DNA from: Microglena sp. YARC
Taxonomy: Eukaryota > Chlorophyta > Chlorophyceae > Chlamydomonadales > Chlamydomonadaceae
Assembly (NCBI GenBank): GCA_022414725.1
Contig: CM039462.1
Coordinates: 75,676,304 to 75,740,303, forward strand
Direction: 5' to 3'
Length of the DNA stretch: 64,000 nucleotides
The position numbers and the translations under genes were made by a program. Shown here in pieces: positions 1 through 64,000 of this stretch; the first letter of the stretch is position 1; each line of letters starts with the position of its first letter. Below the pieces are notes generated by a model. The model was not told the origin of the DNA. It ran no database searches and saw only the letters and a program-made list of their open reading frames with translations.

Positions 1-676
1 CTTCATGACACATATATAGTCATATCCAATACATAAGTCCCCCTTGACTGCGCCAAGCCACAGGTGCATTTGAAGTCCAGGAGGGCACCAGGAAAAATGT
101 AATCAGCAACATCGTCGTCCCATGCAATAACCTCTAAGCACATGTGCCCGCCCTTGCACACACGTATAATGCCATATATTGCCTAGAATATACGCTAACA
201 TGGCACACATGCACTTGCATGCCCTGATCTGCAATTTAGCATGATCTACATGCACCCTAGGGTACAGCAGCATGCATGATTGCTGCTATCCCCCCCCCCC
301 CTCCCCCCCTGGTGCATAAGACGCATTGAACCTAAAACTGAATGCAAAGAAACTTCCGCATTACTTTACTGTCATGGGCAGGCCACTTTAGACCCAAGAC
401 AAGCCCACACCAGGAAGTCCGAGGGTGCAGCCACCGGCCTGTGCCAGCCCAGATTGAATCAAGGGTACTTAGATAAGGGCAATGTTTTGCATGTTTACGT
501 TTTTGCCGAAGACGGCGAGCAGCCTTAACAGGCTGGAGCCATGCAACCAAGCTCAAGTGTTTACTTGCTCAGTATTGATATGTGGTGATTTGATGCTGCG
601 ACATGAGCCACTTTGACTCAGGGGTGTAGCTGTACAGGGTGGCACAGCCCCAGCCAGCCCACTTCATGCAGCCTAC
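1..676. other. Intergenic or intron sequence with dispersed repeats
   Basis: No supportable coding exon. Positions about 25-115 resemble 57150-57245 (shared core CCCCCTTGA...GGCACCAGGAAAAA), a dispersed repeat. A C/G-rich tract lies at 291-309. Positions 505-560 carry the common repeat tail GACGGCGAGCAGCC...GGCTGGAGCCATG that recurs through the window. The sequence next to 676 would be the intron following the presequence exon at 677-946. Confidence 0.5.
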
Positions 677-946
677 CTCCGAGCACAACCCGTTTTTCAT
701 CAAATCATCCTCGTTGCTGTCGAATGATTTCCCGGAGACAGTGGAGAAAGCGCGAGCAGCGCTCGATGCGGAGAGCCTCCAGCCATGCGCATCGGTGCTA
801 GATGAGAGGGTGCGGCTTCGATCAAGGAGAAGTGGGTTCAAAGCCAAGCATTGTCGAGTCTCCTGCGTTATTTGCTGTGCGGCTGATGCAGTTACTAGGG
901 GTCGAATTCCCCGCAGCAGTCGCGCCACGCTCGTGGAGGCCGGCAT
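677..946 (-). CDS. Candidate first exon with mitochondrial-type presequence (partial gene)
   Basis: Ninety codons read from ATG at 946 and stop exactly at a consensus donor (GAG|GTAGGC at 677/676). The peptide is rich in Arg, Ser and Ala and poor in acidic residues for about 65 residues, then reads ARAFSTVSGKSF followed by an acidic stretch SNEDD. That is the appearance of a cleaved mitochondrial presequence, with a plausible cleavage near R-A-F-S. I do not recognise the mature protein, and no continuing exon is visible between 1 and 676, so the gene probably runs off the left edge. Exon status is inferred from composition, a clean donor and the open frame; a chance ORF is possible. Confidence 0.42.
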
Positions 947-1965
947 AGGAACGAGGTGAGGTTGGTGAGAGACAGATGGGCGTTGATTATGAGCTTCTTG
1001 CAGACAGGTGAAAGTTATTATAAGGGAGGGAGGGTGTGAGACGAAGTTGTGGGAGATGTAAGCTGCGACTCTGCGGCATGGAGGAAATACTTATGCTGTC
1101 TTGCCAACTAGGCTGTACAGTTAGCAGTCCTGTCCTGCACCCAAACGTGCACCCTCCAAGGTAAGCCTTGAAACTCTGCACACTGGACAAGGCAGGGGTC
1201 AGATGAAAGGGGGGGATATTTGGTAGCAGTTCAGGTTAGGTACACAAGTGCAGGTGATTGAAGAAAATTGATTAAGGAAAAAACTGTGTCAGTGTGACAT
1301 CTAGGCCATTGTGTGACGGTGTCCTGCCTCTGAACCACTTGGATTGCCCCCCTGAATGAGGTGAAACACAGATTTTTCCTTTTTTCCTTTGTCTGCTCAT
1401 CCTCTTGTCTGTCTGTCTGTCTGTTTGTCTTTCAGTCTGTCTGTAAACTAAGTCTGTCTGGTTGGTGGTGCCCCTATCCCTTGTAAAACACTATAATCAA
1501 CATCGACATGCAAGGCCTCCAGCAACAATTGTGGCAGAATCAGCAACCCTAGCATGCTAATACCATGTGATGCTCATTTTGTTCTATTCCGTCGTCGCAT
1601 GGTGACGCATGAAGCCCCCAAACCTCCCAGGCTCCACGCTGTGTGCTCCACCATGCGATGGCTACGCAACAATCCTGAAATCAGGCTTGAGTAGCCCAAG
1701 TAGCAACTAAACCTGGCCTACATATATCTGACATAATAAAAACTGGTGATGCGGGTGATGATATGGGATGACCACCAAGGGAAGTGCATCGGAGAGCTAA
1801 GCTTTAGAAGCCAGGTAGGTTGGATGAAGTTCCATATGGGTCACAGTTTAGTAGGTCTTCCAATTAGTCAAGTACCACATAGATCACATGGTTTTAGGTA
1901 AGCTATATAAAATGTTATCAAGTGCCGTACAGGACACATGGGTGTTAGGTTGGTCCAGTTCTGGT
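947..1965. other. No gene seen
   Basis: AT-neutral unique-looking sequence with no convincing ORF. A short (TCTG)n run is at 1409-1443. Nothing further can be assigned. Confidence 0.5.
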
Positions 1966-2240
1966 CCACTCGAAGGACATCTTGTGACTAGTGCACCTTG
2001 AAGCTGACGCCACCAGATTTTCTGTTCTGTTGACATCTTGGGGCTTGGCCCAGTAGCTGGCTCAGGGAGCTGCCTAGAAGCTGCTGCTCGTATATGACAA
2101 GAAAAGCTATGCTTGTGACATGTATGCTAGCCAGTCAGGGGATCTGCCTAGAAGCTGCCGCTTGTAGCTGAAAATATAAGCTATGCTTGTGGCATGCACG
2201 CTAGCCAGGTTGTGTTAGGGTAAGCTTATGCCATGGTTGA
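1966..2240. repeat. MITE family A fragment with tandem 3' half
   Basis: Contains GGGAGCTGCCTAGAAGCTGC followed by a GCTCGTA... end at 2067-2100. The right half then repeats (GATCTGCCTAGAAGCTGCCG at about 2140). The same end occurs in the more complete inverted-repeat elements at 30955-31150 and 56312-56492, so this is a partial copy whose right terminus has duplicated in tandem. Confidence 0.5.
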
Positions 2241-2324
2241 AAGGTTTATTATATTTTCTGTGATTATTTAATGAATAAATGTATGAATCTAGGGTTGACT
2301 TGCCATGTCTGTGTAAGGTTTTTT

Positions 2325-2527
2325 TCACTGTTTCTATTTAGGGCTACGCATGGCAGCTTCCAGTCAGCTCCATTAGCCAGTAACTGGGTCTAGCCAAAAG
2401 CATTCAGTTGCATTGGAATGCCTGTCATGTCATCTTCCAGATGCATATGCTAGCTTCGGGTCTGGCCCCAGGACGGGAAAAGGGAGCTGCCTAGAAGCTG
2501 CTATGTGTGGCCCCAAAAAGAAACAGT
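2325..2527. mobile_element. MITE family B (short TIR element)
   Basis: About 200 bp with inverted ends: left CACTGTTTC...AGGGCTACGCATGGCAGC, right GCTGCTATGTGTGGCCCC...GAAACAGTG. The middle carries the family core AATGCCTGTCATGTCA. Related copies are at 2943-3180, 10945-11115, 22780-22970 and 55205-55410. No coding capacity, so non-autonomous. I could not define a target duplication. Confidence 0.6.
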
Positions 2528-2879
2528 GGTTATCCTTGTGTATTATATATTATCTTTGTGTAACGTTGTCAATACAGCGCTCCACTCTCATAACGCATCT
2601 CGTGTTTGTGCACTCATCACACCACTGACAAAAACATCATGCCGCTCACAATTACATGATTTTGCACTTCTCATACCACTGCCAAGTACATTTTTGTGCA
2701 CTCATCAGATTCAGGCTGTTTGACTCCGACGGGATAGGATTGTGGTGGGTGTTCAAATAATAGATTGGAGCCAAGGTTTACCCTGCTAAATTTACTAGCA
2801 GATAAATATAAATATAAATATAAATGTGCACGTGTATATGATCGGATGCACAGGCTGACCGCTACGTGCCATCAGGGGC

Positions 2880-3016
2880 TACCCTTGTATACACCACACA
2901 CACACACAAACACACACACATACACACAAATTATTATATGTTCTGTGATTATTTAGTGAACGAACGTATGAATCTAGGGTTGACTTGCTATGTGTGTGTT
3001 AGTTTATCTGCCCTGG

Positions 3017-3057
<41 letters not shown>

Positions 3058-3180
3058 CTACGCATAGCGGCTTCCAGCCAGATCTATTAGCCCTCTAGTC
3101 AAAAGCATTCAGCTGCATTGGAATGCCTGCCATGCAATCTTTCAGACGCACCAACAAACAAACACTACTAATATAGCCAT
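2880..3180. repeat. (CA)n, 37-nt G tract and partial MITE B
   Basis: A (CA)n tract at 2893-2928 is followed by sequence resembling 2255-2310, then 37 consecutive G at 3021-3057 joined directly to the MITE B left end CTACGCATAGCGGCTTCCAG. The right end of the MITE is missing. The G run sits where other copies have only GGGG. Confidence 0.6.
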
Positions 3181-3199
3181 ACGCCCCACCCTGCCCCAC

Positions 3200-3345
3200 C
3201 CCACAGTTTTGAATCGAGTTGTGTGACGTGCATCAGACCAAGTTCATCTCAGCACATAACAGCGCCCTGTCCTGCATGGCCCTGTCATTGGATGGGAAGC
3301 GATTGTGTACGGAGTCTGGGACTTTGATTCAAGTTTGGAACACAG
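3200..3345 (+). pseudogene. Decayed exon fragment of a PROPPIN (ATG18/WIPI-type) WD40 protein
   Basis: After a CCCCACAG acceptor-like end, one frame reads fragments such as FISAHNSALSCMALSLDGKR and GTLIQVWNT. This matches the PROPPIN blade of the type SAH.SALA.L.L...G..LATAS.KGTLIR.. known from ATG18/WIPI proteins. The Ser-Glu-Lys stretch before GTLI is shortened and no flanking exons fit, so it is a fragment. A (GCTT)n run follows at 3362-3392. Two more decayed copies occur at 12270-12575. Confidence 0.55.
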
Positions 3346-3361
3346 TCTACAGGTTGGTCGG

Positions 3362-3392
<31 letters not shown>

Positions 3393-3659
3393 GTGTGATG
3401 AATTTAGTGATTTATGTACTGCTGTACTGTATGATGTACTGCTGTGCAGTTCTGGTGTCCTCTAGCTATAGTCAGTGACACCAGCCGATATCCTTTATCC
3501 GATGTAAACATATGGGCATCCATCACGTCTCGCCACTGCACTATACTCTGAGGATAGACAAATGATTTTTGAGAAACTGAAAAAGTAACCTGAATTGGTT
3601 GACAAAGACTCAAGCATGAAGCTGGTCATGAATCCAGATTCCTTTGAAGGATATAGATA

Positions 3660-4085
3660 CCTATACCTATACCTAAATTGTAATACCTATACCGATACCT
3701 ATACCTATACCTAAATTGTAATACCTAAATTGATACCTATACCTATACCGATACCGATACCTATACCTATACCGATACCTATACCTATACCGATACCTAT
3801 ACCTATACCCGATACCTATACCTATACCCGATACCTATACCTATACCTATACCCGATACCTATACCCGATACCCGATACCTATACCCGATACCTGATACC
3901 TATACCTGTACCCGATACCCGATACCTATACCTATACCTATACCCGATACCTATACCCGATACCCGATACCTATACCTATACCCGATACCCGATACCGAT
4001 ACCTATACCTATACCCGATACCGTATACCTATACCTATACCTATACCTAAATTGTAATACCGATACCGATACCGATACCTATACA
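3660..4085. repeat. Hexanucleotide satellite (TACCTA/TACCGA variants)
   Basis: About 420 bp of interleaved CTATAC, CGATAC and CCCGATAC units. Open frames through it read PIPIPI or DTYTR and are a by-product of the six-base unit. It is not a telomere motif. Confidence 0.85.
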
Positions 4086-4139
4086 TAAATTGTATACAAA
4101 TGCGAAATAAGAATCACACAATTAAATTATCATCCCATG

Positions 4140-4320
4140 TGGGATGACGATTTATTTATAATTGTTTAATACAATTATCACTGTAGCATGAACTCAGGAC
4201 CCCTGTCGGTTAACCAATTGTTTGAGGTTCAGTTCATCAATGTTTTTTATTGTTAGCCCTTCCTGCCACGGTTGGGCAAGTCCTTTTAGCCTATTTGGCC
4301 TACCCCTGGACTATAACATA
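4140..4320. repeat. Dispersed repeat, second copy at 56920-57065
   Basis: Shares ATCACTGTAGCA.GAACTCAGG, GTTCAGTTCATCAATG and TTTAGCCTATTTGGCC.CCC with 56920-57065. Non-coding and diverged; family unknown. Confidence 0.6.
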
Positions 4321-4473
4321 CATACATATGATTGTTGAACTGCACAATAATGCTAGCTACCTAATCGTCGGATCCCGACTAAGTGCTCTCCATCCTCAGA
4401 GTGACACTTCAGTATAGCCATCTTGCTCGCTATTTTCTGGGCGAAGCAACATGAGTATGTGTGTTCCAGCAAG

Positions 4474-4623
4474 CTAGCCATTAACATATTCTCTGTCTGG
4501 ACGCACTGCCATGGCCTCTTGCGCCATCTGTTCCTGCGTTTCAAGGACGCGCTTGAAGGACGCAATCCGCGAGTATATATCAGCAAAAGGCATAATATGC
4601 GAAGATCGTGGGCATATACCCAT
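4474..4623 (-). CDS. Short ORF or possible terminal exon
   Basis: Forty-nine codons on the minus strand ending at TAG 4474-4476. The peptide contains ADIYSRIASFKRVLETQEQM and ends AVRPDREYVNG: hydrophilic, helical, mixed charge, unlike the low-complexity translations around it. No clear acceptor is visible immediately upstream. A TGCTGATGGTGTAG satellite abuts its 5' side (4632-5080), as seen at verified exons elsewhere in the window. I do not recognise the family. Confidence 0.28.
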   Translation of the reverse strand: MGICPRSSHIMPFADIYSRIASFKRVLETQEQMAQEAMAVRPDREYVNG

Positions 4624-4631
4624 GTAGTGAC

Positions 4632-5080
4632 TCCCGGTGCTGCTGCTGATCATGTTGTGCTGATGGTGTAGTGAATCCCGGTGCTGCTGCTGATGGTGTA
4701 GTGGCTTCCGGTGCTGCTGCTGATGGTGTAGTGCTGGTGGTGTAGTGACTCCCGATGCTTCTGCTGATGGTGTAGTGCTGATGGTGTAGTGCTGATGGTG
4801 TAGTGCTGATGTTGTAGTGACTTCCGGTGCTGCTGCTGATGGTGTAGTGCTGATGGTATAATTATGATGGTGTAGTGCTGATGGTGTAGTGACTCCCGGT
4901 GCTGCTGCTGATGGTGTAGTGCTGATGGTATAATTATGATGGTGTAGTGCTGATGGTGTAGTGACTCCTGGTGCTGCTACTGATGGTGTAGTGCTGATGG
5001 TGTAGTGACTCCTGGTGCTGCTACTGATGGTGTAGTGCTGATGGTGTAGTGACTCCTGGTGCTGCTACTGATGGTGAAAA
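4632..5080. repeat. Minisatellite, TGCTGATGGTGTAG-type units
   Basis: Variable units built from GTGCTGATGGTGTAGTGAC and CGGTGCTGCTGC repeated across about 450 bp. Non-coding. Confidence 0.85.
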
Positions 5081-5149
5081 GATCAGCAGGACAGATATAC
5101 TGATGGCCGAGGTCTATAGTGGGGCCCGAGGATGCTGTTGAGTCTCAAA

Positions 5150-5315
5150 GTTTTAGCACTGAGTTCCCAAAGTTCATGGTGAACCCTGCGTACATAGCAG
5201 AGTCCCTGGGTGAGACAGTGTAGCTGAGTTCCTGGGCGAGACAGTGTAGCTGAGTACCTGGGTGAGACATTGTAGCTGAGTCCCTGTGTGAGAGAGTGGG
5301 GACTGCTGCCTGTTC
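5150..5315. repeat. Minisatellite, AGCTGAGT(C/A)CCTGGGTGAGA units
   Basis: About five imperfect units of roughly 33 bp. Translation on the minus strand is merely repetitive. Confidence 0.75.
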
Positions 5316-6387
5316 ACTTTGGGCTGAGTCCCTCAAGGGAACAACAGTAGGGGTTGGGTAATGTAAAACCCTTGTACACGTTAGGATCCCTGCTGCTCCT
5401 TTCCAGTGTATGAGGCTCCCTCTATCTCTCTCCCTTCTCTATTTTCTCTCTCCTATCCTCCTTGACTACCCCTTGACCTTGCCTCCACATGCGGTAATTT
5501 GAAAGGAAGGCAGCCAGCTGGCAATTATAACATTTCTCTTGTGAGGCAGGCTCGCGTCCGCAACAGTGGTTTCAGAGAAAATTTGTACCCCCTACCCCCT
5601 GCCTCCCTACACCGCCCCTGCCATGTTTTTGTATATATACACATAAGTATTAGTATCAGTAATTATTATTAGTATTAGTATTAGTATTATATATTTATAT
5701 CCAACTTTGGATAAATTCACATGTAAGACCACAAATGGATAGCGCTCGTTGAGGGGATCACTGTACACCCTTCTACGACCCCCTAATTATAATTGATGGA
5801 GGAGATATAGACATCACAAGCTTGGGGGTGGGGTGGGGGGGGAGGGTCAAATAAAAATCTGAGCGAAGGGTCAAGAAAAAACTTCTTAGACCCTGTATAT
5901 ATTTTTTCTTCTTCTCATTATTGATTAGTTGTGCTGGTCTGGAATTGGGATAGCAGAACTTGAGAACTGCACTGAACTGAAATTTTGAACTTTCCGCAGC
6001 CCTAGGGTATAGTAATGTGAATGTGCAACAACCAAGTTTTTTCATATCCCAGGCCACAGCTCCATCATCTCCAACCCCTATACTCAATCGCCTCTTCCGC
6101 TCACTTGCCCTGGGAGCACAGTCGACACCTATCCCAGATCACAGCAACAACCTCCAACTCTCAAACCTCCATTGCTTCCATATCTCACTGATCTGGACCC
6201 CGGTTACCTCCCCCCCCCCCCCCTTCCATATCTCACTGATCTGGGACCCCTGTTACCTCCCCCCCCCCCCCCCCCCCCCCCAACCAACCAACCATTCTGG
6301 AAAACTCTGCATGCTGTGATTGTCCTACATCTCTAATTCATCATCTCTCAGTCCAAGAGATTATCCCTAATAATCTCTAAGACTGGG
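5316..6387. other. No gene seen; poly-C tracts
   Basis: Contains an AT-rich stretch (5640-5700, TATTAG repeats), a paired TTCCATATCTCACTGATCTGG repeat (6176 and 6226), and long C tracts near 6212-6222 and 6260-6280. No supportable exon. Confidence 0.5.
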
Positions 6388-7017
6388 GTGGGAAATGATA
6401 TGAATCTCTGTCCTCTCCGCCTACGTTCCCAATCCCAATTCCCGACAACGTTCCCCTCCACTGCAAACTCGAAGCCGCCCCCAGTTTGCCACTATTGTCA
6501 ACATGAGACCCCCTCTTCTCCTCCACCCCCTGCTGACAATGAGGATGCTGACAATGAGAAACCCTCTTCTCCTCCACCCCCTGCTGTCAATGAGGATTCT
6601 GACTTTGCACTCGAACCTTACCGATATGATGGCAAGAAGGACTTTGGGCAAAGGAAGCGCCTCCTGGACAGGAAGCTCAACATGTACCCGGAGTATGAGT
6701 CCATCTGGCTCGACTCCATCAGCTATGATGCTCCTGCTCATCAAAGTGTGTGTGAATACCCGATCACATCACATCTGCATGAGTCGGGTGACCCATCAAC
6801 TATGACCCAAAGCACCAACCTGAAATGCATCAACCTTATCTACGCCTGTCTGTCACCAGCCATCAGGGATGCGGGAACCACTGTCACAGATGTAGCGTCC
6901 CAGCTCATCCGACATCTTCGTGCAACCCATAGCCCCGAAACAGAAACATCATGCACATGCATCACTGCTGGTAATTATGTAGAGAACTACACCTCACGTA
7001 GCTTCGATATTATATGA
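6388..7017 (+). pseudogene. Gag-like fragment of an LTR retrotransposon (relic)
   Basis: A 209-codon ORF. Residues 1-70 are Pro/Ser-rich with acidic repeats (SSPPPPADNEDAD, SSPPPPAVNEDSD). From about residue 75 it reads PYRYDGKKDFGQRKRLLDRK and further on NLIYACLSPAIRDAGTTVTD, similar in style to copia gag (UBN2-type). No protease, integrase or RT follows, so this is a solo relic. The intact gag region at 16056-17174 shares the general plan but not close sequence. Could be an unrelated gene. Confidence 0.35.
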
Positions 7018-8465
7018 CCTGATGATCTGTACCCCTCTGAGGCCACACCTATCACTTTACCGACACCCTTCACCCAGCAACCCCTGAAGTGATCCACCAT
7101 CTGCACCCTGAGGTGCTTCCTCCAGGACCACCTGAGGTACTCCATCCATCATCTTCTGATAACCCCTGGCAACTCCCTGCCTCCAGCTGCCTCCACCTCC
7201 TGACAGCTCCCTGCCCCTGCAGGTCCAGAACCCAGACTGACAACAACGGGTCTTCCACATTCATTGATGGTCTATGGACAACCACCAATTATGGTTGCAA
7301 GTGAGAAGGCTTCCCTTATCTAGACACTCCAACACCCAGACCCAGGAGTTGGCTGTCAGATTCCTGTCAGATGTGCATGTGATCAATTTCTAAAAAATCT
7401 ATAGATCTGTGTTACATCTGTGTTACTGACCTGTGAGACAAATCCGTGTTACAGATCTGCGGTTTCTCAATGACAATTGGGACTCCATGTACGTTTCAGG
7501 TGTAGCATTGCATTTCTGCAGTTCCATCCTTGATTTGATCATCAGAGGGAATAGATGTAATAAGATGCCCAAATCGTTGGGGGTTCCTGAGGGTTCCACA
7601 TGCCTGATCATCCGGGCGGATCCTTGCTGCAGCTTCCCAGCAGCCCCTAGGTGGCTAGGTGACCTGCAGCTTCCCAGAAACTTCCAGCAGCTCCTAGCAC
7701 CTAGCACCTGGCTCTTAGCAACTCCCTGCAGCTTCCCAGCTCAGCCCAGCAGCTTCCCAGCTCAGCCCAGCAGCTTCCCTTGCTGCAGCTTCCCAGCCCA
7801 GCCTGGCACTTGGTTCTTGGCAACTCCCTTCCAGACCCAGCAGCTCCCGGCAGCTCCTCATGATGCCTGCTGACACTGCTGCCTCCTGGACACCAATGCT
7901 CCATGCCGCCATGCATATGACCATGGGACTACTTGAAGCTGAAGGATTATACTTGCTGCCCAAAATGCTCCTGAATGATGACCATCTGAGTGAATCTAGT
8001 TTTGACCTCCTTATCTTGACTTAGTTACTAATAAGTACTTGTCCTAGATTTGTTCTGGTTTTCTCCAGAATGAACTTCTTGGAATAATTTGAATTCTAGC
8101 CTGTTTTGGGATGTACCCTGGTTTTGTGCATGTCTCCTCTAGAATTCAAGTTTTAGTTTGAGCACTGTGAACACTTCCGGATAATTTCTCTCGCATTGAT
8201 ATTGGGTGTACACCTTTTGACCCAGTGGATGTCTAGGATAGAGAACTGTTTATAAGTTGTGTTACAAGCTTAGTTTCTTATGCTTTGCCCTCCAGCTATT
8301 TTCATATAGTGAATCCCTGGCACTCTTGACTATACGAGTAGGGATTGGGGGGATGTTAAGGTACGATATATACGTCGTACCATAGTGACCTTGTATGTGA
8401 CATGTCCGGTCAAGTCTGTGACCCAGGACCGCCAGCAAGCTAGCGGCTGATACCATCAGCCAGCT
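7018..8465. other. No gene seen; Gln/Ser/Pro-rich low complexity
   Basis: Repeats of CAGCTTCCCAGCTCAGCC lie at 7728-7800. Long translations here follow that repeat. The rest is featureless. Confidence 0.5.
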
Positions 8466-9265
8466 ATGGCTCTAACTTGAACTTGGTTACATAGCTTCAG
8501 CCAGATATTTTGCTGCTAGCCGTCTCCGGCAGGAAAACAATTATTACCAGAAAATGTAAACTCGACTGAAATCATTTTTGTTCTTTTTTTTCATTTTTCA
8601 TTTTTCATTTTTTTATATATTCCTCTTCTCCTGGACGAAAAAAACAGTACAAAAAAACCTATTCAAACCTATAAAAAAAGGCTTGATCCGGTATCTTCAT
8701 ACATTCATGGATGAACAAAGGAAGCTTTTCTACCCCTTCACCTTCTGGATCAGATAATGTAGAGGAATCATTTTGTTCTCCGATTGGGAAATCGGGCTCT
8801 GATACTTTATTCTCGAATCCAGCAAGGCTTTGTCAGTACATTCAAAAACCACATGGTGTTCATCTTGAACTGTTCCATAATCACAAAGGTGACACACTCG
8901 ATCTTTCCAAGGCACAATTGGACGTTTCCATCTATCAGTTTCCACTTTTAGGTAGTGGGAGGAAATTCTAAATCTAGACATATTACGCACAACCTTGTGA
9001 GGTAGGTCTCGGATGAGATAATTGAGCATCTCAGGTTTTCCACTCTCATCCCATGAGGAGGACATCCAGGTCTGGTACACAGCATTCTTCCTTCCTTGCG
9101 ATCTTGAAATTTCATCTCTAGGGCGTGTATCTGAAGACTGAGTACTATAGTAAAAGAAAAGATGATTGGAGAATATAACTTTTTCCACTTTGTTCCAGTT
9201 AAATGGTTTAAGTTACAAAAGTCCCACACCTCCTTGTAAATTGGTGGCCAAAGATTCATCCTGAA
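8466..9265 (-). mobile_element. LINE 3'-end remnant (C-terminal ORF2 zinc motif plus 3' tail)
   Basis: On the minus strand, 9188 to 8730 encodes a fragment with RFRISSHYLKVETDRWKRP followed by CHLCDYGTVQDEHHVVFEC, a Cys2-His-Cys pattern typical of the C-terminus downstream of the reverse transcriptase in non-LTR retrotransposons. An upstream frame (9259-8948) overlaps it, so it is frameshifted. The non-coding tail at 8466-8580 reads, on the minus strand, GGAGACGGCTAGCAGC...GGCTGAAGC.ATGTAACC, the most abundant dispersed repeat in this window. The RT domain itself is absent. A second decayed copy is at 25740-26180. Confidence 0.65.
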
Positions 9266-9439
9266 AATCTTCCAATCCTATGGCTCTAATGTAGTAGTAT
9301 CGGTAGGCTCTGCGGCTGCCTACCTTGTTGTATACTTAAGGATTGCGAACTTGTCTCATCCATCTTATCATACGTCGTTCATCCGTTGTAACAACTGTGT
9401 AGCATCTACCGTGTCCCTGCCCTATCTATCGTCTACGAG

Positions 9440-11160
9440 AAGAAAGAACAACAAAACGTTAATACACTGGGTCCCTCACTAAATTAAAACCCTGCCCAAA
9501 GCTAGAGGGACATTCTTGTGACAGCCTGTCGCCACCTACGAAGTTTTCTGCAATACCTTGCATTGTCATATCACATTTTGTGAAAATCCTGTCAATACAT
9601 AAATAAAAAGACAGGCAAATTTTCAACCTCGATATCAAAGGGGCTAAATCGAAAACACGCACTAATGAAGTGCCCCCTGAAAAATCGTTTTACCGATGGA
9701 GGCCCTGAGTTCGCAATTCAGAAGTACAGAGATAATGTTTCTGACGAGGACTTCGAAAGAGGGTTCGTTATTACACATCCTGACTTCGAACCGCCAACTT
9801 GCTGGAGCCGTGTAACCAAGTTCAAGTTGACCCACGACAAGCGCACCCCACAACATCCGGGAGGTCTTCCAACCTTTCGGAGACTTAGCCATGTTTATAA
9901 TTGGTCTCAGTTCGACCCCTAACACACTCCCTGTTTTCCGTGGCTATCGCACGGGGGAAAGTACTGTATTATGCAAACAGTTACAAGCCTAATAGCCAAT
10001 GTATACCGGCCTTATAGAACCTTGTACCAATACGTCTTGTTATTCACCGGGTCTTCCCGGTTCACCTAGAGTGACTTAGAGTGCACAGGACTCCCGCCCT
10101 GTAGCACTGTACTGCATGTGCCGCTGCCAGCTATGGCACGGACTCTGTGGCCGGTACCCTGTGGTACCGCGCCATCTCAGTACTTCCTCCTAGCGCATCG
10201 ATTGAATGCTTTATCTAACTGTAAAGATCTTATCCTTACCGACTTCCCCTCGTCACTGTGCTCTGCACATAACTCCGGAATCAAAACGTCTAGACGCTGT
10301 GTCTTACGACACACACGCAGATTTTGGAGGGTCCGCTGCATCTCATAGGGTCTGTGTGCGTTGCAGATGCAGACTTTGAAACCGGTAGCGTCTCATGATG
10401 CATATTTCGGAGTCCCCAAGAACAACGCTGGCACAAGCAAGGGAGCAAAAAAGCAAGGAAGCAAACAAAGCTGTGCATTTTTCATTCACACATTCATTAA
10501 ATGACATGACTGTCATAGGCAGGCCAGTGTTGTCCCAAGACCTAGACAAGTCTTCAAACTTTCTAACCCGCGTAGTGGGCTCCCTGGTTGCTGTGATAAT
10601 ATATAGCGGACAATCGCATGGGGACTTGGCATTGGAATTCGAACAGCCCAGAGTTGGCTGACAAACCATGTAACAATCCAATCCAAGGCAAGACAAGACC
10701 ACACCACAACTTCCGGAGTTTCAATAGACACCTAGCTCTAACACATGTGTGATAACCTTTTATAATCAGGAGTGTGGTGCCGTAGTGTTTATGCTACCCA
10801 TGTTTACCCCGCTGGCAGATGGTGAGCAGCTTGCATGCTGATAGACCAGGTAATCAATCCAATCCAAGGGCTGGCCCCCTGAACCTCACGCCTTATCATT
10901 AAGTGTGACTTTTATGTTCTCCTCAACTACGTGGAACCAATGTTTCTTTTAGGGGCCTTTTACGAATAGCAGCTTCACTAGCCTAAAGCTTACAGCTGCG
11001 TTTGAATGCCTGTCATGTCAGCATTCAGACGCAATAGGTAGATTCAGCTTTGGTCCAAGGACAGGGCAAGGGAGCTGCCTAGAAGCTGCTATGTGTGGAC
11101 AAAAATATGAACAGTGTATGGAACTACTATATCCAAACTTCTGATTGCAGCATCTCAAAG
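9440..11160. repeat. Diverged 1.6-kb duplication, copy 1
   Basis: Collinear with 14520-14555 plus 21598-23060. Shared landmarks in order: ACCCTGCCCAAAGCTAGAGG, CCTCGATATCA.AGGGGCTA, AGTTCAAGTTGACCCACGAC, TGGCTATCGCAC.GGG, GTCCGCT.CA.CTC, AACAACGCTGG, and a MITE B at the right end (10945-11115). Coding frames through it are short and not conserved between copies, so it is a compound of non-coding repeats. Confidence 0.7.
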
Positions 11161-12240
11161 ATCAGACCCGGACCTGGATAAGTCATATTTCAAACCCTAG
11201 CACACACATACATAAGCAAACACACGCAGGTGCATGCACGCACACAGACCCACATACTCATAAACACTCAAACTCACACACATACAGGAACACATGCATG
11301 TGCTCTTACACATACACACCACGTACACCATACACACACGCATACATGAAAACACACGCACACAAACACACACACAGGTGCATGCACGCACACAGACACA
11401 CAGACACATAAACACTCAAACTCACACACATACAGAAACACATGCGCGTGCTCTCACACACACACACACACACACATGCAAAGAAGCAGAGTCCCATTGT
11501 ATTAGATGCTTCACAATATACTTCCATTCGACTAGGTAGGATGAACACGCACGGTGAGCAGCGCAAGTGCAACCTAACAATATACATCCTTGCATACATG
11601 CAGCTCATTGTCTAGGTTGAACGCTGTGCAAATGCAAGGCAAAGGTAGAACAACAATATACACATGCATACATGAGTGCATGTGCTTAGCTGTGCATACA
11701 CAAACCACACACACACATGCTTGACCCACCCCCCACCCACACACACACTCAAACATGGATGTGCGTGTGTGCATGCATACAGCCAGATTAAAACACACCA
11801 TACATGCTTGTTGTATGCAGGTCCTTGTCTACAACTTTGCGGACCTTAGGCTTATGAGCCAGATAGAAACCGTGTCAAATGTTTAGGGGCTAGTGGCCGT
11901 GTCATCCGTAGCTGACAGCATGGTCCTCGCATGCACTACTGGGCTGCATAACAGAAAGGTGTGGGTGATGGCTGATGGTACAGGTGCTTTGGGTGGTCTT
12001 GAATGGGAAGTGTTTTTGTACATTTCGTGTGTGTATGTATGAGTGGCAGTAGGGTGGGGTGGGGGTGGGGGGGGACCGGTGGGTAGCCTCCAGGTGATGG
12101 TGGCTGTGTGGGGTGGGTGTGGGGGAGCAGAAGGGGGCAGGGAGGGGGGGGAAGGGTGGGGGGGGGGCAGAGCTGGGTCGGAATGAGCTGCTCTAGCCTG
12201 GAGCCTTGGATTGATTTGTTTTGGACCAGCAACAAACAAA
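11161..12240. other. CA-rich simple repeats; no gene
   Basis: (CA)n-dominated sequence at 11200-11480 and again at 11690-11760, with G-rich runs at 12048-12170. All ORFs are simple-repeat translations. Confidence 0.7.
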
Positions 12241-12244
12241 CACT

Positions 12245-12600
12245 ACTAATATAGCCACACACCCCGCCCCACTCCACCCCACAGGTTTGAATCGAGTTGT
12301 ATGACGTGCGTCAGACCAAGTTCTTCTCAGCACATAACAACGCCCTGTCCTGCATGGCCCTGTCATTGACAGGAAGCGATTGTGTACGGCGTCTGGGAAA
12401 GGGTCTTTGATTCAAGTTTGGAACTCAGAGCATGGCCAGTATCTGCATGTGGGTTGGGTGGGTGGGTGGCTTGAGGAGGTTGGGATGTGTGTGGGGGGTC
12501 GGGGGGGGCCATGTCATAGGACGGGAAGCGATTGTGTACGACATCTCTGAAAGGGACCTTGATTCGAGATTGGAACACAGTGGACGCCCAGAATCTAGAT
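12245..12600 (+). pseudogene. Two further decayed PROPPIN exon fragments
   Basis: 12245-12425 repeats the 3150-3345 fragment (ACAAACACTACTAATATAGC, then AGCACATAACAACGCCCTG). A third partial copy at 12513-12575 covers only GACGGGAAGCGATTGTGTAC to GGAACACAG. Frames are broken in each. The third copy lies about 150 bp downstream of the second, like the exon-edge tandem copies described for intact genes here. Confidence 0.5.
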
Positions 12601-12676
12601 TGGTTGGTTGGTTGGTAGGTTGGCTGGTTGATGGCTTGCGGGTTGGCGGGTCGCTTGCTGGCTTGTTGGCTTGTTG

Positions 12677-12734
<58 letters not shown>

Positions 12735-12867
12735 TGACGTCGGGATAGGGGGTGCAGGTGGGGATGTTGGGGCCTTGATTTGATCAACTGAAATAAAAAG
12801 CGAACAGTCTAGGAGCATGGATGGATGGATGGATTTTTGTCAACAAGAAGGATTGTTGCCTCAAAGG

Positions 12868-12911
<44 letters not shown>
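12600..12911. repeat. (GCTT)n array and 30-nt G tract
   Basis: GGTT units grade into (GCTT)n at 12653-12732; (GT)n leads into uninterrupted G at about 12881-12911. Confidence 0.9.
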
Positions 12912-12912
<1 letters not shown>

Positions 12913-13014
12913 CTCTGTACGCTGCCCCTAGACTCAAGGATTATATGTGATAAATGCGGTTCCGTGTACCAGTGTTATTTGAAGGTACTTCAGAATCTAC
13001 GTTTGGGGAAGTAA

Positions 13015-13221
13015 TGATGACGCCTGGTGGGGCGTGGTGTTAAGGGAGCCCATCATACGCGGGTGGGGAGCGGTCTCCTACCTCAACTGGACGAGCTACC
13101 ATCGCGGATGACGACGACCTGCAACGCCAAGAGCGACCGAAGGGGGAGTCGAACCCCAGACTCTTCATTCTTAGGCGATCTGGTCTACCACTAGACCATT
13201 GTAAATCACTGAAAGAGGCTG
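13015..13221 (-). mobile_element. tRNA-derived SINE, copy 1
   Basis: About 205 bp. On the minus strand it has A-box-like TGGTCTAGTGGT and B-box GGTTCGACTCC, then a conserved body (CTCTTGGCGTTGCAGGTCGT ... GGGCTCCCTTAACACCACG) ending GGCGTCATCATTAC. Flanked by a near-perfect 13-bp target duplication, TTTGGGGAAGTAA (13002-13014) and TTTGAGGAAGTAA (13222-13234). Confidence 0.75.
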
Positions 13222-14222
13222 TTTGAGGAAGTAACCTCTCTGAACATTAACACATATGAGCCCAGATCTGCGTTTCATAAGCTTAAATCCGCTGGTCTTG
13301 GTCTTTCGCTTTTCCTCACGCTTTTTATCGTGTTAGTAGTTCTGCTTAGGTTGTTAAGTGTCCTTTCTTAGCTGTGCTTTTCCTTGTGGCGTTTTGGCTG
13401 ACGGCTTGGCCTTGGGTTTGCCTTTAGATAGGGAGTGTTAAGGCCGCCTTTTTAGAGCTCTATGCCTCTCTCCCTGTTTGTTTGGTGATTTTCCTGTGCC
13501 TTTTGTCCTTCACGTCTTCTTGTAGAATCTCGCTTTTTAGGCCTCGGCAACTCTCAGCCCTTTTACAATATACTCTTAATTCGCTAGTTTCTCTATGCCT
13601 TGGTAGTTCGCATTGCTTGTTGTCAAGCCTTTTTTTTTGCTCTTTCGTACGCTTTTTTGGAGGTCACCTCCAGGTTCTGAGGGGTATGTTGCCCAAACCC
13701 TCACTGTTATAAAACTGTCCAGCTGCCTAGGCGCTGTTCAGTCTCGGCATTGATTTTTGCTGAGTATGTAACTATATCCTCTCTTAAATCTACGTTGGCA
13801 ACGATTGGACCCTCCAAAATATTTTTCTTGCCGTAACGTTTTGAACAACCCTGCCGTGTACAAACTTCAACTACACCACACTTCCAAGGCCTGAGTACAG
13901 AATTTAACCACATGGAGTGGACAGCCAGGTTATGCAAGCATACCTCAAAATCTGTTTTTCGTCAGCCAAACATTATATTTCGTGAGCCAAAATCTACGCC
14001 TCAAGGGCTGTACTGACGCTTTCAACGTCATGGAACCTCCAAAAGCTGCGTTTGAGATGTGAAACGTAACGTTTTTTAACAATTGTGGTGGATAATTTAA
14101 AGATGTGCCCAGGTCATCGCTCTCGTTAGTTTGTACAAAATCAGTCTAGGCATTGTTGTCCTTCGCCCTTCTGATCTGAGCCACTATTTTGAAGCAAAGC
14201 ATCAAGTAATGTGCAGTCGTTT

Positions 14223-14398
14223 ACCAGATCGCTAAAGAATGAAGAGTCGGGGGTTCGGCTCCCCCTTCGGTCGCTCTTGGCGTTGCAGGTCGTCGTCACC
14301 CGCGATGGTAACTTGTCCAGTTGAGGTAGGAGACCACTCCCCACCCGCGTACGACGGGCTCCCTTAACACCACGCCCCATCAGGCGTTATCATTCCTA
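14223..14398 (+). mobile_element. tRNA-derived SINE, copy 2 (5' truncated)
   Basis: Begins within the tRNA part (ACCAGATCGCTAAAG), so the A box is lost; the B box is retained (GGTTCGGCTCC). The body and 3' end match copies 1 and 3. Flanked by a perfect 11-bp direct repeat TGCAGTCGTTT at 14212-14222 and 14399-14409, the signature of target-primed insertion with 5' truncation. Confidence 0.8.
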
Positions 14399-14555
14399 TG
14401 CAGTCGTTTCGCAGCCTTAGATTTTGGTAATATGAAAGTGCAACATACCATATTTGGACTTTGTGGCTCAAGCCATAAAGCTGCTCGCCATCTTCGACAG
14501 TCGTACTGCCGCAGTACCCACATCTAAAACACAACACGTCAAGACACAGGGTCAC

Positions 14556-14948
14556 TGTCAGCATGAATTGCGGTGCTCTCAAGCGTTTTATGACTTGGTG
14601 ACTACTTATGTACTCCCTTAGAACTATCGGCCCTGATAGCTTCCCATAGTGATAGCTTCCCGTAGAACTGAGTCATCCTTTAGTGACTCAGTGTCAGCTT
14701 CCTATTGACTGCCTGTCTCTCTGTGTCTTATCGGTCTCTCCCTGACATGTCCTGTGTTAAACGGTGTCAGGGTGACAAGATCCGGGCTTAGGGTCTATTC
14801 AGGTTACAGGCATCCACTTCGCCCACCGCTGGTGTCCTTTAGTGTACGTCTTGCTTGTAACGTTATTCTCGTCTCTGTGTATAGATTGGCGCGTCTGTCT
14901 CCGCTGCATACATCTCTGTCCACTCTTAGAAGTGCTTAATAGCTGATA
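14556..14948 (+). repeat. 5' LTR of copia element
   Basis: Starts TGTCAGCATG and ends GCTGATA, so the termini form an imperfect inverted repeat TGTCAG/CTGATA rather than TG/CA. Differs from the 3' LTR by one missing C (CGTCTTGC against CGTCCTTGC) and no substitution that I can see. Confidence 0.95.
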
Positions 14949-14985
14949 GGTTCTGGGCTTCATCTCGATCTACCACTGCTTTATA

Positions 14986-17174
14986 ATGCAACTTCCGCGT
15001 GGGCCTCCTGCCGGCTTCGAAAAGCTAACCCCACAGAATGGTTTGTCTTGGTCACGCGGTATGGAGAGCGTCATTGTATCCAATGGCTGCGACCGCATTC
15101 TTCCGTTCAAGACTCGTGTTCCCACTGATTGGCTTGATGATTGCGCGCCAGCGGCCTCTGCTGCCTTAGATGAGTCTCCTTCCGCCATCATGGAAGACAT
15201 CCCCCCTACCAAACCTCCATTTCTCTCCCTCCTTCTCCTCTTGTCCAACGCCTCCTTCCTGAGGTAGAGGATATTCTGATGCGTCTATGCTGCGTCTCGA
15301 CTCAGATCATCAAATACAAGTCTTCTCCTCCGCCTCCTGATGCCCGTTTTGAGTATGACAATGCTGATCTGGCTCGCCATAAGCATGAAGATGGCTACTA
15401 CACTGAGGATGACGATGACGACGAACAGGAAGACCTACAGAGTGCGCGGAGTGGTGACTTCGGTGGAGTCACACCTTCCACTGCCACTCGTGTCTTTGAG
15501 TCTCCGGTGTTTGAGCACCAGTCGGCTCCTCCTCCTCCTCCTCCTCCTGTCTACAAGCCTCCGACTGCTCTCCGCATCCACCTGCGGTACCTGAGTTGGC
15601 TATGCCGACTTTGCTGAGAAGCTCGTCACTTGGTCCTTTGATTCCTCCCCTCCCCTTTGTTCGCAACCCTTCTGAGCGAGCTCTGGCTGGCTACCACACG
15701 CGGTCTCGTGAGACTGCTGCTGCTGCCTTGAGTGTCCACAGCGATGCTGCTGGCCCCTCCCTGAATCCACTCCACCTCCACCGGTGGAGCAGCCTCCTGC
15801 CCCTTCTCCTTTTCCTCCCCCCCTGCCCTACTACCCGAATCGCTCGCTGGGATGCTTATCCTGGGAGCACCTGCTTGATGGCTCCACACCTTCGCGCATG
15901 GATGTGCGGAGTTGCCGCCAAATTCGCCAGGCGCAGAAAGCTGGTGACTCCTTGGACCGCACTTTTGTACGGTAGGATGGATCAGGCTGCCACTCGGGCT
16001 AATCTAGATACGAAGGGGCGGGCTAGGCGAGTGATGGTGTTCTCTGAGTTGGGTCATGCATGCCGTGCTTATCTGGGGCCTGTGCAGGCAGGGATTGACT
16101 ACCCCTCCTGGTGGTGCTACCTTTGGTGGATTGGGAGTTCGTAATGCAAATCTACGCAAGTACCAGTTTGCCAAAGTTCCTCTCAGCTTTGTACCTCCTA
16201 GGCCAGATTTTGAGCTACTCGTAAATGTTGCGAGTTCTTTGGATGAGATTGAGAACCTTGATGACCAGCGTGCATATGATGCTGGCATCGCTGCCGAGTA
16301 CTTTCTGTCGGTTCGCGCTATGTATGATGCCACGCCGTTTTCGCCTGTTGCCTCACCACCTGCCTCTCCTAGTCAGACTCGTGTAGATCCTGCACTGTTA
16401 GGATTTAGTACCCTGCCCCTTGCACGCCAGGAGTTCATGTGTCTCACCATGATGCTCGCGCACATGACGGAACCGATGGTACAGGTGTATCAGGATTTTG
16501 CTACACCTCGCGATATCTTACTGCATATCAAGAGGCAGCATTCTGATGCCCTTGCTGCTCGGGTTCCCCTCATGCTTGTTGAGCTTCGTAGTGTGACCAT
16601 GAACAACTCTGAACCCGTGGATGTGTTCTTTCGCAGGGTGCGGCAGTTGTGCACTGATCTTCGCAGTGCGGGATACCCGCAGCCGCAGCGTCACGCGATG
16701 CACACTATAATCAATGGCATCACTCACCCTCGATTCGATTCACTGCGCCTCCAGTTTGGTTTTGAGTTGTACCAGAACAAGACCGTAGACTACTGGTCTT
16801 GTCTTGATGCTTATAGATCGTTAGATTTCTTAAATGTGTCTCTCCCAGGTCTGATCCAAGGCATCCTGGCTGGTCCCGCGACCCTCCCCAGATCCCTGCT
16901 AATGCTGCTTTCCAGCGGGGGCAAGGGATCTGGTTCTCAGAGTTCCGGGGGCACCAAGAGGCGCTTGGATTGCACTTGGGGACCCTGTCGTTCGAAAACG
17001 AGCCACTCGGAAGACCGCTGCTTTACAAAGTATCCGGAACTCAGAAAGGCCAAGGGACGTGCACCTGGTTCTGAACCGGTGCCCGTAGCTTTGGCCCTTC
17101 CAGGGTCGCTTACACGTAAGCAGCTGTCGTCCTTGCAGGCTCAGATCGATGGGTACGCCATTTCAAAGAACTAG
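14986..17174 (+). pseudogene. copia gag (interrupted)
   Basis: Nucleocapsid precursor of the element. The N-terminal portion (14986-15620) is acidic and Pro-rich and lies in shifted frames. The core, 16056-17174, is open for 372 codons and includes LARQEFMCLTMMLAHMTEP and ATPRDILLHIKRQHSDALA, a UBN2-type gag core. At about 16971-17020 is a modified zinc knuckle, Cys-x4-Cys-x5-His-x4-Cys. At least three frame breaks lie upstream of 16056. The core ends at UAG 17172-17174, and the same frame then stays open into the protease. Confidence 0.8.
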
Positions 17175-20100
17175 GAAGTAAGCTCTGTCCTATTTTCTTG
17201 CACGACTAAGTTCTCAAACATTTGCAGCCCAAGTCTTTCTGAAGGTATCTGGCATGTGGACTCGGGAGCTGGGATGTCAATCACAGGTGATAGGTCGTTG
17301 TTCACTGTGTTTGAATCCTCTGCTGTTGGGCCTGCAGTTCGATTTGCTGATGGGGTGATTCAACGGTCAGAGGGTATGGGGTCCATTGTGTTATGTAGTG
17401 ATTGGTTACCAACATCAATCACCTTAACCAATGTTCTATACATACCCCACTGTCCAGTAAATCTCCTGTCCGTACATGCTGTAGCTCATTCCCTCCACTG
17501 CAAGATTGCTTTTGATAGTATTAGTTGTACTGCCACTCAGGGCTCTTCTGTGCTCTGGTCCTTTCCTGCTTCCAGTGATGGTGTGTATAAGTTTGCATGT
17601 AGGCCTTGTCACACCTCCAGTCGTTGTTTGAGGGTTGCTGAATATTATCCAGCTTTTGCACTTGATGTTGATGAGGAAGGTGGAGTTATTATCCCTACCA
17701 CTCCTGCATGGTTGTGGCATAGGCGACTGGGTCATCCCGGTTATGATGCCTTGCACAACCTTGTCAAGCGTGGTATGGTTAAGAACTTACCCCTCAGCCT
17801 TCATCAAGTACAAAAGATGGGTAAGATCCATGTGATGCTTGTCAAAAGGCTAAGGGAAAGCGTCTCCCTTTTCCTAAAGAAAGCATGACTGAGGTCCTTG
17901 CACCCTCCAACGCCTTCACTTGGATATCATGGGACGGTTCATATTAGGGGTCTTCGTGGGGAGTTTTATATCTTGTGCCTTGTAGACCAATTCTCTGGCT
18001 ATGCTGAGGTATTGTGCTTGAGGACCAAGGATGAAGCTCCCTTAGCAGTCCAGACTATCATCCTCAGATGGTCAAATCAGCTGCAGGGGTTTGCCTTTAA
18101 GTGTCTGAGATCTGACAGGGCTAAAGAGTTTATAGTTAAATGGTTCGAGGATTGGTTAGAATCGGTTGGGGCAGTACATGAGTTGTCTTTGGCATACACT
18201 GCACAGCAGAATGCAACTGTGGAAAGGTATAATGGGGTCCTTCAGAATATAGCTAGGAGTATCCACTTGGAGTCTAAGCTTACTAAGTCCTTTTGGCCCT
18301 ATGCCTTCCTGGCTGCTTGTTACCTTAGAAACCGTCTGCCTAACCAGGGACGCAAGACACCCTTTGAGTTGTTTTATGGGGTGAAACCTGATGTGTCGTT
18401 ATTACGTGTGTTTGGATGCCCCTGCTATGTTACTCTAGTCAATGGGAAGAAACGTAATAAGCTAGACGAAAGGGCGTTATCTGGTAGACTGGTTGGGTAT
18501 TCTCTGGTGAGTAAGGGTTATTTTGTTTGGGTTCCTAAGTTGCGCCAGGTAGTAGAGAGTCGTGATGTACTCTTCTATGAGCAGTTTGATCATAACTGCA
18601 TTCCTGGGCTAACTCCCTATGATGGGTCGCCATATGTCTCTAGCATCCCTGCCGCCATCAACGGACACATGCCTGAGGTTGCGGTTGATTCCCTAGACCC
18701 TTTGTCTTCCCCAATTGTTGACCACTGTCCTGGCCATAGGATGACTCTGCGACCTAGGTCGGGGGCCAGTGGTACTGTTTTGCGTGAGAACACACTGGGC
18801 GGGCGAGTTTCTGCGGCTCCTACGGACAAAATCTTAACCGAATCTCAGGGGGTCGCCAGGCCCTCCTCTGCGTCACATTCCGTCGGTGAAGTCGTTGGAT
18901 TTACACCAACTCAGACCATAGTGGATCCTTTGTTAGATCCATTGCCTACTAGTCATCATACTCCCATCATCACTGATAGCTCGATGGAGTTGGTGAACGC
19001 TTCACCTCCTGCCGTCTCTGATAGATTACTCAGGAGTCCGGGTGATGATGTAGCCGTTGCAGATGATGCAAGTGATGATCTTGAACCGTGGTCAGGCTCC
19101 GATACTGCGTATGGCTGGGGTGTTCCGGTCGACCCAGGCTTCGTTGATTTAGAGGCAAAGAAGGCCGGCCCTGTTCAACCAGGCAGTAGTTCTGCACTGG
19201 AGGCTTTACTAATGGTTACTGCTGATACTGCTGATACCCCCGCTGCCCATGTACAAGTAAACTGCTTGTACGTGGGAGCATCTGTTGCATCCACCACTGA
19301 ACTGACCTACAAAGCTGCCATGTTGCATACCAACCCTGACAGGGATCAATGGCTTCTTGCCATGAAGGATGAGATGGCTTCCCTTCATGCCCATGGTACA
19401 TGGGTTCTCACTCCACAGCCTCGTAAGCAGAAGATCCTGTCTGGCAGGTGGTTATTTGTGAAGAAGATTGGTGTTGATGGTACTATACGCTTCAAGGCAC
19501 GTTTTGTGGTCCGTGGTTTTCTGCAGCGTCCTGGGCTGGATTTTCATGATGTATATGCCCCTGTCTCCTCCAAAGCAGGTCTTAGGGTGCTCCTGGCTGC
19601 CATCACTCATAGGAAAATGTTTGTTCGGCAGCTAGACATCAAGACTGCATTCCTAAATGCCAAGCTGGAGCCTGGTCTGGACCTGTACTGCCACCAGCCT
19701 GAGGGCTTTAGGCACCTTGGTCCTAACGGTGTTCCACTTGTCTGCAAACTGATCAAGTCCCTTTATGGATTGAAGCAGGCACCCAGAGCTTGGAGTAGGG
19801 ATGTCAAGCGGGTTCTGGTTGCTCATGGCTTTACTATGTGCAAGGCAGAACCTGCTCTGTACTTTAGGAAGGATTCTGATGGTGGGTGGAGCTATGTCCT
19901 GACCTATGTTGATGACTTTATCTGTGCTTTTAGTGAGCTGGATAGGTATGTGTTGCTGATCCAGGCAATGGAAGCAGCTGGCTGGGAGGTCAAAGAGATG
20001 GGTGTTCCAATTCAGTTCCTCTCTTTGGACATGGATGTTACCCTTGACTCTGAAGGCAGGTGTGTTTCAGATCAATCTCTCTCAGCACACCTACATTGTT

Positions 20101-20875
20101 GATCTGGTGGAGCAGTTTGGTCTTACTGCTGCTGCCCCACCCAAGTTTGCTGCTCCATGGCCAAATCCACTGTTTCTGACGCCCCTGGAGAGCCCCTGCC
20201 GTCTAATAGCCAGTACCTCTCTCTTGTAGGTGCTTTGCTATACCTGGCCACTTGCACCAGGCCTGATATTTCCTTTGCTGTTAGCTATTTATCCAGGTTC
20301 TCTGCTCACCCTACAGTCCCTCTCTGGGGGGCTGCCAAACGGTTACTCTTGTATTTGAGAACACATTCTCACCTGGGTCTCACTTACACCCACAGCCCTG
20401 ATTTCACTTTTACTGTCTTTAGTGACTCCTCTTATGCTGATGATGGGTCTGACAGGAGATCTCAGACTGGCTTTGCAGTTCTAGCTGGTGGGTGCATTGT
20501 TAACTGGATGAGCAAGCGACAGCCTACTGTTGCTATTAGCTCTAGTGAGGCTGAGTATCAGGCCCTGTCCCAGGCTGCCAGGGAGGTCCAATGGTTGAAG
20601 AAATTGAGGGTGGATCTGGGTCTGCCTTGTGCTTTGGTTACAATTCAGGGTGACAACTTAGGTTCCCTGAGTTGGGCCACTGACTGGCAGCTTCTGCCTC
20701 GCAGCAAGCACATTGATGTTATTCATCACTACATCAAGGAGCTGGTGGAGGATGGCCAACTGGCTGTTGCCTATGTTAACACTGTGGATAACTGTGCTGA
20801 CCCTTCACCAAGCCCCTTGATCCTGCTGTGTTCTGGCGGTTTGTCCGTATGCTTGGAATGACCGCTACTTCTTAG
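17175..20875 (+). pseudogene. copia pol: protease, integrase, RT, RNase H (interrupted)
   Basis: Protease active site DSGAG is at 17259. GAG-pre-integrase motif LWHRRLGHPG is near 17712. The integrase core has its first Asp near 17920 (HLDIMG, separated by a one-base shift), its second in RSDRAKEF (about 18110) and its Glu in ATVERYNG (about 18215). RT runs from about 19300, with FKARFVVRGF, RQLDIKTAFLNA and YVDD at 19904-19915. RNase H has DSSYADD, SSSEAEYQAL and QGDN in 20415-20667, then FTKPLDP and a stop at 20873-20875. Shifts occur near 17820, 17905, 17930, 20065, 20155 and 20800, so no intact polyprotein is encoded as sequenced. Confidence 0.93.
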
Positions 20876-21198
20876 GGTCATTTTTTAGTTTTTTTTTGGT
20901 TACATACGTTTCTTGTTTTTTGGTTATCATTGTATGGCATTAGGTTCCTATTCCCGGATCGGGTTTTCTATACCGTTGTTACCCGTCATTGATATTCGGT
21001 TATCCTCTTTTCTCCCTTGGCACTCTTTGGTATTTTGCCTTGGTCCATTCCTTCAATTACACCCTTTGGGTTACATTTGAAGTTCTCTCGTTTTTTCGGA
21101 GTTCTTTAATTTTTTTTTAATCTGTTACATATAGTTCTATGTCCCCAGTGCCATAGGTGGAGTAGTAGTATTGTATGTCACCTGTGTCATAGGTGGAG

Positions 21199-21592
21199 TG
21201 TCAGCATGAATTGCGGTGCTCTCAAGCGTTTTATGACTTGGTGACTACTTATGTACTCCCTTAGAACTATCGGCCCTGATAGCTTCCCATAGTGATAGCT
21301 TCCCGTAGAACTGAGTCATCCTTTAGTGACTCAGTGTCAGCTTCCTATTGACTGCCTGTCTCTCTGTGTCTTATCGGTCTCTCCCTGACATGTCCTGTGT
21401 TAAACGGTGTCAGGGTGACAAGATCCGGGCTTAGGGTCTATTCAGGTTACAGGCATCCACTTCGCCCACCGCTGGTGTCCTTTAGTGTACGTCCTTGCTT
21501 GTAACGTTATTCTCGTCTCTGTGTATAGATTGGCGCGTCTGTCTCCGCTGCATACATCTCTGTCCACTCTTAGAAGTGCTTAATAGCTGATA
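21199..21592 (+). repeat. 3' LTR of copia element
   Basis: 394 bp, same ends as the 5' LTR and followed by the GTCAC target duplication. Confidence 0.95.
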
Positions 21593-21597
21593 GTCAC

Positions 21598-23060
21598 TCA
21601 CTAATAAGTTAAAACCCTGCCCAAAGCTAGAGGGACATCCTGTTGTTCATGTGACGACCCATCGCCATCTCTGAAGTCTTCTGCACTACCTTGCATTGCC
21701 ATATAACATTTCAACATTTGTGATAATCCTTTCATTTAAGAAATAAATAAGACAGGCAATTGTTGCAACCTCGATATCAGAGGGGCTAAATCGAAAACAA
21801 GCACTGATGAACTGGGCCCCAAAAAATCGTTGGGAGGACCTGAGTTTGTGCTGCAAAGAAAATGTGTATACTAAGGACTGCGAGGGAGGATTCTTTACGA
21901 AGACATTTAGCCGCCAAGTTGCTTGCGGGAGCCATGTAACCAAGTTCAAGTTGACCCACGACAAGCCCACTCCTTAGCATCCGGGAGATTTTCACACTCT
22001 CTGGTTTTCGTGGCTATCGCACAGGGGGAATATTGTATTATGCAGACAGTTTGACACCTAATTGCCGGCGTACAGTCATATATAACCTTGTCATAACATT
22101 TCTTTTAGGTGCTGTTTCTTCCGTCACATACACAGATTTTGGAAGGTCCGCTACACCTCTGGGTGCGTTGCAGATGCAGAGTTGGAACCGGTTGCGATTC
22201 ATTATGCATATTTTGGAGTCCCCCAGAACAACGCTGGTACGAGCCAGGGAGATGAGAAGCAAGGGAGCTGTGCATTTTTCATTCATCCAATCATTCATTA
22301 CATGACATTGTCATCGGCAGGCCAGTGTACTGACTACAAGACCTGAACAAGTCTTTAAACTGTCTTATCCGCTGAGTAAGCTTCCTGGTTTCCGTGACAA
22401 TAGCAGACAATCGCATGGGGGACTTGGCATTGGAAGACGGCAAACAGCTAAGAGTTGGCTGAAAAACCATGTAACAATCTAATCCAAGAGAAGACAAGCC
22501 CACACCACCACTTCCGGGTTTTAAATAGATACCTAGCTCTAACACATGTGAAATAACCTTTTAAAATCAGGTGTGCGGTGCAGTAATGTTTATACTAGCC
22601 ATGTTTACTCCGCCGGCAGACGGTGAGCAGCCTAAATGCTGATAGACCAGGTAATCAATCCAATCCAATCTACCTCTTAACACTATTGGTGATTGGCGCC
22701 AGCACAAGCGAAAAGGCTGGAACCCTCAACCTCATGCCTTATCATAAAGTGTGACATTTATTTACTCTACTACTACATGCCCCAATGTTTTTTGGGGGGG
22801 GCTTTTACGCATAGCAGCTTCCATGCAGCTCCACTAGCCTAAAGCTTGCAGCTGCGTTTGAATGCCTGTCATGTCAGCTTTCAGACGCGCTAGCTAGATT
22901 CACCTTTGGTCCAAGGATGGGGCAAGGGAGCTGCCTAGAAGCTGCTATGTGTAGAAACAAAATGAACAGCACGTAGAATTACAAACTTCCAAACTCCTGA
23001 TTGCAGCATCTCTAAGCTCAGACCTGGACCTGGATATGTCTTTACACTGTCTAATCCGCT
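21598..23060. repeat. Diverged 1.6-kb duplication, copy 2 (split by copia)
   Basis: Collinear with 9468-11160; its left end lies at about 14520-14555 on the other side of the copia insertion (ACACAGGGTCAC against ACACTGGGTCCC at 9460). Includes a MITE B copy at 22780-22970. Confidence 0.7.
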
Positions 23061-23184
23061 TAGTATGCTCCCTGGTTTCCGTGGGGGGGGGGACTCGGAA
23101 TGGGTAAAGGGTGAGCAGCCCAGAGTTGGCTGAAAACCATGTAACAAGACAAGTCAAGTCAAGTCACAGCGAATGCGAAATATG

Positions 23185-23322
23185 GACCAGGCCAGGAACC
23201 CTCCTCCTGGAGGCTAACAGGCCTCCCCCTGTTGGTGGTTGGTCCCAGTGCAAGCAAACGGGCTGCCCCCCTCAACCTCACGCCTCGCCATAAGTTGCAA
23301 CGTATATTTATTAATCACGGCG
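23185..23322 (+). repeat. SINE-like repeat with T-rich tail (family with (ATTT)n ends)
   Basis: Core GGTTGGTCCCAGTGCAAGCA, then CAACCTCACGCCTCG and a TATTTATTAA end. Other copies: about 10860-10935, 22690-22770, 37010-37240 (minus), 38398-38520 (minus) and 57528-57690. Its end overlaps the stop codon region of the mTERF gene. Confidence 0.55.
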
Positions 23323-24642
23323 TAGTTGCGGCAAGCCTTCTACTCCACTCTCCTCCCACTGCTCCTGGAACTCCCTCTTCATTTTCTCCCAACCAAGCTT
23401 CTCTTCCCCCACCCACTGCTCCTTACACAACTCCAATCCCACCTCCAAGTCAGCTGCACCCTCAAACACATCCCTGGGTCTGCTCTTCCACAAGGCACAT
23501 AAATCGCTACGTTGCACAAAGGCCTCATCTCTTACCCTCAGCCATATTTGGCTGTACACTTCAAAGGATTTAGCCCCCCCCAGGCTGCGGAGGAGTAGCG
23601 TTCTGGGACCTGTCCTTGTATCCATGCTGAAGTTGACAGAGTGGTAGTTATTCTTCATCATTGTCACCACATCGATGTCCAGCTTGTCGACCATGTATGC
23701 AAGCTTGGCGTGCACTGTCGACTTACGTAGCCCAAACAGGGTGGGGTGCTTGGCGAGGATTGAGCGGGCGTCTTCGGGAGAACCCACGAGCCAGGTGAAG
23801 TAGTTCAGCGTCTTGCTGAGGTTGGTCTCAGGGCTGTAGGTAACAAGCTTGGGGTGCCCCTTGATCATGCCCCTGGCTACCTCAGGCGCATAGCCCTCCC
23901 CGACTAGCCACTCGACTGTGTCCCATTTAAGAGAGGAAATGAGGATGGATGGCTCTCTCTCGAACAGACCCTTCTCCTCGGAAGGGGGGATGCCTAACTT
24001 TTCAAGGCGTAGCAGCTTGGCATCGAGGGATGATGGTGTGACGCAGACTAACACAGAGGGGTACTTCTTCAACACACATAGTATCTGATGCTTAGATAAA
24101 CCATGGGCAGTTAGCACCCGAATTGACTCAGCACAGTGACTCTCCCGCCCACTAGCTGACGATGAAATGAGGAGGGGGCTCCTTCGAAGCCCCCCTGAGA
24201 CCTCATCAATACTCAAGCCGAAGTTGACAAGGATCTCTATCCATCCTCTCAAGTTTTGCAAGCTCAAGTGAGAGCCAGGCTGTGACTTTTTAGCAGACTT
24301 TACCACTTGAGCAGCTTGTTTGGAAGTCATTTTCAAGCTGAGCACAAGCTCTTCTTGAATCAGCTTATCCTCGTTGCCAATTTCTGAGGCGCGGATAAAG
24401 CTTCTACGTGTCTTGCTTGCCTCTGTAGACCCCTCACTTTGGGACGCAGCTGTCATGCAGCTTCTCCCTTGGATTTTGCAAATAGACTCCCACGAGCCCC
24501 TAGAGCCAGTGAAGCTTGTGGAATGCCCTATGGGATGGACAGCCATGAGCTTGAACTGTGCTCTGGACTGGCCATGCATGCGTGAGGGGAACACTGGCTG
24601 TATGGTGCATGGCATCTGCATGCCTGGGAAGCACGCCTCCAT
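23311..24642 (-). CDS. mTERF-family organellar nucleic-acid-binding protein
   Basis: A single open frame of 443 codons. The first 60 or so residues are Ser/Arg-rich with few acidic residues, consistent with an organelle transit peptide. From about residue 145 there are successive mTERF helical repeats, each carrying the family's hydrophobic-x-x-x-P-x-h-h signature: LRRSPLLI (152), LKKYPSVLV (191), FEREPSILI (227), IKGHPKLV (260), LAKHPTLFG (296). mTERF proteins are super-helical regulators of mitochondrial or chloroplast transcription, splicing or translation; which organelle is not decidable here. No intron is evident. The C-terminal 80 residues are charged and less repeat-like. The SINE-like repeat at 23185-23322 covers the end of the gene. 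No other plausible start lies closer to the repeats; the ATG at 24642 gives the transit peptide. Confidence 0.85.
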   Translation of the reverse strand: MEACFPGMQMPCTIQPVFPSRMHGQSRAQFKLMAVHPIGHSTSFTGSRGSWESICKIQGRSCMTAASQSEGSTEASKTRRSFIRASEIGNEDKLIQEELVLSLKMTSKQAAQVVKSAKKSQPGSHLSLQNLRGWIEILVNFGLSIDEVSGGLRRSPLLISSSASGRESHCAESIRVLTAHGLSKHQILCVLKKYPSVLVCVTPSSLDAKLLRLEKLGIPPSEEKGLFEREPSILISSLKWDTVEWLVGEGYAPEVARGMIKGHPKLVTYSPETNLSKTLNYFTWLVGSPEDARSILAKHPTLFGLRKSTVHAKLAYMVDKLDIDVVTMMKNNYHSVNFSMDTRTGPRTLLLRSLGGAKSFEVYSQIWLRVRDEAFVQRSDLCALWKSRPRDVFEGAADLEVGLELCKEQWVGEEKLGWEKMKREFQEQWEESGVEGLPQLRRD

Positions 24643-24799
24643 GTGGATTTCCTCTGGCTTTTTGGGTATCAGAGGATTGTGAGAAAAAACTGAGGCGGTT
24701 CAGAGCATTCTGGGGGGTGGACTGGAAGATGAGGCCTACCGACTCATTTTATAAAAGCGTGGAAGGAGTTGCAGATTACAAGAACTCTCAGAAGCGAAT

Positions 24800-24880
24800 C
24801 CAATTTGTCCGAAGACGGCGAGCAGCCAAATCGCTGGCTGGAGCCATGCAACCAAGTTCAAGTTCAAGAATCCAATCTGT
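24800..24880 (+). repeat. Common LINE-type 3' tail, short copy
   Basis: GAAGACGGCGAGCAGCCAAA then GGCTGGAGCCATGCAACCAA and TTCAAGTTC. The two inner blocks can pair (GCAGCC/GGCTGG), forming a small hairpin. Confidence 0.6.
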
Positions 24881-25019
24881 CGGGAAGATGTCTTATCCCA
24901 AGGCAGATTTCGGCTGACTTTACGCTCGTGCGGTTATGCGCTGACAGGAAAGAAGAAGAAAGATGCAAGCAACGGAGTGGCTGTAGGCGAGGTTCTAGAG
25001 GTGACTAGTTAGACTGCTC

Positions 25020-25470
25020 AGAAGATCAGGGCTCCACGAGTCTCTCGTACATCATTCGGCACCTGCGGTACTTCAGGGCCGGTGGGGGGCTGGGGCGGGG
25101 ATGGGGGGGGGGGGGGGGGGGGGGGGGTAATGGGTAAGGGTGGCTTTTTTGCGGCTGCAGTGGATGGGGTATCCTCCTCCCCCAACTGAAAACAACTCAA
25201 ACCGACTCAAACCTACTGGGTTGGCTGCAGTTGATGGGGTATCTTCCTCCCCCAACTCAAAACAACTCGAACCAACTAAAAACACATCAAACACGTCAGA
25301 CCTCCCCCCCCCCCATCCCCCACCCCCCACCCCCACACCCTCTCCACCCCAAAACAGGGCGAGGTACCACTACCCCAAGCAGCAGCTGCAGTGGATGAGG
25401 TCTTCTCCTCCCTCAACTCATGGACCTCCTGGGCCACAGGGTCATCCAACCCTCCTTCAAATCCAACGAC
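25020..25470. repeat. Three-unit tandem repeat with poly-G/C tracts; possible exon edge
   Basis: On the minus strand three units read ELREEKTSSTAAA, ELGEEDTPSTAA and QLGEEDTPSTAAA, separated by low-complexity spacers; a 27-nt G run is at about 25100-25126. The first unit continues from GFEGGLDDPVAQEVH, which looks protein-like, so an unidentified minus-strand exon near 25380-25470 is possible. I cannot assign a gene. Confidence 0.35.
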
Positions 25471-25739
25471 ATAGCGATAGGATAGGATGGGATAGAAAAG
25501 TAATACTCCCATGGTTTTTGACAGCGACCGCGAATACTAAAGGGATACACCCGCAGGGATTCGAACCCAGCACCTTCTTCAGTCCAGCGAGAGGATTACA
25601 CATTTAACCATTCCCTGAACCGGGATTGAGGTAGAGGTAAACGTATCCTTAAAATAGTGATAGGGACGTAAATAATATTGTCTTTAGATTTGTGACACCT
25701 GCTTCCCTAGCCATCAAAATATATTGTTTTGTAAGAGTG

Positions 25740-26180
25740 GTTATTGGACTTGGTTACACAGCTTTAGCCAGCACTTTGGCTGCTCGCCCTCTCCAGCAGT
25801 AAAACATGATTACCAGGAAAATGTAAAAGCGAACAAATTATTGTTGGGATGTTCCCATTTGTGATCCTCTTCATCCGAACGATGAAAACAGTGCAAAATA
25901 ACTTTTCAAGTTTTCATACCCTCGATCGTACCTATCAAAAAAGGCTTGATCCAATCTCTTCATACATTCATGGATGAACAGAGGAGCCTTCGCTCGACCT
26001 TCCACTTCTGGATTACACATCGGGTAATGTAGAGGAATCATTTTGCTCTGAGATTGGGAAATTAGGTTCTGATACTTAGATTATTTTCTTGTCGAATTCA
26101 GCCAGGCTTCGTCAGTACATTCAAACATGGTGTTCAACTTGTCCAACATTATTAGCGTTCTCTAGCCATAATGAGATCCA
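25740..26180 (-). mobile_element. LINE 3'-end remnant, second copy
   Basis: Aligns with 8470-8890: the same tail (AACTTGGTTACA.AGCTT.AG) then AAAAGGCTTGATCC, CATACATTCATGGATGAACA and AATGTAGAGGAATCATTTTG. Carries several indels and no usable frame. Confidence 0.6.
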
Positions 26181-26323
26181 GCAAGCCTCAAAAGGGGGGA
26201 CATTTTTTTTTTACAAAGTTGATAGTGTTTGGCAAAAACAAATGTTGGTGCCATCTGTGAGTCATGTGTGCATTATCTTGTCCACTAGGATGCCGTACCT
26301 GTGTTGCAACCAACACCAAGGCG

Positions 26324-26437
26324 ATGGCCAAGGTCAAGGCCAAGCGCAGCAACCCTAAAGCCATGCCTAGTAGCTCGGTCAGAGTGTCATCGTTTTTGTC
26401 AACTTTCGGTTCAGGTCCTCGGGAGCAACTAGGAGCG
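26324..26437 (+). CDS. Candidate first exon, unknown product
   Basis: Thirty-eight codons from ATG 26324 to a consensus donor GCG|GTATGTAAG at 26437/26438. The peptide starts MAKVKAKRSNPKAMPSSSVR: basic, then Ser-rich. The strong donor after an open frame is the only support; no downstream exon was found. Confidence 0.25.
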
Positions 26438-26439
26438 GT

Positions 26440-27837
26440 ATGTAAGTAAGTTGACTATGATAGGCAGCAGTCAAGCAGGGGGTATGTGCTCAAGCTCGTA
26501 GGGAAGGAATGCAAAGTTGCGAGTTTCGCAGCGTAGTGATGTTCCGTTCGAAGAAAAGGGCTGAGTCGGGGATGCGCCGATTAATAGAAGTGATGGACTA
26601 GCGATGGAAGGGATGAGGTGGGAGCCTAGGGTCGAGTTCTCACAAACGAGGGGAGATGCTAAGTCAGTAGGAGATGCGACCCATGCAACCACTTAGCGAC
26701 AACATGATGGCCACATGCTTCCTCATCATGCTGATGGTGCCTTCGAGTTACCCTAGCGTACAAGATGCCGTTTAAAGCTGACACTTAGTGATTCCAAGCG
26801 AGGCTTCCAGGCATGTGCGATTAATAGCAGTCGGAGGATACTCAGCTTCCCAGCTGACCCGCAGCTCTCTTGCATATCGAACACCTTATCCCGATGTACA
26901 CAAAACACACACATACACAAAGCTACACACCTACATTATGACTCGAAAAATCACCGCAATAACCGTCCGACCACCGCGCGCAACCAATACACCGGTGGAA
27001 ATTAGGAGCTGCATCGGGTACCCTATGCTCTAAACCGGTCGAAAACAACGCAGGTCAGAATTCTTAACGCCCCCCCCAACTTTAGTACAGGGGGGGTGGG
27101 GGGGCGGGGGTGAGCCAGGGGGGTAAGCCCGGGGGTAAGCCAGGGCCAGATCTGGATGTCTGTACACGTTATGGCATGTCTCGAAAGCAAGCCGGTGTTC
27201 GGTCAACAGTTACACGATTTATTTTGCAGACCTTCAGTTGACAGCACAAAGGTTTTGCTATAACTGTTGACGAAGCACATAAGAAATGGCTCCAACAGCC
27301 TCAAATAGACGAAATCGGGCAAAACGTTACTCTATTCCCACTGTTTTCGAGCTTTAATTTGAAGCTCGGCTTCTACACACCTGCAGCCGAGATGCAAAAC
27401 AACAGACAAACCTTCCCGTTCTGGATTTCAGATAGGAATTGGCACAGATGACAGATCGTATAAATTGACCAGAAATGTGCCTAACATGGCACATATATAT
27501 AGTGTTTTAGAAGCCTCAAACTATTTGAAATTCAATTCAAGTTGCAGATCACTACTTTGGCAAGAGGTCTGACGCGCCCCCGCCTTTCCAACGGGTGCCT
27601 ACTTACATAATTATTTCTCCGCCTTCCTTCATGAATCCTAATCGGCGCTGGTCTATGAAAGGGGTCCCTCTTCCTGGGGTCCTTTGAATAAAATCCTTTG
27701 AATACAATAAATAACAAATATACAGGCCATAATTGACCCATGACAAGCCCTCTCCACAACATCTACGGGGGTTTCTAGCCATCCTCGAATTCAAAGGATA
27801 TAAGCAATAAAGTGAAGCATTTTGTCCACTAAGTTTC

Positions 27838-27872
<35 letters not shown>

Positions 27873-28860
27873 GCAGACAAATTAATCTCAAATTACATCG
27901 GGACACGTTTTTTAACTTGCAGACATGGGTTGTTCTGGGGGACTCCAAAATCTGCATAATGAGACGCAACTGGTTTCAAATCTGCATCTGCGTCTGCGAC
28001 GCAGCGGACCCTCCAAAATGTATGTGCGACTCGCAACACACAGCGTGCAGAGCACCCCTGGTAGCGTCTACACTACCCATGTTTACGCTGCTCGCAGAAG
28101 CGCAGGGAGCGAGCTACCTGCAGGCTGATAGACCATGTACTGGCACAGGTAATCAATCCGAAATCCTGTAATGACATGTAGCTGGATAGAATGGGCATGT
28201 ATTCCAATCTACCATACAGGGCCAAAATAATTAAGTTCGCCGATAGTGGCCCAGCAGAGACCTATGCAGGTGCCATCATGATCTCATCCAGTCATCCAGT
28301 TTTATTCAGAACGCTGCGTCTTGCGTCACATATTTTTGAGGGTCTGGTGCATCTCAGAGGGTCTCGGAGCATTGCAGACACATATTTGGGGTCATAAACG
28401 CTGATTTGGTTGCGTCTCGTGAAGAAGATTTGGTGGTCTCCCTAAACAACCCTGATCTCATCTACCACTTCAACTGTTCAACATACCATTAACCTATTAC
28501 AAGATTACATTGTAGTACTTGATCTCATAGTCTCATCTATCACTTAGACTGTTGAATACACTTTTCATCAAGTAAAGTATAGTGTACTACTTGACCTCAG
28601 ATCCTCCGCCATTTTCTTGCGGTTTGCCGGGGACCAGATTTGAAAGTGCTTACTCACATGCTTTAGCCCCTCAAGACAATTTATAATTATCTTGATTATT
28701 TGAGGCAGGGAAAGTCCCTTTAACCTAATTAACTACCCCCTGGTCTGCAAAATACATACTATGCATTTATAGCACCTCCAGCAACTCAATACCCCCAGAA
28801 CTGCTGCCAGCCTAACCCCCTCAGCCTACAGCTATCGTCAGGCCTTGAGTGGGATGAAAA
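26440..28860. other. No gene seen; TIR element ends and (CAGA)n
   Basis: (CAGA)n lies at 27843-27876. Decayed ends of the CCAGGGTTGTTC element family occur at about 27925-28060 and 28305-28455 (GGTTGTTCTGGGGGACTCC; CAGCGGACCCTCCAAAAT; AACAACCCTGAT). The remainder is featureless. Confidence 0.5.
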
Positions 28861-29388
28861 TTGTACTGCAACAGTACTTCAGCTCTTAAATGCTCTCCCA
28901 GATGTCTGAGTGCACCTTCACCCCTTGGGCTGCATGAAAATTGTACTGCTGTAGTACTGCAGCTCTACAATGCTCTACCAGATGTCTGACAGTATATCCT
29001 CAGCCCTTGGGTTTCATGCAAATTGTACTGCAGTAGTACTCCAGCTCTTTAATGCTCTCCCAGATGTATGAGTGCACCTTCACTCCTTGGGCTGCATGGA
29101 AATTGTACTGCAGGAGTACTTCAGCTCTTTAATGCTCTCCCAGATGTCTGACAGTGCTTCCTCAGCCCTTGGGTTCCATGCAAATTGTACTGCGGTAGCA
29201 CTACAGCTCTTTAATGCTCTCCCAGATGCCTGACAGTGCATCTTCACCCCTTGGGCTGCATGAATATTGTACTGCAGCAGTACTGCAGCTCTACAATGCT
29301 CTACCAGATGTCTGACAGTACATCATCAGCCCCTGGGTTGCATGAAAATCGTACTTTCATGCTCTCCCAGATGCCTGCCAGTGCATCC
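28859..29388 (-). repeat. Exon-edge array: 7 copies of the ORN terminal exon 3' part
   Basis: Seven units of about 82 bp directly after the ORN stop codon. Each, read on the minus strand, contains decayed copies of the last coding segment: GACATCTGGGAGAGCATT (DIWESI), then AGCTG.AGTACT and GCAGTACAATTT. The gene-proximal copy is the true exon (29389-29532). Present in transcript order as the 3' flank/UTR. Confidence 0.88.
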
Positions 29389-29631
29389 TCAGCCCTTGGA
29401 TTCAATAAAAATTGTACTGCGGTAGTACTGCAGCTCCTCAATGCTCTCCCATATGTCTGACAGTGCGGTGTGTGCCATAACCTTGCGTGGCGCTTTCTTG
29501 TACACGGAGGGGTACCAGCGGCGTGCAAGTTCCTGAAGGACATGGCACAGAAGTATAACAATGAATTGATGATGGTGATGGTGATGATGAAGATGACGAT
29601 GCAATGACGATTACGATGATGGTGATGATGG

Positions 29632-29668
<37 letters not shown>

Positions 29669-32600
29669 CATGGTTGCACTATCCTGGTGCCCTGCTGGAC
29701 TTCAAATGTGTTCCACTTTACGGCCTGACAGGTCTAGAATTGATGTGATTGAGTGCAATAGCGGTGTTTGTACATAAATCTTCGGGGCTGTCTTGTACAT
29801 GGAGGGATATCAGCACCGTGCCTGATAGACATGGCACAGAATTAGGATGATCGATTGACCGTGATTGAGAGCCCCCTGCCCACTTTTCCATCCCATACCA
29901 TCCCATCCCATACCCCCGCCCCTCCAAGAACCTGCCATCCCACACCCCCACCCCTCCAAGAGAGACACGCAGCGCCATGCCATCCCATACCCTGCCATCC
30001 CATACCCCCACCCCTCCAAGAAAGACACGCAGTGCCATGCCATCCCATACCCTGCCATCCCATACCCCTACCCCACCAAGAAAGACACGCAGTACCATCC
30101 CATCCCATCCCCCTACCCCTCCAAAAAAGATACATAGTACCATCCCTACCCTCATACAAGCCTCCTTAGTGGCACCATCTTCTCCTATGCGGACTGCTCA
30201 CCTTTATCGACGACACGTCAACCACACGGTAGTTGAGGTGCTCTATCAGGTCGGGCATGTACTTGAGCAAAAATGAGCGATCCATGTGGATGGTGTTGCC
30301 CTGAGGAAGTGGAGGGTTCAGGGTTTAGGGTTAAGGGAGCGCTCCATGTGGATGGAGTTCCCCTGAGGAAGTGGAGGGTTCAGGGTTTAGGGTTAAGGGA
30401 GCGCTCCATGTGGATGGAGTTCCCCTGAGGAAGTGGAGGGTTCAGGGTTTAGGGTTAAGGGAGCGCTCCATGTGCATGGAGTTCCCCTGAGGAAGTGGAG
30501 GGTTCAGGGTTAAGGGAGCGCTCCATGTGGATGGAGTTCCCCTGAGGAAGTGGAGGGTTCAGGGTTTAGGGTTAAGGGAGCGCTCCATGTGGATGGAGTT
30601 CCCCTGAGGAAGTGGAGGGTTCAGGGTTTAGGGTTAAGGGAGCGCTCCATGTGGATGGAGTTCCCCTGAGGAAGTGGAGGGTTCAGGGTTAAGGGAGCGT
30701 TCCAAGTGGATGGAGTTCCCCTGAGGAAGTGGAGGGTTCAGGTTTTAGGGTTAAGGGAGCGCTCCATGTGGATGGAGTTCCCCTGAGGAAGTGGAGGGTT
30801 CAGGGTTTAGGGTTAAGGGAACGCTCCATGTGGATGGAGTTCCCCTGAGGAAGTGGAAGGTTCAAGATGCAGGGTTTAGCGTTTAGGGTGTGATCCATGT
30901 GGATGTGTTTCCCCGAGGAAGTTGAAGGTTTTAGTCAGAGGGAGACGTTTGAGCACCATAGCTTTTCTTTTCAGCTACCAGCAGCAGCTTCTAGGCAGCT
31001 TCCCTGGCTTGCTACCCAGCAAAACCTAAAGCAACGTTGTAATTCTTAAAGCTGATAGAATCATATTTATAGTTATGTTCAAATTTTAGGGCTTTGCCCA
31101 GTTGCTGGCTCAGGGAGCTGCCTAGAAGCTGCTGCTCAAAGCTGAAAAGACAAGTTCTATGCAGTGTCTCAAGCGACACTAAAAACTGGCGGAGAGTGTT
31201 TGCAACGGAGCGACAGGTGGTAACGGAAGCGATTTAGTTACGAGACTGTTTGCTGACGTGCCAGGCTTATTTTCCGTCAGACGGTCACACGCACAGACGG
31301 ACAACGGGGTGACCCTGGGGGCCCCCGTCCGCCCGTCAAAGAGGGGGCTCACCCCAAAAGCTATGGTGAGCACACATTATCAGGGTGGTCAACATCGTTC
31401 TGGTTCCAAAATCATTGTATGATATAATATATGATATCGTACGATATATCATACAATATATTTATTGCACAAAAACGATATATGAGACAATATATATTGT
31501 CATATCGTACGACATTGTACGATACATCATACAATATATATTGTACGGAAAAGTTCGATGTATGACACAATATATTGTCATAGAATACAACAATGTACGA
31601 TATATCATACCATACACATCCACAATATCGTACTTGACAACCATGCACATGATGAAGTTTCCAACAACGTAAACAGAATGAGTGGGAAATATTTTTATGT
31701 ACATTAGAGTGTCTAATCAGAAATGGAGCAAAGCAAACGGTGGATACTAATATATGTACTTCACACAGCACCATCATCATCACATGCCAACACATTGTAC
31801 TTCACACAGCACCATCATCATCACGTGCCAACACATTGTACTTCACACGGCACCATCATCATCATGGGCGAACACATTGTACTTCACAAGGCACCATCAT
31901 CATCACGTGCCAACACATTGTACATCACACAGCACCATCATCATCACGTGCCAACACATTGTACTTCACACAGCACCATCATCACGTGCCAACACATTGT
32001 ACTTCACAAGGCACCATCATCATCACGTGCCAACACATTGTACTTCACACAGCACCATCATCATCACGTGCCAACACATTGTACTTCACACAGCATCATC
32101 ATCATCACATGCCAACACATTGTACTTCACACAGCACCATCATCATCACGTGCCAACACATTGTACTTCAAACAGCACCATTGAAATCACGTGCCAACAC
32201 ATTGTACTTCACACAGCACCATTGTAATCACGTGCCAACACATTGTACTTCACACAGCACCATCATCATCACGTGCCAACACATTGTACTTCACACAGCA
32301 CCATCATCATCACGTGCCAACACATTGTACTTCACACAGCACCATCATCATCACGTGCCAACACATTGTACTTCACACAGCATCATCATCATCACATGCC
32401 AACACATTGTACTTCACACAGCACCATCATCATCACGTGCCAACACATTGTACTTCACACGGCACCATCATCATCATGTGCCAACACATTGTACTTCACA
32501 CAGCACCATCATCATCACGTGCCAACACATTGTACTTCACACAGCACCATCATCATCACGTGCCAACACATTGTACTTCACACAGCACCATCATCATTCA

Positions 32601-35600
32601 CGTGCCAACACATTGTACTTCACAAGCACCATCATCATCACGTGCCAACACATTGTACTTCACACAGCACCATCATCATCACGTGCCAACACATTGTACT
32701 TCACACAGCACCATCATCATCACGTGCCAACACATTGTACTTCACACAGCACCATCATCATCACGTGCCAACACATTGTACTTCACACAGCACCATCATC
32801 ATCACGTGCCAACACATTGTACTTCACACAGCACCATCATCATCACGTGCCAACACATTGTACTTCACACAGCACCATCATCATCACGTGCCAACACATT
32901 GTACTTCACACAGCACCATCATCATCACGTGCCAACACATTGTACTTCACACGGCACCATCATCATCACGTGCCAACACATTGTACTTCACACAGCACCA
33001 TCATCATCACGTGCCAACACATTGTACTTCACACAGCACCATCATCATCACGTGCCAACACATTGTACTTCACACAGCACCATCATCATCACGTGCCAAC
33101 ACATTGTACTTCACACAGCACCATCATCATCACGTGCCAACACATTGTACTTCACACAGCACCATCATCATCACGTGCCAACACATTGTACTTCACACAG
33201 CACCATCATCATCACGTGCCAACACATTGTACTTCACACAGCACCATCATCATCACGTGCCAACACATTGTACTTCACACAGCACCATCATCATCACGTG
33301 CCAACACATTGTACTTCACACAGCACCATCATCATCACGTGCCAACACATTGTACTTCACACAGCACCATCATCATCACGTGCCAACACATTGTACTTCA
33401 CACAGCACCATCATCATCACGTGCCAACACATTGTACTTCACACAGCACCATCATCATCACGTGCCAACACATTGTACTTCACACAGCACCATCATCATC
33501 ACGTGCCAACACATTGTACTTCACACAGCACCATCATCATCACGTGCCAACACATTGTACTTCACACAGCACCATCATCATCACGTGCCAACACATTGTA
33601 CTTCACACAGCACCATCATCATCACGTGCCAACACATTGTACTTCACACAGCACCATCATCATCACGTGCCAACACATTGTACTTCACACAGCACCATCA
33701 TCATCACGTGCCAACACATTGTACTTCACACAGCACCATCATCATCACGTGCCAACACATTGTACTTCACACAGCACCATCATCATCACGTGCCAACACA
33801 TTGTACTTCACACAGCATCATCATCATCACATGCCAACACATTGTACTTCACACAGCACCATCATCATCACGTGCCAACACATTGTACTTCACACAGCAC
33901 CATCATGCCAACACATTGTACTTCACACAGCACCATCATCATCACGTGCCAACACATTGTACTTCACACAGCACCATCATCATCACGTGCCAACACATTG
34001 TACTTCACACAGCATCATCATCATCACGTGCCAACACATTGTACTTCACACAGCACCATCATCATCACGTGCCAACACATTGTACTTCACACAGCACCAT
34101 CATCATCACGTGCCAACACATTGTACTTCACACAGCATCATCATCATCACATGCCAACACATTGTACTTCACACAGCACCATCATCATCACGTGCCAACA
34201 CATTGTACTTCACACGGCACCATCATCATCATGTGCCAACACATTGTACTTCACACAGCACCATCATCATCACGTGCCAACACATTGTACTTCACACAGC
34301 ACCATCATCATCACGTGCCAACACATTGTACTTCACACAGCACCATCATCATCACGTGCCAACACATTGTACTTCACACAGCGCTAGTATCATTACACTG
34401 GTTTAGGCAGGTTGTAGTTGACCCAAGACTAGTCCGCTCCACAACATCCAGGGGGGTCTCTCGACCATCCTTGAAAACAATATCACAAGGTACAGGCAAT
34501 AAGGCATGTCTATACATCATGTATATGTATGATATGATATATTGATGTATCATCAAGCATGGTATATATACATAAATATACCTGCATATATATGATTAAT
34601 TAATGTATCAACGAGCATTGTATGTATACACATATATACCTGTATATATATGATATATTGATGTACCATCTAGCATGGTATACATACATAAACATACCTG
34701 TATCTCCATAATTGCCTAGTCCGACCCTGAGTGGTACGGATGGTTTTCACCTATTACCTCAAGCCCAAAGAAAACTTTTTTTGTTAATAAGTTACCTAAC
34801 CACATCAGTTCAACATATAGATACTCAGAGTTGGTTTCACTCAGGTTGTGGGAAGCAGACAAAGCAAAACATGTGATTTTTTTCACTATGGGGCTCCCTA
34901 AGTCGGTACGGATTTTAGATAGAAGTGGAACGGAGCCTATCGCTATCAAAAACAAGTTTTCGTAAAATGAAAGTAGGTCGCTCGGAGGTAGCCCTATTGT
35001 GCACATCTTTCCTCAGAAGCAATTGTTACTTCAGGTTTTGGATGGCAGTACATGGGCAGTACGGGTGAATATGGACCCCCAAAATACTGATTATTTACAT
35101 ATTGTGGGTGCCCTAAGTGTGGTACAACGCTGCACAAGCTGAATTGTTTCATTTTGGGTCTTGGCTTTGGTTCGAAGCACGAAGACTATTTTTTTTTAAT
35201 TGAAATTGAAATTTTGGAAATTGAAATTTATTTTCAAAATATGTTCAAAAAACAGCTTGTTTCCAACTTTGTTTTAAACATCCACATCTGAAGTTAGTTT
35301 TTGATTTGGGAAAGGGGTGTGAAATCTCAAGTAGGGAGGTGGGATTGGGAGGTGATCAGGTGAATTTTCGAGTTGTACTGCTATCTCAGCAAATTCCGAG
35401 ACCAAGGCTGAAGCGCAGCCTCCGACCTTGTGGTAGGGGATTGATAAGCCTTTCGTCCTGCAGTAAGATGATTCGGAATAGCTCGCGCGGCCTCGTGTCT
35501 GGCGCGATCTGGATTTGTACCACAATTTATCGCACATCTGATTTACTGCCAACGGCCTTCCGTATAAGGCTGCTCGCGACCGTATGCGAATGCGGACCGG

Positions 35601-36682
35601 AAATACATGTGCGCGTAGCTGACACAATTGCACGAAAGGTGGGCCAGACAGAATTCGATTCCGAGCATTTTGGGGCATGTACAGCTCTGTACCACAATCT
35701 TGTACCAACTTAGGGCGTTTTGGGACTTAGGCACCTATGGAGATACATCAGGAGGAGCCCAGGCCTAAAAAAAATCAGTCATGTCGATCGATTTTTTCTG
35801 AGAACAGGGCTGTAATCACATGTTTCATGGCGATATTTAAAGTTACTTTTCAGGCCATTCTGAGCACCTCATTTAGGGGGGGGGGGGGGGGGGGGGGGGG
35901 GCAGCCCTCATTTTGTTTTTGCTAACGTTTTACTCTGCCCTCCAAACAAATGACGTTCTGAGACCACCCATAAGTAGGCCTTGGTAAGGGTAGTCTATTG
36001 GCACCACTTTAGATCTCATGCAATAAGTATTTACCCCCCCAAACCCCCCTCCTCAAACCCCAGCCCAGCCCAGAGTATGATTGGGTGAATGGCTGCGTAT
36101 TTGTTGATAATATGGGTGGGTGAATGGGTGGGTAATATGGGTAGTCTATTGGCACCACTTTGGACCTCGTGCAATAAGTATTAACCCTCAACCCCAAACC
36201 CCAAACCCCAGCCCAGCCCAGCCCAGTCCAGAGTATGAGTGGGTGAATGGCTGGGTATGGGTTGATAATATGGGTGGGTGAATGGGTGGGTAATATGGGT
36301 GAGTATGGGTGGGTGAATGGGTTAGTGGGTATATGTGTGGGTGGGGGTGGGGGGGTATGTCCCCAGCCCCCCCCCAACCCAACCCAACCCACACAACCAC
36401 CGTGCGACAACACCGAAACGCCGCCATTCTCCCACGTTCTACGCGTTTGCTTTCTCTTCGTTGCGGTATGCCTGATGCTGATAAGAACTCCAGTTTGGGG
36501 CCAGCCCTTGCAAAGGTGAAGGGTGACTACGGTACTTGGGCAACCCAGAGGGGGTGCAGAACTGATTTTTGACTATCACACAATCCCTATGTGGGAATTC
36601 CGAGGATGCCATTATGTGCGCCATACTGTCAACCCCCAGAATCCATATCTAAGTTTTTCAAAAGGGGGTTATTTATATTTAA

Positions 36683-36721
<39 letters not shown>

Positions 36722-38310
36722 GGGGGAGAGCCCTCCCCAGGTTTTCTAGGCATGGTGTGACCTATCTTTTTTTCTCCTCCCGTGTATATATATGATATAT
36801 TGATGTATCATCGAGCATGGCCCATGCACGCAACAGATGAGCAGATCCTTACCGCAAGCTGGGCTGTGCTGCTCTTGATATGAGTGGAGATGAAGTCCAG
36901 CACTTGCTCCTCTGCCTCCGCCATGCTCACGGTGCTGCGCAACACATCAATACAAATACATGAATGGGTGCCGGTGTGTGTGTGTGTGCGTGCAACCATC
37001 AATAGGGGGGAGGGGGGGTGGGGTGGGGGGGGGGGGCTGCCAACCCCCTGTCAGTGCTGCAGTGCTGCGCAATACAAAAATACATGAGAACATGAATGGC
37101 ATGCCTTATTACGAGGCGTGAGGTTGAGAAGGCCAGCCCGCTTGCTGTCACTGGGGCCAACCACTAATAGGGGTGGGGGTGGGGGGGGCTGTCAACCCCC
37201 TGGCAGTGCTGCACAATAAATAAATAAATACATAAATAATTAAATAAATAAATAAATATCTCCATAGGTGCCTAAGTCAGACCCTGAGTGATACGGATGG
37301 ATTGAGCCTATGCCCTTAAGTCAAAACAAAAAAGTGTTTTGCCAATAAGTTGCCCAACCACATCAGTTCAACATATAAATACTCGGATTTGGGTTTTCTC
37401 AAATGGTGGGAACCAGGTCATGTGAAACATGCTAATTTGTTACTCAAAGGTTCCCTAAGTCGATACGGGTTTTACGCATGAAGTGATACGGAGCCTATCG
37501 CGACCGAAACAAGCCATTTAAAAAGAACACTGGGTACAAATGTTGTGTAACGTCTTTCCCTGCCAGTAGTTATTACAGAAGGTCTTGGAAGGCAGTACAC
37601 AGGCAGTGCAGTTGAGTACCGACCCCAAAAACACTGATTATTTACATTTCGTGGGTGTCCTAAGTCTAGGTCAGAGCTGCGCAGCCTCAATTGAAATATT
37701 TTGGGCCTCAGGTTTGCTCTATCTTGAGATATAGCGTAGAGAGCAACTTTTGTTTTTTTTGAAATTGAAAATTCGAAATTTTCAAATATTTTTGAAAATA
37801 AATTCAAAAACAAACTTTTTATTAATTTGTCTTCAAACATCCACTTCTGAACTCAGTTTTTGTTTTGGAGTAGATCATTGAAAACACACCCTAATCCTGG
37901 GCCATGGTGTGGTAGGCCACTGGGAGGTGAAATCTTGAGATGTACAGCTATTTCAGTAGATTCCTAGGCCAAGGCTGAAGCGCAGCCTCCGACCTTGTAA
38001 TAGGGGTTTGATAAGCCTTTCTTCCCGAGGTAACTTTCTTCGGAATAGCTCGCGCGGCCTCGTATATGACTCGAAGTGGATTTGTATCACTAATTATCGC
38101 ACATCTGATGTACTGCCACCGGCCTGCCGAACAAGGCTGCTCGCGACCAGATGCGAACGCGGACGAAAAGTAGCTGCGCTCATAGCTGACACCTTCGCGA
38201 ACAATATGAGCCAGACAGAATTCGATTCCGAGCAGTTTGGGTCATGTACGGCTCTGTATCATATTCTTGTATCGACTTAGGGCGTTTTCGGACTTAGGCA
38301 CCTATGGAGA

Positions 38311-38381
<71 letters not shown>

Positions 38382-41300
38382 ACAAATAAATAAATAAATG
38401 GTACGCCTTATTATCAGGCGTGAGGTTGAGGGGTTCAGCCCGCTTGCTTGCACTGGGTCCAATCACTGATCGGGGATGGGGTGTGGGGGGCGGGGGGGGC
38501 TGTCAACCCCCTGGCAGTTCTGAACAAGACGGACAAACTGCATTGGGGTTGGGGGGTTGGGGGGGGTTGGGGGGGGGCAGGGATGGCTGGGAGGTGAGGT
38601 CCAAGGGAGGTGAGCACCAGGGTTTTGCGCAGAGCCCCCCCTTCTGGGGGGGGGGAGCCCCCATGGTCACCGCCTTGTCCAAGTGTCTGTCTGTCTGTCT
38701 GTCTGTCACGTTCCAACACTGGGCCTCGTAAACCCACTCTCCACCCTTTCAAACCTCGGATAGCTCAAACCTCACCGCCAATTGTGAAACCTCTCTCCGC
38801 CAATTTTCTGCGTCGCTTGCGACGCGCCTTGGGCTGGTTTCTAAGGAAATGAACCAGTGTCTATACGAAGCACCGTGGTGATCCTAGCAGCCTTTGGAGT
38901 GCTTCTAGCAGTTTCTTTACCCCCCAAAAATCAACCCCAAAAAGGCACTAAACTCCCATGAAGCACCCTCAATACACTAAGGTGCATAATTTAGCACTTG
39001 AGCTACAAGTGGCAACTTACAGACAAGTCCTAGGCACGTCGCAAGCGACACAGAAAACTGGCGGAGAGTGGATTCGAAATTATTGTCGAGGTTTGAGCTG
39101 TCCGAGGTTTGGAATGTTGGAGAGTGGGTTTACGAGGCCCAGGGTTGGAACGTGACAGACAAATAAACAAACACAAAATCGGACAAAGCGGTGACCCTAG
39201 GGGCTTTGCCCCCCAGAAGGGGGGCTCCGCCAAAAGCCCTGAAGGAAAGAAGAACAGCAAGGGGGGGGGGGGGGGAATGGCACGGAAGTGAGGATCAATG
39301 GTGCTCTGTAGATTCATGCATTATGTGAATGAGTATGTGTGTATGAGTGAGTGTGAGTGTGTGCGTGTGTGTATGTGTGCTTGTCCGGGGATGGGGGGCT
39401 GGGGGCTGGGGTGGAGGAGAGGGAGCATGCCTGTGTGCATGTGCATGTGTGTGCATGTGTGTTTGTGCATGTGTGTGTATGCACGTGTGTGTGCATGTGC
39501 GTGAGTGTGTGGATTGAATGGACAGAGCACCATACATAACATTATCAAGGCAAGACGATGCTAACTCTCAACTATGGAAGGGCCCCTCTGGAATAATAGA
39601 CAGGTGGCCACCTGGGTGGCCATCGGATATGATACCAACAAAAGAATGCACAAATCTGGATATAATAACATAAGGCGAGACGATTCCAAGTCTGAACTAT
39701 GGGAGTACCCCCCCCCCATAACAATGGACAGGTGGCCATCGGATATGATACCAACAAAAGCATGTACCAATCTGGATATAAGAACACAAGGCGAAAAGAT
39801 GCCAAATCTGAACTATGAGAGTGCCCCCCCATAATAATAGACAGGTAGCCATCGGATTCGATGACAACAAAGCATGCGCCTCACTAGTTATAAGAACATA
39901 AGGTGAGTCGATACCAAGTCTGAAATATGGGAGTGCCCCCCCCCCCCCCCCCCCCCCCCCCATAAGAATAGACAGGTGTCCATCAGATATGATACCGACA
40001 AAAGCATGCACCAATCTGGATATAATAGCATAAGGCGAGACGATTCCAAGTCTGAACTATGGGTGGGCCCCTCCAGAATAATAGACAGGTGGCCATCGGA
40101 TTCGACAACAAAAAAGCATGCACCAATCTGGATATAAGAACATAATGCGAGTCAATTCAAAGTCTGAACTATGGGAGAGCCCACCTATAATAATAGACAG
40201 GTGGCCATCGGATTCGACGACAACAAAACATGCGCCATACAAGTTGTAAGAACACAAGGTGGGGCGATACCAAGTCTGAACTATGGGAGGGCCCCCTGTT
40301 CCCACCTGTCCAACACTTTCTGAGAAAGCCCACTCTTGCCATGGTGCTCCTTGCACCACGCGTTCATGTCCTTCAGCACTGACTCATCATGGTGGATCAC
40401 AAGGGAGGGCCCTTCCAGAATAATGGACAGGTTGCCATCAGACACGATGACAGCGATCTCCAGAATCGTGTCCTTGTCAGGCTCCAAGCCTGGCACACAT
40501 GCGATGGATGAATTGTTGATACGTAGTTGCTTTGCAGGTTGGTAGGTAGTGGGGTTTCATGTTTGAATCATGAGGGAGGTCCATTCCAGAATAATGGACA
40601 GGTCACCATCGGGAACAATGACAGCGATCTCCAGAATAATGGACAGGTCACCATCGGGAACAATGACAGCGATCTCCAGAATTGTGTCTTTGTCAGGCTC
40701 CAAGCCTGACACACATGCGATAGATGAATTGTCAATAGGTAGTAGCTTTGTATGTTGGTACCTTGTTTGATTTGCATGTTTGAATCAGCATTTAGATGAA
40801 GCACAAGGAGTGTTCCTGTTTGAAATATAATTCAAATGCAGCACAAGGAGTGTTTGTGTATTAGTCAGCATTCATATGCAGCTCAAGGAGCGCTCGTGCT
40901 CGAAACAGAGTTCAAATGCAGCTCAAGGAGCGTTCGTGTTTGAATCAAAATGCAGATGCAGCACAAGGAGTGTTCGTGTATTAGTCAGCATTCGTATGCA
41001 GCTCAAGGAGCGTTCATGTTTGAATCAAAATGCAGATGCAGCTCGAGAAATGTTTATGTTTGAACCAGAATTCGTATGCAGCTCAAGAAGTGTTCACGTT
41101 TGAATCAAAATGCAGATGCAGCTCGAGGAGTGTTCGTGTTTGAATCAGAATTCAAATGAAGCACCAGAAGTGCTCATGTTCGAATCAGAATTCAGATGAA
41201 GCACGATAAACGTTCAAGTTTGAATCAAAATGCAGATGCAGATCGAGGATTGTTCCTGTTTGAACCAGAATTCTTGTACACCTCAAGATGTCCTCATGTT

Positions 41301-44300
41301 TGAATCAAAATTCAGATGCAGCTCGAGGAGTTTTCATGCTTGAAATAGAATTCAGATGCAGCACAAGGAGTGTTCGTGTATTAGTCAGCATTCAGATGCA
41401 GCTCAAGAAGCGTTCGTGTTTGAATCAAAATGCAGATGCAGCTCGAGGAGTGTTCATCACTGAATTATAATCCAGATGAAGCACAAAGAGTGATCATGCT
41501 TGAACAAGAATTCTTATGCAGCTCAAGAAGTGCTCCTGTTTGAATCAGAATCCAGATGAAGTACAAGGAGTGATCATGCTTGAACAAGAATTCTTGTACA
41601 GCTCTAGAAGTGCCTCTGTTTGAATCAGAATCCAGATGAAGTACAAGGAGTGATCATGCTTGAACAATAATTCTTGTACAGCTCTAGAAGTGCCTCTGTT
41701 TGAATCAGAATCCAGATGAAGTACAAGGAGTGATCACGCTTGAACAAGAATTCTTGTACAGCTCAAGAAGTGCCTCTGTTTGAATCAGAATCCAGATGAA
41801 GTACAAGGAGTGATCATGCTTGAACAAGAATTCTTGTACAGCTCTAGAAGTGCCTCTGTTTGAATCAGAATCCAGATGAAGTACAAGGAGTGATCATGTT
41901 TGAGCCTTAAGGTGCACCATAACTTGAAGGTCCAGGTTTTTGGCAGAGCCCCCTCTTCAAGGGGGCTTGAGCCCCCAGGGTCACCCGGTTGTCCGTGCAT
42001 GTGACCGGATGACCGTCTGACCGAGACGAAGCCTAACACGTCAGCCAACGGTCTTGTAACTAACTCGCTTCCGTTGCAACCTGTCACTCCGTTACGGACA
42101 CTCTCCGCCAATTGTTATTTATAATTTTTTCGCAATATTGTCGTGCTGCATGGTTGTTCTACATGGTGCTGTTGCATCGCTATATGATGGTACTGCATGG
42201 TTGTACTGCATGCTGTTACTGCACAGCTATATGATGGTACTGCATGTTTGTACTGCATGGTGGTACTACATAGCTATATGATGGTACTGCAAGGCATAGT
42301 TGCATCGCTATATGATGGTATTGCATGGTTGTATTGCATGGTGGTACTGCATAGCTATATAATGGTACTGCATGGCATAGTTGCGTTGCCATATGGTCAT
42401 GATACATGGTTGTACTGCATGGTTGTACTGCATGGTGGTACTCTCATATTCCACCTGTCATCTCTAGATCTATCAAAATCTCATATTCCACCTGTCATCT
42501 CTAGATCTATCCATATCTCATATCTCACCTGTCATCTCTAGATCTATCCATATCTCATATTCCACCTGTCATCTCTACATCTATCCATATCTCATATCTC
42601 ACCTGTCATCTCTAGATATATCCATATCTCATGTCTCACCTGTCATCTCTAGATCTATCCATATATCATATCTCACCTGTCATCTCTAGATCTATCCATA
42701 TCTAATGTCTCACCTGTCATCTCTAGATGTATCCATATCTTATATCTCACCTGTCATCTCTAGATCTATCCATATCTCATGTCTCACCTGTCATCTCTAG
42801 ATTTATCCATATCTCATATCTCACCTGTCATCTCTAGATCTATCCATATCTCATGTCTCACCTGCCATCTCTAGATTTATCCATATCTCATATCTCACCT
42901 GTCATCTCTAGATCTATCCATAGCTCATATCTCACCTGTCATCTCTAGATCTATCCATATCTCATGCCTCACCTGTCATCTCTAGATCTATCCATATCCC
43001 ATATCTCACCTGTCATCTCTAGATCTATCCATACCAAAGGGTTCTTCAACTTCCCCTCTTCTGCCTTCAACTTTGCAATGCTCTTCTTCACAATACGGGC
43101 TCGGTGCTCATTTAAGGCTTTCGAGTCCCTGCATCAGGCACAATCGCACAGGGGTTACAAACACAGGCGGGCAAATGAAACATACACGGGTGCACAAGTG
43201 TAACAAAGATGGGAAACAACACAGTCACACAGGGATTAAAAACACAGGTGCACAGGTGTGACAAACTCTGGTGTGGAAGTGAAACAAACAGTGGTATTCG
43301 AGCGTAACAAAGACGAGCACGTTAGTGGGATAATCACTGATGCTCAGGTGTAACAATCACTGGTGCCCAGGTGTAACAATCACTGGTGCCCAGGTGTAAC
43401 AATCACTGGTGCCCAGGTGTAACAATCACTGGTGCACAAGTGAAAGACAAGCTTGCGCTCAAGCATTGCAAACATGAGCACACAAGTGTGACAAACACTA
43501 GTGCACAGGTGTAACAAACACTAGCGCACAAGTGAGAGAAACACTTGCGCTCGAGCATTGCAAACATGAGCGCTCAGGTGTAACAAACACAGTCGCTTAG
43601 GTGTGACAAACACTAGCGCTCAAGCGTAAACAATACAGGCACACAAGTGTAACAAACATAGGAAATAACACAGGCGCTCAGGTGTAACAAACTCTAGCGC
43701 ACAAGTGCAACTAATACGAGGACACAAGTGTAGCACTCACAGGAAATTACACGGGTGCTCAGGTGTGACAGACACTAGCGCACAAGTGCAACCAACATGG
43801 GGTCTTAGGCACTAGCAACTACTGTGGTTTCAAACGTGCATGCTGCAGACATGCTGTATCATAACTAGTAACTGGCATATCATATGATGTAGACCAAAGG
43901 CGAGTATGATATCAAATGATATCATACAAATTACAACATATGATATTGTGTATAAATGGTAACATTAGCCTAGTCAGACTGACTGCATCATATGATATCA
44001 TACGATGACATGATATCATGTGATGACATGATATCACATGCGATCATATTGCCGTTCCCTAATCATAACACACTATCACACACGTCACTACCACTGCAGC
44101 AAACAAGAATGTATTACATTACATTGCATTCCATTTCATTCCATTCCGTTCCATTCTATTCCATCCCATTCCATCATATTCCATCCCATTCCATTGTCAT
44201 CGACAGGCCATTGTTGGCCCAAGGCAATCCCGCTCCTCAACACCCAGGAGGGGTCTTCCAACAAAATCCTCAGAAAATAAAGGCGACATCGAAGCAAGCA

Positions 44301-44961
44301 AGCAAGCAAGCAAGATCGCAGCAAGCAAGTATTATTAGAATTGGACATGCAAGTTGCCAGCTCAGGAACACAGATGTGTCTTGAGGACTGTGTGCGAATG
44401 TGTGTATGTGTGTATGTGAGCTTGTGTGCTTGTGTGTTTTTGTGGGGTTTTGTGTGGTTACGTGTGTTTGTTTGTGTCTGTTTGTCTGTCTGTCTGTCTG
44501 TCTGCCTGTGTCTGAATTTATGTCTGCATATGTGTATGTGTATGTGTGTCTGCATATGTCTGCCTGTGCCTGTGTATGCGCCTGTGTCTTTGCCTGCATG
44601 TGTCTGTGTCTGGATCTGCCTATGTCTGTGCATATGTCTGTGTCTGTATCTGACTCTGCCTGTGTCTGCCTCTGTCTGTCTGCGCCTGAGTCAGTGACAG
44701 TGACAGTGCCAGTGCCTCTGCCGACCCTGAGAGAGTTGAACATAAGTCAGGTTGTGACATCCAGTTCCCCACCCAACCCTCTGCTTTCGACAAATATTGT
44801 ACAATGCATGGGCTGACGTACTTAGGAAGTTTCGCAGGCGTCTTGGCTTGGGGAGCGCTAGATGGTTTTGGGGGTTTGTCAGGCTCAGGCTGTCTATCCT
44901 CAGGCTGCCCGTCCAGAACAGCAAACGCATTCTGTCCTCTGAACAATGATGCAAAGCTCAT
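29389..44961 (-). CDS. ORN: Oligoribonuclease (DEDDh 3'-5' exoribonuclease), six exons
   Basis: Degrades 2-5-nt RNA remnants, finishing RNA turnover; in eukaryotes usually mitochondrial and cytosolic. Exons in transcript order: A 44961-44822, B 43128-43010, C 40489-40306, D 36934-36853, E 30300-30202, F 29532-29389. All junctions are GT-AG, all phases agree, and they give 255 residues. Catalytic residues: D82 and E84 in WIDLEMTG (exon B), D182 in [10 protein letters not shown] (exon E), H229 and D234 in HTALSD (exon F). The spacing closely matches bacterial Orn (from memory D12, E14, D112, H158, D163). Other family hallmarks are [11 protein letters not shown] in C and RRWYP in F. Residue 236 is Trp (DIWES), where most homologues have Arg. 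Residues 1-75 form a Pro/Lys-rich extension. The introns, up to 6.5 kb, contain satellites and transposons. Exons B, C, E and F are each bordered by tandem decayed copies of themselves. Confidence 0.93.
29565..29672. repeat. (GAT)n/(ATG)n microsatellite in ORN intron E-F
   Basis: GATGATGGT-type triplet run, uninterrupted ATG at 29634-29668. Confidence 0.9.
29752..29848 (-). repeat. Decayed extra copy of the ORN exon F 5' end
   Basis: On the minus strand CCATGTCTATCAG|GCACGG aligns with the true acceptor CCATGTCCTTCAG|GAACTT, followed by CCCTCCATGTACAAGACAGC against CCCTCCGTGTACAAGAAAGC. It lies one intron-length upstream of exon F and cannot keep the frame. Confidence 0.8.
29880..30155. repeat. 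Minisatellite of about 60 bp (CCATCCCATACCC units)
   Basis: Five units with CACCCCTCCAAGAAAGACAC in each, inside ORN intron E-F. Not visibly exon-derived. Confidence 0.85.
30301..30925 (-). repeat. Exon-edge array: 10 copies of the ORN exon E acceptor and first codons
   Basis: Units of 62 bp (some 56) directly upstream, in transcript sense, of exon E. Each reads CTTCCTCAG|GGGAACTCCA then TCCACATGGAGCGCTCC, i.e. the acceptor plus codons GNSIHMERS, followed by CTTAACCCTAAACCCTGAAC. The true exon has GNTIHMDRS. In-frame continuation of a copy meets TGA within its own unit. Every full 62-bp unit carries one TTTAGGG. Confidence 0.92.
30953..31152. mobile_element. MITE family A (complete, in ORN intron D-E)
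   Basis: About 195 bp with inverted ends: left CTTTTCAGCTACCAGCAGCA then GCTTCTAGGCAGCTTCCCTG, right CAGGGAGCTGCCTAGAAGCT then GCTGAAAAG. A related complete copy is at 56312-56492. No coding capacity. Confidence 0.7.
31165..31360. repeat. Solo arm of the foldback element family
   Basis: Runs from AAAACTGGCGGAGAGTGT to GAGGGGGCTCACCCCAAAAG and matches the arms of 38620-39248 and the solo arm at 41925-42115 (opposite orientation). Non-coding. Confidence 0.6.
31400..31625. repeat. AT-rich palindromic ATATCGTACGATAT-type repeat
   Basis: Repeated self-complementary blocks such as GATATCGTACGATATATCAT and ACAATATATATTGT; can fold extensively. In ORN intron D-E. Confidence 0.75.
31765..34385. repeat. 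41-bp satellite, about 64 copies
   Basis: Unit CACAGCACCATCATCATCAC then GTGCCAACACATTGTACTTCA, highly homogenised, in ORN intron D-E. Each canonical unit has one CACGTG palindrome. As 41 is not a multiple of 3 and the unit has no stop in any plus frame, all three plus frames are open for over 700 codons. A segment near 33790-34250 repeats the order of variant units at 32080-32500, suggesting a higher-order duplication. Confidence 0.97.
34703..35743. mobile_element. TA-flanked non-autonomous DNA element, copy 1
   Basis: 1041 bp. Left end TCTCCATAATTGCCTAGTC, right end GACTTAGGCACCTATGGAGA (inverted), flanked by TA on both sides. Body matches 37259-38310 in the same orientation (GACCCTGAGTG.TACGGATGG; GCGCAGCCTCCGACCTTGT). 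No transposase frame. TA targets and inverted ends suggest a Tc1/mariner-like or similar partner. Confidence 0.75.
35876..36720. other. G tracts and a two-unit 170-bp repeat in ORN intron D-E
   Basis: G26 at 35876-35901, G38 at 36683-36720. Between them, two units of TAGTCTATTGGCACCACTTT ... TGGGTGGGTGAATGG at about 35990-36330. No exon seen. Confidence 0.7.
37010..37240 (-). repeat. SINE-like repeat with (ATTT)n tail, minus copy
   Basis: On the minus strand, CTGCCAGGGGGTTGACAGCC, a C-rich run, GGTTGGCCCCAGTGACAGCA and CAACCTCACGCCTCGTAAT. (TAAA)n borders it at 37215-37258. Confidence 0.55.
37259..38310. mobile_element. TA-flanked non-autonomous DNA element, copy 2
   Basis: 1052 bp, ends TCTCCATAGGTGCCTAAGTC and GACTTAGGCACCTATGGAGA, TA on each side. 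Lies in ORN intron C-D, so the two copies sit on either side of the 82-nt exon D. Its right end runs into (TAAA)n at 38311-38397. Confidence 0.78.
38311..38520. repeat. (TAAA)n and adjoining SINE-like repeat
   Basis: About 87 bp of (TAAA)n, then a minus-strand copy of the SINE-like family (AGGCGTGAGGTTGAGGGGTT ... GCTGTCAACCCCCTGGCAG). Confidence 0.65.
38620..39248. mobile_element. Foldback-type element with about 200-bp inverted arms
   Basis: The left arm 38622-38840 (GGGTTTTGCGCAGAGCCCCC; GTCACGTTCCAACACTGGGC; CTGCGTCGCTTGCGACGCG) recurs inverted at 39020-39248 (CACGTCGCAAGCGACACAG; GCCCAGGGTTGGAACGTGAC; GGGGCTCCGCCAAAAGCCC). The centre is about 180 bp. No ORF. Solo arms at 31165-31360 and 41925-42115. 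Confidence 0.7.
39300..39520. repeat. (TG)n-rich microsatellite
   Basis: TGTGTG/TGAGTG mixture in ORN intron C-D; open frames are repeat translation. Confidence 0.85.
39570..40300 (-). repeat. Exon-edge array: 6 decayed copies of an ORN exon C segment
   Basis: Units of about 115 bp each contain, in plus orientation, AGAATAATAGACAGGTGGCC (with small changes), i.e. decayed copies of the exon C segment encoding [12 protein letters not shown] (true copy near 40405-40440), followed by AAGCATGCACCAATCTGGAT and GTCTGAACTATGGGAG. They lie directly downstream of the exon C donor in transcript sense. Confidence 0.85.
40562..40725 (-). repeat. Decoy exon C': acceptor plus duplicated 5' half of ORN exon C
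   Basis: On the minus strand GTGTGTCAG|GCTTGGAGCC restarts exon C ([15 protein letters not shown]), then a 42-bp internal segment is doubled ([15 protein letters not shown] occurs twice in series). The frame ends in TGA before any donor. Lies upstream of exon C in transcript sense with a good acceptor. Confidence 0.82.
40780..41905. repeat. 40-bp satellite in ORN intron B-C
   Basis: About 28 units of TGTTTGAATCAGAATTCAGA then TGCAGCTCAAGGAGTGTTCG with variants (some groups form 80-120-bp higher-order repeats near 41480-41900). The TGTTTGAATCA piece also borders the decoy exon C'. Confidence 0.88.
41920..42120. repeat. Solo arm of the foldback family, inverted relative to 31165
   Basis: TTTTTGGCAGAGCCCCCTC ... 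CACTCTCCGCCAATTGTTA. Contains the self-complementary GGGGGCTTGAGCCCCC. Confidence 0.6.
42140..42440. repeat. Minisatellite TGGTACTGCATGGTTGTA
   Basis: About nine variable units with GCTATATGATGGTACTGCA, next to the exon B array. Confidence 0.85.
42453..43009 (-). repeat. Exon-edge array: ORN exon B 3' end and 5' splice donor, 15 extra copies
   Basis: Unit 37 bp. On the minus strand each reads ATGGATAGATCTAGAGATGA then CAG|GTGAGATATGAGAT: codons WIDLEMT, the split Gly base and a consensus donor. The ACCTG landmarks at 42453 and 43008 are exactly 15 units apart, i.e. 16 copies including the one belonging to exon B. Read-through past the first donor soon meets TGA, so only the exon-proximal donor gives ORN. 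Confidence 0.96.
43140..43800. repeat. Minisatellite, AGGTGTAACAA(A/T)CACT units
   Basis: Variable units of about 23-35 bp, e.g. CACTGGTGCCCAGGTGTAAC repeated four times at 43345-43430, in ORN intron A-B. Not visibly exon-derived. Confidence 0.85.
43865..44045. mobile_element. MITE with ATCATATGAT-rich inverted ends (copy 1)
   Basis: CATATCATATGATGT...AAAGGCGAGTATGATATCA at the left and TAGCCTAGTCAGACTGACTG...ATCATATGATATCATAC at the right. The inverted counterpart is at 51865-52000 in the LHC gene. Confidence 0.55.
44385..44710. repeat. (TG)n/(TCTG)n microsatellite in ORN intron A-B
   Basis: TGTGTATGTG grading into TGTCTGTCTGTC and CTGTGTCTGC units. Confidence 0.9.
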
Positions 44962-46129
44962 AGGAATCGTGTGGTCACTAAGGTGAGGGGTAGGCTGTGC
45001 TGCTCTGTCCTCTTCCCCCAGCTCTCGTCACCACTTGGTGATGTATGTTAGTCCAGGGGTGGCCAATTGGGCTCAAGGGCCTGGACAGGTTAATCTTCTA
45101 CTTGCTTGCAGTGACTGCTTAGCTAATTATTTTCCATGCTTCTGTTTCTATTTTGGGGGGTGGGATGAAAGGGGAGGGAGGGGAGGGGCTCAGTGGGTTG
45201 CACTTTCTAGCCAAGAGGGACGTAGGGAACCCAGAAAGAAGACAGAAGACAGAAGACGCGTTAATGTGCGCGTTGGAGATCAGGAAGAGAGGAAGGCGGT
45301 ACGAATGAGGCAGGATGGCTTTTTATCGGCTAAGTTTCTGAATGGAAACTAGGAGGGAGCAGGCTCTTCACGCGTCAGCTTCGGGGATTTCGCCCTGGCT
45401 GCCTTCGACCCGAATTTGAAAGCCGATCTGGCGGTACATCATTACCTGGAGTGGGCAGGATCAGTACCAGGCAGGGGGGCAGGGGCCCCTGGCGGTGGGC
45501 CCCGGGGTGGGCCTGTCAGCGTGGCCCCTGGTACCAGGTGAGGGGAATCCCCCACCGGGAATCCCCTGGCCTGATGATCCCCTGATGATCATCCTACCAT
45601 CCAGACCTGAACTTGGTAGCATACCTTTAGCCTTGAGGAGTTGAGGCTGTCCGCGGTCTGCTCACTATGCCTTGAGCCACGCTGCTGGGCAGTCGTTTCT
45701 CTTGCTTCATTCGGCTCGCTGGTCTCCTCGGCAGGCACAACATCATTCACAGAACAGCCTTATAATAAATAATGATTTTGCAGCCTCGTCATACAACCAT
45801 TGATAGACCAACCATACTTCTGCGCATCTCCTTTGGCCATGTTCCGTAAGCCAAGCCCACTGGCGCCTTCTTTTTTCTTTGCGCGGAGATCACCAGTTTT
45901 TTTCGGAAGCATTAGGATAGATTATTGTGGTGGGATTCCAAGGATAATCAATTATCGTGTGGGAGGACAAATTTCTAGCAGAGTCACTGGGTGGCCTTGT
46001 ACGAACTGCGACACAAAAATCACTTTGGGATTGTCGTAAGGTGGCTTAAAAGGATGATATCTTCCGCAAATCGCTTACGGATTTCCGCAGCAGAGAGTTT
46101 AAGAGTTGCACAAACTCCTTGTACTAGAC
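44962..46129. promoter_or_regulatory. Upstream region of ORN; no gene seen
   Basis: The 5' flank of ORN lies here and must hold its promoter, but no TATA or other core motif is convincing. A G/C-rich patch at 45470-45550 includes paired GGGAATCC blocks. Confidence 0.35.
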
Positions 46130-46330
46130 TCTTTAGCGATTACAATGGTCCAGTGGTAGACCAGATTGCTAAGGAACGAAGCGTCGGGGGTTCGACTCCC
46201 CCTTCGGTCGCTCTTGGCGTTGCAGGTCGTCGTCAACCGCGATGGTAGCTTGTCCAGTTGAGGTAGGAGACCGCTCCCTACCCGCGTACGACGGGCTCCC
46301 TTAACACCACGCCCCACCAGGCGTTATGAT
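46130..46330 (+). mobile_element. tRNA-derived SINE, copy 3 (full length)
   Basis: 201 bp. A-box-like TGGTCCAGTGG at 46146-46156, B box GGTTCGACTCC at 46189-46199 within a perfect 5-bp T stem (GGGGG/CCCCC). The 5' AGCGATT can pair with GGTCGCT after the T arm; the anticodon arm is degraded. Body and 3' end (AGGCGTTATGAT) match copies 1 and 2. Flanked by TACTAGAC at 46122-46129 and 46331-46338. Confidence 0.82.
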
Positions 46331-46338
46331 TACTAGAC

Positions 46339-47770
46339 CTGGCTAAACAAGGCACACTCCGTCTTGTATAGTCGGTACGTACGTGGGCGAGGAGACTAGT
46401 TTACAAGATGTTGTATGCAATACTCGATCTATCAAAAGAGGCCAAGCAGTCCTTATGCATACACTACTACGGTTTAGGAGACTATATCGATCGCATGGTA
46501 GATAATCCAGCACTACATGGGATGGCACGTCATCCGATGGGAGACCCTACATATCGTACTGGCAATTACATGAACGTCAATCATCAAACGTCAACTGAGT
46601 GACCTATCTGGAAACGCACCAGCCCAACCCTCAGTTAGCATGGCGGGGGGGTAGCCGGGGGGGTAGCCTAGGGCTAATTATATCTGTAGAGGATGGTTAA
46701 AGTGATAGGAACTGAACAAAGCGACGGTACCTAAAGCCCTAGGGCTAATATATTGACTAGCCGAACGCAACCGCAGTGGTCGGGGTTTCACAAGTAACCA
46801 TAACCAACCCCAACCAATGCTGCCCCCCGCCAGGACCCCCAGCACAATTTGGCCCACGCCAACAAGAGATTGCCAACCCTACCACAACACATAGTATGCA
46901 TATATGATATATATAGCATACTGTGGCTCAGGGACCGGACATGGAACATGCAAGAAACACTTGTTGGTGATGCAGACGCACCCTTTCCCGGACTAGGAAG
47001 CCAGGGCCACCAGCATGACCAAGGGCGGTTCTAGCCCGATGCTATCACAATGCAGTCCACCTGGTCGGTGAAGACTTTCGGTGAATGTGGCCAAGATCAG
47101 TAAAGGGAACCTTGATAAAGGCCAGATGACAAGCCCGCGTCGTTGGATCTTGCTTCCATGACTGAACGAATGCATTAAAAACCAAGCTTTATGAACTTGC
47201 TGGATTTGATGGAAAACAAGATATGAGAGTTCTTGTATTTTTGCTTTAGTCCCCTCTGGAATGGAGTTCCTTAGGACTGAGGAACCGAGATCAAGTGCCT
47301 AGTATCAAGTGTAATTTAACTCTGCTAAGTTGCAGATGCCAATTGCCAATGACGTGTTATGCAGATGGTCTTGCCCGTGCCCTATCCAGGTGTCCTTGAG
47401 AGTGGCTCTGAAGCTTGTCAAACACTAGGCTTCGTGCTCATCTTCAGGCAGGTGGGTCTGTCTCTACGTACATAATCTAGGTATATCTTATCATGGTATT
47501 CTACTGGGTCGCGCCTTGCACTCGCGCAGGAGTCTGGACTCCCTGCCCTGGAGGCGCCTGGAGTGTTGGGGCCAGGGGTTGGGACTGTGGGGAGGCCTCG
47601 CTCCAGTCTGTCATCTCTCGAGGAGACACGCCTTAGGCTGTCAATATCTCACTCTTTTCTTGCCGACACTGTCTTCGAAAATCACACTTGAGATGTGACG
47701 GATGATATGCCGCATCTCTTTTGTCATCACGCACCCCCATCGCCTTTACCTTTCCAGTCCTACCTCTACA
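46339..47770. promoter_or_regulatory. Upstream region of LHC gene; no gene seen
   Basis: Only short ORFs. The last 60 bases before the LHC start are pyrimidine-rich (CCTTTACCTTTCCAGTCC) with context CTCTACAATGG around the ATG. No TATA element stands out. Confidence 0.35.
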
Positions 47771-50700
47771 ATGGCCCTCCTCCAGAAGTCTGCTCTGCGC
47801 ACCACCTCTGCTTCCGCTCGCGGAGCTCGCACGGTACGGCATATCACCATTGCGGCAGACTGGGAATCCCCCGCGTGGGGTCCTCAGTTTGCTGGCCTAC
47901 ACCCAGCAGAAGCAATTAATAGCACTCTTAGCGCCCAAGCTCCTTTTTTTGAGCTCAACTCAGTCGATAGTTACTTCGCTTACCTCTGGGGTCCCCTCGA
48001 GTAGCAGATGCTCAGTGATGATGATGCAGACGCCCTCAGCCCATCAAGGCGGTAGGAATTGATCAGAATCTACTGCTCGGGTGCATTGCCGGCTTTTGAT
48101 TGTCGCGGAAGCGCGTTAGATGCAACGGGATTCGAAGTGGCACGATCAGCCCCAACTGACGGTCGACTTCCCCAAGCCCTCGCTTGCCGCTGCTCCCAGC
48201 TGCTCGGCCGTTGCCTTCTTCTTTCCTTCCCTTTTTATTATTCTTATTATTCTCATTGCTTGTTTATCCCCTGACTCTCATGTGGTGAGGGGCATCGCTA
48301 GTGCCCGAGACCCAGCATCGCTCGATCTCGATATATTCTCAGCGTACTCAATCCGCGTATGTCGTTCCAGCGTTTGATGCCTGTTCTCTATCTTTAGCCA
48401 CCCTAGCGAGCCCCAGACCGAGTGGGATAGAAGCCTGCAAATATGGCTGTGCCTTCCCGTGTAGATACCCGCGAGCTCACACGATGTTCTCTTAGGCTTG
48501 CATGTGATAAGGGGCTGCTCGTGTCCGATAATTAGTCACGCCCGATCTTCACCCACCCTCCTGTGTCGCTCACCCACCGATGTCGTTCCTTGGGCACAGG
48601 TCGCCAAGGCCGCTGCCGACAAGGCCGTCTGGATCCCCGGTGGCGCTTCTCCCTCCTACCTGGATGGCTCTTTGGCCGGTGACCGTGGATTTGACCCTAT
48701 GGGTCTCATGTCCGACTCCAAGAACAAGAACTGGTGAGTGGAAGGAGCCTGTTTTTGACTGAGAAGTCGTATGACCCTAGTGCATGTGTGCTGCAGGTTG
48801 AGAAGTTGTAACAGTTGTGCTCGAGGTCTCCAGCATCAATGACCCGAGTACATGTGTGTGCTGTAGTTTGTGTGTTGTAACAGCTGAGCTCCATGCCTCA
48901 AACAACAGCATCACCCCTGCAGCACGATGTACAGTTGGAGGTCCAGTTTGGTTTGTTTACATGGTACATCAGCCTTCAGGCTGCTCTCCGCTTGCGGATG
49001 GAGTACACTAATAGCATGAGCACTACCATGGCTCACTGCGGAGTAAAGAATGTAACCACATGGTTGTGGACAGTTTTCAATAGTACGCTGCTTGAGTGGC
49101 TGTTGGCCACACCTGTTCTGGGCTGGGTTACAGACGGGTCAAACCCTTGTATTCCCCTATCTCCACCCACCTCTCCCTTCACACAGTTTACAAACATGCC
49201 CAGGCCAGGGAACTGCATTTTGCCATTTTGGGTAACATGAAAAGCGTGGATGGGTTCTTGGAGTTACGAGCTGGCAGTGCTTGGCACGTAACTTCGGTTC
49301 TCTTTTTATTATCACGGTGCGCTCCTAAAGCTTACGTGCTGACACGTAAAATTGTATGTTATGTAGTACCCTGGTCCAGATCAGCAGATGGCATAGGACC
49401 AGATATTCTCAGGGACAAGGGCTGGGGGGTTTCAACGTTCCCAAGGGCCAGGCACCTGTGGTTTCTATGATACAGTGGTTGTCCCCGCCTAGCATGCAAC
49501 ACACTGTTCCGTATATTTGAGGCTTCAAGGATCCCTGTATGTGAGTTACTCAACCTGCACAGCCTCCCCCCCCCCCCCCCCCCCCCCTCCTCCTCCTGAT
49601 ATGAGTGCTTACTCCCCCTACACAGCCCCACCCCACGCTCTCCTCCTGGCATGAGTGCCCCCCCCCTCCTACACAGCCTCCCCTCCCCCCCCCCCTCCTG
49701 ATATGAGTGCTTACTCCCCTACACCAGCCCCACCCCACTCTCTCCTCCTGGCATGAGTGCCCCCCCCTCCTACACAGCCTCCCTCCCTCCCCCCCTCCTC
49801 CTCCTGATATGAGTGCTTACTCCCCCTACACAGCCCCACCCCACCCTCTCCTCCTGGCATGAGTGCCCCCCCCTCCTACACAGCCTCCCCCCCCCCCCTC
49901 CCCCCCCCCTCCTCCTCCTGATATGAGTGCTTACTCCCCCTACACAGCCCCACCCCACCCTCTCCTCCTGGCATGAGTGCCCCCCCTCCTACACAGCCTC
50001 CCCTCCCCCCCTCCCCCCCCCCTCCTCCTCCTGATATGAGTGCTTACTCCCCCTACACAGCCCCACCCCACCCTCTCCTCCTGGCATGAGTGCCCACCCC
50101 TCCTACACAGCCTCCCCTCCCCAATTGCCTTGTGCACTTCGTCCCCCTCACCTGACCTACCCCCCCCGCTCCCATCCCCCTCTCCTGCCCTCACCTGCAT
50201 ACCTCGTGCTTGTCTCACAGGATGGTCCAGGCTGAGCTGATGCACTGCCGCTGGGCTATGCTCGGCACCGCAGGTGTCCTTGTCCAGGAGGTTGTCAAGC
50301 CCGAGGTCTACTTCTACGAGGCCGGTCTGCCCCAGAACCTGCCCGAGCCCTTCACCAACATCAACATGGGTGGTCTCCTTGCTTTTGAGTTCCTCATGAT
50401 GCACTTTGTTGAGGTCCGCAGGTGGCAGGACATGCAGGTCTTCGGCTCCGTCAACGAGGTGAGGGGGTGATGTGATGGTTGAGCTAGATTTGATGGCTAT
50501 GGTGGTAATGGTACATGTAATGGCAGTTGTGATAGTGAGTGCATAGGGTTGAGTTCCGCAGCTGGCAGGACATGCATGTCTATCGCCCAGTCAACGAGGG
50601 AAGGTGGTGGTGGTGGGGATAGATATAAGATGGTGGTTGTGTTGGTGGCTGCAGAGGTTGGGATGGTGGACGCAGTGGTTAGGATGGTGGGTGTATTGTG

Positions 50701-53512
50701 TGGAAATCTGTAGGTCGCAGGACATGGTGGTCTTTGGCTCCGTTAACGAGGTGAAGTGGTGGTGGGGATGGATAAGAGATGGCGGTTGTGAAGGTTGGGT
50801 TGGTGGGTGCAGTGGTTGGGATGGGTGGTGGAGCAGGTAGTTAGGATTGTCACAGAGGGGAAATGCTGTATGAAAGAACTGACTGACTGAAATAAGTGAT
50901 GTATGTATGTATTATACAGTCCTGGGGAGGCCAAACAATAATAATTAGGGACTTGCCCAACTGTGATAGGAAGGGCTGAAAAGAAAAAGCATGAAAGCAT
51001 GAAGGAAGTGGTTTTTAATTAACTATGCTGCCCTGTCTTCTCCTGTGCTTGCAATCATCCCTTGATGGCATGCTTGCATCGCTTATAGCTCTGCAGGCAC
51101 ATGAGCCTCCAGAGATGACTGCTGACTCAGAACTGCACCCTTCTCTCTGACCAGCCTTAGCTGAAGTCTTCATCAACCAACTCTAGTTCAATTCTCAGTT
51201 TATCATTATGCAATTTCCTATCCTCAGAGTGAGTGGCTACCTTAAACAAGCTAAGTCACTTTCCTATCGTAAATGTATGCCCACACAAACCAACACACTA
51301 ATACCCTCCCTGACCCCCCCCCCCCCCCCCCCCCCCCCCCCATACTCACACAAACACAAACACACATAAACCAATACCTCCTTGATCCCCCCCCCCCCCC
51401 CCTCCCCCTAAGACCCACGCACCCACGAAAACCAACACAGCTAAGTGACTCTCCTATCCTAAATGTATGCCCCCACCGTCCCCCAATGCAGGACCCCATC
51501 TTCAAGGGTAACAAGGTCCCCAACACAGTTATGGTAAGTTGAGGCATAGTGGGACACAATTATTGTTTCCTGTACTGATGGATGATGTTGGGAATGGTCA
51601 AATGGATGGTGTCAAGTCTGATGAGAATGGGTGTTTCGTTGTGGTTTGGGGCCGGACGTTCTCCGCCCATTTGCATGCATGCTAGCTAGCTACGTAAAGT
51701 CTATCAGTCAAAGCTGATGTGGTTCAGCGCAAGGAGGTGTACAATACTCTGGCTTCTTTTGTACAGCTGATTTGGTTGGCAAGAAGATGCGCAAGATATG
51801 ATTTCATCACACTGTGTAGGGTTTAGGGTCGAGCGCATCAATGTGTGCAGGATATGTCTAGGGAATGGCAGTATGATATCATGTCATCATATGGTGCATG
51901 CAGTCTGACTAGGCTAAAGTCACCATTTATATCGAACATATTATGATGCAATTTGCATGATATCATACTCGCCTTTGGTTAACATCATATGATGTGCTGG
52001 TCCCTAAAGATATGCCTCATTGTATAGTGCAACACTATCAGTGTTGTAAGTGAGGAAGTGCTGGAGACTGATCACATCCTGCCTGTCCTCGGTTTTGGGG
52101 TGTGTGCTATGTTAGAGCCCTTTGTGTTAGCTGTTTAGGGGCAGAACAGCTGCTAGTAGCACCTCAAAAACTACTTGGGATACCATTGTACGGGATAATA
52201 TGATGGCACCTATTCCTTTCCTCTAAAAACCCTGCTGACCTTTCTTGCCTGTTTATGTTGAAGATACCTCGGAGGAGTCTTCTACCCCCTGGGCTTTGGC
52301 AAGGGTGACATAACAACTACCACCATCAGACAAACCCCACCCACCACCAACACCAACCACTACCATCCATGTAGGGATACCCCGGAGGAGTCTTCGACCC
52401 CCTGGGCTTTGGCAACAGAACAACCACCAACTAACTACTCCCACCCACCACCACCACCAACCACTACCATCCATGTAGGGATACCCTGGAGGAGTCTTTG
52501 ACCTCCTGGGCTTCGGCAAGGGTGACACAACAACAACCACCAACAAACAACCCCCACCCACCACCAACAACTACTACCATCCATGTAGGGATACCCCGGA
52601 GGAGTCTTCGACCCCCTGGGCTTCGGCAAAGGTGACATGAAGACCATGCAGACCAAGGAGGTGAAGAACGGACGCTTGGCCATGATTGCCTACATGTCCT
52701 TCATCATCCAGGCCCAGGCAACTGGAAAGGGCCCCATCGCATGCTTGAACGAGCACCTGGCCGACCCTTTCGTCGCCAACATCACTAAGAATATTGGAAC
52801 CTGCACGGTACCATCCTCCATGGACGTCCAGGGCGTCGCCATCCCCCTCTCTGTGAGTACAGCATAGGTGCACCTGAACCTTCATGTGCCGATTACAGGG
52901 TGCCCCCCCCCCCCCCCCTTGAAAGTTCTTACCCAGGCCCTACCCTAAACACTGGTCCTATCCAGCTGTGTATGTACCTATCACCAGAAGTTGTACCAGG
53001 GCATGGCAGCGCTACTTGTTGGGGGGGGGGGTGGGAGGGGGGATAGATTCTAGTGCACATTTTGTGGCTGTTTGAACTTGAACTTGTTAACATGACTCCA
53101 GGCTGCTCGCTGTCTTCAGCTGTAACATAACCAAATCAAAGCATTGTAGTGGCTGTTCGATTGTGTGTGTGCCTGGACATAGCTATGTGAAGCCGGACTG
53201 CTAGTAAGGACTGTAGGTGCTGGCCATATCTGTCCTTGTGGCTGACTGAGTCATATTTGGAATGTGTGACGCTTCACCGCATTACCAGTGTCCATCTAGT
53301 CTGAATCAGTGACCATTGCCATGAGCCATTCTGAATCTCCGAATGTTCTTGTTGCTCATGTCTCATTTTCCCTTGCCTGCCCCCCTGAGTGGCCCGGACT
53401 GCCCCCACGCCTAGCTACCCATCCCACCACCTCAAAACCGGGCCACCCAACCGCATTCTAACCTGCTCCCTCTCTCCTCCCTTCGCAGTGCCTGTGGCCT
53501 GGACATGCTTAA
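47771..53512 (+). CDS. LHCI-type chlorophyll a/b-binding protein, six exons
   Basis: Thylakoid antenna protein delivering excitation energy to a photosystem, most likely PSI. Exons: 47771-47833, 48600-48733, 50221-50458, 51492-51533, 52589-52852, 53489-53512. All introns are GT-AG, the phases agree, and the product is 254 residues. Residues 1-21 ([14 protein letters not shown]) are a transit peptide. [24 protein letters not shown] N-domain with FDPMGL precedes helix B (E71, H74, R76 in [10 protein letters not shown]). Helix C follows with E122, then [15 protein letters not shown] and helix A (E183, N186, R188 in EVKNGRLAM), with Q200 and H215 as further expected pigment ligands. The C-terminus is IPLSCLWPGHA, its last seven residues on a 24-nt exon. 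The Lhca assignment rests on overall motif pattern; a prasinophyte Lhcp is less likely. Decayed copies of exon edges lie in introns 3 and 4. Confidence 0.95.
49556..50115. repeat. C-rich minisatellite in LHC intron 2
   Basis: Four to five units of about 115 bp: CCTCCTGATATGAGTGCTTA, CTCCCCCTACACAGCCCCAC, TCTCCTCCTGGCATGAGTGC. C runs vary in length. Each unit has two CTACACAG acceptor-like motifs upstream of the true acceptor TGTCTCACAG at 50220. Confidence 0.9.
50545..50756 (+). repeat. Exon-edge copies: LHC exon 3 3' end, two extra copies
   Basis: The end of exon 3 (GTCCGCAGGTGGCAGGACAT ... GTCAACGAG|GTGAGG) recurs decayed at 50549-50600 (TTCCGCAGCTGGCAGGACAT, donor lost) and 50700-50756 (TCGCAGGACATGGTGGTCTT ... 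GTTAACGAG|GTGAAG, donor kept). Confidence 0.88.
51310..51420. repeat. Poly-C tracts in LHC intron 3
   Basis: C24 at about 51317-51340 and a second run at 51387-51400, in a CCAACAC/CACAAACC repeat of about 85 bp that precedes the 42-nt exon 4. Confidence 0.8.
51865..52000. mobile_element. MITE with ATCATATGAT-rich ends (copy 2, inverted to 43865)
   Basis: TATGATATCATGTCATCATA ... CAGTCTGACTAGGCTAAAGT ... TGATATCATACTCGCCTTTG ... CATCATATGATGT, the reverse order of the copy in ORN intron A-B. In LHC intron 4. Confidence 0.55.
52262..52588 (+). repeat. Exon-edge array: LHC exon 5 acceptor and first codons, three extra copies
   Basis: The exon 5 start GGATACCCCGGAGGAGTCTT ... GGCTTCGGCAA.GGTGACA recurs at 52262, 52375 and 52479, spaced 104-112 bp before the true start at 52589. 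The last two copies include the complete acceptor CCATCCATGTAG|GGATACC. The spacers share CACCCACCACCA and ACCACTACCATCCATGTAG. Confidence 0.93.
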
Positions 53513-54620
53513 ACGCTTCCAGGAGCCGTAGACTAGCTAAATATTTTTTTAGTGAACGGGTCTCTGACCTGACAGCACTACAGGCTGTGAACATGAGAGC
53601 CCTGAAACGACAGTTTTGTACGCTTAAATGAATTCCTGCAGTGGGTTCTTTGTAAATACCATACAGTTCCGCATCGAGCAAACTTGGACTTGGTTGCGTG
53701 GTCAAGTTCCAGCCAAAATGTTGCTGCTCCTTATTAATTATTCAATAGGATAAGTAACAATAATCGAATAAATCCTTTATTCTGGTAAATCCAAAAGTTT
53801 TCGTCCGCTGTCCCAAATGGGCCCCAACATTAAGTTAAGGCAGGTGGGGGTGGCCACATATTTCCTTCATGTTCTCTGCCCCGCTGTTTGGTGTTGCGTG
53901 ACCCACCTGCAATGAAGGTACGACCATAAAAGGATCATTGCAAATTTGCAAGTCTTCTCGATTCTGCTCCAGCCCTAATCCGAGTACCAGATTCTCCAAG
54001 CTACATCTTGAACTGCTTGGTTTCCTCAGTCCCATGCATCCTGCGATGTGGCGAAGTCCCCCCCCCCCCCGGATGCATTTTATTCTTGAACTTCCATGGC
54101 TCCAGCCTTTAAGGCTGCCCCCCGTCTTTGGTAGTAACTCGAACTCGTAGTTTTCTTCGTGTTCTGACAGTCGCAGATTGGTGGAAGTTGGGGCATTTCG
54201 CCTCCCTTTCTTTGTTGCAGATTTGAGGCAAACCTAGATATTCCGGGAGCAAGGACAGAAATCTACGACGGGAACCACCAGTCTACAGCAGCTGGCAAGA
54301 CATTCAGGATTTCAGGAAGGCCTAATGTATCACTGCCATTGTTAACGGTCCTTAAATTTGGGTTCTGCACCCAGTGTGAGCGTGCCCTCCCGGCACAACC
54401 GCCCTACTTAAGCCTACTAGGGCTCCAGCCTATATATAATACAATTAAGACTGCTCGCCATCTCCAGCAGTGTCAAATCTTTGGTTCACATACTTGAACT
54501 TGGTTACATAGCTTCAGCCAGCAATTTGGCTGCTCGCCGTCTTCCGCAGTAAACAAATTATTACCAGGAAAATGTGAACTCGAACAAATCATTTTTTCTT
54601 CATTTACAAAAACAAAATTG
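53060..54620. repeat. Several short LINE-type tails; no gene downstream of LHC
   Basis: Minus-strand copies of the common tail at 53070-53130, about 53685-53715, 54085-54125 and 54455-54600 (CTTGAACTTGGTTACATAGC ... GCTGCTCGCCGTCTTCCGC). No exon supported between 53513 and 54893. Confidence 0.55.
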
Positions 54621-55204
54621 GGTTCACATACGGTACATGGTGGTATCTGGTTAGTTTGATGGGTCCATAACCTGACACCAGGTATAGAAATATAGGAATA
54701 AATACGGTATATAGAGGACTGTACCATGATAAAAAATACGTGTTGTTCTACACATATCTGACTCAGTCGACAGCTGCCAGGGACAATTTATATTCTGCAG
54801 CCAGTTAGACGCCTAATGGCGCATAGTTCTTATTATCAGCAACCTAGGGTACTATGGTAGCTCGAACTTGAATTTGGCGTTGTAGAGTATATACCAGGGT
54901 TGTTCAGGATGCTGTGTCCTCCGTTGCAAATGCACCGTCGAAAGGTCTGTTGCGTCGCAGGACGCAACGTGAGAAGGGTCCGCTGACCAGAAGGAAGGGT
55001 CCGTTGTGTCGCAGGACGCAGGCTATAAAATAAGTAGCGTCTCAGGCAGCAGAGCCGGGGGTCCTTCTGAAGTGCCTTGGTTTACACAACCCAGGTTTAC
55101 TCTGCCTGCAGACGGTAAGAAGACAAAAGGATAAACGGTACCATGCAAAGAAACTTGCCATTTTGCCAACCTCACATTCGATTTGGGGAGGCAGGCAGGT
55201 GTAC

Positions 55205-55410
55205 TGCTTCGTTTTGGGGCTAGGCGTAGCAGCTTCTATGCAGCTCCTCTCACCCACTCTTGGGCCAAACCGGAAGCTAGCTTATGAGTCTGAAAGCCGG
55301 CATGATAGGCATCCCAATGCAGCTGTAATCTTTGGGCTTGATTCAGTCGCTGGCTAATGGATCAGTGTGGGAGGTGCAACGTGCCTACGTGTAGCCCCAA
55401 AATGAAACTG
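55205..55410. mobile_element. MITE family B nested in the 54894 element
   Basis: Left GTTTTGGGGCTAGGCGTAGC, right CTACGTGTAGCCCCAAAATG then AAACTGTGGG. Confidence 0.6.
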
Positions 55411-55414
55411 TGGG

Positions 55415-55494
55415 CATAAATAAATTCTCGCCGAATACTCGGGTTCACTTGTCAGTGCAAATAGTGAACCTGAGTATTCGGCGAGAATTTATGC
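55415..55494. repeat. Long perfect-type hairpin
   Basis: Left arm TTCTCGCCGAATACTCGGGT TCACT and right arm AGTGAACCTGAGTATTCGGC GAGAATTT pair over about 32 bp with one mismatch and a 4-nt TAAA bulge; the loop is about 14 nt. A decayed third arm follows (AGTGAATACTCAGATTCACT). Confidence 0.85.
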
Positions 55495-56311
55495 AAATAG
55501 TGAATACTCAGATTCACTTGTTGCAAATTAAGGAGCGTTATTATTTATAATACATTATTTTTGAGTTTAGCTACAGCACGTGTGTTTTGGTCCCAAACTC
55601 GAGCGAATGTGGGAACCGAATTTACAGCATTGTTTCTCAAAATGCAGGCAAAATTAATAATAACAAGTGCTAAGGAACCCACCTCTTAGGGTGGAACAAA
55701 GATTTCCCTTACATTTAATATATGTGTGAGTGTGCATCGACTGGTACCCTGCAGGGTACTTAAGGAGGACCCCCAGCTCTGTTGCCTGAGGCGCAACCAA
55801 TTGTATAACCTGCGTCCTGCGACGCAACAGACTCGTCCTTCTGGTCAACGGACCCTCCCCACATTGCGCCCTTTGGCGTTGCGTATGCGATAGAGGACGA
55901 AGCGTACTGAACAACCCTGGTACCCTGCTGTCACCACTTTATAATTTGGTAGCCAGAGTGTAAGCACGCTCATCAGCTGACTAGGGTTGCGCTCCTCCAC
56001 TAATGTCTAACCAAATCCGCTTAGTTTCCTCCCTGGTTCACATGGGTATCGCACGGGGGGACTTGGAATTGGAAGACGGTGAGAAACCCAGAGTTGCCTG
56101 AAAAACCACGTAACACTTCAATCCAATCCTCCTCTATTCATCCATCACATCTGACAGGGGGAGGTGGGCAGACTGCTTTGTATTCAATGCTGAATTTGAA
56201 TTTGTTTTCAAGACTGAATTTGAATTTGTATTCAATTCTGAATTTGAATTTCTATTCAACTGCTTCGAATTCAATGAAAGGCAGCCTGAGACACTTGGAG
56301 GCAGTGTTTCT

Positions 56312-56492
56312 TTCCAGCTAAAAGTAGCAGCTTTTAGGCAGCTCCCCTGACTGGCTATTCAGCCAAAGCTACTGCAACCTAGCAAGTCTGGAAGCTGACA
56401 GAATCTACTTTCCAGAGCTGTCGAAATCTTGGGGCTTGGCCCAGTGGCTGTCTCAGGGAGCTGCCTAGCAGCTGCTGCTCGTAGCTGAAAAG
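56312..56492. mobile_element. MITE family A in the 3' flank of the Cys-rich gene
   Basis: Left TTTCCAGCTAAAAGTAGCAG then CTTTTAGGCAGCTCCCCTGA; right TCAGGGAGCTGCCTAGCAGC then GTAGCTGAAAAGG. Lies 27 bp beyond the stop codon, so it is probably in the 3' UTR. Confidence 0.68.
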
Positions 56493-56518
56493 GAACACTA
56501 TTCTCGGAGACAGGCACC

Positions 56519-57536
56519 CTACTTTTGGGAAGCCAGTCTGAGACACTCTGAAGTACACTTCCTCATGCATGACTCATTCCACGCTGGCACGTGATGTGTG
56601 TTGGTGCACACGGCTCGTTGGCAAGCATCTGCACAAGCGTCGGCAGCTACAGGGAGAGGGGACAGGGGAGGGGAGGAGGGGGACACGTTGAGAACACTTT
56701 TGTGTGTGTGACGTGTCGCAAATTGAGCGACTAAGTGCGACCCGCTGCCCCCTGAAACCCGCGGAGCGCAGAGCGCAGAGCCCGGAAAGTTCGGGGGGGC
56801 ATATCTGACTAGTCTAGCCAGACTCGTGCAAAGCCATGCAGCGACGGAATGGCAAGTCGTCATCCAAGAAAACAGTGGCTGAGAATTGGTATCACACGTG
56901 CATGGTCACTCATGTTAATTGAATGATCACTGTAGCACGAACTCAGGGCCCCCGTCGGTTAAACGATTGTTTGGGGTTCAGTTCATCAATGCCTTTTCTT
57001 TTTTGCCCTTCCTTTCACAGTTGGGCAAGTCTCTTTAGCCTATTTGGCCTGCCCTGGACTGCAACAAACACACTTGTGCATGGTCACTAATGTTGATACA
57101 GACTGACAGTATATCACATCACCCACCACCAATTTAAATTGCAAAAAGTCAAGTTTCATAAGTCCCCTAAAGTCCCCCTTGAATCTGTCAAGCCGAGGGC
57201 ACATTAGGAGTCCAGTAGGGCACCAGGAAAAAAATCATACTCATCATCATAATCATCAGCGAGTTTGGAAAAATAAATGATCCGACGACTTTTGGTTTGA
57301 ACCCACCCGGGGCACTGAAACAAATCAAAATCAAAACAGTGACTGTAACTGCACATTAATTTTGCCTCTAACTGTTTCTCAACTGAAATTAGAAAATGCG
57401 CATGTATACAGCTACCAGGGATGTCAATATCGTCCTGGTCCCCAAGGTGATCGTATCATATTGCACTCGCTTTTCCCCCGCCGTTATTGACTATGTTTTG
57501 GGAGATAGATTGGGGTATCCTCCAGGGGGATGACAG

Positions 57537-57569
<33 letters not shown>

Positions 57570-57573
57570 ACAC

Positions 57574-57607
<34 letters not shown>

Positions 57608-60050
57608 TATTGGTGGTTGGCCCTAGTGCAGGCAAACAGGCTAGACTCCTCAACCTCACGCCTCGGAATAAGGCATACTATTTATTAATTATTAGGGTAT
57701 CTCCCCCAAGCTGTTCCGTGTTTTCTTCTTCTTAGGCATATTGGGAGAAGCTAAGTTGACTTGAGAAGGGGGCACTTACATGAGGTTCCACACACAGTGA
57801 CGCAAGTGCCGGCGGGTGCATCCTGTTGGGTTTGGGTTTGGGTTGAGGGTTGGGTTTGGGTTGAGGGTTGGGGTTGGGGTTGGCGCTGGGGTTTGGGTTT
57901 GGGTTTGGGTTTGGGGCTGGGGTTAGGTTTAGAGTTGGGGTTGGGGTTGGGACTGGGGTTAAGGTTGGGGTGATCGTAGTATTACTGATTTGCAGACAGT
58001 GGAAGACAAAACACAAGGCTGGCTGAAAACATGATGGGTGGCAACAATCCATATACCCAGCTAATCAAGCACACACGCATGCACCCACACAGACTAATTA
58101 TGACAAGCAAGACCAGCGCAACAAGGATCCCTAAAAGGCATGATGGGTGGCAAAAGACCACACACCTACATAGATCACATGCGTCCACCCATCCGCTCAC
58201 ATCTACCACTCAGTACATATATTATATTGCTGTTCAATGGAAGGGCTCGCCCTCAGTCGTTTTGTCGTCTGGACAAATTTTGAACAAAAGGGCTCACACT
58301 CGGTCGTTTTGTCGTCTGGACAAATTTTGAACAAAAGGGCTCACACTCAGTCGATTTGTCGTCTGGACAAATTTTGAACAGTTGTTTTACAATTTTTACA
58401 CTAAGAGAAAGGTAAGATACAGGGTTTAAAAACCTATTACACTGCTGTTCAATCAAGTTTGGCTAGATAGCCATGCAGGGGAGCTTCCTAGAAGCTGCTG
58501 CTCGTAGCTGAAAAGAAAAACACCGTTTGTAGAAAAACACAGTTTCTTTGCTGCCACTTGCAACGCTCCATGCTCGCCTCAGCCTTTTCTCCCTGCTACT
58601 TCCAAGTGCGTACTCTCACATACAAGTCCCCTAGTCAGTACCACCACCAGCATCACTGCCACTTGACACTCACCATCCCCACACTGGCAACATCCACCTG
58701 CTACTTTTAAGAAGCAACCTGGAGCGACCCACAAACACGCCCCTGAATAAGCACTACAGATGCACGACTTTTATAAACACTGGTGGTGCTTGGCTTTACC
58801 AGCACTGGTGATACTTAAGTACACACCAGCATCAGCATAAGATTAAAGCATACTATTTCTATCTGAACCACATCTCTCTGTGAATTCATAACACGTACTC
58901 TCATATTGACACATACAAGCCCTAACATCAGTACGCTAATAAAAATAAAAAAGTCATAACATCAGTATACTAGCAATCAACATAAAAAGCCATGACATCA
59001 GTACACTAGCAATACACGTTAAAAATCATAACATCAGTACACTAGCTGTACACGTTAAAAAATCGTAACATCAGTACACTAGCAATACACATTAAAACGT
59101 CATAACATCAGTACACTGATCAAGTCACATCCTCATCATCATCATCCTCATCCTCATTACCGCCATTAGCAAGCACACAATCATCACATTGGCAACACCT
59201 CCCTGCCAATATGAAGTACACACCCATGTTGACATGTACAGCCCCTATGCAAGTACCAGTTAGTATCACCGCCATTAGCAAGCACACTATTCTCACCTTG
59301 GCCACACCTCCCCGCTAATACGAAGTATGTACACACATGCTGACATGTACAGCCCCTATGCCAGTACCAATCAGTATCACCGTCATTAGCTAGCACACTA
59401 TTCTCACCTTGGCCACATCTCCCAGTTTCTTCAGCATCTTCTTGGAGGTGCACACCCTCTCACACACAAAGTTTGGCGCGTTCCAATCTTCAAGGCTATC
59501 AGAACAGCTGTGGGCGGGTGCATGTGTGGGAGTGTTTGTGTGTGTGGGGGGGTGAGTGCATGTGTGTGTGTGCGTGCGTGTGTGGGAGTGTGGGAGTGTG
59601 TGTGTGTGTGTGTGTTTGTGTGCGCACGTGGGAGTGTGTGTGGTGTATGCGTGTGCGTGAATGTGTGTGGGTGCGTGCGTGTGTGGGAGTGTGTGGGTTT
59701 GTGTGTGTAGGTGCATGTGTGTGGGAGCAGTGCTAATTGCATATGGGTGCGTGCGTGTGAGGGAGTGTGTGGGTTCGTGTGTGTGGGTGCATGTGTGTAG
59801 GAGCAGTGCTAATTGCATATGGGTGCGTGCGTGTGTGGGAGTGTGTGGGTGTGCGTGTGTGGAAGAGGGTGCGTGTGTGTGGGTGCATGTGTGTGGGAGC
59901 AGTGCTAATTGCGTGTGGGTGGATGCGTGTGTGGGAGTGGGTGGGTGGGTTTGTGTGAATGTGGGTGCGTGTTTGTGTGTGGGTGCATGTGTAGGCGGGT
60001 GCGTATGTGTGAATGCAGTGCTAATTGCATCTGGGTGAGTACGTGTATGG

Positions 60051-60081
<31 letters not shown>

Positions 60082-60894
60082 TGGGTGGGTGGGTGAGTGT
60101 GCATGTGTGGGGGAGCAGTGCTTATTGCATGTGGGTGGATGTGTGTATGGGTGCGTGTGTGTGGATATGTATGGGAGCAGTGCTAATTGCATGTGGGTGT
60201 ATTTGTGTGTGTGTGCGTGTGTTCGGGAGCAGTGCTAATTGCATGTGGGTGGATGCGTGTGTGGGTGCGTGTGTATGTGGGTGCATGTGTATGTGTGCAT
60301 GTGTGTGTGCATGTGGGTGGGAGCAGTACCAATTGCATGTGGGTGGATGCGTGTGTGGGTGCGTGTGTGTGTCAGTGTGCATGTGTGTGGGAGCAGTGCA
60401 AATTGCATGTGGGTGGATTCGTGTGCGGGTGCGTGTGTATGTGTGCATGTGGGCGGGAACAGTGCTAACCGCATGTGGGTGCAAGCTTGTGTGGGAGTGT
60501 GTGCCTGTGTGTGTGGGAGTACAGCATGAGCAAAAAACCCTGCTTCCAATACCGAGTCTTGAAGCATATGCGCATTCATTCTATTTTAATCACCATGCTG
60601 TGAATCATCCCTCGCATGAGGATCCATCCATGTCTTCAACCCCCATGATTCCAATACTGGGACAAGAAACATGTCTGCATTCTTCGTACTGCAGTCACCA
60701 TGCTGTGAAGCATCCCTGGCATTAACAGCCATCCGTGTATTCTCACCCCGTGATTTCAACACTTGCGCTTGAATCATGTGAGCATTATTCACTGCTTACC
60801 TTGCATCATCGTCCTTTTTACCCCTAGAGCTGATGAACCCCTTGGCCACCACCAAAGGAGCTGCCGCTACTACTGCCCACCACGGCTGGACCAT
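56519..60894 (-). CDS. Small cysteine-rich, N-terminally anchored protein, four exons
   Basis: Exons in transcript order: 60894-60800, 59507-59408, 57822-57780, 56646-56519. All junctions are GT-AG, the phases agree (2, 0, 1), and the product is 121 residues. An in-frame TAG lies upstream of ATG 60894. Residues 3-20 (QPWWAVVAAAPLVVAKGF) form a hydrophobic segment, a signal anchor or thylakoid/inner-membrane helix, followed by a basic/acidic linker RGKKDDDA. The soluble part carries 11 cysteines in CxC/CxxxC-like groups: VCERVC, GTCVTVCG, ADACADACQRAVC and SCMRKCTSEC, with PAWNESC near the end. The pattern suggests a disulphide-rich or metal-binding fold. I recall similar uncharacterised proteins in the green lineage but cannot name the family. 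Divergent from the PYROXD1-like gene, about 980 bp apart. Exon 2 has tandem copies of its 3' edge. Confidence 0.82.
57528..57690 (+). repeat. SINE-like repeat with C33 tract
   Basis: GGGGGATGACAG then C33 (57537-57569), (CA)n, GGTGGTTGGCCCTAGTGCAG and CAACCTCACGCCTCGGAATA, ending TATTTATTAATTATTAG. The C run is at the same place as shorter C runs in other family copies. Confidence 0.6.
57825..57975. repeat. GGGTTT/GGGTTG repeat abutting the exon 3 acceptor of the Cys-rich gene
   Basis: About 150 bp of six-base units; on the sense (minus) strand a CCCAAA/CCCAAC tract that directly forms the pyrimidine-rich side of the acceptor CCCAACAG|GATGC. The plus strand has G-quadruplex potential. Confidence 0.85.
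58235..58385. repeat. 56-bp tandem repeat, three units
   Basis: AGGGCTCACACTCGGTCGTT then TTGTCGTCTGGACAAATTTT, three near-identical units in intron 2 of the Cys-rich gene. Confidence 0.9.
58910..59125. repeat. Minisatellite ACATCAGTACACTAGCAATA
   Basis: Five to six units of about 38 bp with CATAACATCAGTACACTAGC. Confidence 0.9.
59160..59407 (-). repeat. Exon-edge array: exon 2 3' end of the Cys-rich gene, two extra copies
   Basis: On the minus strand the true edge GGGAGATGTGGCCAAG|GTGAGA (donor at 59407) recurs as GGGGAGGTGTGGCCAAG|GTGAGA 111 bp downstream and as GGGAGGTGTTGCCAATGTGAT about 110 bp further. The spacers share TGTGTGCTTGCTAATGGCGG and AGGGGCTGTACATGTCA. Confidence 0.9.
59515..60520. 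repeat. GT-rich minisatellite with GGGAGCAGTGCTAATTGCAT units
   Basis: About 11 copies of GGGAGCAGTGCTAATTGCAT joined by (GTGTGGGTGC)n spacers, filling intron 1 of the Cys-rich gene right up to the exon 2 acceptor. Origin from the exon edge is possible but not clear. Confidence 0.88.
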
Positions 60895-61590
60895 CACTGC
60901 CTTCTGATCAAACTTAGAAGGTAGCTAAAAGCTTGGAGTTATGAACTTGCTCGTGAAGAACAGGCCCAGAAGAGCAAGTGTCGCGTAGGGGAGAGCGATA
61001 AATCGGAATATTTAAATCCAGGCGCTCGCTCTTAGGTACTTTAGATATGGCAAGCAACAATAATCAGTAGGAGGAATAGGGGCGAGAAGTTTTTCTGAGG
61101 CACTGGCGTTGCTCATAACTCTAGATCATCAGCAACCTGCGTCAGTTTCTGGCGAACCGCAGGTACAAGTGGCAATACGGGAACCAAGCGGAAAATACGT
61201 CCATGGCAGGTCAGCTGCTCATGTTGCGAAGCGCATTCGGTAGATCAGAATTTCAGCTGCTCTTAGCGTTCCTCATCCTTTCTTTTCTGGTCTTGGGCTC
61301 TTGTCCGAAAGCCATTTGATAGCAGTCGGGTTGGCAACAATCCTCCTTATCCTTGAGATCTCCCATTCCCAATTTTACCATCTCTCGTTGCCTTTCTTTG
61401 CCCCTGCTCTATTCTTTTCATCTAATTGTTCCATTCGTTCTTGAATTGGTGGAAGCAGCTGAAACTCCTTTACACAAGGAAAGCATGTGTTCAAGCATGC
61501 AGGCATGCAGAAAATAGGTCACCAGGCGATGCTTGGGGGGGCTGGATCCACGACTCTATAGCAATTGGTGGCTAGCTTGCTGTCTGCAAC
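60895..61590. promoter_or_regulatory. Divergent intergenic region between Cys-rich gene and PYROXD1-like gene
   Basis: About 700 bp that must hold both promoters. AATATTTAAATCC at 61006 is the only TATA-like stretch noted. No ORF of interest. Confidence 0.35.
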
Positions 61591-61874
61591 TTATTTATTT
61601 GCTTGGCTGATGCTGCTGGTGCCGATTACCCTGCAGCCTAGATCTGCATGGTGAATTCCGTTGTCTTCAGAGGAGAATTTGCTGAATATTTATTTGTTTG
61701 ACTGCTGCTGCTGCTGCTGCTGCTGGCTATTAGCCTACAGTCTAGATCCCCATGGCGAATTTCGTTGTTCGAGGAGGGATTGCTGGATAAACAGCAGTGC
61801 ATGAGCTTAATCGGCTGTACCCTCACAACTCCATCAGTCTCATGTCTGGCTATTAGCCTTCAATCTGGATCCCT
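61590..61874 (+). repeat. Tandem decayed copies of the PYROXD1 start region
   Basis: Two upstream copies of the first codons. At 61649 ATGGTGAATTCCGTTGTCTT, and at 61754 ATGGCGAATTTCGTTGTTCG then GAGGGATTGCTGGATAAACA; the true start at 61875 is ATGGTGAATTTTGTTGTCGT. The second copy extends to ATGTCTGGCTATTAGCC, about 115 bp of homology. The preceding (CTG)n spacer and TTAGCCT.CA.TCTGGATCCC leader are also repeated. Confidence 0.88.
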
Positions 61875-64000
61875 ATGGTGAATTTTGTTGTCGTCGGAGG
61901 AGGGATTGCTGGATACACAGCGGTGCAGGAGCTTAGTCGGGTGTGCCCACTCGACTCTATCACTCTCATATCTGGCTCCATGATCTTGAAGGGTGTGCGC
62001 AGCGTTGTAAAGCTATCGCGGGCAGTGGAAGAGTTTGAAGTTGTGGAGCAAGACGTGGGAGCTTGGGATCTACACAACGTGCACTTTGTGGAAGGGGTAG
62101 TATGCAACATAGACTTGGAGGCGCAGGAGGTGCACTACCACACAGTTGGCGGGCCACATGCAGGAGCTGAATGTGAGGAGGCCCAGGAGATACAGTGCCA
62201 CCCAGTTGGCTGGCCATATGCGGGAGCTGAATGTGAGGGCGCTCAAGGATCACAGTGCCAGCAAGGATCACAGTGCCAGCAAGGATCACAGTGCCAGCAA
62301 GGATCACAGTGCCAGCAAGGATCACAGTGCCAGCAAGGATCACAGTGCCAGCAAAGATCACAGTGCCAGCAAGGATCACAGTGCCAGCAAGGATCACAGC
62401 TTCAACAACCTGCCCAAGTGCTCAAGCTGGTCTACGATCGCTTGTGCATATGCACCGGCGCCTCCCCCAAGCAACTAGATGTACCTGGTGGGGGCAGCAA
62501 GCATGTCATCACGCTCAGAGACAGTGATTCGGTGGCTCATCTGTGCCAGAAGTTGCAAACTGCCCGCAGGATAGTTGTGGTGGGTAATGGAGGTATTGCT
62601 CTCGAGATGGTCGGAGCCCTACCCCCGGGGATGGAAGCGGTTTGGGTGCTGAAGCATGCTCACATAGGGGATGCTTTCTTTGATGTAGATGCGTCCCACT
62701 TCCTCATGCCTTGCCTGTTTGACTCCCTGGGTGTCGAGAGGCCGGAGGGAGGTGGCCAGTCTGAAGGGACTGAGGCAAAGGCAGAGGTAGAGGCAGAGGC
62801 AGAGGCAGAGACAAAGGCAGAGGCAGAGGTAGGTAGATTTCCCCAGGGAGAAAGCAAGCCTTGCCTATTTGATTCCCTGAGTGTCAAACGGCCGGATGAG
62901 GGTAGTTTGTCTGAAGGAGCAGATGCATCAGGGGGAGGTAGAATAACCCAGGGAAGCAGCAGGCCTGGCGAAATAAACCATGCTGCTGCTCACGTTGCTG
63001 AAGCGACTGACACAGGCCTCTCAAATAATGTGGAATACAACGAAAGTTTAGATCTGCAGCATGCTGCTCATGCAGCACCCATTTCATCCCCTAAGCAGAC
63101 TCCTCGGGGGGTCATAGGACATGGTGCGGGACCCAACTGGACAGGTGCACTGCGGAGCGTGGTTGGTGAGTCTGGAAAGAGTCGAGGCATCTCCATTGAG
63201 TTCAGTGCATCAGTGGAGTCAATTGTCGACCACTTGCCAGTAGATCTGCTGCCGGGCGCTGGTGAGGTAGCTGCTAGCGGCCTCGGTCAGGCGGTAGATC
63301 AGCTGGTGGGCGTTGGTGAAGTAGCTGCCAGCGGCCTTGGTCATGGCGAGGATGAAGGTCCAGGGTGGCCATGCTATGTGAAACTAAGCAATGGAAAGAT
63401 TATCGGCTGCGACGCAGTAATCTGTGCTATTGGGGTGGAGCCCAATACTCATCATCTACCTGCTGCACTGCTCCGGGGAGATGCGGATGACGAGCACAGC
63501 AAAGGTGGCAGTGTAGTTGAGAAAGGGATCAGTGTAGGTGGTATTGTTGGTAGTGCTTCAGCTGTGGTATTGTTGGTGGTATTATTGGTGGTACTTCAGT
63601 CGCGGTATTGTTGGCGGTACTTCAGTTGTGGTGTTGGTGGTGGTATTGTTGGTAGTGCTTCGGTTGCGTTAGTGTTGGTGGTATTGTTGGTAGTACTTCA
63701 GTTGCCGTATTGTTGTTGGTACTTCAGTTGCAATATTATTGGTGGTAAAGAGATTTGTGGTACTTCAATTGAGAAAGGTGGTACTTCAATTGAGAAAGGT
63801 GGCACCTCAGTTGCGAAAGGTGGTACTTCAATTGAGAAAGGTGGCACCTCAGTTGCGAAAGGTGGTACTTCAATCGAGAAAGGTGGCACCTCAGTTGCGA
63901 AAGGTGGCAGTGTAGTTGAGAAAGGTGATACTTCAGTTGTGAAAGGTGGCAGTGTAGTTGAGAAAGGTGGCAGTGTAGTTGAGAAAGGTGGTACTTCAGT
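61875..64000 (+). CDS. PYROXD1: PYROXD1-like pyridine nucleotide-disulphide oxidoreductase (5' part, runs off window)
   Basis: Open without a stop for 708 codons from ATG 61875 to the window end; no intron needed so far. FAD-binding Rossmann motif GGGIAG is at residues 8-13 (MVNFVVVGGGIAGYTAVQEL). LCICTGASPK (about 190-199) and RRIVVVGNGGIALEM with a second GxGxxA (about 237-242), then HIGDAFFD, match PYROXD1 (human ...LCAGAKP, IIGNGGIALE, GNTFFD, recalled). AVICAIGVEPNTHHLP (about 514-529) matches its SATGVTPN segment. The family is an FAD/NAD(P)H reductase reported to protect the tRNA ligase complex in animals; the role here is inferred. Lineage-specific in-frame inserts: an SQCQQG repeat (about 125-176), an acidic EAEAEAE tract (about 296-316), a duplicated GEVAASGLG (about 463 and 482) and a terminal GGTSIEK heptad-like repeat. 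The exon may end at a donor near 63535 instead. Confidence 0.85.
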   Translation, partial: MVNFVVVGGGIAGYTAVQELSRVCPLDSITLISGSMILKGVRSVVKLSRAVEEFEVVEQDVGAWDLHNVHFVEGVVCNIDLEAQEVHYHTVGGPHAGAECEEAQEIQCHPVGWPYAGAECEGAQGSQCQQGSQCQQGSQCQQGSQCQQGSQCQQGSQCQQRSQCQQGSQCQQGSQLQQPAQVLKLVYDRLCICTGASPKQLDVPGGGSKHVITLRDSDSVAHLCQKLQTARRIVVVGNGGIALEMVGALPPGMEAVWVLKHAHIGDAFFDVDASHFLMPCLFDSLGVERPEGGGQSEGTEAKAEVEAEAEAETKAEAEVGRFPQGESKPCLFDSLSVKRPDEGSLSEGADASGGGRITQGSSRPGEINHAAAHVAEATDTGLSNNVEYNESLDLQHAAHAAPISSPKQTPRGVIGHGAGPNWTGALRSVVGESGKSRGISIEFSASVESIVDHLPVDLLPGAGEVAASGLGQAVDQLVGVGEVAASGLGHGEDEGPGWPCYVKLSNGKIIGCDAVICAIGVEPNTHHLPAALLRGDADDEHSKGGSVVEKGISVGGIVGSASAVVLLVVLLVVLQSRYCWRYFSCGVGGGIVGSASVALVLVVLLVVLQLPYCCWYFSCNIIGGKEICGTSIEKGGTSIEKGGTSVAKGGTSIEKGGTSVAKGGTSIEKGGTSVAKGGSVVEKGDTSVVKGGSVVEKGGSVVEKGGTS
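62245..62400 (+). repeat. 18-bp in-frame coding repeat, about 9 units
   Basis: GGATCACAGTGCCAGCAA repeated with one A/G variant, encoding GSQCQQ. Inserted between the second and third strands of the N-terminal FAD domain of the PYROXD1-like protein. Confidence 0.95.
63525..64000 (+). repeat. Terminal minisatellite within or after PYROXD1 coding sequence
   Basis: From AAAGGTGGCAGTGTAGTTGA units, through a diverged GGTATTGTTGGTAGTGCTTC stretch, to homogeneous 21-bp units GGTGGTACTTCAATTGAGAAA. In frame throughout (GGTSIEK). It begins where homologues continue DGG..V..HM.T, so it may be another edge array derived from the KGGSVVEKG segment. Confidence 0.8.

Follow-up and report, generated by a model that had tools for sequence, protein, structure and literature searches.

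The 64,000-nt window analysed here (the whole stretch of DNA, in whose positions all coordinates are given) contains ORN, an LHC gene, a Cys-rich gene and a PYROXD1-like gene, whose models we rebuilt before testing for copies of exon edges; in total, 294 kb of DNA was examined. The ORN exons assemble into a single open frame of 255 aa, and a stretch of 170 aa from exons C to F aligns with solved oligoribonucleases over residues 2–166. EukProt protein P0121 is 100% identical to ORN across 97% of the 255 aa, and the junctions agree from exon A/B onward. The LHC gene is Lhca5. Its named best matches are green algal, as are those of ZDS, a gene 31 kb beyond the window; the Dunaliella salina ZDS is just 66% identical to the one found here. 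A search of viral contigs for related loci found none. The exons that matter for the analysis are as follows.

44822..44961, minus strand: ORN exon A, start codon uncertain (the N-terminus of P0121 differs)
43010..43128, minus strand: ORN exon B, junctions in agreement with P0121
40306..40489, minus strand: ORN exon C
36853..36934, minus strand: ORN exon D
30202..30300, minus strand: ORN exon E
29389..29532, minus strand: ORN exon F, C-terminal helix and stop codon
50221..50458, plus strand: Lhca5 exon 3
52589..52853, plus strand: Lhca5 exon 5, 3′ end uncertain
59408..59509, minus strand: Cys-rich gene exon 2, acceptor end placed by inspection only
61875..63504, plus strand: PYROXD1-like first exon (Pyr_redox_2), 3′ end provisional

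An earlier note on this DNA reported tandem copies of an exon's own end beside exons at eight sites in these genes, and blastn confirms all eight. The arrays and copies lie at the following positions.

42442..42996, minus strand: 15 intronic copies of the 37-bp exon B donor unit of ORN, by blastn
40564..40787, minus strand: copies of ORN exon C on its acceptor side, by blastn
39576..40222, minus strand: 112–116 bp array on the donor side of ORN exon C
30301..30930, minus strand: ORN exon E acceptor array, 10 copies of 62 bp with 55-bp variants
28834..29388, minus strand: array from the stop-codon end of ORN exon F, 82 bp, with a shorter 63-bp step adjoining the exon
29784..29858, minus strand: one decayed copy of the ORN exon F acceptor with 44 bp of exon, 73% identity
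50548..50764, plus strand: two decayed donor copies of Lhca5 exon 3 (50548–50612 and 50692–50764)
52263..52527, plus strand: three upstream copies of the acceptor end of Lhca5 exon 5, spaced by 104–113 bp
59156..59312, minus strand: two clear donor copies of Cys-rich exon 2, spaced by 109–111 bp, with 16 bp of exon
61620..61851, plus strand: two upstream copies of the PYROXD1 start region

The 37-bp unit of ORN exon B consists of the last 24 bp of the exon (codons around WIDLEMTG) and 13 bp of intron, and the GT is intact in all 16 units, the exon's own included. Within this array, pairwise differences are smaller in the exon-derived part (0.042) than in the intron-derived part (0.14), but we claim no conservation of the former, since the copies are related through a higher-order repeat. 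On the acceptor side of exon C, the copy at 40630–40787 spans the splice site at 85% identity. On its donor side, six pieces of 35–52 bp align solely to mid-exon sequence (within 40401–40452); the statement that the unit holds the exon's own end is thus correct for the eight sites but not for this array. Exon D has no edge copies detectable by blastn. Each acceptor copy of exon E joins the intron sequence upstream of the acceptor to at most 26 bp of exon, and 9 of the 10 keep the AG. The single copy of the exon F acceptor adds a ninth site to the eight named before.

Constant spacing, which the same note had described, is seen at ORN exon B (37 bp) but not at Lhca5 exon 3, where the steps are 140 and 152 bp and one of the two donor copies keeps its GT, nor at PYROXD1, where 123–126 bp separate the start from the nearer copy and ~104 bp that copy from the next. 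The outermost acceptor copy of Lhca5 exon 5 aligns without the splice site, and the donor of Cys-rich exon 2 has, besides its two clear copies, another at 63% identity. The pattern recurs in genes flanking the window. ZDS likewise carries edge copies, and 52% of its intron positions lie in arrays. One copy of ZDS exon 7 covers 58 of the 61 bp of the exon and includes one edge only; across the window genes and ZDS, no alignment spans both edges of any exon. In tandem exon duplication with mutually exclusive splicing, copies of exon sequence adjoin each other, as they do here, but the copies in this alga are partial exons with one edge that decay neutrally. In these genes no alignment shows a whole exon duplicated with both splice sites, and we rejected tandem or mutually exclusive exons as an explanation.

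The arrays consist of head-to-tail, minisatellite-type units of roughly 10 to more than 100 bp as delimited by TRF. Thirteen of 14 units match nothing else in 294 kb, the remaining one has a match of 28 bp, and no unit sequence is common to different genes in this sample. Within 294 kb, these results bear out the view that the pattern is not that of an introner, rule out a dispersed element, and point to independent duplication in each gene. Chance similarity is ruled out for the strong sites by shuffles. Unit lengths are mostly below about 160 bp. Exon overlap spans 11–110 bp over 21 edges and is scattered in phase: with units and overlaps entered by hand from the alignments, and the 5 of 21 edges with larger shifts set aside, overlap as a fraction of unit length showed no departure from uniform for the 16 units of ≤170 bp (KS P = 0.63; P = 0.27, n = 16, with ORN F entered at its 63-bp step). 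Exon- and intron-derived parts of the copies are about equally alike (identity 0.887 and 0.872), which leaves coding selection on the copies unsupported.

We then asked how often edges are copied relative to other positions. In a seed test with 30 bp of exonic sequence, 7 of 32 edges score 20–30, where shuffles average 8.7; scores at the ORN F acceptor and Cys-rich exon 2 reach just 14. Omission of the uncertain 3′ end of Lhca5 exon 5, the 3′ end of PYROXD1 and both mTERF ends leaves 28 edges, and the 7 matches among them compare with 8.1 ± 2.4 for rigidly shifted positions. For the flanking genes, the seed test took only edges judged certain, three in AIRS and two in SAMDC; ambiguous edges led us to omit the cyclin, ARC6-like and pfkB genes. 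The ZDS seed test gave 7 of 24 edges against a conditional rate of 0.28, which is no excess. The blastn count covers the 44 splice edges of ORN, LHC, the Cys-rich gene and ZDS (gene ends, PYROXD1, AIRS and SAMDC were left out) and includes matches that only blastn recovers, below a seed score of 18: the ZDS exon 5 acceptor, the ZDS exon 7 edges, the ORN F acceptor and Cys-rich exon 2. An edge-crossing copy lies within 1.6 kb of intron at 17 of the 44, compared with 20.05 expected for random intron points under a one-sided null. Within the 294 kb examined, the one-sided tests thus show edges to be no commoner targets than intronic seeds, the outcome that the earlier note had itself named as refuting its proposal; an excess is seen only with nulls that count terminal copies, given below. 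Edges are far commoner targets than mid-exon seeds, which have matches in 11 of 468 cases in the window and in 8 of 104 in ZDS; this rarity is what purifying selection predicts.

In the window genes, arrays take up 47.2% of 2288 intron positions, compared with 8.6% of 874 intergenic ones. Binned by distance to the nearest exon edge, the intron share is 40.6% at 0–100 bp, 53.2% at 100–200, 50.2% at 200–400, 49.1% at 400–700, 27.2% at 700–1200 and 42.9% at 1200–2500 bp, and 100% of the 155 positions beyond 2500 bp; density does not increase toward the exons of these genes. Exon edges barely differ from other intron points.

Based on these comparisons, it appears probable that unselective short tandem duplication, combined with selection on exons, accounts for most or all of the edge arrays. 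Short duplications, with units mostly below about 160 bp, would land anywhere and lengthen introns, and the duplicated units would go on to expand and decay in the manner of minisatellites; shifts above 170 bp at 5 of 21 edge copies run counter to the size limit. Where a duplication crosses an edge it would be tolerated, because splicing at the intact exon-proximal site still yields a normal mRNA; selection would maintain the exon copy and leave the outward ones to drift. Within an exon, a duplication would persist only if it kept the frame. The PYROXD1-like first exon holds coding arrays with periods of 60, 18 and 54 bp, and among arrays of period ≥12 in the modelled exons all three periods are divisible by three, all of them in this one gene, against 2 or 3 of the 16 edge units. 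The exon-edge satellites would then be the edge-straddling share of a general duplication process, on which selection probably acts as a filter. The molecular step may be fill-in repair of staggered breaks or lagging-strand slippage. What endures of the recurrent process formerly placed at exon borders is that local duplications lengthened introns in unrelated genes, independently; targeting to the border does not. That the exon-proximal copy is always the intact one follows from selection and is uninformative about origin.

We consider it unlikely that a process aimed at exon borders (hot spots of breakage or slippage there, caused for example by R-loops, nucleosome positioning or splicing-linked DNA damage) copies exon ends into introns. 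An excess, which counts against unselective duplication, does appear under a stricter, conditional null that demands a terminal copy and no inward copy: 17 of 44 edges compared with 11.2, P = 0.035 (for ZDS by blastn, 10 of 22 at a conditional rate of 0.341, P = 0.18). In the window, the rigid-shift terminal test gives 7 of 28 against 1.87, matched in 1 of 666 shifts, and 9 against 2.2 at a lower threshold, matched in none, both with a null uncorrected for array expansion. The conditional null replaced both the initial seed comparison and the initial terminal null, because expanded arrays inflate the denominator. Conditional seed nulls give P = 0.02–0.25 against introns, varying with threshold, filter and edge set, 0.007–0.08 against the whole gene region and ≤0.0005 against its intergenic part. 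A toy simulation of uniform births yields a mean of 1.6–2.7 edges of 22 for 20–35 births, with at least 5 edges in 2–13% of runs and at least 7 in 0–2%; the window had 5 by seed and 7 by blastn. The excess over the stricter null could arise if selection slows decay in the exon copy: with detection raised 1.25- or 1.5-fold by exon conservation, factors that we assumed, the pooled P becomes 0.20 or 0.54. Border targeting would also fit PMC3887541, which reports that tandem repeats in its 31 species lie toward the ends of introns, most of all in two green algae. Against it stand the one-sided tests and the ZDS seed test, the level density of arrays in the window's genes, the wide range of exon overlap with no favoured phase detected and breakpoints at no fixed distance from the splice site, the arrays deep in introns and within coding sequence, and the choice of the window for its arrays. 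The same doubt attaches to a fuller version, in which edges are true duplication hot spots, hit at perhaps 1.5 times the rate of other intron sequence and with units mostly capped near the length of one nucleosome or Okazaki fragment, and introns grow because transcription, splicing or chromatin at borders causes splice sites to be copied outward repeatedly.

It is improbable to a much greater degree that the arrays are functional, serving as alternative or decoy splice sites that regulate their host genes. Retention of the GT in all 15 intronic donor copies of ORN exon B and of the AG at exon E would suit this reading, but over 55 copies the dinucleotides are kept at the neutral rate (45 intact vs 42.8 expected; 17 vs 17.5 among the 26 decayed copies), none of the four copies at ZDS exon 11 retains its own, the intact exon is the one represented in the EukProt proteins for ORN and ZDS, and just 2 or 3 of the 16 edge units have a length divisible by three. 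Slightly weaker still is the case for intron gain by the Rogers model, in which introns are born from tandem duplication of exon segments. Exonic segments with an adjoining GT or AG are indeed tandemly repeated at intron ends; however, the units hold intron sequence past the splice site (13 of 37 bp at ORN B, 36 of 62 at ORN E), so the intron predates the array, and these units carry one splice site, not both. An assembly artefact can be practically discounted: near-identical 37-bp and 62-bp arrays are difficult to assemble, but copies in many arrays differ individually (70–90% identity) and the arrays lie within a 195-Mb contig.

The edge arrays have relatives elsewhere, and the earlier view that no described element behaves in this way was too strong. 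In the excerpted text of PMC3887541, two green algae have dense tandem repeats concentrated in introns, toward intron ends, as here; units with an exon end and splice site, present at 17 of 44 splice edges in our sample, are undescribed in that excerpt. Human genes in segmental duplications have tandem repeats at exon–intron boundaries (PMC2812944), which resemble ours as boundary units able to alter splicing. There, variable repeats change the exons and introns of recent paralogues, whereas in the alga single genes have outward, decaying copies and an unchanged exon. The potato case in PMC4974935 is likewise a tandem duplication over an intron–exon boundary in a gene that still works, but a new intron arises, while in the alga an existing intron lengthens and no new one was identified. 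In mouse cells, end joining of induced breaks with protruding ends gives short tandem duplications and requires no special sequence (PMC5730883). Among the best literature matches listed, none describes introns that regularly carry serial copies of exon edges.

With its drifting copies alongside, each exon's own copy serves as a reference under selection, which makes it possible to read intron growth through tandem duplication, and its order, in one gene after another. If the weak edge excess is true genome-wide, it would suggest a duplication hot spot linked to gene structure. The arrays also provide a natural experiment in splice-site choice, with 16 near-identical donors in the ORN B–C intron and 10 near-identical acceptors, their AG intact, in the D–E intron. 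Protein models suggest that splicing uses the exon-proximal site, which is the only one used in the EukProt ORN model.

Gene models were rebuilt ahead of all tests. In the window (C1:75676304-75740303 of a 568-Mb genome), the six exons of the minus-strand oligoribonuclease gene ORN (A to F) join into one open frame, the stretch from exon C to exon F matches oligoribonucleases of solved structure, and the junctions are consistent with EukProt protein P0121. Lhca5, the LHC gene, has at least 5 exons; identity is at most 71% among the 120 relatives listed, and those ranking highest among the named ones come from green algae. A Pyr_redox_2 domain is present in the PYROXD1-like gene, whose name comes from an earlier note on this sequence. 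The Cys-rich gene, modelled by eye from frames and splice sites, is the weakest of the models. Zeta-carotene desaturase (ZDS) was modelled with 12 exons, and its translation is EukProt protein P0241. It and two further features lie as follows:

C1:75771305-75782278, ZDS gene, in the flanks of the window
23311-24699, gene with an mTERF domain in one open frame 462 aa long
16038-20861, Copia-type retrotransposon with RVT_2 and integrase core; the gag match is weak, below the cut-off

Each exon with its flanks was compared by local blastn with 3.5 kb per side (less for PYROXD1). As the earlier note had proposed, exon ends are copied in tandem: copies crossing the exon edge were found at all eight sites it named. 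The repeated unit includes the WIDLEMTG codons and donor at ORN exon B, the acceptor and codons from the GNTIHMDR stretch at exon E, and the C-terminal helix and stop codon at exon F. The enzyme to which these segments belong has relatives across widely differing organisms, and the copies therefore derive from the exon, not the reverse. One site departs from the note: the array beside the exon C donor (39576-40222) consists of mid-exon pieces and lacks the donor. In the exon E unit (30275-30864), telomere-like CCCTAAACCC sequence adjoins the acceptor and may have entered as a repair insertion before being amplified.

The pattern recurs outside the window. From 230 kb of flanking sequence, ZDS was located by a coding-potential scan and picked because it was identifiable; edge-crossing copies lie at 10 of its 22 splice edges by blastn, in a gene for which decayed copies of two exons were already apparent in the same scan. 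Seed tests were positive at 7/24 ZDS edges, 1/3 AIRS edges and 0/2 SAMDC edges. Of the six multi-exon genes whose splice edges were tested, five show such copies (ORN, Lhca5, Cys-rich, ZDS and AIRS), the exception being SAMDC, with two edges only; the PYROXD1-like gene has copies at its start. In several ZDS edge arrays (exons 5, 6, 8, 9 and 12) the nearest copy lies 149–164 bp away, and the units of exons 5, 6, 8 and 9 have no sequence in common despite this like spacing.

The earlier note had attributed the copies to a process acting at exon borders. With 30-base exonic seeds (score ≥18), hits were obtained for 7 of 32 edges, for 11 of the 468 seeds placed mid-exon and for 29% of the 400 non-coding seeds taken from the gene region. 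In the one-sided comparison, edges showed no excess, either over rigidly shifted positions for 28 edges (7 observed, mean 8.1, 70% of shifts as high) or over random intron points in edge-crossing blastn for four genes (17/44 observed, 20.05 expected). For terminal copies, rigid shifts gave 7 against a mean of 1.87 (as high in 1/666 shifts) and, at score 14, 9 against 2.2 (no shift as high). Under the stricter conditional comparison, with points lacking an inward copy, blastn yielded 17/44 against 11.2 expected (P = 0.035), or 10/22 for ZDS (P = 0.18) and 7/22 for the window's genes (P = 0.06). The conditional seed test at score 18 against introns (rate 0.138) gave 5/22 splice edges against 3.0 (P = 0.18) and 7/28 for all edges (P = 0.08). 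Across thresholds, filter and edge set, P ranged from 0.02 to 0.25 with introns as the reference and from 0.007 to 0.08 with the gene region as a whole; for its intergenic part, P was ≤0.0005. A toy simulation of uniform births produced 1.6–2.7 edges of 22, also low.

The edge excess is thus absent by the simple comparison and weak by the strict one. We infer that selection on the exon copy may keep older duplications recognisable, at most roughly doubling their detection where the exon has stayed wholly unchanged; an assumed detection factor of 1.25 or 1.5 would bring the pooled conditional P to 0.20 or 0.54. Because the excess is weak and confined to the strict test, exon conservation may aid detection and the window was picked for its arrays, we claim no hot spot and treat one as a less probable reading.

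Of all intron positions, arrays take up 47% in the window's genes and 52% in ZDS. In the window's genes their density does not climb toward exons: their share is 40.6% at 0–100 bp from an exon, 49–53% at 100–700 bp, 27% at 700–1200 bp, 43% up to 2500 bp and 100% farther out. Units compared between genes share no sequence, duplication boundaries reach 11–110 bp into the exon without showing a preferred phase, and copies drift like neutral sequence. Exons too receive duplications, and the ones seen preserve the frame: in modelled coding sequence TRF gave three arrays of period ≥12, all in the PYROXD1-like gene (62117-63348; periods 60, 18 and 54 bp). The exon-edge arrays are intronic minisatellites of a real and striking kind. 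The best explanation for them is that short tandem duplication is unselective and acts together with purifying selection.

Low-copy arrays in the 294 kb of window and flanks number 41 with periods of 60–160 and 4 above, two of which resemble multiples of shorter units. In simulations, TRF recovered two-copy units in 47–83% of trials at 140 bp and in 47–67% at 280 bp, with detection dropping only somewhat up to 350 bp, so the scarcity above ~160 bp is not due to lost detection. A strict size cap is countered by 5 of 21 edge copies at shifts of 216–436 bp. The unit size is close to nucleosome or Okazaki-fragment length, and the molecular step may accordingly be slippage on the lagging strand or the filling-in of staggered breaks. 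Such fill-in is reported to yield tandem duplications in mouse cells (PMC5730883).

In Chlamydomonas and Volvox, tandem-repeat density is reported as highest in introns, with repeats gathering toward intron ends (PMC3887541). Exon-intron boundaries with tandem repeats are described in human genes (PMC2812944), and a duplication spanning an intron-exon boundary in potato by a paper that also reviews the Rogers model (PMC4974935). Among the best literature matches listed, we found no account of decaying exon-edge copies in series as something that introns regularly carry.

ORN introns hold other repeats as well. Intron D-E contains a 1.05-kb element twice (34702-35745 and 37258-38312), with 74% identity between the copies. 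The element looks like a DNA transposon and has 25-bp inverted terminal repeats. A 41-bp satellite (31755-34382) comprises ~64 copies with 96% matches and is open in several frames.
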